A stretch of 64,000 nt of DNA from Capillidium heterosporum (taxonomy: Eukaryota; Entomophthoromycota; Entomophthoromycetes; Entomophthorales; Capillidiaceae). The position numbers were made by a program, and so were the translations under genes. Position 1 is the stretch's first letter, and the number at the start of each line of letters is the position of its first letter. Under the pieces are notes generated by a model that was not told where the DNA came from, did not search any database, and saw only the letters and a program-made list of their open reading frames with translations. The stretch is taken from positions 806,001 to 870,000 of the forward strand of contig WBMQ01000013.1 of NCBI GenBank assembly GCA_016630905.1. The letters are read 5' to 3'. Positions 1 to 64,000 of this stretch are shown one piece after another.

Positions 1-1809
1 CAGCTTTCTACTTGTAAATCAACATTCAACTCCCTACAAAATTACAACTTCTGATTCGTCATACTATATCCCAAGTTCCTATTAGTCCAAGCTCAGATAA
101 TTTGAGAATTCAGTCTTATCGGAAATTTATAAGTTGAGGAGGGACCAAAATTGTAAAATTCTTATATATTTATTCCTTAGGATTTGATAATATTCCCTAT
201 CAGACAGTTTGGCACGATAACTGCCTTATCGTAAAGTCAGGCTATGGCGCAGTTGCTTAGGTTAGATTTATCGTGGCAACCGAATTTAAACGATTTTGAA
301 GTATCGACCGTTTGATGGCCAGCTTTAGTTAGGTATGGACGATGGCACTTGTCTGCAATCTTACCTAATCGTTCGAAATCGAGTTGGATCGTATCGACTG
401 CTGTAAGAAAGCTTTCGTTCGATGTGCCTTTTCTAAATACACTTTCGAAAATCGATATCGCTTACTTAAATGTGAAGTATTATCAAGAGTGAGTAATATC
501 TAGTATGAATTACAGAATCAAGACTGCTATACGCTTATTAAGAATACTCTATTCGTTAAAAGTATCGTTATCTTACTATACGCATATCTATCCTTTATCT
601 TAATAGTTTATATCTCGAGATAGCTATCGGAGCCATATTAATTTTACTTATTAGGTGTTTTAGAGCCTGTATTGAGAGTATATAGGAATCTTATACATAT
701 TTAACTTTACGCCTTTAGATGTTCTACGTCTATTATTCGAATCGAAACTGGTGGATCGACTTTATACTATAAACTATACCAAAATAAATTGAAAGCTAGT
801 GCCATGTTAATAGTCATAAGTTTGCAAATATTCTGAGAACGCTCCTATATGCTAGAATGCTTGGACTAAAAATTTCAGCCTATATATATCCATATTCATA
901 TTACTTAGTATACTAGTAGTGTCAATTTAAATAAAAACATCATGTAGTATTGAAACTCTATTCTATCAAATGTCCATTTTTAACTTTACTAACTTTAAAT
1001 ATGCTACCTTTATACTACATATTGTACTTTGAAGCATTTGATATGTTGACAAGTATCAAAGTACCATAGCTTTGTGTGCTTCAATTTTAGACTTGCATTC
1101 CGTCAAGGCTTTTAGCTTCGAAAGTTCAAAATATAGACATTTCACATAAATAGGTCGTTATACCTAAATAAAAAGTATATATTTCTTGTGAATTTTAAAT
1201 ACAATCTTAAAATATACTTATCAACAAGTTTCAAAGTTTAGACATAAGGTATACAAAACTACAGTATAGTGTCAAAGAAGGATGTGGACCTTGGGAATGT
1301 TCAAGACTTTGTCTTCATATAATATAGCATTTTCCTACAACTATATATATAAGCCTAGCTTGAACAAGGTTGGTTTTAACTAATACAGACATATTATTAA
1401 GCTATCTATACTAAACTTGTAGTTGAATTGACTTTACATTGCTATTTGAGCAAATATATCAACTCAAGATTGTGATCGCTTTGTTATATCGCACTTATAT
1501 ATATCAATTCAATCGGTTTTATTAAGCGTTAGCATTGGGTTTTTTGCTAAATATATGATATACATATGTATTCTTTGTACATGCCTGTAAAACATATCAA
1601 ATAGTTCTAAAGTATATCAATATAAAGTTTGAATTGATCTATTTACCAAGGGATTGGTCCATTTCGCAAAGTTTAACCGATGTCATCGGTTCAGCCACAT
1701 CACTTGATAAGTTGGGTAGGGTGAAGATTTTCAATATAAAGTTGCCATCTTTCGAAGCTTGTTTTCTTCAACAACTTTAGCAAAAGAATCAAAGTTAATA
1801 AAGGCAAAG
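1..1809. other. Intergenic, no gene recognised
   Basis: No ORF or exon series that I could support. The first 750 bases are richer in CG/TCGA words than the rest, but I could not assign them. A TATA-like ATATAAAG near 1735 probably belongs to the kynureninase gene, about 75 bp upstream of its ATG. Confidence 0.5.
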
Positions 1810-3439
1810 ATGAGTAACACCGAATTGCAGGACCTGGCCAAAAGTTTGAACTTGCCAATAGATTCCAAAGAGTTTGTTGCTAAGTTGGATAGCCAAGATC
1901 CTTTAGCCAAGGTACGCTCCCAATTTATAATTCCGAAAAAGAAGTACATCAGTGAGAACTTGCTGGAAAGTAAGTTTGTTTTGTTTTGTAAAGTAGCTTA
2001 TTTAATTATATCAAGGTTTGGACAAGGAATCGGACAGCATCTATCTATGTTCCAATAGCTTAGGTTTACAGCCCAAGCGGTTGAACAAGTTAATTGCTGA
2101 AGAGTTGGAGGTTTGGGCCAACAGGTAAATCTGTCGAATTTATTTATACTTTTAAACTTACCACATTTACTTTTCAATTAAAATAGAGGAGTTTTAGGCC
2201 ATGTCACTCACGACTACTCGAGACCTTGGGTAACGGTTGATGACAACGTAATTCCTTTGATGGCACCTTTAGTAGGTAGCGACCAAAATTTTAAAACCCT
2301 AAAATAGTATATACTAAGAATGTAAAAATAGGTGCCAAAGAATCGGAGATAGCCATCATGTCTACTTTAACTTCCAACCTCCATCTACTCCTCACCAACT
2401 TCTACAAACCTACTACGCAGCGCAATAAAATTCTAATCGAAAGTAAAGCTTTCCCATCCGACCACTATGCCGTCATCTCCCAGCTACAACTGCACAATCA
2501 GAATGTCGACGAAGCTTTGATTTTGTTGAAGGAAGATCCTAGTAGTCTGTTGATCGACGAACAGTATATACTAGACACCATTGAGCAACACAAAGACAGT
2601 CTAGCTATCGTCATGCTACCTGGAGTCCAGTACTTTACCGGCCAAGCTTTCGATTTCAAGCGGATTACTGATTTCGCTCATCAATATGTAAACATTTGTT
2701 TGGTCGAAATACATTTATTTACAATGTTTATGTAGGGAATCTTGGTTGGATTCGACCTAGCCCACGCTGTCGGCAACCTGGAACTTCAACTACACAACTG
2801 GGACGTCGACTTTGCCTGCTGGTGTACTTACAAGTACTTAAGTTCGGGCCCAGGTAACATCGGTGGTCTCTTCATCCACGAGAAGTTCTCCAACGATCCT
2901 AACTTCGTAAGGTAATTGAAAAACTCTTAAAAGCTTTTTATATCTAATGTTTCTACCTCTAATTTTTAGGTTAACTGGATGGTGGTCCCACAAGTTGGAA
3001 ACTCGATTCGATATGTCCAACCAGATGGATTTAGAGCATGGGGCTAAAGGATTCCGTATGTCCAACCCCTCTGTCCTCAGTGTCACTTCTTTATTTGCTT
3101 CTTTACAGATCTACCAGGAGAACAACTATATCGCCGAGTTCCGCAAGAAGTCCAAGTTGATGACCCAGTATTTAATTTTCAGATTTACTGGTGACGCTAA
3201 ACTTATGGATCGGGTAAAGATTTTGACTCCATTAGATAATGCCAAGCGCGGGTGCCAACTTTCCCTTAAGATCGAGGATGCTGATTTCGACAAGGTTTTT
3301 AATGGTTTATTGGACCGCGGCATTGTTACCGACGAACGCAAACCTAATGTAATTCGAGTTGGTCCCTACCCCTTTATCAACATCGTTTGCCGAATTGGAT
3401 TTGTTCTGTGAGGCGCTCATTGAGATCTACAGCAATTAA
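1810..3439 (+). CDS. BNA5: Kynureninase (six exons; C-terminal frame break)
   Basis: PLP-dependent hydrolase that cleaves kynurenine or 3-hydroxykynurenine to anthranilate or 3-hydroxyanthranilate plus alanine, in the tryptophan-to-NAD pathway of the cytosol. Exons are separated by introns at 1970-2015, 2125-2186, 2276-2331, 2688-2735 and 2912-2969; the phases join to one 443-codon frame. Visible family blocks are [24 protein letters not shown], the PLP-lysine block [14 protein letters not shown] and RLTGWWSHK. The start is the ATG at 1810, which gives the family N-terminus (DLAKSLNLP); an upstream open stretch lacks an ATG. The frame stops at 3411 after a non-homologous tail. Skipping one C in CCCC at 3369-3372 restores a typical C-terminus ([16 protein letters not shown]) ending at 3439. 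Assignment is sure; the last 20 residues are not. Confidence 0.93.
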
Positions 3440-3928
3440 AGTTTTGAGATGTGGCGTTATTTTTGTTGATATTCATTTATAGTTTAGTTTTTTATAATAG
3501 TTGATCATATATATAGTGTATTTTATTAAGTTAAATAGTATACAGATGAAGTTAAATATGTACCTAAAAAGCTTCCTTCTACATAGCTTTGGCATAAATA
3601 CTTCAAATCCCTACTACAATTTCGTCTTTGAGACGCTCAACATGTCAGTTCAAAGCTACGAAAAGCCTAAAATAACTCCAACTAATAAATCAATGTATCG
3701 AGCTTTTAGTTAATGGGCATTTATATATCCTTGTTTATTAATTATATAAGTATGACATCCATATCTTAAAATATCTTCTCTTTGACATGTCATCAATTAA
3801 CGAAATTTCTTAAAAATTGATGATTTTTGTCCAATAGGTTGATTTCTCTAAGTAAATTACGTTCCATTTTCTCCTATCTAAAATTTACAAACTTAGCCAG
3901 AATCGAAGCATCTCTCAAAGCTATTGCA
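3440..3928. other. Intergenic between BNA5 and EMC1
   Basis: Contains the kynureninase 3' end and the EMC1 promoter. The short open frames here have no initiating ATG context, splice logic or recognisable sequence. Confidence 0.5.
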
Positions 3929-6787
3929 ATGCAACTTTTAGTTCAGCTGTTGGTACTGCTAGCTAGTATCCACCTAATAGTGGCGAAATATCAAGATGAA
4001 ATTGGTGTCAACGACTGGTGCTTTTATTTTTAATAAACTATTTATTTATGACTTTGTTTTTATATAGGCATAAGGTGTTGATAGGTACCCCTCAAGAAGT
4101 AAAAAGTTCAAATCATTACGAAGATAGTTTGTTGGTTAAAACGAAATTGGACATAGTAGCTAAAATTAGTAAGAAAAGCGGGGATATAAGTAAGTTACAC
4201 TATTTTATTATTTTATCTCTTTATTTATAGTTTATATTTTGATAACAAATAGTTTGGCGAATTACTGGTAAGAATACTGAAGAAAAGATTGAGAAGTTTG
4301 ATATAATCGATGATAAAAGTAATAATTTTATTTTAAAATGGTTGAATGTTGAATTTATCTTTTTGAAGAGATTTATATAATATATGACCAATATTTGCGA
4401 GTCTACCATGAAGGAGAATTGGAATTCGATTACCAACTTGCAACTCCAACTTCGACATTGTTACCCAAAGTCCAATTTAAAGACGCTGCTATCTACCTAA
4501 GTTACCCAACTCACATAATCAAACTAGAGGTTGGAAAGTTGAAACCGAAGTGGACTTTTAGCTTGTCAGATTCCGTTCTTTTAGAAACAACCTTAACTCG
4601 CGATAAAGTCAATCTATTAATCAACACTCAAGGCCTGCTGAAACTAATGGAGGTTGATAGCGCAACCGGAAAACTAAATTCGGAAACGGATAGTACTGTT
4701 GATGTGGGTAGTAGCTTGATCTATCAAATTTCTTTGAAGAATAAGTTGGAGTTTGTATACCATGACGTCTCAACTAGTAGTTTGACCATCGTTGATTCCA
4801 GGACTTTGAGCAAACAGAGTATCTATCCAATTGATTCATATTTTCAACTGATGAACGTTGTAAGTAGCAATCAACCTTCGAACCAACTGTTCCTTGAGTT
4901 CAAACACCAACAAGGATACGAAGTCCATCAAATTGAAGTTAAGGATAATGCAGCCAACCTTGTAAAGAAGTTCAAGTCCAATAACGGAGAGTTTATTATC
5001 GATGGCAGCAGTTTAATTCAAGCTGATTTCAAGGGCAGTAAGGCTTTAGTCAAAGTTAACGGAGTACCCAATCAACTCAACTTTGAGCACGATATATTTA
5101 GCCAAGGTCCCATCTCTAAAGCTATTCCTATCAACAGCGTATCAGCGTTGGTTATTACTGCTAATCAGGCTTGCCATTATTTAAATACCCAATCAGAGTT
5201 TGCTAGTTGGACTCGAGATGAGTATCTGGTAAATAGTTTGAATGCTCTATTTGTCAGCAACGAATTGGATGACAAGGTATCGAAGAAGAGTAAGTCGATC
5301 ATCATGTGGGATCAGCATCATCTAACTACGTTGAATTTGGATGGGAAGATCGTCAGCCGAAGATATCTCGAGGACACCATTTTGGACCTTAAGTCGGTGG
5401 AGTTGGAGAGTTTCAAAGGATTAATAGTTACGGTTCAAAGTTTGAAAGGCAAAAAATATTTAGTAAGGCTGGATGACGTTTTTGATTTTGCCAAATCTAC
5501 TACTATCAATTTGGATTTCAATTTAGATCGGATTGTTAATTTAAACAACCGTTTGGTTGCCATCGATACCAACAATTCAGTCCAACCTATTTTCTTTACC
5601 AAATCTACTGAAACTAGTAAGAGCGACATCCAAAATGATACTGAGCTCTACCTACGTCAAAGTTAAAGACGGTCAAGTATATGGATACTTCTTAGATATC
5701 AATAGCAACATCTTGCAGCTAAAGTGGTACCTGAACCTCAACTCAACTTCGGCAATTAATAATGAGCACCGGTTAATTTTCAATGAGAACAGTAAATTGG
5801 CGTCGCTGGGCAAAGTCCAAAACGATCGTACCGTCATCTACAAGTATATCAACCCCAACTTGGCTGTTTTGGTGCATCAGAATTCCATCACCACCAGCAA
5901 CATATTGTTGATCGATCTCATTACCGGAAACGTCCTAAGTACGTTCCAGGTGAATGGTATAGATGTCAAAGCCATCTTTGACAACAACATCCTGGTCTAC
6001 TGTTACTTCGATACTATTGAAAAGAAAGTTACCTTGACCAAAGTTGAGTTATTTAACAGCGAGGTGCCCGATCTAAAGCCGAATAGGTAACTTCCTTTTT
6101 TGATTTTCATTGATATATATATTTTTGTTTAGTTTGTTAAGTGGTAAGTTCTCTTCGTTTGAAGGCCTAGCTCCCTTTACCTACGCTACTTCCATTATGC
6201 TCGAGTTCCCCATTGGTGGCTTGGCCTTCTCTAAATCTAACTTGGGAGTCAATCCTAAACGTCTTCTAAGTAAGCTATTTACCATCCCATCCTCTCAATA
6301 TCTCTAACTTTACGTTAGTTACCGAATATCCAACCTATCAGATCCTACAATTGGATCTCCAAAACCTACAGCCAGTTGATACCATACCGGACAAGGATTT
6401 CAACTTCAACGTTCTCAACTATTTACCTACCTCGGTATTGACCTACAAATTGCCGGTATTACTTTTGTAACTTGATAACAATATCTAACTTTCCCGTTGA
6501 TTAGGTGTTAGGGCTCAATAAATTAGTTACCGACAGTGGACTGACTTATGAGTCCCAGATGTCGGTTTTAGCTTTCGGTTTAGATATCTTCTTCGGGATG
6601 GAAGCCGATCATCCTTTCGACCATCTCAGTTCCAGCTTCTCCAAGAACGGGTTAGTGGCTACCGTACTGGGTCTGTTGGTTGCCTTGGTTATTACCGGTC
6701 CTATGGTAACTTTTGTTTATCAGAAAAAATCAAATTGACTTTAATACTTAGGTGAAGAATAAGAGATTGAAGGAGATGTGGTATTAA
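3929..6787 (+). CDS. EMC1: ER membrane protein complex subunit 1 (EMC1), nine exons
   Basis: Largest subunit of the ER membrane complex, which inserts tail-anchored and multipass proteins; it has a lumenal beta-propeller and one C-terminal membrane segment. Eight introns (4018-4067, 4190-4252, 4319-4368, 5617-5662, 6087-6132, 6270-6318, 6456-6504, 6706-6751) leave 2,460 coding bases, exactly 820 codons. Residues 1-21 form a signal peptide (MQLLVQLLVLLASIHLIVA), followed by the family start YQDEIGVNDW and a WRITG propeller strand. Near the end are VLAFGLDIFFGMEADHPFD, typical of the conserved C-terminal domain, a membrane helix (GLVATVLGLLVALVITG) and a short basic cytosolic tail (VKNKRLKEMWY). 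The 5617-5662 intron resolves what otherwise looks like a frameshift. The first intron has a weak donor (GTGCTT). Confidence 0.92.
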
Positions 6788-7700
6788 AGTTCATAGGAAG
6801 ACAGGTGAGTAAATTCACTAAAACTTTTACTCTTTATTTTGGTTTATGGAAAATTTTGGATGGGTTTGATGTTGGCTTGTTTAGACAAAATCGTTAACTT
6901 TTGCCATATATCTAACTTATAAGTTGATATGTGTTGATAAACTTATAGACGCATAATCGTTTTATGTCACATGTATCAGTAAAATAGTAAATGGTAGATA
7001 AACTCATATAGCATTTACAAGCTTAAATGAATACGATTTATAAATATTGAATCGGTTTTATGCCAGTTTGATGGGTAACGACAAAGAGCTGTTTAACGCT
7101 GAATAACAAAAGCACCTAATTCATTAGGAAACAGCCCAAGGATTTACTTATGCTCTTAATCTAAGACGGAAATTCATTTTTTTAAGAACAAGATTACGCA
7201 ACCTTGGATATAGATAGAAGGAATAGAAGGCTTTAAACACAATCAGGGCTTTCTATAGGATTGTGGAGGTGATTTATACCACTTTGATCAAGCCTAGAAA
7301 TAGTATATATGCTTTCTTACTTGGAACTGATGAACTTACAGCAAAAGCCACTGTTCTAAACGCAGGCTCATTATTGCCACTAGTTATACTGGTAACTCTA
7401 AAGACATTAATCTAGCAGACTATCAGCTGTTAGCTTGCTATGAAGCCAATTTTCTGTTGGCAGTATACTACATCGTTATAATCCAATAGTTTATCACTTT
7501 AAGTGAAGGATACTAGTTTTAATTGGACAAAGCTTTAGAAGTCACATCTAAATTCCACTCAAATGCTCCTTGAGATTGCAATGATGACAGCCAAACCATG
7601 TGTCTAACAACCAAAACTATTCAGAGCTCTTAGATCCAAAATAAACCCGATAACCTCAAACCAACAAAGCCTGTTTTCAATTCAATCTAACAGTTAAAAT
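6788..7700. other. Intergenic, no gene recognised
   Basis: About 0.9 kb with stop codons in all frames at short intervals. I saw no RNA gene, repeat or splice series that I could support. Confidence 0.45.
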
Positions 7701-8369
7701 ATGCCAGGTAACAAAGCTAGATATCTGAAGGAAAGTCTAACGTTATATTCCTTATAGAAATCCACAAAAACGATGCCAAGCTTGAGCAATTCATTGCTGA
7801 ACGACCCAAACAAGATGAATTAGTTGAAAAGAACATCCTCAAAGGTATTTGACTACGTTACAAAAAACTAAATTTCCATAGATGCCAACTTAGCACCCGC
7901 CTTACAAGCCGCTAAATCAGAATTAGAGAAAGCCAAGGTAGCTGACAAGCTACAGCACAAGTTAGCGCATCGTCCCGATCGTGAAGATTTAGTTAATCAC
8001 AACATCCTCAAGGATGGTAGTGTCGCTCCAGCCATCCAGAACTGCCAAAGCTGAGTTGGAGAAGGCTAAGCTTCAAGACACCTTAGGCCACAAACTTTTA
8101 CAGAGACCTGGAAAGGATGACCTTATCAACCACAACATCTTGAAGGGTAAGTATATATAAACCCCACTTCAAAAACCTGGATAATTTTTCTAATGCGTTT
8201 TTACTTAATATTAGATACCAACGCCGACCCTTCTCTGCAGTCAGCTCAGGCTGAGCTACAACGCCATCAATTGGAGGATAGCTTGGACCAGAAGCTGGCC
8301 CACCGGATCGACCCTAAAACTTTGGTTGAACGTCATATCTTGAACCCTGATGAGGTCCCTGAAGCTTGA
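7701..8369 (+). CDS. RPEL-repeat protein (four repeats, four exons, one frame break)
   Basis: Small protein of about 170 residues made almost entirely of RPEL repeats, the motif that binds G-actin in animals; the role of fungal homologues is less certain. Four repeats are visible with the core R-P-x-x-(x)-L-V-x-x-(N/H)-I-L: AERPKQDELVEKNIL, AHRPDREDLVNHNIL, LQRPGKDDLINHNIL and AHRIDPKTLVERHIL. Alpha-helical linkers rich in A/E/K join them (SELEKAK is repeated). Introns are 7708-7757, 7845-7881 and 8147-8214. The exons sum to 171 codons plus one base, and the break lies at 8043 (AAC-T-GCC), where one surplus T puts a TGA in frame. Without it the linker reads NAKAELEKAK, like the previous repeat. 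The fourth repeat has Ile for Pro. The family call is firm; actin binding here is inference. Confidence 0.85.
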
Positions 8370-8770
8370 ATATGATTATAATCTGGAATGTCTACTTTTA
8401 ACGGGTCTTTAGTATTATATTTTTGACAATTCAAGTACCTTTAATAAATATAATACATTAGTATAGCTCATTAGATTATTCCTACTTTTATTTGCATTAA
8501 CATCCTAACAAAGGTAGCCTATTGTTATTAGTTTCAAACTATAAACAGGTTGGGTTTTAGAATTATAATAGGTTGTCGAAAGACTACCTAAAATAAATCT
8601 ATAAAGTATAGAGCATTACCTTGATACTAAAATCTAAAAAACTGTAGTCAAATGACCATACTGCCAAACTTATCAACATTTCAAATTCAAAATAAAAATA
8701 TAGTTATTTAATGATATTAGAAACGGTACTGCTAATAAATCTATATAAAATCGGTACAAGGCCCTGGCAA
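8370..8770. other. Convergent intergenic spacer
   Basis: 3'-3' spacer between the RPEL gene and BUD23. AT-rich, with AATAAATATAA near 8442 as a likely polyadenylation region. Nothing else seen. Confidence 0.5.
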
Positions 8771-9916
8771 TTAGAACCTAGGCTTTCGCTTACGAGCCGT
8801 ATACTTGGAGTCACTTTTGACAACCTCGCCCCTAGCTCTAGCTTGTTCCTTCTTCTTCATAACCCACTCTTTACCTTTGACCTTATCCTTCAAATTCTTC
8901 CTGCGTCGCTGTTCCTTGACCCTAAGTTAAAAATTCAAATTAATTGAAATGTTGAGATAGTAGCTTACTTTTTAGTATCGTATCGAACGGTCTCCCCACC
9001 TTCGGTTTCTAGAGGTTTAGGTAGGTTCTGGTTGGTGGATTGACCGGCGAACAGGCATAAGTAGTGCTTTCGAGCTTTTTTGGAGTTGGGGTAGTCGACG
9101 ACCAAACCGCCGGTGAACCCAGCCTTCATACTGGCCGTTAAGATAAGTTGAAGTTGGTCGTCCGATTCGGGATAAAACTGGAAAACAGCACGAGCCCCAT
9201 TTTTCAGACACATGAATAGAGTTGTAAAGAATTTGTTGAGTCTAGGTACAGGGTAATGATGTGACTTGTCAGCGTTGCATAACCACTGGATTACTGAGAT
9301 ACTGTTGAGGTAAAAGTCAATATATAGGTTAAATAAAATAGTAAATTTTACCTTATAGCACCATCAAAGGTACCTGGTCTAAAGGATAATCCTTCTCCTG
9401 CATCTTGTAGGAATAAATCACCTTCAACATTACGTTCCACAGCAACATCTAGGTAAATTTCAACAACTTGAATTGAAATAAAAATATACCTAACATATGG
9501 GGTGAGATATCAAAACCTACCCACATGTGGCCAGCTTCCTCCAAAATTTCACCACTTAAACCAGAGCCACAACCAATATCCAGTAGGAAACAAGGCTCGT
9601 CGGGTAGTACCAGAAGCTCTAAAGCTCTATCAGCCATCTCAGCTTGGATGGAGGCAATACGGGTACTTTATCAAGATTTTAATATTTGCAAATAGAAATA
9701 AAACAATATCGATAGATAAATCAACTTACTTGGAAGTATACTTGGAAGCTTCAGTTTCATTGTATACCTACTAGCTGTTAGTCGTTGATTTTTCGAGTAA
9801 TTGTCAAAGAATGGAAATGAGATAGGATTTTAGAAACACATTATACTTATAAAAACAATTTACTGATTTAAGTACTTACTATTTCGGGTGGTCCTTGATG
9901 TTCAGGGTCTTGACAT
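8771..9916 (-). CDS. BUD23: 18S rRNA (guanine-N7) methyltransferase Bud23
   Basis: SAM-dependent enzyme that methylates a guanine of 18S rRNA with Trm112 as partner, in nuclear 40S subunit maturation. Exons on the minus strand are 9916-9880, 9767-9730, 9665-9490, 9448-9352, 9301-8969 and 8921-8771. Family blocks are the start [26 protein letters not shown] motif [33 protein letters not shown] and the basic C-terminus [13 protein letters not shown]. Exons total 277 codons plus one base: the fourth codon is followed directly by TGA (ATG TCA AGA CCC TGA A; complement GGG at 9905-9907). Removing one C, or a +1 slip at CCC-TGA, restores the family start. The frame upstream of this point is also open to about 10045 without an ATG, so a different first exon cannot be fully excluded. 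Confidence 0.93.
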
Positions 9917-10451
9917 TTTCGAAAGCTCTTATAAAATTTTTGTAGGTTGAGAAAGTCAATTTCGCATCGATTCAAAGTTTTAGGATGGTTTACTTCGAAG
10001 ATAACGTAATTTTTGGAAAAGATAGCAAATGGGGCTAATTATAATGAGAATATTATGCAATTTAAATTCTATAAGATTCAAACTATTCTATTCATAATAA
10101 GAGCTAATATTGCATAGTAAAAATTAAAATAGACTGAGCCAAGGGTATCCTAATAGGCATTACAGCCCAAGTGTCTAGTGGGTTGCTTATCCAATGGGTA
10201 GATTCATGTTCACTATACTCTTTACTTTGTAGTATCTTCAGATCAATTGGTTTCCATTAAGCTTAGATGCATTCTATTGGCTATAAATCACCATGTAATT
10301 TACCAGTTCTAGAAATATCAAAAATTTCAGACTTACGTCTCCTTGCTTTACAATCAATTTTATCCCTCTCTTTTTAAAAGTATATAGTTAGAAGTGCATA
10401 TAAATACATTCCAAATACAAGTTATTTTCGAAGCTAAGGCACAAGCAAATT
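9917..10451. promoter_or_regulatory. Divergent promoter region BUD23 / CARNMT-like gene
   Basis: About 535 bp between two divergently transcribed genes. TATATAGT near 10382 and CATATAAATA near 10399 sit 50-70 bp upstream of the plus-strand ATG. No operator could be assigned. Confidence 0.4.
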
Positions 10452-12111
10452 ATGAGTGACGAACCAAACATCAACTTCAACCTAAGTTTAAATGACGAAA
10501 AGGTAGACCAAGATATCAGTGCCAACAACGAAGCTCATTCAAAAATCGACCTCAAATTGGAAACATCAAACGAACTAAAGGACTCCTTACCAACCGAAAC
10601 AGAAGGGGACTCAGATGCAGAAGCCGATGAAAAGTTGCTGAAAAAGACGATTAGTTCCTTCAAAAACTACAATATCTATGTAGTCAAGGAGTTGAAGAAA
10701 AAGTTGGAGCATAGTAATATGTTATTCAGCAACAAAGAAGCCCAGCTCCAACATCTAAAACCTATATATTTGAACAAGCTTCAGAAAGTTGGTTTAGCTT
10801 TGAAAACCAACTGCACCTTTTTATCTACTTTAGTTAAAGATATCAACTTGTTTCAACACGAGTTTAAATGTAACTATACTTTTTTAGCATCTTATTAACT
10901 TACAAATTTAGGGTAACGATAGAAATGTCGTTCCTCTAGTTGAGGATATGGATAGAATAAACACAACTTTGAAGCAAATAATGAGGGATTGGTCCGACGA
11001 AGTAACAAATTTCATAGCTATTAGTTAACATTTATATTAGGGAAGTTATGAACGGAGCTGTGCCTACAAACCACTACTTGATGAATTAGGAAAATCAGTT
11101 TAAACATGTCATGGTCGAAGATAGGTTTAAACTGAAAGTCTTAGTTCCGGGGGCAGGTCTAGGTAGATTGGCATTTGATGTTAGCTCGCTAGGTAAATTT
11201 ATAAGCAATTCAGCACTATTAACATTTCAATGTTTTAGGATTTAGCTGTCAAGGTAATATATAGCCCAATATTTTCCCCTAACTATTTTTAAAACAATTA
11301 GGAAACGAATTTTCGTACTTTATGGTAAATTAATTTATTCGAAAATATAACTAATATATCTCATTGTAAAGTTGCTAGCTTCGAACTTCATATTGAATCA
11401 GTAAACTTTTAAATCATCAACATTAGTCTAAAACATACATTCCTCAACTTAGGTCGACACAACTGAACCAATATACAATCTACCCCTTCGCCTCCAACTT
11501 CTCCAATAACATGAATTTAAATGATCAACTGTTGGAGTGTAAGGTACCCGACGTACTACCCAACTTATTGAACCCCAAAATCGACTTCTCGATGGTAGCT
11601 GGCGAATTCTTGGAAGTTTACAATGCAAATCCAAGCCAGCACGGTACATTTTACTATTTTATTATCATTCACACATTTTTCATATTAGGTGCTTGGGACT
11701 CGATTATTACATGTTTCTTCATCGACACCGCTCACAATGTCGCCGATTACGTTGATGCCATTTGGAACTGCTTAAAGCCCGGTGCCTTTTGGATTAATTT
11801 GGGTGGCTATTATGTACATATCAATATATTAATCTTCCTTTGCTAAACAGGTCCTTTGCTCTACCATTATGAGGGGGTTAGTGGGCAGCTGTCTCTAGAA
11901 CTTACTTACCAAGAACTGAAGTTCTATATCCAAAAAGTCGGGTTCAAAATTGAAGTAACTATTCCCTTGTAACTAATGTCGAGTTGCTAATCTATGCTCT
12001 TAAATTTAGAATGAGGTGAAATCTACTTGCCCTTATACCGCCAATGTGAATAGTCTGCACGTCCACCAGTTTAAATGTGTCCAGTTTACTGCTGTTAAAC
12101 CTATGCAATAA
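10452..12111 (+). CDS. Carnosine N-methyltransferase-like (N2227 family) methyltransferase
   Basis: SAM-dependent methyltransferase of the N2227/CARNMT1 family (histidine or carnosine N-methylation in animals; role in fungi poorly known). The N-terminus (about 60 residues) is acidic and low-complexity. Family blocks follow in order: LKQIMRDWSDEGSYERSCAY with KPLLDEL, the SAM motif VLVPGAGLGRLAFDVS, GNEFSYFMLLASNFILN, YPFASNFSNN, FSMVAGEFLEVY, WDSIITCFFIDTAHNVADY and LKPGAFWINLGPLLYHYEG. Nine introns: 10870-10911, 11002-11040, 11193-11238, 11254-11301, 11325-11371, 11401-11452, 11644-11688, 11803-11850 and 11955-12009. The exons total 412 codons plus two bases, matching two surplus single bases: one at the first exon junction (AAAT before 10870) and one in AAAA at 11091-11094, after which QFKHVMVEDRFKLK continues. 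Assignment is strong; the intact frame is unproven. Confidence 0.88.
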
Positions 12112-12686
12112 AGTTTTAAAAGTGTTTATCAATTTTAATACATTAGTTCAAAAGTTGATGGATTTCTATGCTTTAGATCCTTAATGATTTTAGCTAGAGT
12201 TGAGTTATATACTATATTTGTTTATAATTTTAATCTAATCGTTCACCAATATACAATTTATTGGATAAATATATGGATTTGAAGAACAGTTTTATCTTTG
12301 CAGCATCGATATATAAATAGGCTACTCAATTTTGTGATTTATTCGATACTTGTATAGGACCAACTTTTAGTAAAACTGATATTAAATTTAATATATATAC
12401 CTGTTAATGGAAATCAAAAGTTATAATGTATGTGCTTAAAGCTTTATTATTATAATGGTTCCTTAATATACAATACCTTGAGTATTTTAGTAGTGTATTA
12501 TGGTATCTATGTATAACTTAATAAAATTAATAGTAATAAAGGAGTATTATCAGTGTTTATATTAACAATTGCAACAAATACTTGCACAGTTCTGGCCCCA
12601 TTTTAATACTTGACTTCTTCACTAGTCTTTTAGATAGTTCTGCTACCTTCATTTAAACAAGTCAAGCCTTTATTTACAATTACAAG
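12112..12686. other. Convergent intergenic spacer
   Basis: Very AT-rich 3'-3' spacer between the methyltransferase and the coiled-coil gene, with several AATAAA-like words. No gene recognised. Confidence 0.45.
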
Positions 12687-13188
12687 TTATTCTTCTTTCG
12701 TATACATATACTCAGTCGCCTTGTCCACTTTTTCCGATAGTACTTCCATCTAAAGCAAAAAGTTAATTCTCATACAAAATAATAAACTTACAAATAACAT
12801 AAACGATTTAAGCTCCTGAGGATCTTTACTTACCGTCTGCGAGCTAAAATTTAATCAATAGTTTAGCTTTATAAAAATACTTTGAAACTTTGAGATTTTC
12901 AATCTGCTCCTGTACCAAGACAAGTTCTAATTCCTTGCGTTCAATCTCTTGCTTCATTGTTAAAATGTTATTCTATATAAATTGAGGTTAGTAGGTTGTA
13001 GTTGCTCGAATTTTTACTTCCAAGGTTTCTATGTCATCTTCTGGCTGCATGTCGATGCTGCTATTCGGAAATGGCTGAAAACTGAGATTTCTCTTGAAAG
13101 TCTGTTTCTTGATTTGATTTTGGAGCTGATTTAATTCCAGCGAATTAGGCTTGCTGAAATAGAGCACTTTCTTGGAATTTAGATTCAA
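12687..13188 (-). CDS. Small coiled-coil protein of unknown function (start uncertain)
   Basis: Four minus-strand exons (about 13188-13018, 12972-12881, 12843-12792, 12749-12687) join in frame without remainder. The product has a heptad-like helix (NNILTMKQEIERKELELVLV, then QEQIENLKVS), followed by DPQELKSFMLFMEVLSEKVD and an acidic end (YMYTKEE). The open frame extends to 13188 (126 codons) but has no ATG there. The first in-frame ATG is at 13050 and would give 79 residues. The real start may lie in a further exon that runs into the ELP2 5' region, since the two genes are head to head with under 60 bp between frames. I do not recognise the family. Confidence 0.5.
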
Positions 13189-13245
13189 CGATTATCAGTC
13201 AAAGGTGAATTTTGAAGAAAACTTATCTTGAAAATTTTAGAAGAG

Positions 13246-16200
13246 ATGTCATCAAATCCACAGTTTGACACGAAGCTCGACTTTTTGAGTATAGGAGTCA
13301 ACCGAACCAACGACAAGTCACTAGATTGGTTATACCCGATCCAACCGGAGCTATCTAAATATGCAAAGTTCGATATAAGTACAGTGGAACAGAGTTTAGT
13401 CATATACACAGCCAACCGTTCGATAGTTATATTTAAACTCCAAGATGCTAAGCCAAATGAGCCAGAATTTGAAGTAATCGACTGTTGTTTAATGAGCTAA
13501 TAGACAAATAGGACAAAAAGTCGCATCAACATCTACCACTTTCGCCTTTGGTTACATTGGAAGATCCTACTGACAGTAGCACTTTAACTGGTGTCAAATT
13601 CATCTACGATAACAAAGGTAAATTTAGATATTTTTAACTGCATTAAAATTCAGGCTATCCATACGGAATACTATCTGGTTCAACATCCGGATCTTTGAAC
13701 GTTTGGTTACCAAGTACCGGCACTAGTAAACCCTTTTACCTGGCATACAGGCTTTCTGGGCACAGCTCGCCTATCACCTGCTTAACAGCAAACGACACAC
13801 CGTACACACATTCAAATACCAATAGTATTTTGGTTGTAGCGGGAAGTATTGACAACAAACTTACAACCTACCACCTGCCTTTGGAAATTCCATCCGATGA
13901 CCAGGTTACCAGTTTGGAACCCAGTACCAGTCATCTTTACAAGGCTAAGTATCCATTATCAGCCAGTTTAACCTACTTGCCAAATTCTTCGACTCCTTTG
14001 CTTGCAGTAGGCCTGACAGACTGCAAAGTTGAAGTATACCTTGTATCGAACAATTTAAATTTGGTAGCTACTTTGAAAGGACATGAAGATTGGATCACCT
14101 CAGTTAGTTTCACCAGATGCCCAATAGATTTAGAGGACGGCACAAAGGGTTTGTGGTTGGCCACTGCCAGTCAGGACCGCAGCATCCGAATTTGGAAACT
14201 AGCCAAGCTCTCTACCCAACCGGACGCTAGCAACGATGTCGAAGGCTCTCTGTTGGACAAACTCCTGAATGACGTTCAAGTGACTCAGATATCGACAAAG
14301 GCCTATCTTTTCAGTGACCTGGAGAGTGGAGATCAAGGGACTAGGTGGTCCTTATCGTTCGATGCGCTTCTGTTAGCCCACGATGGATGGGTCAATGCAC
14401 TGAGCTGGCACCCTCCAACTCGTGATTTGAAAACTAGTACCCTGTCCCAGCCTGCAGTTCTACTATCAGCTAGTGAAGATAAAAGTGTACTCGTGTGGGC
14501 TCCTGATAAGGATGAAGGAATTTGGGTCAACGAAGTAACTTGGTTTTTTACATAATTTATTAATAACTCTAGGCCCAACTTGGTGAGGTTGGTGGTTCGG
14601 CACTAGGGTTCTATTCGGCAAGATTTGGCCCCGAAGGTCATTCATTGATGGCTGTCGGTTACTATGGTGCCCTCCACTACTGGGCTCTTCAGTCCGATAC
14701 TGAACTTAGCGATGAAACCGAAAGTAGGTAGTTTTTATCTGATTTTGACTAAGTTTATTATAGTTGAAGGCTCAATGCGTAAGGATTGGTTAGCAAGACC
14801 CAGTACAACTTCTGGCCATTTTAGACCTGTACTATCAGCAGCCTGGGACCCAAAGCATCCTTATTTCGTTACATCTAGGTAAACGCCCATATCTGTGTAA
14901 TTTTAACTCAAGTTTAATATAGTACCGATCAGACTGCAAGAGCTTTTGCCATGTACAATCGTACTACCACGGATGTAGGCAGTGGTAGCTGGCACGAGCT
15001 GGCACGAACTCAGATTCATGGTTACGACTTGAAGAAGGTAACCTTTAGCCAGCCTTTCCGCTATGTCTCGGTGGCTGATGAGAAAGTAATCCGCATATTT
15101 GAAGCACCCCAGCCTTTTGTTGACAGACTGAACAAATTCAATGACCCTAGCTATGTACTTCCAACTTCAACATCAACCAATGCTGGACGTGCACTGGGAG
15201 CTTCCCTCCCGGCACTGGGCCTATCCAATAAGCCGGTTGCCATCGACTATTCAGGTAGCTATAAGCCTGAGCAAGATGACATATACGCTGGCAAGATTGA
15301 TGGAAATGCCGATCTCATCGCACCTCACATCAACAATTTAAGTTTGGAAAACGATATCCCACTGTTATTTGAAGCTGACCTGATGCAATCCACCCTATGG
15401 CCCGAACTGGATAAACTGTAAGCAAATACTTTCATTTCTTATTTACAACGTTTCAGGTATGGCCACGGTTACGAAGTAGTAGCAGGTTGCTGCTAGTCCC
15501 GATGGCAAGTTTGTGGCTTCAACCTGTAGGGCTACCTCTGCCACCCACGCAACGATCCGTCTGTTCAACTTAGTTAGCCAGGATTCCAAGCCAGACACCT
15601 ACTTGGAAGTGCAACCACCTTTATCCGGTCACCAACTGACCGTCACCTGCTTGGACTTCTCACCAGATGGAAAATTTTTACTTTCAGCATCCAGGGATCG
15701 GGCCTGGAATTTGTACCGTAGGTCGGAGACTTCCAACGGATATAAACCAGCCGCCAGTAAGCCGGCTGCTCATGCCCGTATTGTCTGGGATTGTAAGTTT
15801 GCACCGGATTCACGCCATTTCTTGACAGGATCGAGAGACAAGACGGTAACATATTGTTTGGCAGCTTTATTTACGATATCTTTAGATCAAAGTTTGGCGT
15901 ATCTCAAGCAATACCGACGCTGAAGCCGTTGATGAAGTTTCCTCTGAACTGATTACCACTTTGAGCTTTGACCACCCAGTAACTTCATTAGCTTTCCTAC
16001 CTCTATCTTCGATGACTAAGGCGGAGATAGACAGCGAAAGATGGACCTTTGCCGTCGGTCTAGAGTCAGGTGCCATGTTGGTTGGACACTACTACATGCA
16101 ACAGTGGCAGATCTTGGGTGAAGTCCCCAAGGCGTAATGATTTATTAATTTCATGAGACTAACTTTGCTAGGTTATGCCCGATCGATCAAGTTAACCAAC

Positions 16201-16295
16201 TGGCTTTCCAACCGAACCTCACCGATGGAAGGCGATTAGCTGTCGTCAGTAACGACTTTTCAGTTCGAATCGTTGGCCTCAACATCATGAGTTAG
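13246..16295 (+). CDS. ELP2: Elongator complex subunit 2 (WD40 protein), nine exons
   Basis: Scaffold of the Elongator complex, which modifies wobble uridines of tRNAs in the cytosol; made of two WD40 propellers of about 910 residues in total. Recognisable blades include GYPYGILSGSTSGSLNVWLP, RLSGHSSPITCL, LKGHEDWITSVSF, WLATASQDRSIRIWKL, LLAHDGWVNALSWHP, YGALHYWALQSD, RPVLSAAWDPKHPYFVTS, IHGYDLKKVTF and LSGHQLTVTCLDFSPDGKF. Introns: 13474-13511, 13618-13653, 14535-14572, 14724-14763, 14879-14922, 15418-15456, 15846-15885 and 16134-16171. Exons sum to 912 codons plus one base. The break is a surplus G at 15485/15486: as read, an in-frame TAG follows YGHGYEVVAGCC, while without it the line continues VVAVAASPDGKFVAST as in the family. 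The ATG at 13246 is the first in frame. Confidence 0.92.
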
Positions 16296-17188
16296 ACATT
16301 CTTAAGGGAAAATAAAGAACAAAGTATAGATATAAAACCTAGGGATAAACTAATTTGTTTAACCAAGAGCTTCACAATAAGCAAAGTTTATTACCGATAT
16401 TTGACTTCAATGGATATGCTAACTTGATACTTTGCTAATATATAGGTGAGCTTTTTTGATTGCTTTAATGTAATTTATCATAGTTTTGTCTTCCTGTTTT
16501 GAAAATATACGAATACTATAATGTAAAGTGTGTCGAAAGTATAGTTCATGGTGTTGAAATCTCGAATCAAAGATTGATAAGCTGGCCAGAATACCTTCCA
16601 GGACTAATAAATCGCCTCTAACAATACCACTATAATATCTGTTCCCTTCAAATAAAGACACCCTTATCAATTAAGTGGATTACAATTCCAGATATAATCC
16701 TATTTAGAAGCGCTATTAGGCGTTCCACATACTTTGTCTTATACCTATGTCCTATATTTAGCTTCGGCAGATAACCGTGGTGCACGGTTTTAGTCTCCAA
16801 AACTAGCTAAAGTTTAGTAGGTCACGATAGGTGGGTAATTAGTCTACACACCACAACTACCTATTTCTTCAAATAAAACTTTTGTAATTGGTCTAAAATG
16901 TTGACAATGTAGGTTTTCAATAGATTGTACCTGTACTCGGGCTAATAGCTTCGAAGTTACCATAACCTATTTGGCATTCATCGAGGTATCCAAGTAAATT
17001 GCGAGATAGAATAAGGTATCCAAAACAAAGAACAAGTTGTCGTGCAGCTAGACTGAAATTTTAAAGTCAAACACAATAGTGGATGTCAAGAATTAGATAG
17101 CATACATAGGCTGATATGACCTTGGAAAGTATAAAAGGGAGCCAATATCTTGAAATTCGCCACTTTTCATTTGAAATTCAAACTCGAT
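16296..17188. other. Intergenic with promoter of the next gene
   Basis: No gene seen in about 0.85 kb. A small perfect hairpin (ACCGTG-GTG-CACGGT, near 16776) stands out but has no assigned role. TATAAAAGG near 17132 is a good TATA box for the gene starting at 17189. Confidence 0.45.
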
Positions 17189-17866
17189 ATGTATTTGGCC
17201 AAGCCAAACGACTCAACACCAAACGACACCAAAAAGGTGAATCCGATGATCTATGACGAAATAGGGTTTTCAGCCATAAGCGAAAAGAAGGGATATAACG
17301 TACACAAGAAGATTAGCACCAGTAGGAAGAGTGACCTAACTATACTCAGCTTCACCAAGAACACTTCTGTCGAATGCAAGTACGAAATCTGGGACCAAGA
17401 TAGGAACGTTGTCTACAAGTTTCTCGATAGTGAGATCTACGGACTAATGGATTCCAACAACTTACCGGTGGGCCAGATGCTAAATAAAGATGGGTCGAGG
17501 TCCAAGAAGGGTAGCACGAAGCTCATTCAACTTTCCGACTTTGAAAGTTTAAACGCCAAGTTGAATTTCACTTTGATCGTACAAAAATCCCTACTGTCCA
17601 AAACCAAATATTTAATCAAGATTGAAAGCAAACTCGATAGTATAGATGAAAGCTTCTTATGGAGGAAACCTAGTTCCGACGTCTTCAACAAGGACACCTT
17701 GAATTTAATTGACTGTAATGGTGATAAGGTGATCGCCAGGTTCACTTTGAAGTTGCTGGGAGAACAGTTCGGCGATCTAGTATTTTTGAAGGCTGTGCCC
17801 AAGTACCAAGTCGAACTCTTTACCTTTGTATTAGCCTACATTGTGCAGGCCTCCAATTTAGTCTAG
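17189..17866 (+). CDS. Hypothetical protein with tubby/LURP-like C-terminal region
   Basis: Single-exon protein of 225 residues. I chose the ATG at 17189, about 57 bp downstream of TATAAAAGG; the open frame continues upstream without an ATG. The second half alternates strands and turns: SVECKYEIWDQDRNVVYKF near residue 75, then FLWRKPSS, LIDCNGDKVIARFTLKLLG and a hydrophobic end helix (VELFTFVLAYIVQASNLV). This order (strand pairs, a W-R-(K/R)-P motif, D-x-x-G-x-x-(I/V)-A-x-F, terminal helix) is what I associate with fungal beta-barrel domains of the LURP-one/tubby type, but the match is loose. No signal peptide. Function unknown. Confidence 0.65.
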   Translation: MYLAKPNDSTPNDTKKVNPMIYDEIGFSAISEKKGYNVHKKISTSRKSDLTILSFTKNTSVECKYEIWDQDRNVVYKFLDSEIYGLMDSNNLPVGQMLNKDGSRSKKGSTKLIQLSDFESLNAKLNFTLIVQKSLLSKTKYLIKIESKLDSIDESFLWRKPSSDVFNKDTLNLIDCNGDKVIARFTLKLLGEQFGDLVFLKAVPKYQVELFTFVLAYIVQASNLV

Positions 17867-18624
17867 CCTAATTTTCGTTTATGTTGTTTCCAATAAATTA
17901 TTTGTTTTCCTACCTCTAGCATTATATACATACACATTTTAAATTTCAAATAAATTAAAAATAATTGATATACAGGTTGCTTTCGTTAGTACATGTACTA
18001 CAGTATATTTATAAGTAGTGTACGAAACTGGTGGATAGGTCTAATCTACCGAAATCGGCCCTATTCCAAATTAGATGTATCCAATCTTCGAAGCTAAAAC
18101 TTCTTTTGACACATCAATTTGTAATGGGGCACTATAATTGTGAACTTCATAGTTAGCTTTGAAAATTTAGATATCAAGTAAGAGTACTACACGATATATA
18201 TAAAGTAAAGTATACACTTATTATAAACTCTAATCCAAGTCTATATATAAAGATATTTGTTTACTGAGTAGGTTACCTCAATATGCAGTTTAGTTCTGCT
18301 AAAGGGAGATATGGATAAAAACTTTTTACCGTAGCAAATAATAATCTAATAAAAGCATATTTTCTTGAAGTATTATTGAATGTATCCATGGATTTTCTAA
18401 AAGTTTACGAAACAATAACTATCAAATAATGAACTTTACTACAATATAATTCGTTAAAAATATTTACCCAGTGCATAGAGTAAGTAATACCTTTGCATTT
18501 GTAGTGCATTATTGACGAGATTTGTCCAATGAGATGTGGTAAAAATGATGCTTTATGTTTAGGAGTTATAAAATCGGTAACCAAACTCCAACCAAAAGCT
18601 AGTCACAACCTGTAGTTACAAAAA
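17867..18624. other. Intergenic, no gene recognised
   Basis: AT-rich, with AATAAATTAT near 17892 as a likely 3' end signal of the upstream gene. Nothing else supported. Confidence 0.45.
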
Positions 18625-19206
18625 ATGCCAACTCCTCACGTAATAGCCGGTGCCGTCGTTATCGGTGTTGTATGCGTCGTGGGTGCCTACTATCTTTTCA
18701 ACGGTATTCCAGTTCTGGAGCCACCCTACCGTCAATCAAGACATGGGCCCAATTCGAGAAGTGGCTCTGATAGCTCAAGACCAGGTCATGATTCAAGGCA
18801 TAGGTCTGGCAACTTAAAGCTAGTTTCTGATTCGCAAGGTGATTCCAGCAATCCCAATGAAGATAAATATGATCCAAACGACTCTGATTCCGACAGTAAC
18901 TCTGATGAAAAGTTTAACCCAAGAGATCCAGGAAACCAATCAGCTTCACCTCCATCTTATGCTTCGGCAAGTTTTATTGTATTATTTTTGACTAACTTAT
19001 ATTAACAGGGAAGACGTGTCAAGTCTGAGGAAGAAATAGAGCTTAGTTATCGAAGGATAAATGACCATCCTAATTTCCAAAGTCCTGGAAACAGCAGTCC
19101 TAGGCAAGAGAGTTTTGAACACCAACCAAGCCAAAGTCCTCAAAGACTAAATGAATACTTGAGAATAATCAATCAGCAAAGAAAACTACTTAAAAGAGAT
19201 GAGTAG
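18625..19206 (+). CDS. N-terminally membrane-anchored, acidic low-complexity protein (GC-AG intron)
   Basis: Two exons (18625-18966 and 19009-19206) give 179 residues. Residues 6-26 form one membrane helix (VIAGAVVIGVVCVVGAYYLF) with almost no preceding tail. The rest is disordered and polar: an R/S/H-rich stretch (SRHGPNSRSGSDSSRPGHDS), then D/S-rich (NDSDSDSNSDEK), then a basic end (QQRKLLKRDE). The intron 18967-19008 starts GCAAGT rather than GT and ends TTAACAG, a GC-AG intron with a CTAAC branch site. Without splicing the frame stops ten codons later. No family recognised; the topology suggests a signal-anchored protein of the ER, mitochondrial or vacuolar surface. Confidence 0.6.
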
Positions 19207-19549
19207 TGGTAACTTTCGATTATAGTAAATGAAAGTTATATATATTTTTAACTTATAATGTAAGCGCATAATTATTTCAATGACAAATTTTGGCTTATAT
19301 TTTGTTGATGATTTTTATATACATTTTAATACATGTATATTAGTGTGGGCAGGAATAGAAGGTGTGTTTGAACAAAGGTTTATTAATATATTAAACGTAG
19401 GATATCAGCATAACCATTAGCTTGTGGAATAGCTAGGTTTGTAGGTATTGAAGCTTGAATTCTTTAGCTATTGGTAAATTATTTACAACAAAAAGTGATG
19501 GTCATTTTAATTGAGTCACCTTCATGTTGCGTGTCGGCTAAGAAGAGCC
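19207..19549. other. Intergenic, no gene recognised
   Basis: AT-rich 3' flank of the membrane-anchored protein gene. Nothing supported. Confidence 0.4.
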
Positions 19550-20160
19550 TGTCATCAGCCGGATCATAGAGTTAAAACTGTATTGCAGTTCTTTAACAAC
19601 CCCAACATCAAAACCACTATCCAAAACGAAATATAAAGGCCAAAGAGGAACCAGTACTAAACTGCATAGGTAAAAGTCAGCAGTAGGTACAATAAAGCCG
19701 AAGGGCTATAATAATATAAAACGATAGGCATTAATGTATTAAGATTTCTTAACCACATTGACGGGCATCATTGTATAATCAAAGCTATATGCTTTTTAGT
19801 TGTGCAAATTGTAATAAACTTACCTGCCACCTTCAAATTGTATGAATTTACTTGCAGTGATAATATTACCTATCCAACCAAGTCGCTATCACAAGCAAAA
19901 ATTAAAACCATTGCAGTAATGCATATCACATCATAGATTACTTTATACTTAGGTCCAAGAATTGAAAGTCAAGATATACAGAATAAAATAACTCTTGTAA
20001 CTAAAATAATACTTACATTGTTAAAAATAGCTACCTGGAATGCTTTTTTCTAGTATTTGTATGTCTACGATTCCTAGTGTTTTCCAAGGACTGTATGCTG
20101 TTTGAGATGGAGTGGAAACTGAAGGGGCAAGCTCCCATTTAAAATAAGAAAGCTTCACAA
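19550..20160 (-). other. Possible multi-intron membrane-protein gene (unresolved)
   Basis: On the minus strand several exon-like pieces lie between splice-like signals: one reading TAYSPWKTLGIVDIQILEKS (about 20100-20035), one reading LGWIGNIITASKFIQFEGG (about 19890-19825, followed by a good GTAAGT donor) and a hydrophobic last piece (YWFLFGLYISFWIVVLMLGL, about 19655-19590) ending in a stop. The last piece looks like a membrane helix followed by a short cytosolic end. I could not join these into one frame with confidence and do not recognise a family. Confidence 0.25.
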
Positions 20161-20874
20161 ATCAACCTAATATACACTATTAAACAATCATTGAAATCAA
20201 TAAATTCATGATTACGCTGTCCTCAATGTTACTGACAGTTGAACATAGATAAAATCAAATTTGGAAATTGTCACTGCCTATTACACTCTGAATATCCTAA
20301 ATAAACTTTGAAGTAAAAGTAAATACATCTTATTTGTATATTCCCTGAGAAAATTAAATATTTTAATCTCAGTAACAAAATTCTATGTTGCTTTTAATGT
20401 AAAGAAAATGATACCATTATATAAACCATAAATTCCGAGCTATTGAAAATAATGAAATATATACTACTACCCATCAAACGTTCTTTCATTTCACTAAATT
20501 TTAACACCAATTTCCAAGTTGAGCGCCTTAAGCTAATAAATAATATAGGTCGCAGTCGTCTTCATAGTCTCGAGTTTATACATTCTATTCTTTTGGATCT
20601 CTTGTTGAAGTTCTAACATATAAGCTTTTTTTTGAACAATATTTCGCCAATTTGGCAATAGTCCACTTCTTTTATTGGATGATTAATGAAAGAAATTCAT
20701 ATAACTAAGTAATTTTTCCAAAATCTACCCAATAGCTAACTCCAAATCCCAACGGTTACATAATCTGAATTTTCATCCAAGCTCTAGGGAAGGGAGCTTA
20801 CGTGGATAGCAGCAGACTTAGAGTTAAATTCATTTGGGCAGCCAAAATTTTAATACACAAACTTAAAGAGCGAT
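20161..20874. other. Intergenic upstream of RPN1
   Basis: AT-rich promoter-side spacer; no element assigned. Confidence 0.4.
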
Positions 20875-23997
<3,123 letters not shown>

Positions 23998-25089
23998 ATC
24001 GAAAGCAACATCCAATAAACTCTTCTAAACTCTTTAACCATATGTTCTAATGGCTTTAATATATTGAACGTATATTTTCAAGTTCTCTTGGCCTTGTTAA
24101 AGGCCGGCTATGACATATATATCTTCCAACAACCTTGGCACATTAGCAGCCTTTCCTCCTTTTATCATACTTTATACCATGCATTCCTTGGATCTTGTAT
24201 AGTTTGCCAATATCCAAAAAATAACGATAATTGTATTTTTAACCATATTTCGGGTACCAGTGCTATTCCGACATACTTTCACTTTAAATTTGACAATCCA
24301 ATATAACTTTGTAAATCGCCAAATTTAAACTATAGTCAAAAATTACTGCCTATAGCAGGGTTAAAGATCAGATTAATTAGATATGGAATAGAAAATACAC
24401 TCTTCTATGAATAGCAATGGAGATAGAAAAATAGTAAAGTATAATGGGTTTCAAACTAAATTTCTATGAAACTAGCTTTCCTATTGTGATAACTATTGCC
24501 GAATGCTATTAGGTCAGTAGATTAAGTAGCCCTTCCTTTCTCTCTTATACAACTACTTTTATGGAGCTTCATCTGATCCAAGCTTTGTCTTTTGATTTCT
24601 ATAGTAATAAATCTTTCTGGATTATATGTATATAAATATTTTGCTCAACACTGAAAAGTATATTTGTCTACTAGTTTACTCAATCTGCACTTTATTTGTA
24701 CACATGTTGTTTAAAGTATCAATAGTTTCAGCATACTCTAATAAAGCGCTTCCCCATACTGCGAATTTAATATTGAAAAGCTTTGAATCCTTCAACTGTG
24801 GTTGCTATCAAAGAGTGATCGCAAGCTATTCTATCATGTAGTATTGTTTATTGGCTACTTGTATATATCACGTGTAAGATTGTTTAAGCTCCTATATATC
24901 AAATTTATAGAATGTCTTTTTAAGTGGCTGTAAGAGCTGACTATTCTCGCTTTGAAATGAATAAATTTAGGGATAGCTCTCCGTAGTTATAATCGAAACT
25001 GCTGCGAAAATTGGTAAATTATTTAAGTATGGGTATCAATTTAACACCTTTGCTTTCATAAATTTAAACACAATACTATATAGCAAACC
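23998..25089. other. Intergenic, no gene recognised
   Basis: About 1.1 kb with a few short frames lacking good starts. No repeat or RNA gene seen. Confidence 0.4.
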
Positions 25090-27089
25090 ATGAGCCTTTT
25101 ACTGGATAAACTACCCGACACAGCAGCTGCCTTGCCCTATTTTCCTATCTGAAGCCCAAAGATATAGTGAGACTCTCTCCTAATTCCATTTCTAACGATA
25201 TTAGTCCAACCTCAGCAAAGTAAATAGGTACTTTCAAGTCCTTAGTATCGAAGCAAGCCTTCTGGAAGTTTATCTACCTGCGGAAGTTCAAGTTGGAGCC
25301 AGTCATGTATCTCTTTACATATAAAATTCCATAACTTTATTTTAGAAGGGTAGGAGCAACATGGCGCGAAGAATATTTGAAAAGGCATAGGCTTCAAGAG
25401 TAGCATTTTTATTTTATGGTAGTCTAATTTGTTAGAAAGTATAAATCTTCAAAGATAAGGACGACCTATGTCAACATCTCCGATCCATCAAAATTTGGCT
25501 ACAACATTGGCTCCATCCTATTTAACTACGATGAATTCGCTAATAAGTATCTGATCTGTCTTTCCAGCTACAAGACAGGTAGGATCCTTTGTCTTAAATT
25601 CGCTAATTTTGTAGGCATTAGTAGGATCTTCGATAGTGAGATGAACTGCAGGAATACCATTACTAGCGGCTCAATTGTCGAAGGTGCCTGCCTATCGCTT
25701 GTGACAAAGTAAATTCCAATTTACAAAACCCCATACTGAACTTAGATATATTATAAATCTTTTAGAACCTGTACGCTGGTAGGCTTTAACAACGGATCAG
25801 TAGCTAGGCAACTGTATGACTCTCCCAGGTTCAACTACTTCCCAACCGATGAAATGACCTTCGATCCATGGCTTGCAACGAACCCAGTAATCAAACTTTT
25901 GTGCCACAAACCCCGCAACTGGTTCCCAATTGTCATAAGTGGATCGAAGTATGGCAATGTTTTTGTGTGGAAATTGGATACTTTAGAGTTGATATACTCC
26001 AACATGGGTAAAAATTGCAATGCAATGTATTGCTAAAGCAGAATATAGGGAACGGAGATGAGTTGGCCGATTTGAAAGTCTCAGGGGATGTCATCGCCGC
26101 AGCATTTATGAGCGGTCTAGTAAAATTTTACAAGATAGATTTTGACCTGCGAGATGCAAAGGTATCTTCACTTTCTTCAGAATTAGTGAAGAATCCTACG
26201 GCGGTAGAGTTCTTAAATACCAAAGACAGCAAAGATACTATTGTAGTAGCCGGCTCCTCAGCTTCAAGAGTACTGTACGATGTTTATCTTGAGAAGTGCC
26301 TGTTAAAGTACAAAATGTCCAAAACATTCAACTCCAAAGAGATCTACCAATCAGATAGCTTTAAAAGCCACTTTATTGCAAGTGATAGGTTCGGTAATCT
26401 AGCCATGTACAGCTGCAATGACCCAGATCCGATAAGGTATACATCCTACTATAATATGAACTCACACCATGGTAGAAAATACTTTGTAAAGCAAGTGGAC
26501 CGAATCAGAATCGGAAATCTACTAAAGGTATTGTTCGACAAGTTCAAAGTGGTAGCGTTCTAGTAAGTTGGGTATATATACTTGTTTTAACATTTTAAAA
26601 GCGACAATGGAGCAATTGTGATATGGGATGTCAGTAATGGCTTCGTACTACATCAAGGTAGAATGAGGTAAATTCTCCATTCCATACCCGTCATTAATCA
26701 TTAATTCAAAGAAAAAGAATCGGCTCCTATAACTCTAGATTCCAAGCCTATTCCGATCTTCCAAAGTTTATATTCCACGATCCAAAGTACAAAGGTGATG
26801 ATATTTCCAACTTGGTGATCGCTCATGGAACATCTATTTACTTTATGGATTTCAGTGCGCAAAGTAACTACCTTTTTAACCCAAGTACTTATCATTCTCA
26901 TAAGGGCTAGATCACAGAAATAACAACCTTCGCTTGAAGAACAAATTACCAGTCAAAGGTATTTTACTTTGTTGGTATGGCTAACATTTCGTAGGAACGG
27001 ATATGAAGATCGTAAAGGAGATCGAGCGAAGCTACCACAACAACGTAGAGTATAACAACTATCACTTTGACTTTATCGATGCTCCTTGA
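25090..27089 (+). CDS. F-box protein with WD40/propeller-like C-terminal part; several frame breaks
   Basis: Likely substrate receptor of an SCF ubiquitin ligase. The N-terminus reads as an F-box when three reading shifts are allowed: LLDKLPDTAAAL, then LFSYLKPKDI / SNLSKVNRYF / KSLVSKQAFWKFIYLRKF, followed by TWREEYLKRHRL. Introns include 25167-25204 (branch TTCTAAC) and a run of later short introns that restore the long open stretch TFDPWLATNPVIKLL ... IVISGSKYGNVFVWKLDTLE, a WD-type blade, and GAIVIWDVSNGFVLHQG, another. Breaks as read are two surplus bases within CCC at 25135-25137, one surplus T at 25232-25234, and one missing base near 26908 before DHRNNNLRLKNKLPVKG. Three breaks in one gene could mean a decaying gene, but the rest looks constrained. 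The family is clear only for the F-box. Confidence 0.7.
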
Positions 27090-27206
27090 GTGCCATGGCT
27101 ATTAAAAAGATACTATTATTCTTAAGCTTCTATATTTTCTCTTGTATTATAAGCTTTAAAGAACATATGTATATATTATTTATTATTTATTCATATACTT
27201 TTTAAC

Positions 27207-28739
27207 TCACTCTTTACCGTTACGTCTTTTTCCCATCCAAAGCAGTAGTGCCAACAGGATTAAACCAAATATTTGGAGCAACGAGAAGATGGTAAAGGTC
27301 CACCCATAACCGATATCCTTCAACATGATAGAAATAACGGAAACAATCAAAGCTGAACCCAACATACGTAAACAGTTGGATGTTGCTGTTACTGAGGCAG
27401 CCGATCTTGGGTACAGATCGACCAAATAGGTGGAGAGAGCATTGTAAACATTATTCATACCAGCTCCGATCAGAAACTGGGCCATCAAAGTGAGTGCGAG
27501 ATGGTACTTATACTGGATGAACCACCCGTTCATAACCAACCCAACCATAATGATAATTGCACCAGGCCAGATGTTGTACAGGCGTACCTCAGCTGGAGGT
27601 TTAGTATGAAATTTCTTTTGAAAGTTGGCCAAGTTGAAGTCGGAGACATAACCACCAACGACGGTACCAATAACGTTGCCTAGACCTATAGGAATAAAAG
27701 TCAAGCCAACCGTCTTGGTATCTAAGCCATAGTTGGAGTCCATGGCTCTGGTATGGGCCGCCAGTGCCGCGTAGTAGGCTGAGAAGATGATGGTCGAATA
27801 GATGACGCCTAGGAAGACATTGAGATAGCGCATGTAGTACAAGGGCTCCAAAGGGTTGAGGAGCTGCCCGTGCTTGATGATTTTGAGACGTTGGATCTCA
27901 ATGTGGATGGGAAACTTTGATTTGGCATCGCAGGGTAAAGTTTCCTTGAGGAAGAGGATGCAGAGTACGCAAATTAAGGAAGAAATACCAGTCAGTAGCC
28001 AGAAAATGGATCTCCAGCCTAGGTACTCTGTCATAAATCCTCCTAAAATTGGTCCTAAAATGCTGTGTTAGAATTATAGGTGGATATTATAGCAACTACC
28101 AATAACTAAGCCGACCAAAGGCCCAACAAAGAAGGTTCCCATAGCTACACCTCGCTCCTCTCGTTTGAAGATGTCGGTGATAATACCTACACCGATAACT
28201 AAAGGGGCACTGGAGCCAACTCCTTGGATGAGGCGCATGACGATGAACAGTTCAATACTATTACTCAGGGCACATCCAACACAGCTCAAACTGAAGAGGA
28301 GTTGCGAGCTGAAGAACCACCACTTCCTACCATAGTTGTCGGATGCCAAACCCCATACCAACGGCTAATAAAAATTTATTAGCTTTGGATCTGATGTAAG
28401 GGCACTTACGGCAAACGCGAACACAAAGATAAAACTGGATATAGTCAAGTCGATCAGAGTGGATGTAGTTTGGAAATCAGATTGGATTTTTATAAGGGCT
28501 GGGAAGTAGATCGTCGTCGACATGGGTCCTAATAAACCACCTAGAGCTGCAATGGTTAAATAAACGTTCTTTTGAAATTTGGTTAGATCTATAGCATTGT
28601 CATTTTCAAGTTGTTTAGAGATCTTTTCGGCTGCAGGCTCTTGAGCCTGTTCGTAAGATATTTTGTAGTTAAACTCTAAATTGTTAATTATAGTTTCATT
28701 CTCAAGCTGCTGTAGGTCTAGGGTTTGTGGGCTATTCAT
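27207..28739 (-). CDS. DHA1-family major facilitator (drug/H+ antiporter type)
   Basis: Twelve-helix plasma membrane transporter of the Qdr/Dtr-like DHA1 group (efflux of drugs, polyamines or organic acids); substrate not deducible. Three exons, 28739-28410, 28364-28100 and 28054-27207, give 480 residues without remainder. Visible motifs: TM1 LGPMSTTIYFPALIKIQSDF, motif A WGLASDNYGRKWW after TM2, TM4 RLIQGVGSSAPLVIGVGIIT, motif C GPLVGLVIGPILGGFMTEYL with GWRSIFW, and a central cytosolic loop (about residues 235-270). The second half contains NVIGTVVGGYVSDF and YLVDLYPRSAASVTA. I took the ATG at 28739; the two codons before it are open but lack ATG. The N-terminal 65 residues are hydrophilic. 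Confidence 0.92.
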
Positions 28740-30984
28740 CAATCTCTGAAGGTATACTTTACTGGGGTGGAAGTACGTATATATAAAAGGTGTTAATACG
28801 ATATAAAGTATAAAAATATTCCCTTTTAAGTTTTAGTGGTAAGGCCTGGGATGGGATTTGATGTTCCTTCAAGATTTCCGAACTCTTTATGAAAAGATGT
28901 TGGGTTTTAGGTGGAAGGCACAAGTATATATAGTGAAGGGACTCGAGCTTTGTATTTAGTACTATTTTTAAAGCGGTATACAATTACCAATCAGCCGAGA
29001 ACTATATACGTCCTGAATTAACTTTTATGGGCTTCGCAACCTGTTATAGCTACGTCTATCAGGTTCATCTATTAAGTTGTGACTATAAAAGTATATAGTC
29101 AAAAGTTCTGGATTGAAAAGCTAACCCAATGTATAGGCATTATAAAGTTTAACCTAAATATAGAAAAAATATTTATTGTATTTTTACTATAATGGTCTGG
29201 GTATTGCAAATGTTAATCTAGATGCACGACCGCTCATATATAAGGATGTTTTACTTTACGTACAATTATTCCAATATATTAGCCGGCCCTCTTATATACA
29301 ATATCTCCATGCCAATTATAAAGCAAGTGGATGACATTTAAGCACGTTGGCCCATCACAGGAGTGGATAGTAGTCGTGTAGGTATTATACCAATATATTT
29401 CAGCCTAATAAATAGATTCATTTAGTAGTTGACGCGAGTATCTCTTTATAGAAAACGAAATTCTTTTACTTGAAAGCGTATACACTTTGATTAATCACAG
29501 AAAAGGACTATGGGTGTATGTACCATGCCAACTTTGCAATTTTAGTCTAATAAGTTTCCTTATACTCATAATCAATGTTTATATTTGTGAACTAACAAAG
29601 CTTCTTAAATATTGGGCACTAGTATGTTCCAAATTAAGGCGTATAGAAATTCAATTTCAACTTTAACTTGTATATCTAATTTAGCATAGAATGGAAATGC
29701 AGTTTCGAACCTTTGGAAGTTTTGGGTACTCCCACCCGAAAAATACCTATATATCTACTTTATGAACCCAACCCTAGCCTTTACATTTCAAACTTTTTCC
29801 ATATTAACGCGAAGCTAAGATATACTGGGTTTTTTACTTCAAAGTATATTATGCTCTAAAGAGGAAAGTACGTTGATTTACCCGATACAATAAAGGTTTA
29901 GTCTATTCCATCGATAAGTTGTCGCAGTACAGGCTAAATTGAAGACGTTGTTTACCCTAAGTTTTAGCGCAAGTTGCACAATGAAAACTATGGGTTCCGT
30001 TTATCGGGATGTCTATCTTACGTGAGTTCTGGTTGTCGAGAATTTAATTTTGAAAGAACCTTAACCCTACTTTCAAGCACTAAAGTTTTTAACACTACTT
30101 GATATTCAATTGCACTATCTTTGGACGGCAACACTATTCTACAAAACTAAATATACTTTTCAATTGGATTCTAATAAACACTTAACGAAAACTCCATCCA
30201 ATGAATTGCTCTAAGATTCAATATACATGTATGTATAATCGGGTGTTCCTTGAACTTGTTCTATTTGATAATTTTTGGAAAAGCTTTTTGAATTATTATC
30301 TAATTAGATAATTGTATAGATTTTCAGTCCATCTATTTCTAATGTGAATAGGTAATAACCCTGAAGCCAATTAAGATAGTCAAAAAGATACATTCTTTTA
30401 TTGTCTAAATACTGAAAACGAAGCTACCTACCAAAGTAAAAGCTTCGTAGGGTATAAATAAGTGCTCTAACTAAAAGGATATCGAGTTTTTCAAAGCTGG
30501 TTATCCTAGGAATATAGGGTAATCAATTTACTATATAGGCCAAATATTTCAAATTCTGAAATTTGTACTCAAAGTAGGATTAAGTGATTTGTTAAAAATC
30601 AAAGTTGCTATATTTATAATATACACCTGCTTATTAATATTCCTTTGTATGAATTGGAGTTCTGTATTTATCACTATATTGATTATATCAATGAGTTTGA
30701 TGCTTAGCAGCCATACCCACATATGTATGAGAATTCCAACTTAGTGGCATGCCTTGGTGGAATTTATTGCAAACTTCTGTGCTAATTCTACAATACCAAA
30801 TACCACAGATTTCTATCAAGCCAAAAAATACTTATTTCGAATCCTCAAACTTTGATTGGATGTAAACTTCAAGTATCTCAACTTTATAAGAAAAGGGGCA
30901 TAACCTATCCCATCAATTTTACGATGTCACGACATAAAACCAATACAGACTAAAGGTTTTGCTTTAGGAAGGAGTAGAAATGAT
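28740..30984. other. Long intergenic region, no gene recognised
   Basis: About 2.2 kb between the transporter and a decayed zinc-finger region. The side nearest the transporter holds its promoter. I found no ORF with a good start, no tRNA-like fold and no obvious repeat. Confidence 0.4.
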
Positions 30985-32087
30985 AAAAGACATCGCCTTT
31001 GTGAAAATCAACAAAATTCAGCAACTAATGTGAAAGAAAGTGAGTTTATAGATGATACAGAACGCCCAAATGAGATAGTTACGTCTAGTCTAACTGAGAT
31101 TGAAATTAATAAAAAGTTATTCGATCCTATCCAAATTTGCGCTTCAAAACCTAGTAGGTAAGCTTTCAAACTCTTGCACATTTTTACAACCAGCTTTTGT
31201 ATCTAGGTTTGATTTTGAACCTTCTAACTCTAGCTAAGATAAGCCTTTAAGAAATGAAGATTTATACCCATCAGCCAATACCAACAACAAAGCAGTAAAA
31301 TATGGATGCAACTATGAGTACCCTCCAATTTCCGAAGAAATTAGGCGTGCACCTAAGGTGACAAAGTACCTAAACTCGGAGAACAAAGTAATAGCTAATG
31401 ATTTCCTTTATATGATGTGTGGGTTGACTACATCCTGCGAAAAAGTTTGTACAGCTATCTAAGAATGATCCACAGCCAAAAATCTTACAAAAAGGGATGT
31501 TTAGGTGCCATAGATGCGGTGAAGGTTTTGTAAATGTAAGCAATCTGAGAAATCATCTGTATTTCATACAACGGACACCTCTCAACTGTTTGGATAGGGG
31601 AGCACCTAACTTAACTGCAGATGAAAGTAAAAATGAGTTGTGCATAGATACTTTTGAAATAGGTGAACAGGCCCACAGACCTACCCAAAATTACGACTCG
31701 GTATCTGCTAGGTAAGTTCTGTAAAGCTTTATTGCACATACTAATACGTTTATCTTTTAATAGAATGAACCTATAGTTGCATTTGAAGTCTTGTAATCCA
31801 TCTGCTTTACCTAGTTTAAAGGACACAACTTTAATACAAATCAGTTCACTGTCGGATAGAATTTCAATCCCACCCAAATCCAACCAATCTGCCAATGATG
31901 AATCGATATATACCTCTCGATACTTCTATTTTCTTTTAATCGCATGTCCAAGTACAACTATCAACTAGCACATCATGCAAAAGCCCGCCTTCTCATGTGA
32001 AAGCGAGACTATAGGTGCACCTTCTGTACTAAGGTTTACTACGATCGAAATTGTTTGCATGAACACAAAGATGAACTCATAAGCTAA
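30985..32087 (+). pseudogene. Degenerate C2H2 zinc-finger-like region
   Basis: Two finger-like pieces lie in different frames. FRCHRCGEGFVNVSNLRNHL (31500-31559) has the CxxC-x3-F-x5-L-x2-H spacing but no second histidine at the usual place. YRCTFCTKVYYDRNCLHEH (about 32010-32066) again has CxxC and H17 but lacks the last histidine. Between and before them are open stretches of S/T/N-rich sequence interrupted by stops and a few splice-like signals (for example GTAAGC at 31161 and GTAAGT at 31711). I read this as either a fast-evolving multi-exon gene or a decaying one; no intact frame could be built. Confidence 0.35.
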
Positions 32088-32493
32088 AAACTTGTATACT
32101 ACCTATGAAATAAAGTTTGAATTCTATTTGTACTATTATTATTTTATATTAAAACTGCTTTTACAATCTTCAATTGAAGATATTCCTTTACAATTCAGCA
32201 TAAGGGATATTGGTAAAGTTGGTGAACATTATAATCTAAGAGACACAGTCGGATCTATAGAGATTTGGACTTATAACTCAAAACTTTAAAGTTAGATTAG
32301 TGCCACTTTACTTGATAGTTGAATTTTCAGATTGATTGGTGCTAGCCTCTGGATCACTAATTCCCAACACCTCAGCCAAACAATTCGAAAAAATGTAAAC
32401 GCTACAAACTAAAAAATCCTGACTGTAATTTTATTAATTAATTTATACACATTCAAAATATCTTGCTCTAAATGTCTTTTTTCGGAATAAATC

Positions 32494-34107
32494 TCACCAC
32501 CTCGGACTTGTATTATCGTTAGGATCTTGACTACTTATCGACTCTCCCTTATAGTTTTGGTACTGGTCAGGTCTATACTGCCCGTCGTCAAACTTCTTGA
32601 CTTCCCCTTCTTTAGGGCTACTACCCTGCGTTTTAGTAGTAGAGTTGGGTTGCGTTGCGTTGAACTTGTGTATATTTTGGTCCAGTTTCTTGATTGAGGG
32701 TCGTGTAGGTCGACCTTTTGATTGAATTTGAGGTTGCGATGAACTTTCCGACTCTGAGCTGATGGATTCGGGCTTCGATTGCGATTGAGTAGGCTGTGGT
32801 TGGTCAACGATGCGAGTTACGTTGTGCTGGATACCTCTATTGTTTCGTAAGCTGGGTAGCTTAGGTTTCTCGATCTCTTCCTTGACAGTATCCTTTGGAG
32901 TATCTTCAGCCTTAGTAGTATCGTCTTCCTCTTCTTTAGCTTCACTGACTGCCTTGTTCGTCTTGACGCTGTTGACACCTTTGGGCAATTTCTCTACCTT
33001 CTCCATCTTACTGGGGTCAGGTCGACTGACTTTGTCGTTAGTGGTACCTACGATACGGTTTTTATTGTTAGGTTTGTGAGCACCCGGTTGGGACACTGGA
33101 TGGTTTCCTTTGAGGATGTGCGATATGGAGACCGAGAAAATCTTCTTGGTCTCGGGGCACAAGTTCATGTTGGCTTGACTGACATCCCACAGCATGACAC
33201 CGCCGAAGCTCTTGAACTTGGTCTTGACTTGCTTGATGATGGGCTCCAAGTTCTTGAATTCGAGGTAGCCCGAACCGGCGGCAGTTACAGAGGCCGGTGC
33301 ACCCAAGTACACTTTGACTTTATTGTTCTTGGAGTCTTTGGTAGCCCACCCGTCCCAGGTATGGTAGTTGAACTGGGGCATCCCTAATCCGCACGGGTTG
33401 TTGTAGAACTGGACAAAGACCATGTCCAACCATCCGTGCTCCAACGTATTCTTGAGGTACTGGTCGGGGAACGGGCACTGGGGGGCTGCTGATATGTAGT
33501 AATTTCGGTTGTCTTTGTTGTATTTCTTATCGTTGAAGATCGACCTCAGCTTGTTGGTCAGGACAGCATAGGATTCGGGGGGTCCTTTTTCGATATCCAG
33601 ATCGATGCCATCCAGTTGAGTATCCCCAAATGGTCGGTGCTCGGCATTTCCACCTAGGTATAGATCCCACAATCGGTGAGCTAAATTCTCGGCGTCAGTA
33701 TCTGACTTTATAGTGTAATCGCCAGCGTATCCTCCCATACTCAGCAATACAGCTTTTCCCTGAGACTGGCAGTACTTGATACCCATGGCTACCTCGGGGC
33801 AGGCTGAGTGATCGGTGTTGGGAAACTTATTCTGACAGTGTTTACCCAAGTTTAGAACTGGGTATCCATTCTTCTGATCAGCGTTGAAATCGACTAGAAA
33901 ACTTATGACTAGGACATCAAAGGTGTTGTCCCTGCAGTAATCTGATAGAGGTTTCTCCATATGGTCGTCTTTGGCTTCAGGACTACTCCCGTACGAGTTT
34001 TGGCCCCAGTAACCGACTAGGTTATTGTTTTTGTTTATGTCGAAACTCCTCACTACCTTCAAAGTTGTTAGTACCGATAGGAGCAGTAATGTTAGAAGTC
34101 GTTTCAT
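32494..34107 (-). CDS. GH18 class III (plant/ScCts1-type) endochitinase
   Basis: Secreted chitinase, probably for cell separation or wall remodelling. Single exon, 537 residues. Residues 1-21 are a signal peptide (MKRLLTLLLLSVLTTLKVVRS). The catalytic barrel spans about 27-335: NLVGYWGQNSYGS (strand 1), VLLSMGGYAGDYT (SxGG strand), DGIDLDIE at 166-173 with E173 as the proton donor, AAPQCPFPD, WLDMVFVQFYNNPCG and GGVMLWDVSQA. The remaining 200 residues are charged, then S/T/Q/N-rich with several N-x-S/T sites (NVT, NAT, NST), and have no cysteine-rich chitin-binding domain. A TATA box (CATATAAAAG) lies about 80 bp upstream of the ATG, near 34187-34196. Confidence 0.94.
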   Translation of the reverse strand: MKRLLTLLLLSVLTTLKVVRSFDINKNNNLVGYWGQNSYGSSPEAKDDHMEKPLSDYCRDNTFDVLVISFLVDFNADQKNGYPVLNLGKHCQNKFPNTDHSACPEVAMGIKYCQSQGKAVLLSMGGYAGDYTIKSDTDAENLAHRLWDLYLGGNAEHRPFGDTQLDGIDLDIEKGPPESYAVLTNKLRSIFNDKKYNKDNRNYYISAAPQCPFPDQYLKNTLEHGWLDMVFVQFYNNPCGLGMPQFNYHTWDGWATKDSKNNKVKVYLGAPASVTAAGSGYLEFKNLEPIIKQVKTKFKSFGGVMLWDVSQANMNLCPETKKIFSVSISHILKGNHPVSQPGAHKPNNKNRIVGTTNDKVSRPDPSKMEKVEKLPKGVNSVKTNKAVSEAKEEEDDTTKAEDTPKDTVKEEIEKPKLPSLRNNRGIQHNVTRIVDQPQPTQSQSKPESISSESESSSQPQIQSKGRPTRPSIKKLDQNIHKFNATQPNSTTKTQGSSPKEGEVKKFDDGQYRPDQYQNYKGESISSQDPNDNTSPRW

Positions 34108-34699
34108 CTATGTAAAATTGATTTTTGAAATGAGAAAGTGAGTCAGACAGTTTATATCTAAAGTAGATGTCGAAGCTATAAGCACTTTTATATGTATATC
34201 TAACCACGTTAGAACTAATCTATGAGACTTGAAATGAAACTGTTGGAGTTTAAGTACGTATATGATTAAAATTGATGGCTTATATGTGGTGTGTATAAAA
34301 ATGGCTAATTCGTACGTTCGGTATGCCAACCTCAATTTCGAATTCTCTTGTTGCTATGTATGAATGGGTAGTGTGGCCAAGTTAACTTGAGAAAAAAGTT
34401 GAGTTGAAACATAAACTTTTCATTAAAAGTATACCGAGCTTCGTCTTCGTTTTAAACATACTCTCAATCGTACCTTTACAATCTTAAAACATATTTTTTC
34501 ATTTTAACGACTTGAACTTTCTACTTTGTTAGAAAGTAAAGTTGAATATGTTTACTGTAAATTTATAGCAAATGGGGTGAAAAAATCAGTAAATCGATTA
34601 AATCATTGGCTCAACTGAGTACCTTTTGAAACTAGTTTTTAGGATGACATGTCCTTTATTACAGCAAAGTATAACTATATTAACCAGATATATCCTATA
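34108..34699. other. Intergenic / chitinase promoter
   Basis: Contains the chitinase TATA box near 34190 and the 3' flank of the next minus-strand gene. No other element assigned. Confidence 0.4.
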
Positions 34700-35639
34700 T
34701 TAGAGCATTCTAAATCTCTCCAACAGCTCTTCAGTGCTGGCGCTACTTTTACTTTTCAAGTAACCACTGTCTGATAATACCGGACTTGACTCTTCACCTT
34801 TGCCATGAATATTGCTTTCAAAGGAAGCTGAAAGTTGCAAGGTACCACACAGTGAAGATTCGGAAGTACTCTGAGCCAAAGATGAAATTTTGTCAGATTT
34901 TCCACGCTCTATAACGAACGAATGGGCACCCTTGAATGCTTTATTCAGACTAAACGGCGTAAGCTTTGGCTGGGTATCATAGTCTGGGTTAAAAAGTGTG
35001 TAGGCATCCTTGGAAAGTTTATATGCTTGTTCCTTATCAAATGTCATTATTTTATGTTGAGTGGTATAATCCGGTTTGAAAGGCGTAAACGTATCCTTGG
35101 AAGGCCTGGATGATTGTTTTTTAAATGGTGTAACCCTATGTTGAGCAAGATAGTCGGGAATAAAGGGCATATAGATTTCATTGGAAGGACTTGAATAATT
35201 TTCGAGGAAAGCATTACTGACATCACCACTACCTTTGGTGGAGCTGATGCCCAATCCATCTGAAACATTGAATTTTACGTGTGGAGGCCGAGTCTCTAAG
35301 GAAATTTGATTCGATTTTGAACCTATTTGCATATCTTGAAAATTGGCTTTGGAATCACCTTCAGAGGGTATGTCGACATCCATTTGGAAAGGTAATGATG
35401 AGTTCCGGAACTGATTGCCGGCGATTTGGAACGAATCATGCCCAACTTCACTGATACCATAACCTTAAAATATAAATTAAAGTCAGGTTATCAAGCTTAC
35501 TCTCATCGTACTGAGGTACATCGACTTTACTGAAGGTATTGTCGTCCTTCAAAGGGAACTTGAGAGCTCGGTTGAAGGCATTAGTAGAGGTCCAAGATCG
35601 AATAGAGTTCGTCCTGGTGGTATTACCAACCTCCAACAT
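34700..35639 (-). CDS. Unknown protein with three tandem F-x-PDY repeats
   Basis: Two exons (35639-35501 and 35463-34700; intron of 37 nt) give exactly 300 residues from the ATG at 35639. The middle carries three imperfect tandem repeats of about 27-29 residues with the pattern (P/S)SK(D/E)xYxxFxPDYxxQ(H/P)KxTPF: IYMPFIPDYLAQHRVTPF, TFTPFKPDYTTQHKIMTF and AYTLFNPDYDTQPKLTPF. The rest is S/N/D-rich and looks disordered, with an acidic-basic end (STEELLERFRML). No signal peptide or membrane segment. The repeats look like short linear docking motifs, possibly with phosphorylated S/T-P neighbours, but I know no family with them. Confidence 0.65.
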
Positions 35640-36079
35640 TATAGAGGACTTTCCCCTACCGAATATACCGATAGTTTTGAAAAGGTTGCGCTACTGGTTA
35701 GTGCTTTGCTGTTCGAAATAGTACCTTTCGAAAGTTTTTGACTTTGAACTTGTATCTATAAATGTTATTTATAATCCTTTGACATAATTACCTTTTATCC
35801 ATTTTGAAAACGAAGAGTAGGTTAAATGCTGAGTTCGTATCTATATCTGGCGTCGAATTTATGCATTAGTATTGGGTAGGTTTGAGCTTATTAAATTGGC
35901 AACGTGTCTGATACGCTAAAGAATTTTAAAGTTCAACTACTAGGCATTTGTATAAATAAGTATGTAAAGATATTTTATTATATGTGGGTAGATTGCTCGC
36001 TTAATTCTAACTTTTAAAGGGGTACTACAATGCTATGTTCCAATCGTATGCCGTCCAAGATGCGCCACTCATTCTTGAA
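35640..36079. other. Intergenic
   Basis: AT-rich spacer between two minus-strand genes: promoter of the repeat protein and 3' flank of the GATA factor. Nothing specific seen. Confidence 0.4.
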
Positions 36080-37945
36080 CTAGGGGTAACTTAGGAAGTC
36101 GGAGAACGATGTCTTGTTGGGATCTTGGTCGTTACTGGTTTCGGGGTTGTTGGTACCGGAGTTACTAAGGCTACTTTGGAATTGAGCCGAGAAGTTTGAT
36201 TGGGCGAGACTGGAGTTGCCCATCGCATTACCTTCGGAGAACATCTGGTCAAAGTTTTGGAAATTAATTAAGGGGTTGATGCCGATCAACGGGTAGGGTA
36301 CCGGGTTCAATAAGTTGAAGCTGTTGGGTAAAGATGGAGCAACGCTGTTGAATAAAGACATGTTCATAGCGTTGAAATTTCCTTGATAATAGGGATTGGC
36401 GGTGAAGGACATCCCAGTGCTCAATTGGCCTACCGAGTTGAACTGGTTTGAACCTTCGAACAGTTGGGATTCATGTAGTACTTGGTTGGGCTGATCTGTG
36501 TGCTCAGGAGTCTGGGAAAGGCTCATGGGGTGTTTCTCGATGACTGGAGTCGTGGATTGGGGTGTCGTGCTCTCCTTGATGGACTGATCCTTCCGGGGTG
36601 TGGAACACGAGTTTCCATTAGTTGCATTGCGGTGCCGCTTTTTGATGACGTTAGTGTAGAGATGAGCTGGGCGCTGTCGATGATTCAGCCGTTTGAATAG
36701 ACCACATGGGTTGCAAACCGGGTTCCCGGTGTCCACGTCCCTCCTCCAAAGTGAGGCCGAGTTGGTGTGGCAGTTGCTGCAGACTAGTGCCCTGGGCTTG
36801 TATGGCGGCTTCTTGGCATCTCTACTCTTCTTGAGTTCCAGTGGTCGATGCTTGTTGTGCAGCTTGTAGTAAAGTCCGCATGCATTACACAGCCTTTGGT
36901 TGTCCTGGGTTCTTCGCCATAGAGGCGTACTGGTAGCCTTGCAGTTGAAACATACACGCTCGCTTTCCTCTTGCTCTTCCATTTTGATGGCAGTAATATC
37001 TTCGGGAGATTCAACTTTAATTGTGATATTATCCGAGCTATCTTTAGAACAAGCATTGGTTTTGGTACCGGTGTTTACTTCCGATTGGCCAAGAGGTTTG
37101 ATTTTGTTGCTACTTTTGGGCTTTCTAGGCTTGACGGGCACTGGTTTGGATTTAGTCTTTGGCTTTGCAAAGCTTGAAGGCTGGTCTACGTTATTGAACT
37201 GTGGTATAGAGATGTAGTGGTCGTTGTTAAATACTTGCTGATCTGCCAACTCATTAGAAGCACTGTACTCCAAATTGTTAAAGTAATTGCTTGAGCTACC
37301 TTGGTTGAATAGACCATTGCTTTGGTTGAAGCTGCCATCCGTATTAAATCCTTGGCTTTGTGTAGCTGAAGGGAAGTTCTGAGTACTAGTTTGACCTATT
37401 TCCACCTTCGACTTGAGAAAAGGGCAATCATTTATAGCCTTCTCAAATGAAAAGCTGTTCATACTAAAATAGGGGAAAATTGAATTGTTGAGGTCGCCGT
37501 AGATATCTTGTATCGGAGCCAACGCTGAAGGGTTTGTGGTTATTCCCGGGATTGCCATCTTTGGGATTTCGGACTCGTTGGTGGTGGTAGGCACAGACTC
37601 TCTGCTACTAGAAGTGTCGTTGATTGTCAAGAGATCTTGTGTCTCAGTGGACTCCTTGGGCTCAGCAGGCTTGATTTGGATTGGCCTGATCAGCTGACGA
37701 GTCTTACGCTTTTTCGAACCCTTCTTTATGCTTGCTCGCTCTATCAACCTGTCGCTATCTAGCAGCTTGGCTGAATTTGATGCAAGCAGTTGGAATTGAG
37801 TCTCACCCTCTTCATCTGATATCTCCGTCAAGCCAAGCTTCTTCCTTATATAGAAGCACCTCGCAGCAGCGTTCTCCAACCTTAACCCGTTGTCCACGTT
37901 GCTACTTATTTTCTGGAGCAGGACAGGACAGAGTCGACAGCCCAT
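36080..37945 (-). CDS. GATA-type transcription factor with two adjacent zinc fingers
   Basis: Nuclear DNA-binding regulator of 621 residues, single exon. Finger 1 starts at C332 (CFNCKATSTPLWRRTQ, then LCNACGLYYKLHNKHRP) with a 17-residue loop. Finger 2 starts at C389 (CSNCHTNSASLWRRDV, then VCNPCGLFKRLNHRQRP) with an 18-residue loop. Only about 30 residues separate the fingers, and there is no cysteine-rich segment between them, unlike the iron regulators of the Sre/Fep1 type. Nitrogen factors of the AreA type usually have one finger. A basic tract (IKKGSKKRKTR, about residues 72-82) may be a nuclear signal; the flanks are N/S/Q-rich. The region upstream of its start holds a cluster of TATCTGAT words (GATA sites on the other strand), suggesting autoregulation. 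Confidence 0.9.
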   Translation of the reverse strand: MGCRLCPVLLQKISSNVDNGLRLENAAARCFYIRKKLGLTEISDEEGETQFQLLASNSAKLLDSDRLIERASIKKGSKKRKTRQLIRPIQIKPAEPKESTETQDLLTINDTSSSRESVPTTTNESEIPKMAIPGITTNPSALAPIQDIYGDLNNSIFPYFSMNSFSFEKAINDCPFLKSKVEIGQTSTQNFPSATQSQGFNTDGSFNQSNGLFNQGSSSNYFNNLEYSASNELADQQVFNNDHYISIPQFNNVDQPSSFAKPKTKSKPVPVKPRKPKSSNKIKPLGQSEVNTGTKTNACSKDSSDNITIKVESPEDITAIKMEEQEESERVCFNCKATSTPLWRRTQDNQRLCNACGLYYKLHNKHRPLELKKSRDAKKPPYKPRALVCSNCHTNSASLWRRDVDTGNPVCNPCGLFKRLNHRQRPAHLYTNVIKKRHRNATNGNSCSTPRKDQSIKESTTPQSTTPVIEKHPMSLSQTPEHTDQPNQVLHESQLFEGSNQFNSVGQLSTGMSFTANPYYQGNFNAMNMSLFNSVAPSLPNSFNLLNPVPYPLIGINPLINFQNFDQMFSEGNAMGNSSLAQSNFSAQFQSSLSNSGTNNPETSNDQDPNKTSFSDFLSYP

Positions 37946-40095
37946 AAAGCCCCTTCGCGTCGATCAGTAAGTTAAAGCATTTGGTGAGCTTAAGTTGTGG
38001 GATGGTGTCCATATTATCTCTTGTTGGGTCGAATTTTTAAGGGGGTGAAGTGAAAATTCAACTAAAGGTGGTACACGAATTATACTAGCCGAATCGTACA
38101 AAATTTTACTCTAAGCTAAAAAGAAAGTCGAATCATCACCGTCCAATCCAATCCTAAACTCATTTCAGGCGCTACTCCTATGAAATAACGAGGTATAGGT
38201 AATCCCAAAATCCTCCCAATTTTAGAACTTCTTAGTCATTCTCTGTTGGAACTTTACCCATGCCTATAATTCAGCCTATCTACCCAATGAAAGCTGGCTA
38301 AATTATCTGATGGTCCCAATTTATTTTTAAAATATACTTGAGGTCGTAACTTCTGAGGCAATCGGGTGCTAGTGCTCTGTTGATTCGGCGAGGCTGATTT
38401 GCCCCAGCTATCCTAATTTAATCTGAGATATCTGATGGTACAAGTTATAAACTATTTGCTGATTTGCAAAAATTTTCACCATGTTTTTATCTGATCTTAA
38501 TAATCCGATCCCTTAAAGTTTCAACATCACTTTCAAAAGTTTATGCTAGCTTATTATAAGATTACCAAATCTGATTATTTTTATACACAAGGCTGTTTCA
38601 AATTAATAGTGTTTACTATGCATACTTCTTGTAAGTAAACTTATGGCCTCCAAACATACAAGCGTAAGCTAATTGTGATACGGGGAAGTATGTAGAAATA
38701 TCTGATGAAAAGGCACATTTCTACATAGATATCTGATGAGAATGTTCTATTTCTAAAAGTGGCGATAGTAGGATTTCCAACTATTCAAAAAACACGATAA
38801 GCTTTTTAATGGGTCTAGGAAAGTCCTATTCTGCTATCTTTACCTTCGAATTTCTTTTAGGCATTCAAGAACTCGCTTCCTCAACTTTAGCTTTGAATTC
38901 CTTAATTCTCAAAAGGAATGCGCTTTCAAAGTCCTCTATGGCACCTTTAGTCGCATAATCCAGCTTCAAAAGTTGGATAAACTCAACTTTTCAAAATATT
39001 CAATCCACTTTTTAAAGCACTTGCAAATTTCAAAGCAATACGCACCTATGATCACGTCCGATTTATTTAAAGGGCTATACTCTCATAGTCTTTGTTCAAC
39101 CCGTTAGTCTGGTACGAAATTGCTATCTACTGTAGGTTTCTTAGTAAGGAGCTTGAAATTTTGAAGTATCCATATTAATTTTGTTATCCCTTAAACAACT
39201 GTATTTATAACCGCAATTCGTTTTTTAGTTTTTAAATATGTATTTTTTGATTGTAAACCTTTCTAACTAAGCGGATGTATAAATTTCTTGCAATAAACTC
39301 ATGTAAATGTTGTTCCCTGATCTTAGCCCTCTTTCCATTTTCTCTTAAATCTCTATATCTATAAACGAAATGGATATAAGGTGGATTCCACCAATCAGCC
39401 AGGATTAAAAATATTAGAGCTTAATATTATACTATACTCCTCACATACGGTAATAGAATGCTCTGACAAGAAGATTTTTAAGTTTGAGCACAAATGACAA
39501 CTTAATACTACTTTATGATGATAACAGTATAGTAAAAAGTTGTATACTATAATCCTTAGAGGCCTTTGGATATATGTAGACATGAGATTATACCTTTGCA
39601 TGTATCTCTTTATCTTCATTAGGAATTTATAATTTGAATTTTCGTCGATCTATAGATATTGATAAATAATCCACAAGTATTTTCTATTGTATCTATAAGC
39701 TTTAATAAATTAAGCATGTTTTATTTTATACGTCCTTTCAATTACAAATATTTAAAGTTACGCTTTATGCTTTCCACAATCTTTCATCTTAAACTAAAAA
39801 TCCACTACAAACACAAACACATATAGGATCGCTTTCTAATACGTGCAAAGTTATCAAATGTAAGATAGCTATAACACTCTTAATCCCAAAAGTAATTAAA
39901 GCTCAACCACACTTTTCAATCCTTGCTTCGTTATTATAAAATACGAAAAACTATATACCCTATACCTTGTAATTTATGCATTATAGAATAGATTCAAGGA
40001 TATCAGTAAAGCTGGCTTTTAAAATCAGGTCTCTTATAAAAGACCTTAAACATATATAACCAGTTAGACTTTGCATTTGATATACCACCGATGTT
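37946..40095. other. Intergenic upstream of the GATA factor and of the peptide array
   Basis: No gene recognised in about 2.1 kb. The first 800 bp contain repeated TATCTGAT-type words. The remainder is AT-rich with no ORF that I would support. Confidence 0.4.
38304..38737. promoter_or_regulatory. Cluster of TATCTGAT (GATA-type) words
   Basis: TATCTGATGG at 38304 and 38429, TATCTGATC at 38489, and ATATCTGATG at 38698 and 38729. The reverse complement contains AGATA, a GATA-factor core. They lie 360-790 bp upstream of the GATA factor's ATG. Confidence 0.45.
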
Positions 40096-40188
40096 AATTA
40101 TCAAAAGATAAAGTAAAAAGATGCTTATGAAATATATCAGTTTAGATGCTATCATATTTTTTATGTAATTCAGATAAGTATATAAAAG
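40096..40188 (+). promoter_or_regulatory. Promoter of outlying peptide copy
   Basis: AATTATCAAAAG at 40096-40107 followed 83 bp later by TATATAAAAG at 40179-40188, 79 bp before the ATG. Same arrangement as the array promoters. Confidence 0.6.
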
Positions 40189-40257
40189 CTGAGCAAATCA
40201 ATCTGACTTTTAACAAACATAACCAAACTAACTATTACATATACAAAAACTACAACA

Positions 40258-40467
40258 ATGATCCCTTTCGAAGCCATCCTATACATTAAGATCCTCAAGA
40301 GCGAGAATAATTCCTTTAGTTTTATGAAGATCATGTTCATTTTCATCAAGCAATATCTATGCCACTTGAAGCACCCTCTTCTCTCTTGTAAATACTCAAT
40401 TTATGAGATCTCTTTATTTCACCTACCAATAACATATATATCAAATGTAAATATAGTTTCCTATTGA
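40258..40467 (+). CDS. Diverged, extended copy of the amphipathic micropeptide gene
   Basis: The first 14 codons match the array peptides in pattern (MIPFEAILYIKILKS; invariant M1, I2, I10, K11, K14). The short reading does not stop at about codon 20 as in the others: it continues to 69 residues with a hydrophobic, F/I/Y-rich tail. An out-of-frame TAG lies at the position of the usual stop, so a one-base change probably removed it. The promoter has the array's TATA and upstream element. It lies outside the inverted repeat and is the most diverged member, either an old copy or a decaying one. Confidence 0.5.
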   Translation: MIPFEAILYIKILKSENNSFSFMKIMFIFIKQYLCHLKHPLLSCKYSIYEISLFHLPITYISNVNIVSY

Positions 40468-41445
40468 AATAAATATCCGCATTCTATCATTATTTTCTAA
40501 ATTTTATATATAGTATATTTTAGATAAATCTATTCCCTACTTGCATTCAGACATTGGACTGTCAGCAACTTTATATTTAATACCAAAATGGTGTTTCAAC
40601 TATACTTTGCATGTAATCAAGCTACAAATTCGTATTTATAATTCAATTAGCTTCAAGCGATTCATTAAATTAGTTATCGAGAAAGTAGACTCTACACCTA
40701 CTTTAAATTGGAGACGAGATTTTGTAAAGTTAAAATCGAAGTATTCACAAAAAATAAGTGTATTTTGTGGATGGAAGGTAAAGATTTTCAATAGATGAGT
40801 TGTCGACTGATCCTGCGGTGAACTAGCCAGTTTTATTACTATAATATGAGCATACTGTACTTTTTGTTTTATACTATAAAATATGAGTTCTGCTAACCAG
40901 CCAAGATCAAAATTGCTAAGGTTTAATGTTGCATCATACTCTCCGTATACAGCTACAAGCCCCCTAAATAGAAACCTTGCAGTCTTGAGCCTAAATACTG
41001 GTTTATTAATGCCTTAAATCACAAAAATATATGATAATAAAAGCATTATACCATCTTTAGAGGTATTAAGCTTTACTACACCTATCAAATTCTAGATTTA
41101 CATGTATCTCTGTCTACACCAGGAATATGCGACTTGAAACTTTCAACTCGCAAACATATTTACAATTAACTATTTATTAAAATCAATATAAAGTATATTA
41201 AATTGAAATCAAGTTCTACTATAGGCTATTTCAAATATACACACATGAAATTATTCTTTTCATTTAAATTTAGCTTTTCCACTCTGAACTATAAATTCAC
41301 CGCGAACACAAACAAACCTGATCCCATGTTTCAAATATTTATAACTCTGAAATTTACAACTTATAATAGATCTAAAATGACAGATAGGTTTGATCTTATA
41401 AAACGTATTGGAAAATGAATTTTACATCCAAGAAAGACTGGGTTT

Positions 41446-41533
41446 AATTATCAAAGGATATTTTATAAAATGTACACATAGGACAAAAATTTGGACGCTA
41501 TTACAATCGACAGTTTTCAGATGGGTATATAAA
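41446..41533 (+). promoter_or_regulatory. Promoter of left outer peptide gene
   Basis: AATTATCAAAGG at 41446-41457 and TATATAAA at 41526-41533, 62 bp before the ATG. It lies outside the arm, so the mirrored gene on the right uses a different promoter. Confidence 0.65.
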
Positions 41534-41587
41534 GTTCGAATCCATGCTGCAAAGATTTAAAAACAATTACTTTTATACACCATTACA

Positions 41588-41659
41588 ATGATCGTTCCCG
41601 GAGTTATCATACATATCAAGGCCATCAAAGCAATCAAAACAAACAAGGCATCTGCTTAA
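41588..41659 (+). CDS. Amphipathic micropeptide, 23 residues (copy 1, left arm)
   Basis: ATG 62 bp downstream of TATATAAA; no intron, no signal peptide. The peptide begins MIVPGVIIHIKAIKAIK and ends with a basic-polar tail (TNKASA). Hydrophobic residues fall every three to four positions (I2, V3, V6, I7, I10, I13, I16) with lysines on the other face (K11, K14, K17, K20), so a helix would be amphipathic with net positive charge. The 3' flank has AATAAA-type signals (TTAATAAACTTTAAATAAAC near 41881). Coding status rests on conservation of start, stop position and helix pattern across five diverged copies. Function unknown; a membrane-active or secreted-signal role is conjecture. Confidence 0.7.
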   Translation: MIVPGVIIHIKAIKAIKTNKASA

Positions 41660-43134
41660 TTTTAGGGAAGCCATTTCTACATTACTACTGGCCAGATCAG
41701 CACTGATTAAACTTTATCTTCTCTCCTGTACACACCAAGCCTATGGATCCCCTTATATTGCCTACTAGGGGCACCATCTGGGCAATTTGATATCTTATAT
41801 ACCCCTTGCACATATACTATTTATTGGATCCCTTTACTCCATTACTATTGACGTACACACCAAATGCAACTCCAGCTTATTAATAAACTTTAAATAAACC
41901 TACCCATACTACTTTTGCCTATGGGTTTTGGAATTCTATTTACTTGCACAAACCTGTATGTTTGGATTTTAGATTGCTATTGGATAGCCTTTCCATTTTA
42001 ACACACCCAAACATTACTATATAGCTTAGATATACATTTATTGTCGTTTGGATGTAGATTTGTCGATGGCTGACTTTCCTACTATCACTAGCTTCTGTCC
42101 AAAGCATAAGCTGAATGTAAACTTTCTGTCTATCTTAGGACATTAAATAGGTTGGTGGCTAACGCTGCATTGGAATTGCCTAACCCTAACTAAAACTGCT
42201 ATGTTTGAGTAGAGCAATCTATCCATAGCTGCACATTTAAACTATGGTTTTGGATTTCTACTGTGTTATTTGTGTACCTATTCGTAGAAGCTTCAAGTTT
42301 AGCTTTACTCATCGGACGTATGGACTGAACGGCGAATTTCATTACATAATAGAAACAGCAGGCTTTGTCGTTTCAAATTCACCGTATATGGCTGTAGGGC
42401 ATACTAGATAGAAGCTTCTATTCTCAGCTTGGAATATGGTTTAGTGACGTCTTAAACAAACAATAGTATAGTAAGAAATGCAACTGTGCCTTTTGAGGTA
42501 GCAGACTAGAATTACGCAATTCCAATCCCTCACATAGTCCTCTACCTATATCCAAATTTTCAATTCGGATTCTTTACCAACTTCCAAGAAATCAAACATC
42601 GGTAGATGAGCCTGCCTTTAAACCACCCTGCATATCGATATATTTGCTATGTTAAGCTAACTATACATTGCCTTGCAGTCCATAACAATCAAGCATTCCA
42701 TCAAATTGCGCTTCCTAATTAAGCAATTGTTCCTTTAGTCTGAACTGGAAATTTCGCCGCCAAACATAAACAAACATTAGACCACTTTCAAGTACTCACA
42801 AAATTAGTCATTGTAACATAGGCAGACTATTTGGAATTCTAAATATACTGTTAAGAATTAGCCGTACCCTCCATTGCCATTTCATCATCAAGAGGTCCAA
42901 AGTTGTCTGTTCTACAACTTGCGCTTTGATATCGGACTTATAGATAAGGATTTGGGAAACTTGATAGTTATGGCGATATTAGCACCCTCACCAATAATCC
43001 AAAACGCAGCGTCAATAAAAGAACTTCCAGGTAATGGTAGCCCCGAGTTCAACTAGTGAGTGATGTTATGAGAAGTAGCTGTGGAGCTGTAACGCTTCGG
43101 ATACTACCGCAGCTTTGTCATCTCTTCGACAAGG

Positions 43135-43142
43135 TATATAAA
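43135..43142 (+). promoter_or_regulatory. TATA box of peptide copy 2
   Basis: TATATAAA 60 bp before the ATG. I did not find the AATTAYCAAAGG element here, the only array promoter lacking it. The mirrored box is at 60049-60056. Confidence 0.6.
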
Positions 43143-43194
43143 CCCCTGGATTCATCAGCCAATCTTAATTAAACTTAGAAAAGTAACTACTTTT

Positions 43195-43254
43195 ATGATT
43201 ATTACCGATTTTGTTAAACGCATCAAGGCCATCAAGGGCAAGAGCTCGGCCTAG
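43195..43254 (+). CDS. Amphipathic micropeptide, 19 residues (copy 2, left arm)
   Basis: Begins MIITDFVKRIKAIKGK and ends SSA. I2, I3, F6, V7, I10 and I13 form one face; K8, R9, K11, K14 and K16 the other. The 5' leader is short and ends ACTACTTTTATG. The 3' region contains TGTACATA at 43320-43327, a PUF-type element also found after copy 4, then AATAAACTT near 43391. No longer frame extends the peptide. Confidence 0.72.
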   Translation: MIITDFVKRIKAIKGKSSA

Positions 43255-44503
43255 CTTAAAGGAGGCTGAACTCACCTTGGTATAGGCTTACCATCTCCCT
43301 TGAATCACCTTACCTCCTCTGTACATATCTAATTTATAGGATTCCCATACTCCACTTAATACACATACATATCATATATAGCTATAAACCTTAATAAACT
43401 TCCAATAGACTCGCCCGTTTTATAATAAAGCTTCTGAATTGCGTATGTTTTGGAAGATTCTATTTATCTGTATACTTTAACATGGAATCGTCATTAAAGG
43501 TTTGTTGAGGAATGTTTTCTACTAGTGGATGGCTTAAATATTTTGTTACTTGACATAGATGCAGTAAATGTAAATCCACACCTACTTTTTGTAATAGCGG
43601 CGGATCAATATTTTACTATTGAAATCAGAAAGATTTGTAAGCTATAGTTTGCACGCCATCAATTTGAGTTTGTATTCAAAGTAGGATCAACTACCAGTTC
43701 AATTTGTTTATCAAGGGAGAAATGCAGCTGTAAGCTTTATATCCGCTCTACACGGGATATGGGGTCCCGTATGGTTGGAATGGAGCACTCTCAAGAACGA
43801 GTTTGTCGAGATGAGAGGTGAGATCTTTGATCGGTAGGTCGCCGGTTGGTCTTAAGGTGAACCTGTCAGCTTCCTCACTACAATGCCAATAAATCTTTCA
43901 CTGCCTACCTGTAAGATAGAATATATAAATGGCAGGCTCTATTAGTCAATCAAGGCCAAAATCGATGGGCTCAACTTTGTACCGCACCCCTTGTATACAA
44001 GTATAAAGCGTCCTAATTAGAAACCATCAATATTGAGCCCAAGTGCCGGCCTATTAATATCTTAAACAAACAACCGGTATAATAAACCAAACTACTGCAC
44101 CATACTCGTAGGTATTAGACACTACCATAGCTATTGGATTCTAAACTTAAGCGTATATTTTTACCTACATCAAGAACATACAATATGGAACTTTTTCAAC
44201 TGCCAAGTATGTTTATAATGGATCATCTCTTAGCACTGATGCAAAGTTTATTAAATTGGAAATGGTCGTCTTACAGGCTATTTCGAATAGAGGCATATGG
44301 AATTGTAGTTTGCATTCAATTAGTCCTTTTACCCTCAGCTACAAATACACATGAAGCAAATAAATCCAAATCTGGTTCGAAAACTTGTTATTGAACATGC
44401 TAAAAATAAACGATTTTCACTCCAAAATATACAGTTAAGCTTTGGACAGGCTGACAAACTTAGCCAGCCCAAATGTGGCACCAGTAGGTAAACTTTACAG
44501 CCA

Positions 44504-44593
44504 AATTATCAAAGGGTGTTTAGTAAAATGCACATTCTATATAGAAATTTGGCCATAATTGCAGACTCAATGGCTTTCAGATAAGTATATAAG
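44504..44593 (+). promoter_or_regulatory. Promoter of peptide copy 3
   Basis: AATTATCAAAGG at 44504-44515 and TATATAAG at 44586-44593, 63 bp before the ATG. Mirrored at 58598-58687. Confidence 0.65.
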
Positions 44594-44648
44594 CCTGGCT
44601 ACTGCAATAGCTCTTTACCAAACAGCTATCCATAAACCAATTACTTTT

Positions 44649-44711
44649 ATGATCATTACCGACTTTATCAAACGTATCAAGGCTATCAAGCCAAAGAATG
44701 AATCCACTTAG
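44649..44711 (+). CDS. Amphipathic micropeptide, 20 residues (copy 3, left arm)
   Basis: Begins MIITDFIKRIKAIKPK and ends NEST. It shares the first six residues with copy 2 but differs at V7I, G15P and the tail, so the gene is diverging while start, length and helix are kept. Flanking sequence is more like that of copy 1 than of copy 2, suggesting duplication in pairs or conversion between copies. Confidence 0.72.
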   Translation: MIITDFIKRIKAIKPKNEST

Positions 44712-46017
44712 CTTTGTGGATGCTACTTCAACCTTGCTACAAGCGACACTAGTGCCGTTTGAATTAGATTATTTTCTTTGTACCCATCAAACTTAGCAAT
44801 CCCTTTACCTTTTCTATGAGAAACCACCTATACAACCCTAAAGCTCCTTCTCCTTCTCCTTACACATATTTATGGAATCTCTTTTTACAATTAATAATTA
44901 ATATACATATCAAATGCAGCTCCAACTATTTAATCTAACTTAAATAAACTCTTTTATACATTTATTCTATAAATTTTGAAATGCTTTTGCTTATACGAAC
45001 CTAGCTACATGGATGTTCTATGAAAATTGGATCGCTCTGGAAAGCTTTTAATATACCTGTTGCCGTTCAAACATAGGTTTACCAATAGTTAATTTCACTG
45101 CTGTCTACTCCCAATCCAAGAACACTATAAAACTAACCATTTCAACCTATTGTAGAATATACAGTAGGTTGACAGGCGTGATTCAAAAGTAAATATAGGA
45201 AGAACCTAAAGCCACTTTGAAGTAGAGTAGCACACCAATTGCTTTGTGCTGGAAGATGAAGCCGAGTTAAGTTGAGGCTTGTAGTTTTGCTGCACAGATT
45301 TGGATTTCTACTTGTATAGACTCCAGGTTTAGTTTGGCTTATCGAATGTGTAGGTGGAAGTGCCGATTTGATCAGCAAATGAAACATCAGGCTCAATGTC
45401 GTGTTGTACTTGCTATATAGAATTGTAGAATATTCTAGATACAGGATTCATGTTCTTGGATCAATAAAGTCTCTCCCTTGGAAATATTAGGCCATGTTTA
45501 AACCATAGAATTCTAACCTTACACGTAATTCTGTTTACCTAAAAATTCGCAAATTGGATTTCTTGGCATCCAAATTGCCATATACCATCATATAAGCTTA
45601 CGATTAAAACTATTTATTGTCAATAAACCTTATTAAATTAAATTGACTACGCGTTATCTATCAGCAATGGCAGCTACGCACTATATCAAGTCGCGCTCCT
45701 CTTTTAGCCAATTCTTTCATGTTGGAATCAAAATCCGCTGAAACGCAGATAAGCCTACTTTCAGGCATCCATGAAGTTACTGAATGCGGTATAGGCAAAG
45801 TGCCTCCAATTTCAAAGGGGTATATAAAAACTGCCTGTATATTCTATTTTTTATTTTGCTATCGAGATATTAATAGTATATCTTACAGTATCCAAATTGG
45901 CATTAACCGTATAGCAAAGGATTGGCAAATCTGGCTTTTATGACAAAATCTGGCTTAGCAACGATTTAAGCAAATCATCTATTTGTGGACTTTGCATCTA
46001 GTGATAGCGCTGAATTT

Positions 46018-46104
46018 AATTACCAAAGGATAATAAAGGTGATTACGCAACCCAGAAGCTCAGGTACCATCGCAGTTTTGATGGTTTCTAGATAGGTATA
46101 TAAA
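46018..46104 (+). promoter_or_regulatory. Promoter of peptide copy 4
   Basis: AATTACCAAAGG at 46018-46029 and TATATAAA at 46097-46104, 66 bp before the ATG. Mirrored at 57087-57173. Confidence 0.65.
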
Positions 46105-46162
46105 GCTTGGATCTGTCGACATATTATTTTAACAAATTACCATATTTACATCAACCACTACA

Positions 46163-46225
46163 ATGATCGTTCCTGGAGTTATCCTACGTATCAAGGCCCT
46201 CAAGGGCAAGAAGGGGCTCGCTTAG
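46163..46225 (+). CDS. Amphipathic micropeptide, 20 residues (copy 4, left arm)
   Basis: Begins MIVPGVILRIKALKGK and ends KGLA. It shares MIVPGVI with copy 1 and a GK-rich tail with copy 2. The 3' region has TGTACATA at 46298-46305 and TTTAATAAACTC near 46380. Innermost of the four left-arm genes. Confidence 0.72.
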   Translation: MIVPGVILRIKALKGKKGLA

Positions 46226-47292
46226 ATTTATTATTTGAAAGCCGAGCCTGCCTCACTTCAAACGATGCCTATACCTTTGGGACCACCACATCCCCTCTGT
46301 ACATATACACCCTACACCACCATCTTAATTTATCTATTTATACCACATGTATCAAATGTAAATACAGCTTCATACTAAACCTTTAATAAACTCCTGCTGC
46401 ACTTTATCCCAACCATTTATAGATTTCCAATAGTCTACGTTTAGGCAAAGCCCCATTCTTCTTTCAAATGAAACATGTATCACCAATACAGCGTATTTTC
46501 GAGTCTATACACTAATATGCGGCCTATATTTTGCTTTTTGTTTGCGTATGTCGATAAGCGGCTGTATAATGGATACTGTTTTGCAAAAATGTAGCAAATT
46601 GCTCACAACCTAGCTAAACTTCAGAATTGAACTCCAACTGCTATTTGCACTTCACTAGTCCCCAAATTCGTACCTCAATCGATACCAAATTTCAATTCAA
46701 ATCCCATAAACAAATAATCACCTCTCATAAATCTACATCTAAAGGTGCAAATAACTGTACTGGTGCCTGCTACTAGAATCAAGGCGTTACTATGATAACC
46801 GTTTTACAGCTGACAAAGTTTAAAGTATGTGATGTCTAGCAGTTGCCACTCAAATCGTGTTAAAACAGGCACTTTAAGCTTACAGATGGGCTTTATCAAC
46901 CAACCATCAATGAAGCTTTATAGAAGTTAAAACAGAACGGAGTGCAATTCTTTGGAACCTACGCTTAAAGTATTTAGCAATCTGAGGTTGTTGATCTGCT
47001 GTCGAAGCATCTAACACGTGACTCGGAATGCCTACATAACTGTAGTCTCAGTTTCAAAGCCCAAAGGTAGTGCTGAAATTCTCTACGAGACACCATCGTA
47101 AGAGGCTGACATCGAAGCTTCTATAAAGTAATGAAGCAATTGTGTTATTATACCTTTATACAATCAACCTTGGACCTAAATCTTTGACTTGCTATGATGC
47201 TGGATCTAATAGTTGGACTACAGCATTGAAGCCTCATCAATTTTTGACATTGGTACATCGGCAGTAGCTTTTGCCATCGGGCTTGAGTTAAA

Positions 47293-50078
47293 TTTTTGTT
47301 TAGCTAAAGTACTAAATCACCTTACTTCTGAGTTCAAACCTGATGTATATCGAGTATTTATTTAAGACTGTCTCAATCTAATTATTGATTAAATTGGAGT
47401 ATTGTCAGTTAACTCTAAAAATTTAGTCTATAATACCCTCATGTATCTACCTATAAATTATTTCAAATCCAGACAACTTGGCAGATACCATGTAATAGAT
47501 TTTATAATATAGAAAAATATTTAAGATAAAGTATCCTTTAATATAGTGTTTTTCCAGGATTCAAATGAGGCAATTCTTAATAGTAAACCATATCAAATTT
47601 TACAATAATTAAACTAGAACTGTTTTATTTTTGCTTATGGAGAGAAATACCACTTTAATGGAAAGAGGGTAAGAAACCAATATCTGGACTGTAAAGTATT
47701 ATTACCTGGCAGAAATGAATATTATTCAATTATAAATGCACAATTAGGTTTATAGAACTTTCAACTACATCGTAAAAAATAGATACCCAGCATAGCTCAT
47801 TCTTGTCGACATTACATGAGTTTCTGGCCAACCCTTAAAACTTTCAGTGGCATCTCGCAAACTAAAGTGTCTTTTGAAACTCTATTGAAGGACTTTTCTA
47901 ATAGCTCAAGCACCTAAAAGCAGCTTACTAACTGAAAGCATAGGACCTAGCACATAATTTTTCAGCCTATATTCACTACTATATAACTAATCCTCACACT
48001 TTTTAATTCGAAATAGGATCAAAAGTAAAAATTTTAATAGTCGGTTTTTAACCTGATGATCAAAGCAGCATGTTCGAAAATATCCACCTAGCCAAACTCT
48101 TTGTCCGCTACATTGAGGTCCGCTCAGTGACGTCTTATGAGCTGATAATAGCTTCGAGACTCTATCAATGAGCCTTCATAATTCGAAAAGCTTAACTATC
48201 ATCTATCAACAAAAGTTTTTCTGGCTTAAATATTAAGTTTGTTGGAACCTACCTTTACCACTTTCCAACTAAAGTTCGCTACCATATAACTAATCTACTA
48301 CGTTGTTTAATTCAGAATAGGATCAAAGCCAAGTAGATTTGGTAATTATCATCTACGGAAGATACCATTTGTAAAGGAAGTCCCTTAGAAATGATAGTGC
48401 ATACTTTAAAGCACTTCTATCAGATTCTTTCCTAGATGGCAACTTCCCCAAGCAGGTGCCGTCATATTTCCGATAATTGACCTGGAATCTTGTTGCTGAA
48501 GCACCATCTTCAAAATTGTATCCACCACTATAAAATCTTCTAGGCCTTTTATTAATAATCTATCACCTTACCAACTTTGAATTTGAAATTGACATGTATG
48601 TACATTTACCATCGAACTTAGGGGATATTATAAGTGACTCAGCCATCAAGCAAAAATATATCCAACACTGGACATCATGACCATCACAATCATTTCCATA
48701 ATATCTACTATGATATACACCCATATGTGCCTAATTAATTATAAGAACGTTCCATCCTACGGCTTTTAGTTGACCTCAAATTTAAATGGTGTTTCGAATA
48801 TGAACTACAAGTTACTTTGCCACAATACATCCTCTATATCGTTTCAGCTAGCTTATCTAATATATTTCCAAGGGAGGAGGAAGTGCCGATTGGAGTTAAC
48901 CCTTATGTTGTAAAATATATTTTCAAGCAACTGATGTGGAGGTATAGCTTGTCCTTGAAGGCATGATTTAAATTCTAGGAAACTGGAATAGGTTGTCGGT
49001 ATACGATAGCAGGTGGAAATTTTTGAAACTTTTGATTTCACCTTTTCTATTACAAAGCTGGTGAGACATATTCATCTACTTTTATAGCATAGTTTTTCCG
49101 TAATCATCTGGTGGAAATACTGTTGCATAAAAATGAACAATAGGTTTCTAGCAAAAAATAAAAATATCTAAACCAACGAAAAGATTTCAAGTGAATCTAA
49201 TCGGCATACAGTTTAAGGCGCTTACTAAAGTGCTAATAAAATGAAGTATATCCCGCTATATCTACACCTTTTAACCTTCCCAGGTGTTCTTACCCACAAA
49301 CTTTAGAATCTATAATCGAAAATGGATAAAGTTCGGTAAAATCTATATTAGTTTGGATCAGAAGGTAAGTTTTTTCACTAGAACAAGTTGTCTTTGGTTG
49401 AAAAGTAGGGATAATTATAAATTGAACAAATATGGCTTTACTAGCACTCTGTCCGCTCCGCTCCCTTCTAGACTTGGCTTCAAGGCGACCTGCTTTCCCT
49501 ATGCAAATATCTTAAATACATTATATCATAAGACAGCCTTGGGACGCTTGGAGCCTAAGTATAGAGTCGAAATTGAGCCCCAGCCCATCCAAAATTTATC
49601 ATACCAGCTGGAAACCAATTATAAATAAATATATCCTTATCAGCTGAGATTGCCATTAATTTAAAAAATCGGTAATAACCCGAAAGCATCAATTACCAAT
49701 AGTTTTTAAAGTTTTATGCAAGTAATAGTTCCATCTGTCGAAGCTGAGGTTATTCTTTTATCCTGGTTTCAATTTGTGAACCAAAGTGACGAGTTCCCAA
49801 GCGAATTTGTTAGGGAAAAGTCAAGTTAGTGATCACAAGGCCAACTAAAATATATCTTAGTCAAATGTTTGTTGCCATAAAGCAAACTTGCACTACAAGT
49901 TATAACGTGCAGTTGTAATAAATTCAAAAATAGGTTTGGGATGAAGGGTATATAAGCCGACATCGCGTCCAAATTGAAAACAAATTTCAATTGCACCAAC
50001 TCTACACTTTTACTTACCCTTATCCTTACACTTTATCCTTTGCCTACATTTACATATATATCCAAATAAATTCGAGAA
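47293..50078. other. Core, left part: no confident gene
   Basis: AT-rich. Two blocks near 47977 and 48284 resemble each other (ATATAACTAATC and AATAGGATCAAA in both, about 305 bp apart), a decayed tandem repeat. A 114-codon open frame at 49284-49628 lacks an ATG and I could not join it to the ATG at 49241. TATATAAG at 49948-49955 begins the promoter of the 75-residue ORF. Confidence 0.45.
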
Positions 50079-50306
50079 ATGACCCCAAAATACAACCAAG
50101 AGTCCAACTACCTCGTCTACTACGGTAAACTCATCCACAAACTAAGCACTACCGAGAAGCACCGCATCCTAAAGACCAAAATCGAGTACCGGCTGGCTAG
50201 CAAGCTTGCCTTCAACCACCCCAAGAATGCAAGGATGACCCTTAAGATGCGAGTCAAAAAGCTGAAAGCGGCTGCCTTACCTATACTCGAATGTGAAGGC
50301 TGTTGA
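50079..50306 (+). CDS. 75-residue lysine-rich protein of unknown function
   Basis: ATG 131 bp downstream of TATATAAG. The leader between them is pyrimidine-rich (CTTTTACTTACCCTTATCC), as in highly expressed yeast-like genes, and AATAAATTTATT follows near 50386. The product starts MTPKYNQESNYLVYYGKLIH, continues as a basic helix-prone stretch (RILKTKIEYRLASKLAF, MTLKMRVKKLKAAALPI) and ends LECEGC with two cysteines. Base composition is richer in GC than the surrounding core, consistent with coding. No signal peptide. No family recognised; nucleic-acid or membrane binding would fit the charge but is inference. Confidence 0.55.
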   Translation: MTPKYNQESNYLVYYGKLIHKLSTTEKHRILKTKIEYRLASKLAFNHPKNARMTLKMRVKKLKAAALPILECEGC

Positions 50307-52049
50307 TGCACTTTTCTACTACAAGCTATTTATTTCTGTACACGTCTCCTACATCTTTACATTCCCCACCCCCTCTCCCTCTTAGCAAATAAATTTATTA
50401 GCATGTTATTTGAATTCAAGTTGGCTTATATGATATATGTAAAATCTTAGATTTATTAGTGCTCCTTCAAATATATAAAAGGTCCTTGTAGGATGTATCT
50501 CAAGCTTCTACTAGGATATTCCAGCTGCCTTGTACTACCTTGGTTCGGCTTCACCCTACGCCTCCATTTTATAAATTTATAAAAAATGTAGAGCTAATCT
50601 GACAGGCAGTTTTTTGAGATATTTTGTCAGTGTGGAAAATTATAGATTCATCCTATCAAGTCCATCTTTCGATTGAAATATCTGCCTTTACCAGGAAAAA
50701 AGCCTATCGATGGCTAAATATCATTGAAAAGCAGCCTACTGGCATTTTATACCAAGTGACGGATAATTCCAACTTTTATTGATATAGAGATGAGCCTAGT
50801 AACTTTATAATCAAAATAATGGCACTAAGCTATCGGTAATTTTATCTATTTCAAATGATTTTAATGTTTTTATTAGAACCTGGAATATTTGCTTAAAAGG
50901 CAGAAGATATGCTTCCAATTATTATACAAATAATCTTTGTATAGGATAATTAGATGGAGTAGTTGAAAGGCTTTTTATACTGGGATTACGATTCATTTAG
51001 ATACATATACATTGAATTTGAACTGGACCTTTTGAATCAATGAATATATATGGATACTAAGAAAGTCCTGTTAAACAAAAGAATCGAGCCTATAGAGTTC
51101 ATGTAAGTTTGCAGTTCTCTTAGTATATAGGCAGATAATTTTAGATGAATCCAGTCCAGTCTATATCGTAAAAAATTGACTTTATGGGCTGTGACTACTT
51201 TCATTTTTACATTTTTGTTGTGATAGGTAGCTCATAAATCTGTACCTAAAATTTGGAATTGCTATTGATAAGTTTCCATATTCCACCAAAAGTCTGGATT
51301 TTATCGGGAAATTTACATTTCTGAATCCAATAGAAGATGGAATCACGGGTACTTGGAAAAATTTAGTGTAAATACCGAATTGGATATACAATAGGATATT
51401 TAGATTGGGTTTTAGGTATACAAAGATAGTGGAAGGTGAAAGTACAGTTTGATGACTGTTCATTGTGGGTTGGATCTTAACTTTGGGCTTGATATATATC
51501 TATTGTATGGATTAATTTAAGTAATATTGATCTATAACGAATATTGTATACAGTGAAAATTAACACCTATTTGTGTAAGAAATTCAGGCCTATATGTAGG
51601 TTTACCATTTATTATTGGCAAGGTTCTCAGTAATAAAATCTATCTATTCAATACTCTACCAGGATTGAAAATATACTCAGTTGTATAGTATTAAATAGCT
51701 TTATCGAATAAACAGAAAATACTATACCTTTTTAAATGGAATAGAAAAACAATAGTAAAAAAGTAAATATTAGTTTTATAGTTAAATTAGAAACAGCTCT
51801 AATGCTAAAGTTAATAAAATTATATCGAATACCTTGTCGCATCCTACAGTTGTACATCTAACTAGAATAAATAGTGAATTTCAACCCAAGTCCGAATACT
51901 CACAAGTCAAATTAAAGTCGAGATCTTTAAACCATGGCTTGGTGATGTTGGAAGATTTATATTCCAGAGCAAATTTCCAAAATCGAAATGAAAAAACTAT
52001 AAGCCACTTAACAAAAGCTAACTCACCAAAACTTCTTTCCAGCGACCCA
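50307..52049. other. Core, middle: no gene recognised
   Basis: About 1.7 kb of AT-rich sequence between the 75-residue ORF and the 3' end of the Zn2Cys6 factor. Short frames on both strands lack supporting signals. Confidence 0.4.
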
Positions 52050-53960
52050 TTAGTAAACCTTCTTCAGCATACGATCAGCAACCTGACCAGCCACCGAGTA
52101 GATATCTCGGATGATGATCCATCGCTCCGAACTCGACTCCAGTATCCCTACTAACTCAGATATGCACTTGCTGATAGGGAGCTCATCCGACAATTTCACC
52201 TTGTTGATGATGACGAGATGAATGAACAGCGTCTGCAGGAAGGCATACCAGTGTACGGGGATAGAAGGTTCCAAAAACATTTCCGAATGAGTTCGAACAA
52301 TGTGGTAGCTCCGTCGTGCTCCGGCCACGCATTTTTGTAATGGGGTCAAAGTAGTCAGCGCGTTGATGGTAGGTTCGGGTTGCATGAATGGAAGTGGATC
52401 ATTTAGGTCTACAAACGGTTTGTTGAGGTCGACTAGCAATGATAGATAGAAAAAGTGAAGGTTGAGGGTGTGGAGGTTCAAGTCGTTAGGCTTCCCCAGT
52501 GTTGAGTCCAATTTAGGGCCAAGTGTCGTTTCAGTCTCACTTAAGCCTAGCATGACTTCCTTCTCCAGCTTGGTGCAGGTTCGACGGTAGGCATGGAGGG
52601 CATTCTTTTGACTCTCGTTGTCGTTACTGTTACTCAGTCTGAAGAGGATGGTTGCCTCAGCGTAGCGGGCCATGATGTCAAATACGGTGCAGACCTTGAT
52701 AAAGTAATCGGCCGATGTTTCGACACTGATGGTGATAGCTGCCTTGACCTTCAAGACCTCAGGTAAACCGAAACTGACAGTAGGTCCCAGTACTTGGTCC
52801 AGCTTAGGGATATCGGCCTCAGTAAACGAATTGAAGGCAAAGGGACGTCCGAAACAGTAAGAGTGGGCAACTTCGCACAGACCGAGTACCCACCAGGTTC
52901 GAGTGATAATCTTACTGAGGGTTGGGGGACGATGTTTGTCCTGGAGGTGAAAGCCGAGGCTGAAGCACATGCGATGGGCCATCCCCAACAGATTCCAATT
53001 CCGGTAGATGAGGGGGTCGTTTTCGCTGAGATTGGAATGGTAGCAAGCCAACGCCAAGGTTTGAACTGTCGAGAGGGAAGGTTTTAAATATATGTATTTG
53101 AGTTTCTGGGAAAGCGATACTGAGAATAACTGGGAGAGTTTGCGCCCCACCGTACGGTCGGGGTAATAACTGGCGCCAACCAGGCAAACCGCATCTTGTA
53201 AGGCTAGAAAACTGATACTCTGACACTCTTGGTTGAGCTTGTTGAAGAAATAGGGTGGGTAGATCAGAGGGTAGAAGGTGTTGAGGTAGGCAAAGTATAA
53301 TTCAGTCAGTTGCAACTTGAGACGGCTGTGTAAGCTGATATCCAAGTTGGGGATCTTTGGTGAGGGTAAAGCTTTGAGGTTGAAGGTAGTGGAGGTACAG
53401 TTGAGGAGTTTGGAATTGGATGTGAAGTAAAAGGTGGCCAACGATGGTCCTGAGTAATAAGCCCGTCCATCATTGTGCAGGTAGGTTTTCGAGTTGACAT
53501 TAGCCAGTACCGAGCTACTTACGATCTTACTTATGAAATTAGCCTCATCCATGAACAGCCGTGAAGTTGGAATACGCCGCGTAGGTACGAGTTCGAAACA
53601 GTTGTTGGTGTTAAAGACGAGAGTGCTGTTACCATTAAGGTTGGAATTCAAGCTGGTGCTGGAATTGGAATTTGTACTAAAGTTGACAACAAAATCCGAT
53701 CTAGCGCCTTGGGCCAACTTGAAACTGGCACTCTTACCTTTATTTCGTATCCGCTTAGATTTAGGGCGTTGTGCACCGAACCCACTTCGGTTGAAAGTAC
53801 ATTCTAAGCTGTTCTCCTGGCATTCAAAACATTTGGGTTTCGCCAAATTACACTTACGTTTGCGTATCTTGCAGAGATCGCATACCTTTGGCAACGGTCC
53901 TCGGCGCGTGCTGGTGACAACAGGTTTGTTGGGTAAGCCGTCGTACTCTATAAACTCCAT
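52050..53960 (-). CDS. Zn2Cys6 (Gal4-type) fungal transcription factor
   Basis: Single-exon nuclear regulator of 636 residues. The binuclear zinc cluster is at the N-terminus: C27, C30, C37, C44, C47 and C54 (CDLCKIRKRKCNLAKPKCFE, then CQENSLEC), followed by a basic stretch (KSKRIRNKGK). The S/N-rich linker (about 95-115) leads to a fungal-specific middle homology region: LQLTELYFAYLNTFYPLIYP, ALACYHSNLSENDPLIYRNW, HRMCFSLGFHLQDKHRP and ITRTWWVLGLCEVAHSYCFG with RPFAF. The C-terminal helices run to the end (SVAGQVADRMLKKVY). It is the only long gene in the core between the inverted repeats. Its targets are unknown; location makes the flanking peptide genes candidates, which is conjecture. Confidence 0.93.
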   Translation of the reverse strand: MEFIEYDGLPNKPVVTSTRRGPLPKVCDLCKIRKRKCNLAKPKCFECQENSLECTFNRSGFGAQRPKSKRIRNKGKSASFKLAQGARSDFVVNFSTNSNSSTSLNSNLNGNSTLVFNTNNCFELVPTRRIPTSRLFMDEANFISKIVSSSVLANVNSKTYLHNDGRAYYSGPSLATFYFTSNSKLLNCTSTTFNLKALPSPKIPNLDISLHSRLKLQLTELYFAYLNTFYPLIYPPYFFNKLNQECQSISFLALQDAVCLVGASYYPDRTVGRKLSQLFSVSLSQKLKYIYLKPSLSTVQTLALACYHSNLSENDPLIYRNWNLLGMAHRMCFSLGFHLQDKHRPPTLSKIITRTWWVLGLCEVAHSYCFGRPFAFNSFTEADIPKLDQVLGPTVSFGLPEVLKVKAAITISVETSADYFIKVCTVFDIMARYAEATILFRLSNSNDNESQKNALHAYRRTCTKLEKEVMLGLSETETTLGPKLDSTLGKPNDLNLHTLNLHFFYLSLLVDLNKPFVDLNDPLPFMQPEPTINALTTLTPLQKCVAGARRSYHIVRTHSEMFLEPSIPVHWYAFLQTLFIHLVIINKVKLSDELPISKCISELVGILESSSERWIIIRDIYSVAGQVADRMLKKVY

Positions 53961-55898
53961 AACTCTTGGCTGGTTAATCTTGTAAAGGAACTATGGTCGC
54001 TTCAAATTCTTGGCTCAAGAGTTTTGGAATAAGCTCCATTCTTTCACTCAGGGGTAGTAGGAATGTCTAGCACCCGATTTAGTTGGCCTATTATTAATTG
54101 AAAGATCGGTAAAACATGTTCAAATGGGAGCTGGAAATCAACTTGTTTCATTTTAACTTTGGCTACAATTTCAATAACAGGGTGGCTGAAAAGTTTAGCC
54201 AGCTTTTGCTAGCAAGTGATGGCATTTGTCAAGAAAGGTAACACCGACTTCTTACCCTAGATAACTATAAGGGGGTTTGCTATTTTCCAGCTTTTCGAGC
54301 TGATGTTCGAAGCTAATTGGACTGATAAAGCTTAGAAAGTCTAGAGCTAGGCATTAGATTTCCTGGAGAAAAATTAAATAGAATTTTCTAGCTATGCTGT
54401 GTATAATTGTCCTTTGTAGCCGAAGATATATAGGACTGGCTAATCGACTGCATTTCCTCCTTTCTGATTATAATGCCAAGGGTTGGTGTGGACCCTTGGT
54501 CCTACTACTATTAAATATGATAATAGCCTTGATTTAAAAAATATGTAGAGATGGTTCCTGACCAACCTTAATCCAAATCTCAGCTGCAATTTACAACCAT
54601 TGCAGCTTGAGCAGTAAGATTCATAGGAAGATTAATCCTTTTTGATTTCAAGTTTCATTCTATTTCTGAGCTTTCATAATAGTTTTTATTACCATAATGA
54701 CTGATTTTCACCCCTTTTTATAACAATATCAATATCACAAAGTTGAAGTTCAACATGCTAAGGTATCATCAATATAACATTATGTAAACAGTATTGGCAC
54801 CAGTTAACCTCCTTTAACCATATAATTGGTTTTACTAATACCAACCCCTTCATCCTAATGACAACTTTCTTACTGGAATTATCAACAGATATTTGTGCTA
54901 CTCCCGCTCCATTTACCTATTCCGACTACATTTTTAATGCAGATATCGATTAGATCTAAACAAATAGTAAAATCTATAGGTTCAAAAACCAACAACATCT
55001 TGCTAGTACCATTATGGAACAAGTAAATAGAAACTATTCTTGCATATATATAATTTCTAACGCTACATTAGCTATTTAGTGTTGGTTCGTGGACTTTACA
55101 AGATTCGGGATAGTTTTTTAACATTTTTGTGATTTTTAAGTACTTGTGATAGCATACTAAAGCTAGTGCTTGAAAGTATTCCAACAGGTGAAAGACTAGC
55201 CAAAAATGACAAATATCAGATTTTGAAAAAATTAAATAGGTATCTGAACCGATGAGATGAAAGCAAAAGAAGCAGAGAACAAATATCAATGGAGGATAAG
55301 ATTCGATAGTCCAGAGATCCAAAGTTCTTAAAATAGAGGATATTTCTGATCTAAGCATAAGAGTATAAAAGCTAATATATATTGGTTTAAATAAATATAT
55401 TAGGTTCTACATAAATTTAAATTGAGTTTTACACATATATTTTTTAATGGTAATTTAATGGAAGTATTAACTTCCAATATCGTTTTAAGCCTGTTTTTTT
55501 CTAAGTCAATATCGAAAGATGCTTGTAACGACTGTCCGATAGAACCAGTCATTGCAATAAATTGGAGTCGCTAGAGGGCAATGCCCAGCATTCAGTACTG
55601 AATTAAATTGATAGTAGATAGCTTATCTTATAGTTTACAGATTTTGGTACATGATTTTCCTTCATATCAGTTCAGCTTCGCACTACCCAATTAGACTTCA
55701 TTATTTAAAGTTCGTATTTAAGTAATATACTTTAGTTAGTATCATCTGACCCACGACTAGAGTGGTTATTAAATTTGATAGTTTCAAATGAAACTTTCTG
55801 TCATTGTCTGTTAGATTTTACTTGGGATTTAGTAAATAATATGTATCGTACTTTGAACTTAACAATATTATAATTTCGGTACCACAAATCAGTGAGAC
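53961..55898. other. Core, right part: no confident gene
   Basis: Promoter side of the Zn2Cys6 factor. A hydrophobic 96-codon frame on the minus strand (55358-55068) has an ATG but no supporting signals, so I do not call it. Confidence 0.4.
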
Positions 55899-56965
55899 TT
55901 TAACTCAAGCCCGATGGCAAAAGCTACTGCCGATGTACCAATGTCAAAAATTGATGAGGCTTCAATGCTGTAGTCCAACTATTAGATCCAGCATCATAGC
56001 AAGTCAAAGATTTAGGTCCAAGGTTGATTGTATAAAGGTATAATAACACAATTGCTTCATTACTTTATAGAAGCTTCGATGTCAGCCTCTTACGATGGTG
56101 TCTCGTAGAGAATTTCAGCACTACCTTTGGGCTTTGAAACTGAGACTACAGTTATGTAGGCATTCCGAGTCACGTGTTAGATGCTTCGACAGCAGATCAA
56201 CAACCTCAGATTGCTAAATACTTTAAGCGTAGGTTCCAAAGAATTGCACTCCGTTCTGTTTTAACTTCTATAAAGCTTCATTGATGGTTGGTTGATAAAG
56301 CCCATCTGTAAGCTTAAAGTGCCTGTTTTAACACGATTTGAGTGGCAACTGCTAGACATCACATACTTTAAACTTTGTCAGCTGTAAAACGGTTATCATA
56401 GTAACGCCTTGATTCTAGTAGCAGGCACCAGTACAGTTATTTGCACCTTTAGATGTAGATTTATGAGAGGTGATTATTTGTTTATGGGATTTGAATTGAA
56501 ATTTGGTATCGATTGAGGTACGAATTTGGGGACTAGTGAAGTGCAAATAGCAGTTGGAGTTCAATTCTGAAGTTTAGCTAGGTTGTGAGCAATTTGCTAC
56601 ATTTTTGCAAAACAGTATCCATTATACAGCCGCTTATCGACATACGCAAACAAAAAGCAAAATATAGGCCGCATATTAGTGTATAGACTCGAAAATACGC
56701 TGTATTGGTGATACATGTTTCATTTGAAAGAAGAATGGGGCTTTGCCTAAACGTAGACTATTGGAAATCTATAAATGGTTGGGATAAAGTGCAGCAGGAG
56801 TTTATTAAAGGTTTAGTATGAAGCTGTATTTACATTTGATACATGTGGTATAAATAGATAAATTAAGATGGTGGTGTAGGGTGTATATGTACAGAGGGGA
56901 TGTGGTGGTCCCAAAGGTATAGGCATCGTTTGAAGTGAGGCAGGCTCGGCTTTCAAATAATAAAT

Positions 56966-57028
56966 CTAAGCGAGCCCCTTCTTGCCCTTGAGGGCCTTGA
57001 TACGTAGGATAACTCCAGGAACGATCAT
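56966..57028 (-). CDS. Amphipathic micropeptide, 20 residues (copy 4, right arm)
   Basis: Exact mirror of the copy at 46163-46225, including TATA (57087-57094) and upstream element (57162-57173). Confidence 0.72.
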   Translation of the reverse strand: MIVPGVILRIKALKGKKGLA

Positions 57029-58479
57029 TGTAGTGGTTGATGTAAATATGGTAATTTGTTAAAATAATATGTCGACAGATCCAAGCTTTATATACCTATC
57101 TAGAAACCATCAAAACTGCGATGGTACCTGAGCTTCTGGGTTGCGTAATCACCTTTATTATCCTTTGGTAATTAAATTCAGCGCTATCACTAGATGCAAA
57201 GTCCACAAATAGATGATTTGCTTAAATCGTTGCTAAGCCAGATTTTGTCATAAAAGCCAGATTTGCCAATCCTTTGCTATACGGTTAATGCCAATTTGGA
57301 TACTGTAAGATATACTATTAATATCTCGATAGCAAAATAAAAAATAGAATATACAGGCAGTTTTTATATACCCCTTTGAAATTGGAGGCACTTTGCCTAT
57401 ACCGCATTCAGTAACTTCATGGATGCCTGAAAGTAGGCTTATCTGCGTTTCAGCGGATTTTGATTCCAACATGAAAGAATTGGCTAAAAGAGGAGCGCGA
57501 CTTGATATAGTGCGTAGCTGCCATTGCTGATAGATAACGCGTAGTCAATTTAATTTAATAAGGTTTATTGACAATAAATAGTTTTAATCGTAAGCTTATA
57601 TGATGGTATATGGCAATTTGGATGCCAAGAAATCCAATTTGCGAATTTTTAGGTAAACAGAATTACGTGTAAGGTTAGAATTCTATGGTTTAAACATGGC
57701 CTAATATTTCCAAGGGAGAGACTTTATTGATCCAAGAACATGAATCCTGTATCTAGAATATTCTACAATTCTATATAGCAAGTACAACACGACATTGAGC
57801 CTGATGTTTCATTTGCTGATCAAATCGGCACTTCCACCTACACATTCGATAAGCCAAACTAAACCTGGAGTCTATACAAGTAGAAATCCAAATCTGTGCA
57901 GCAAAACTACAAGCCCCAACTTAACTCGGCTTCATCTTCCAGCACAAAGCAATTGATGTGCTACTCTACTTCAAAGTGGCTTTAGGTTCTTCCTATATTT
58001 ACTTTTGAATCACGCCTGTCAACCTACTGTATATTCTACAATAGGTTGAAATGGTTAGTTTTATAGTGTTCTTGGATTGGGAGTAGACAGCAGTGAAATT
58101 AACTATTGGTAAACCTATGTTTGAACGGCAACAGGTATATTAAAAGCTTTCCAGAGCGATCCAATTTTCATAGAACATCCATGTAGCTAGGTTCGTATAA
58201 GCAAAAGCATTTCAAAATTTATAGAATAAATGTATAAAAGAGTTTATTTAAGTTGGATTAAATAGTTGGAGCTGCATTTGATATGTATATTAATTATTAA
58301 TTGTAAAAAGAGATTCCATAAATATGTGTAAGGAGAAGGAGAAGGAGCTTTAGGGTTGTATAGGTGGTTTCTCATAGAAAAGGTAAAGGGATTGCTAAGT
58401 TTGATGGGTACAAAGAAAATAATCTAATTCAAACGGCACTAGTGTCGCTTGTAGCAAGGTTGAAGTAGCATCCACAAAG

Positions 58480-58542
58480 CTAAGTGGATTCATTCTTTGG
58501 CTTGATAGCCTTGATACGTTTGATAAAGTCGGTAATGATCAT
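58480..58542 (-). CDS. Amphipathic micropeptide, 20 residues (copy 3, right arm)
   Basis: Exact mirror of the copy at 44649-44711; TATA at 58598-58605 and upstream element at 58676-58687. Confidence 0.72.
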   Translation of the reverse strand: MIITDFIKRIKAIKPKNEST

Positions 58543-59936
58543 AAAAGTAATTGGTTTATGGATAGCTGTTTGGTAAAGAGCTATTGCAGTAGCCAGGCTT
58601 ATATACTTATCTGAAAGCCATTGAGTCTGCAATTATGGCCAAATTTCTATATAGAATGTGCATTTTACTAAACACCCTTTGATAATTTGGCTGTAAAGTT
58701 TACCTACTGGTGCCACATTTGGGCTGGCTAAGTTTGTCAGCCTGTCCAAAGCTTAACTGTATATTTTGGAGTGAAAATCGTTTATTTTTAGCATGTTCAA
58801 TAACAAGTTTTCGAACCAGATTTGGATTTATTTGCTTCATGTGTATTTGTAGCTGAGGGTAAAAGGACTAATTGAATGCAAACTACAATTCCATATGCCT
58901 CTATTCGAAATAGCCTGTAAGACGACCATTTCCAATTTAATAAACTTTGCATCAGTGCTAAGAGATGATCCATTATAAACATACTTGGCAGTTGAAAAAG
59001 TTCCATATTGTATGTTCTTGATGTAGGTAAAAATATACGCTTAAGTTTAGAATCCAATAGCTATGGTAGTGTCTAATACCTACGAGTATGGTGCAGTAGT
59101 TTGGTTTATTATACCGGTTGTTTGTTTAAGATATTAATAGGCCGGCACTTGGGCTCAATATTGATGGTTTCTAATTAGGACGCTTTATACTTGTATACAA
59201 GGGGTGCGGTACAAAGTTGAGCCCATCGATTTTGGCCTTGATTGACTAATAGAGCCTGCCATTTATATATTCTATCTTACAGGTAGGCAGTGAAAGATTT
59301 ATTGGCATTGTAGTGAGGAAGCTGACAGGTTCACCTTAAGACCAACCGGCGACCTACCGATCAAAGATCTCACCTCTCATCTCGACAAACTCGTTCTTGA
59401 GAGTGCTCCATTCCAACCATACGGGACCCCATATCCCGTGTAGAGCGGATATAAAGCTTACAGCTGCATTTCTCCCTTGATAAACAAATTGAACTGGTAG
59501 TTGATCCTACTTTGAATACAAACTCAAATTGATGGCGTGCAAACTATAGCTTACAAATCTTTCTGATTTCAATAGTAAAATATTGATCCGCCGCTATTAC
59601 AAAAAGTAGGTGTGGATTTACATTTACTGCATCTATGTCAAGTAACAAAATATTTAAGCCATCCACTAGTAGAAAACATTCCTCAACAAACCTTTAATGA
59701 CGATTCCATGTTAAAGTATACAGATAAATAGAATCTTCCAAAACATACGCAATTCAGAAGCTTTATTATAAAACGGGCGAGTCTATTGGAAGTTTATTAA
59801 GGTTTATAGCTATATATGATATGTATGTGTATTAAGTGGAGTATGGGAATCCTATAAATTAGATATGTACAGAGGAGGTAAGGTGATTCAAGGGAGATGG
59901 TAAGCCTATACCAAGGTGAGTTCAGCCTCCTTTAAG

Positions 59937-59996
59937 CTAGGCCGAGCTCTTGCCCTTGATGGCCTTGATGCGTTTAACAAAATCGGTAATAATCAT
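59937..59996 (-). CDS. Amphipathic micropeptide, 19 residues (copy 2, right arm)
   Basis: Exact mirror of the copy at 43195-43254; TATA at 60049-60056. Confidence 0.72.
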   Translation of the reverse strand: MIITDFVKRIKAIKGKSSA

Positions 59997-61531
59997 AAAA
60001 GTAGTTACTTTTCTAAGTTTAATTAAGATTGGCTGATGAATCCAGGGGTTTATATACCTTGTCGAAGAGATGACAAAGCTGCGGTAGTATCCGAAGCGTT
60101 ACAGCTCCACAGCTACTTCTCATAACATCACTCACTAGTTGAACTCGGGGCTACCATTACCTGGAAGTTCTTTTATTGACGCTGCGTTTTGGATTATTGG
60201 TGAGGGTGCTAATATCGCCATAACTATCAAGTTTCCCAAATCCTTATCTATAAGTCCGATATCAAAGCGCAAGTTGTAGAACAGACAACTTTGGACCTCT
60301 TGATGATGAAATGGCAATGGAGGGTACGGCTAATTCTTAACAGTATATTTAGAATTCCAAATAGTCTGCCTATGTTACAATGACTAATTTTGTGAGTACT
60401 TGAAAGTGGTCTAATGTTTGTTTATGTTTGGCGGCGAAATTTCCAGTTCAGACTAAAGGAACAATTGCTTAATTAGGAAGCGCAATTTGATGGAATGCTT
60501 GATTGTTATGGACTGCAAGGCAATGTATAGTTAGCTTAACATAGCAAATATATCGATATGCAGGGTGGTTTAAAGGCAGGCTCATCTACCGATGTTTGAT
60601 TTCTTGGAAGTTGGTAAAGAATCCGAATTGAAAATTTGGATATAGGTAGAGGACTATGTGAGGGATTGGAATTGCGTAATTCTAGTCTGCTACCTCAAAA
60701 GGCACAGTTGCATTTCTTACTATACTATTGTTTGTTTAAGACGTCACTAAACCATATTCCAAGCTGAGAATAGAAGCTTCTATCTAGTATGCCCTACAGC
60801 CATATACGGTGAATTTGAAACGACAAAGCCTGCTGTTTCTATTATGTAATGAAATTCGCCGTTCAGTCCATACGTCCGATGAGTAAAGCTAAACTTGAAG
60901 CTTCTACGAATAGGTACACAAATAACACAGTAGAAATCCAAAACCATAGTTTAAATGTGCAGCTATGGATAGATTGCTCTACTCAAACATAGCAGTTTTA
61001 GTTAGGGTTAGGCAATTCCAATGCAGCGTTAGCCACCAACCTATTTAATGTCCTAAGATAGACAGAAAGTTTACATTCAGCTTATGCTTTGGACAGAAGC
61101 TAGTGATAGTAGGAAAGTCAGCCATCGACAAATCTACATCCAAACGACAATAAATGTATATCTAAGCTATATAGTAATGTTTGGGTGTGTTAAAATGGAA
61201 AGGCTATCCAATAGCAATCTAAAATCCAAACATACAGGTTTGTGCAAGTAAATAGAATTCCAAAACCCATAGGCAAAAGTAGTATGGGTAGGTTTATTTA
61301 AAGTTTATTAATAAGCTGGAGTTGCATTTGGTGTGTACGTCAATAGTAATGGAGTAAAGGGATCCAATAAATAGTATATGTGCAAGGGGTATATAAGATA
61401 TCAAATTGCCCAGATGGTGCCCCTAGTAGGCAATATAAGGGGATCCATAGGCTTGGTGTGTACAGGAGAGAGGATAAAGTTTAAGCAGTGCTGATCTGGC
61501 CAGTAGTAATGTAGAAATAGTTTCCCTAAAA

Positions 61532-61603
61532 TTAAGCAGATGCCTTGTTTGTTTTGATTGCTTTGATGGCCTTGATATGTATGATAACTCCGGGAACGAT
61601 CAT
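61532..61603 (-). CDS. Amphipathic micropeptide, 23 residues (copy 1, right arm)
   Basis: Coding sequence identical to the copy at 41588-41659, but only six bases upstream of the ATG are shared; the promoter is different (see 61655-61754). Substitutions against the left arm begin about 10 bp after the stop codon. Confidence 0.72.
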   Translation of the reverse strand: MIVPGVIIHIKAIKAIKTNKASA

Positions 61604-61654
61604 TGTAATAATGGGTAAAGTGATGATGTTAAAAATTGTGTCGGTAGGCTTAGG

Positions 61655-61754
61655 CCTTATATACCTACCTGAAGATTTATAAAACTACGGAAAAGCTTAT
61701 ATTGGCATAGTCCGTAGCTATTTTTGGTATGCCCTTTAACAATTAAATTTGGCT
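61655..61754 (-). promoter_or_regulatory. Promoter of right outer peptide gene (not part of the arm)
   Basis: TATATAAGG (complement of 61655-61663) and AATTGTTAAAGG (complement of 61743-61754) keep the 80-bp spacing of the array promoters although the rest differs from the left outer promoter. Further upstream the sequence resembles the region upstream of copy 4 (AATTAAATT, then GTGCAAAGT versus ATGCAAAGT). Confidence 0.6.
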
Positions 61755-62725
61755 CTGCCGTTAGGTGCAAAGTTCTTTGTTTGATGATGGATTCCTAAGG
61801 GCCATTAAAAGATCCGGGTTCGGCACTGATGCCAAGTCTGTCTGATATTTTTATTAAATTCCCAATGTTAAATTGTAAAGTATAAAATAGACTACTTTTA
61901 ATATCTCAATAGCGTAGTAAAATTACGAAGGATACAACCAGGTTTCTAATCCTTCTTTTGGAATTAAGAGTGTCCTATCTATACTCCTTGTTATGGATTT
62001 GCAGTATTTGGAAAGCTACATTTATATTCGAAACTATATACTTTAAAAAATCCAACTTTAACTATAGAACATACCCATTGAATTTCGAAATGAATGTTTT
62101 GACTTGCCTGCGCTTAGCGGCGGATTTTCGGCTTGGTGTAGATGAACTGATTGAGACGGAAGCGCAATTTCAAATAACTTGTACTTACCATGGAGTATAT
62201 GGTAGCGTGTAGTTATATTGCCAATATATATCTCTATAATAAAAGTTATTTAATTGTAAACTTTTTATCAGTATCTAAATGAGTGAAGACTAAGAAATAA
62301 TAAAACTAAAGTTTTGATGTAGATAAAGAGTATGTGTAAGGCTAAAGCTCCATAGTTCTGGTATAGCTTAACATCTCCAAGGAAAATACTATTATTTGAG
62401 ATACTATACTGTACATTATTTAAAAGAGACAAACGAAGTATATAAAAGCATTAAATTAGAATAGTTAAACTTCAACGTTTATTAAAGTTACAAGCTAAGT
62501 TTCCAAAAACCCAGTACTCGTACAAGTTAAGATACATGCATCTAGCAATTTTATAGATGTTAGTCATTTAAAATTTGATGTTGACGGCTGTGTGGTTGAA
62601 TTTATCACGTTTAAAATCCTGAGGGTGGTTGCTGAACGAGTGTTTATTCTCTCAGCATCTGGTACTATCTTGATATCACTCTCCCGAGTAGAAGCAGAAG
62701 CCCTTATGGTGGTAGTCCTGTTGGA
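61755..62725. other. Right flank, no confident gene
   Basis: Proximal part is related to the copy 4 upstream region (TTAATATCTC(A/G)ATAGC in both). Distal part is AT-rich. An 84-codon frame at 61958-62212 lacks an ATG start and supporting signals. Confidence 0.4.
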
Positions 62726-62929
62726 TTATACTCTTCTTGACGTTTGTCTAGCTGATTGAACAGGCTTGGTTTCTGAACTCACCAGTATTCTTACAAGAAA
62801 AGTCGTCGTTAAATAGATGCTATTCAACTTTCTACAGTCCCAGTTTCCTTTGTAAAGGACCAGTTCTAAGGTTAAAGCTAATCCATAGTTAATTAGGATG
62901 AAGAGATTTGGAATTGGGAAGAATTTCAT
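62726..62929 (-). CDS. Small signal-peptide-bearing protein (possible, possibly spliced)
   Basis: The ATG at 62929 lies about 65-70 bp downstream of CTATATAAAAGG (complement near 62993-63005). The first 23 residues look like a signal peptide or anchor (MKFFPIPNLFILINYGLALT, then LELV). Unspliced, the product is 67 residues with one cysteine. A donor (CTT-GTAAGA) after TTTFL and acceptors about 45 nt later allow spliced versions; one gives LDKRQEEYNPTGLPP, with a Lys-Arg site followed by an 11-residue end. A two-codon upstream ATG-CTA-TAA lies in the leader. I cannot choose the isoform from sequence alone. Confidence 0.4.
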   Translation of the reverse strand: MKFFPIPNLFILINYGLALTLELVLYKGNWDCRKLNSIYLTTTFLVRILVSSETKPVQSARQTSRRV

Positions 62930-63684
62930 ATTAGCTGAGTAAGTTGTTTTCTTGTTGAGTTTATAGCATTTCAATGATAAGATTCGTTTCCTTTTATATA
63001 GGTTTATGGCAGGTTCTCTATTTCAAATATAAGGCCACATAGTCCAATGTTGAATGTATTTGGTAGTTAAATAGGAAATCTAATATATATAAAAAGCAAA
63101 ATTTAAATATATTAAAATGTTGAACCAACTTTATCAGTATAAAGTTTCCTATAACATCAATAATCATTTTTACATAAAATAGGTGCTTGAAGATCTTCAA
63201 ACCAATGGGTTTTATACAATAGTGAGCTTTGAAAGATATGTAAAGTGGGAGTGTAAAAATATTGTAAAATTTATAACCATATAACGTGGATTTACTCTAA
63301 TATAATAAATATATTGTTATAAACATGATGGGTTTTTATGCTGTTAAGTTTCTCATGAGCCAGATTTGAGAAACAAATTCAATATGTAAATCATAAAAAT
63401 ATAGTTTTGGTAATAGACTTAGAAGAATCCTGTTCCTACACGTTGAAATGATATGAAGGTGAAGCTATAAAACAATATATTGATGGAGGCTTGTAAGCTG
63501 ACGAAAATCTTTCACAACTACTCTCTCTTCCTAAAGATCCATAATTTCATTCTATTGGTTACAGATTCTCCGATGGCTACTATCAGCTTCAGTTGCCTTT
63601 CCCCAACACTTTCAAAGCATTCAAATCAAATTCTTTACTCCCAAAAACTCTAAAATACCAATACCAGTTCAAAGCAATTTATAT
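62930..63684. other. Divergent intergenic region
   Basis: Holds the TATA box of the small minus-strand gene and the promoter of the gene entering at the right edge. Nothing else seen. Confidence 0.4.
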
Positions 63685-64000
63685 ATGGCAAAAAAACAAA
63701 CCAACTCCAATTCCAAAACCAGCACCAACATCAAAGCCCAAGACTTGAACTCAAGGAACGGGAACTTAGAAGCCGTTGAGAACAATCACCATGGTGAGCT
63801 AATAAAGATGATGGATCTGGGTAACATTCATTTATTTATTTACAATTTACTTAACTACCTCTTAGCCTTCAATTTCCAAAATCAAGATCAAAAAGATGCC
63901 TACCACTGGAACCAAATAAATCAACTAAAAGAAAAGGATGCTACCCTCAACTTAATATTTACCAACCTGGAACAACTCAACTATACCTTCCAACAAAGTG
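63685..64000 (+). CDS. Coiled-coil protein, 5' part only (runs off the window)
   Basis: Exon 1 at 63685-63820 (N/S/K-rich start MAKKQTNSNSKTSTNIKAQD), intron 63821-63865 (45 nt, GTAACA...CTTAG), then exon 2 from 63866 open to the window end (AFNFQNQDQKDAYHWNQINQ followed by LKEKDATLNLIFTNLEQL). The second exon is Q/N/K/E-rich with heptad-like leucines and looks like coiled coil. Too short to name. Confidence 0.6.
   Translation, partial: MAKKQTNSNSKTSTNIKAQDLNSRNGNLEAVENNHHGELIKMMDLGNIHLFIYNLLNYLLAFNFQNQDQKDAYHWNQINQLKEKDATLNLIFTNLEQLNYTFQQS

Follow-up and report, generated by a model that had tools for sequence, protein, structure and literature searches.

The analyzed window, a 64,000-nucleotide stretch of DNA, contains nine very short open reading frames on and beside an inverted repeat. 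An ORF scan located five of them on the plus strand: u0, a diverged copy of 69 aa (40258..40467), u1 (41588..41659, 23 aa), u2 (43195..43254, 19 aa), u3 (44649..44711, 20 aa), and u4 (46163..46225, 20 aa). Mirror copies of u4, u3, u2, and u1 were found on the minus strand at 56966..57028 (start 57028), 58480..58542 (start 58542), 59937..59996 (start 59996), and 61532..61603 (u1b; start 61603, with the same ORF as u1), respectively. All nine micro-ORFs of the original prediction were therefore recovered where it had placed them (9/9). The four minus-strand ORFs are letter-identical to u1 to u4, so that only five window sequences are independent. The u0 frame is family-like over its first 20 residues and then reads on beyond the usual stop position, and u1 contains a short 9-nt tandem expansion. 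The left arm of the repeat (41582..47292, plus strand) has its outer end 6 bp upstream of the u1 ATG, and the right arm (55899..61609, minus strand) is 99.88% identical to it; the 5.7-kb arms are 5,711 nt each and differ at seven positions, none inside the ORFs. Between the arms, a Pfam scan identified a Zn2Cys6/Fungal_trans transcription factor (52050..53960, minus strand), whose role as a regulator of the micropeptide genes is possible but unproven. Searches with the Zn2Cys6 ORF and with a 75-aa ORF yielded no lead.

A genome search revealed that the contig of the window, C5, carries a second cluster (387 to 427 kb) with twelve further genes and a separate inverted repeat (3.7-kb arms, 99.84% identity). 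Thus, the nine genes predicted for the family all exist but are an undercount. The family comprises at least 21 genes and 15 distinct peptides, five from the window and ten from cluster 2; the gene number is a lower bound because short protein and DNA queries are insensitive and missed known siblings. The HMM scan covered 280 kb and the tiny-ORF scan 293 kb of this genome's sequence. The pattern ATHAARGCNMTHAAR gave 155 genome matches; of the 52 that were read, 11 fell in family genes (window, 10; cluster 2, 1). The narrower pattern ATYAARGCNMTCAAR gave 36 matches, all of them among these 52: the same 11 family matches and 25 non-family ones. A backwards control gave 28 matches, below the pattern counts, but it contains CG and is an unfair comparison. 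Of the 19 genome matches to MGP[TI]F, 7 were known family genes, and 2 of the remaining 12 (on C27 and C38) were identical to family genes over 15 letters. M[ST]GP matched seven times (four family genes, two rejected matches, and one on C7). MTGP frames at two other C5 sites (C5:234491 and C5:1117398) were rejected for lack of IK-x-x-K. Two MKLRSI frames (C5:410144 and C5:885232) stay similar through their flanks and appear to represent a diverged repeat rather than the family. In cluster 2, the scores of several accepted members were weak (E, 0.06 to 12) and level with those of non-family ORFs; these members were accepted on mutual likeness with their TATA tags visible at the time, and the genes at 423620 and 426837 were first spotted through these tags.

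The original prediction had described M1, I2, I10, K11, and K14 as invariant. This holds for the five distinct window copies, but across all 15 peptides the invariant set shrinks to K11 and K14, with Ile at position 10 in 14 peptides and Val in 1. Across 293 kb of the genome, the family pattern M-x7/8-[IV]-K-x-x-K occurred in 1 of 1,580 non-family ORFs of 15 to 25 aa, so the family resemblance is more than accidental. Apart from the 69-aa frame of u0, the peptides are 17 to 23 residues long, five distinct ones being shorter than 20 residues. Their net charge is +3 to +5 in 14 of 15 cases, with four to six Lys/Arg residues per peptide; the diverged u0 has two such residues and a charge of 0 across its first 23 residues. 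In cluster 2, the residue after Met is Gly, Ser, or Thr in 9 of 10 distinct peptides, and most peptides have a conserved G-P near the start and variable tails. Judged by length and sequence, no signal peptide is apparent in any of the 15, and frames of 17 to 23 residues leave no room for a cleavable leader.

A lack of codon-position bias between copies had been named in advance as a refuting outcome, and the result depended on the copies compared. Within subfamilies, 29 of 47 differences in six disjoint pairs fell on third codon positions (P = 6e-5); when all 15 distinct genes were compared pairwise (105 pairs), the count was 727 of 1,635 (44%). In contrast, the ten pairs among the window's five copies showed no third-position excess, the first, second, and third positions differing 46, 34, and 41 times over the first 14 codons and 46, 34, and 37 times over family columns 3 to 14; most of these pairs are comparisons between diverged subfamilies. 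ORF identity was 67 to 88% over 14 to 16 codons versus 20 to 53% in the ungapped flanks in ten pairs hand-picked from the 105, and in two of these ten the replacements showed no conservative bias (P = 0.44 and 0.60). In addition, the pooled GC3 of the ORFs was 0.54. Four reference genes gave 0.55 to 0.70, whereas the flanks reached 0.33 and a synonymous recoding null 0.33 ± 0.03. Among single genes, 14 of 15 lay above their own null mean, with P below 0.05 in 7 of 15 and no significance in the remaining 8; the lowest value was 0.21 in the 417530 gene. Taken from the sequence, it is very probable that the window and cluster 2 copies are real monocistronic micropeptide genes, a confidence reduced by the lack of third-position excess among the window's own copies.

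Each of the nine window genes carries its own TATA box, as had been predicted. TATATAA was found on the plus strand at 40179..40185 for u0 (79 bp upstream of the ATG), 41526..41532 for u1 (62 bp), 43135..43141 for u2 (60 bp), 44586..44592 for u3 (63 bp), and 46097..46103 for u4 (66 bp), and on the minus strand at 61657..61663 for u1b (60 bp), beyond the repeat arm. Eight of the nine window copies thus have the box 60 to 66 bp upstream, and the 40258 copy has it at 79. Between -75 and -45, TATATAA was present in 18 of 21 family genes and in 17 of 1,580 other tiny ORFs (293 kb), a figure that is partly circular because the TATA tags were in view when cluster 2 members were accepted. The predicted AATAAA-type 3' signals were likewise confirmed: each of the five distinct window genes has AATAAA within 420 nt past its stop (for u0, past its extended stop), and across both clusters 13 of the 15 distinct genes do so. 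The frames do not appear to be first exons or upstream frames of longer proteins: in the 600 nt downstream, no sense frame exceeded the maximum of 100 shuffles, and the longest, 94 codons at 40258, ties the shuffled maximum and includes the u0 extension. A GATA-controlled regulon was rejected as well, with 1.33 HGATAR sites per 250 bp upstream against a background of 1.21; the 2.20 sites per gene in cluster 1 were too few for judgement. Altogether, the core of the original prediction, a leaderless multicopy micropeptide family with one promoter per gene in a fungus, was upheld.

The u1 and u1b genes have their ORF and arm in common, but their promoters are merely 49% identical, which suggests that gene conversion keeps the cluster copies alike. 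Beyond the recent inverted repeats, similarity could be detected between cluster 1 units over the ORF or the promoter plus ORF, with scattered matches in the 3' flanks, and one pair of cluster 2 units could be aligned across about 650 bp at 71%.

The amphipathic alpha-helix with lysines on the opposite face, as originally proposed, was not borne out. The 100-degree moment of residues 2 to 17 was not above that of shuffles (Fisher P = 0.95), and that of the best 11-residue window was marginal (P = 0.067). A period of three, in contrast, exceeded the shuffles (120-degree moment, 0.73 versus 0.47 ± 0.034; P = 0.001), with no significance in some single peptides (e.g., u4, P = 0.49). Lys/Arg pairs three residues apart were enriched (2.40 versus 0.82) and those four apart depleted (0.20 versus 0.75), whereas hydrophobic pairs four apart were slightly increased (1.93 versus 1.50, P = 0.04; P = 0.12 with seven representatives). 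Hydrophobicity fell from the N to the C terminus by 0.70 versus 0 ± 0.14. The design has Ile and Lys at every third residue, with lysines four apart avoided, and combines a hydrophobic N-terminal half with a cationic C-terminal half, traits which count partly as one event because the 15 peptides are kin.

Under the proposed mechanism, the strong TATA box would give rise to a short mRNA starting about 30 bp past the box and ending at AATAAA, mostly 130 to 231 nt beyond the stop, and the product would be one peptide of 17 to 23 residues. From their composition, we consider the chances about even that the peptides act directly as cationic, surfactant-like membrane agents. The N-terminal half would insert into a lipid membrane, with the C-terminal half and its lysines resting on anionic head groups; the fungus could direct such peptides against competitors, prey, or host, disturbing their membranes, or cover its own surfaces with them. 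Because the peptides have no leader, their exit would occur via a transporter or lysis. The near-identical inverted-repeat arms in the clusters would increase dosage, with likeness kept by gene conversion. A wider reading, which we consider less likely than not, is a eukaryotic modulin-like arsenal that evolved independently of bacteria: leaderless cationic surfactant peptides with a period-3 Ile/Lys code would be encoded in palindromic, conversion-homogenized microgene clusters and would serve interactions with arthropods or microbes.

It is rather doubtful that the peptides are instead intracellular regulators whose target is an organelle membrane, a membrane protein, or nucleic acid, with copy number acting as dosage. 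The apparent absence of signal peptides from all 15 and the period-3 lysines with hydrophobic spacing are consistent with such a role, and the charge spacing given by a lysine at every third place is similar to that of voltage-sensor S4 segments. Because Gly, Ser, or Thr follows Met in most cluster 2 peptides, a cytosolic product with normal processing is also to be expected. However, several diverged subfamilies and recently homogenized clusters would be commoner in secreted or defensive peptides than in housekeeping regulators. Signaling peptides or precursors of modified peptides (a pheromone, a quorum signal, or a ribosomally synthesized and modified peptide like those of the MSDIN family), in which the conserved part would be a recognition element, are unlikely. 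The conserved G-P and variable tails of most cluster 2 peptides would fit, and fungi have families of short precursors such as MSDIN (PMC5159998), but no conserved leader and follower flank a variable core, the MSDIN Pro pair is absent, and no prolyl oligopeptidase was found among the nine window ORFs scanned.

We regard it as highly improbable that the frames are not peptide genes and reflect an RNA-level function, upstream frames, or decayed mobile-element repeats with a chance frame. The copies sit within large repeats, cluster 2 includes a frame which we take to be transposase-like, and the ten window pairs point the same way. Against this, the third-position bias within subfamilies and over the 105 pairs, together with gene-like GC3, led us to set non-coding repeats aside; moreover, promoter and ORF are the main conserved parts, downstream frames do not exceed the shuffled maximum, and the window gave zero Rfam matches at the gathering score.

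As micropeptide genes with codon-level marks of selection, these genes appear to form a family below the usual annotation size cutoffs in an early-diverging fungal lineage that is kin to insect pathogens; UGP1 matches place the host among entomophthoralean fungi. With its motif and promoter spacing, the family can be sought across sequenced Entomophthoromycotina. If membrane-active, the peptides would be a eukaryotic counterpart, with a new sequence code, to the leaderless lytic peptides of bacteria, and the clusters a simple model of gene dosage through palindromes.

Comparison with known families returned no close relative. Pfam and NCBIfam searches (E up to 10) with the 10 of 15 peptides of 20 or more residues matched no modulin model, the lone Pfam match being ARMET_C for one member (E = 0.054); no relative was found in the PDB, and the literature matches listed, which exclude subscription journals and preprints, described no such fungal micropeptide family. 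Candidalysin is likewise short, cationic, fungal, and membrane-directed, a membrane role that is suggested here by composition. It is released by Kex2 and Kex1 at KR sites from the 271-residue Ece1, which has a signal peptide (PMC12153327), whereas the present peptides are encoded by free-standing frames of 17 to 23 residues with their own TATA box and stop, and no precursor was seen. MSDIN genes of Amanita are also tiny fungal genes for short precursors in an expanded and diverged family; they encode 33 to 37 residues with a 10-residue leader, a 17-residue follower, and two Pro residues for POPB (PMC5159998), and the 15-peptide alignment shares neither this length nor the leader, follower, or two conserved prolines. 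Designed surfactant-like peptides such as A6K join a hydrophobic tail and a lysine head in one short chain (PMC1868779), as the family peptides do, but they are synthetic, with seven residues and one charge, whereas the peptides here are natural and carry Lys/Arg largely at steps of three. The predicted likeness to bacterial modulins stood for size, charge, and the missing leader but not for a match to a modulin model. Staphylococcal alpha-type phenol-soluble modulins are leaderless peptides of about 20 residues, neutral to positive in charge, with grouped genes and a dedicated ABC exporter, Pmt (PMC10778951), and form an amphipathic alpha-helix (PMC5052566). Among the nine window ORFs scanned with Pfam, an MFS-type transporter frame lies 12 kb away, and no ABC exporter was found. 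The family peptides resemble such modulins in length, missing leader, charge, and gene clustering, whereas they are eukaryotic, have a TATA box for each gene, and follow a period of three rather than an alpha-helical one.

All nine micro-ORFs that the original prediction had placed in the window are present. The four on the minus strand are letter-identical to four on the plus strand because they lie inside the arms of an inverted repeat (5711 nt, 99.88% identical), which differ at seven positions, none within the ORFs. Since the mirror copies are identical, the window contains only five independent sequences, and among these M1, I2, I10, K11 and K14 are invariant, as had been proposed. In the copy at 40258, the frame continues beyond the usual stop of the family, and this copy may be decaying. 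The plus-strand gene u1 (41588-41659) exceeds its sister u4 (46163) by three residues through an apparent 9-nt tandem expansion (ATC AAR GCN), which hints at how such peptides arise or grow longer. The 8606-nt spacer between the arms contains a gene for a Zn2Cys6/Fungal_trans transcription factor (52050-53960, minus strand), for which a single-sequence search gave zero matches at E ≤ 0.001; the factor may therefore be very diverged. The spacer also holds a 75-aa lysine-rich ORF (50079-50306) whose flanks contain a GTATATAAG box and a TGTACA element, and a search for a homologue of this ORF found none. To the left of the cluster are an MFS-type transporter frame (27207-28034), a GH18 chitinase-like gene (32494-34107) and a GATA zinc-finger factor with two fingers (36080-37945), all on the minus strand.

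The window is C5:806001-870000 of an assembly with 44 contigs and 29.5 Mb. This assembly was searched for codons encoding I-K-A-[IL]-K, and the subset of matches that was read included one similarly designed frame, also on C5 and roughly 450 kb distant. Around this frame lies a cluster of twelve genes (C5:387213-426837), at 387213, 392951, 397108, 398560, 400054, 413005, 415169, 417530, 420734, 422898, 423620 and 426837. Scanning with a profile to which they had not contributed recovered seven of the twelve; several scored weakly (E 0.06 to 12), amid unrelated ORFs, and the membership of these rests on mutual resemblance and the TATA box. Two genes are mirror copies found via protein search, and those at 423620 and 426837 were first spotted via TATA box and peptide. 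The second cluster has its own inverted repeat (C5:412800-416511 and 419392-423103; 3712 nt, six mismatches, 99.84%), within which two gene pairs are mirror copies and whose 2.9-kb spacer contains one further family gene. Frames at C5:402673-404698, also within this cluster, look similar to a MULE-type transposase. The 15-aa MKLRSI frames with TATATAAG at C5:410144 and C5:885232 (both minus strand) were set aside as an apparent diverged repeat, their likeness extending through the flanks. The finding is thus real and bigger than first reported: the nine predicted genes stand, but their number was too low by the twelve of the second cluster. The family comprises at least 21 genes, a lower bound because short queries are insensitive here and only part of the matches was read. 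When the 15 distinct peptides are aligned, all of them have K11 and K14, and position 10 holds I in 14 of them and V in the other; the consensus is M-x-G-P-x-x-I-x-x-I-K-x-x-K-x-x-K. The family motif is M-x7/8-[IV]-K-x-x-K.

Of the 21 family genes, 18 have a TATATAA box 45-75 bp upstream of the ATG, whereas 17 of the 1580 other ORFs of 15-25 aa (293 kb) have one at this distance. The enrichment is partly circular for the second cluster, since the box helped to admit members. The remaining three have TATATAA at about 80 bp (40258 and 417530) or an altered form (387213). Thirteen of the 15 distinct genes have AATAAA downstream of the stop (first at 130-231 nt in 11 of them). The motif TGTANA[TC]A occurs in the 3' flank of nine (first site 32-110 nt past the stop); it resembles a Puf-protein site and may mark a common mRNA control.

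The outer end of the window repeat lies 6 bp upstream of the u1 ATG. Past this point, u1 and its minus-strand mirror copy u1b have promoters that are only 49% identical and so resemble each other no more than either resembles that of u4 (56%); despite these differing promoters, both u1 and u1b have TATATAA at 60-62 bp. This arrangement fits a conversion tract ending at the start codon better than it fits a recent, simple inverted duplication. It therefore seems that each of the two clusters contains homogenised palindromes spanning several copies, an arrangement that would sustain dosage.

The peptides had been described as amphipathic alpha-helices, and this physical reading requires correction. 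For residues 2-17 the helical moment stays at the shuffle level (Fisher P 0.95; this and the following P values are indicative only because the peptides are related), and that of the best 11-residue window is 0.51 versus 0.46 ± 0.034 in shuffled peptides (P 0.067). A period of three is prominent instead, with a 120-degree moment of 0.73 versus 0.47 ± 0.034 shuffled, although it is not significant in some single peptides, such as u4 (P 0.49). Lys/Arg pairs three apart number 2.40 per peptide versus 0.82 expected, and those four apart 0.20 versus 0.75. Hydrophobic pairs are raised at three apart (3.00 versus 1.62) and slightly at four apart (1.93 versus 1.50, P 0.04). In addition, hydrophobicity falls by 0.70 from the first nine post-Met residues to the remainder (null 0 ± 0.14). 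The period-3 and gradient results persist in seven subfamily representatives (all P 0.001). As a 3-10 helix, the sequence would line up its Ile residues along one stripe and its Lys residues along the adjacent one; as a chain, the peptide would be a surfactant-like head and tail.

The micro-ORFs are very probably genes, judging from codon-level patterns together with the TATA box and the motif. The codon-position bias that the original prediction called for appears within related copies, where third positions hold 29 of 47 differences in six disjoint pairs (P = 6e-5). When the 15 distinct genes are compared in all 105 pairs, third positions account for 727 of 1635 differences (44%). It is absent among the window's five copies, whose ten pairs differ 46, 34 and 41 times at positions 1, 2 and 3; the window alone is therefore insufficient to settle coding. 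For this reason the reading that the frames have no peptide function was raised a little, to a level that is still very improbable. Replacements are milder than under random placement of the same changes in 8 of 10 author-chosen pairs (P 0.001-0.027); the other two are without such a bias (P 0.44 and 0.60). Pooled GC3 is 0.54 for the family (0.55-0.57 for three window genes, 0.70 for UGP1, the UDP-glucose pyrophosphorylase gene of the same assembly), versus 0.33 in the flanks and under random synonymous recoding. Gene by gene, 14 of 15 exceed their null mean and seven have P below 0.05; the gene at 417530 is low (0.21). The family motif occurs in one of the 1580 other ORFs, and none of the sense frames downstream is longer than the shuffled maximum.

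The sequence itself shows short frames that bear codon-level signs of selection, regularly have a TATA box and leave no space for a leader. Short mRNAs would be made from the genes, and the peptides would stay unprocessed save for Met removal before Gly, Ser or Thr. The hydrophobic half would then act on the membrane and the lysines on anionic head groups, with release via a transporter or lysis. We give about even odds to such peptides acting on membranes, outward or on surfaces. An intracellular role is possible but distinctly less probable, and signalling peptides or precursors of modified peptides are unlikely. As for the host, UGP1 shares 86% identity with its counterpart in Neoconidiobolus thromboides, 84% with the one in Entomophthora muscae and 81% with the one in Massospora cicadina; among the 120 matches listed, the remaining named fungi reach at most 76%. 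The host therefore belongs to the entomophthoralean fungi and is probably a species other than these three. The available text of PMC9409958 describes the Conidiobolus group as mostly saprotrophic and names 2 of 11 Neoconidiobolus species as pathogens. The function of the family is directly testable.

Among the papers listed by searches of open-access PMC, none was seen to describe a comparable family; neither Conidiobolus nor Zoopagomycota is mentioned in the main text of a survey that covered conserved small ORFs across 31 genomes of fungi (PMC7394265). A family-model search, in which 10 of the 15 members were long enough to scan, gave no match, and the family profile hit nothing in the PDB better than E 7.5. 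The family shares size, charge and the missing leader with the alpha-type modulins. These are described as amphipathic alpha-helices (PMC5052566, in the part available), a trait not found in the family peptides, and, in a source likewise available in part, as having an ABC exporter (PMC10778951). Candidalysin, in contrast, is reported in the accessible text of PMC12153327 to derive from a precursor, and MSDIN precursors, according to excerpts of PMC5159998, consist of leader, core and follower.
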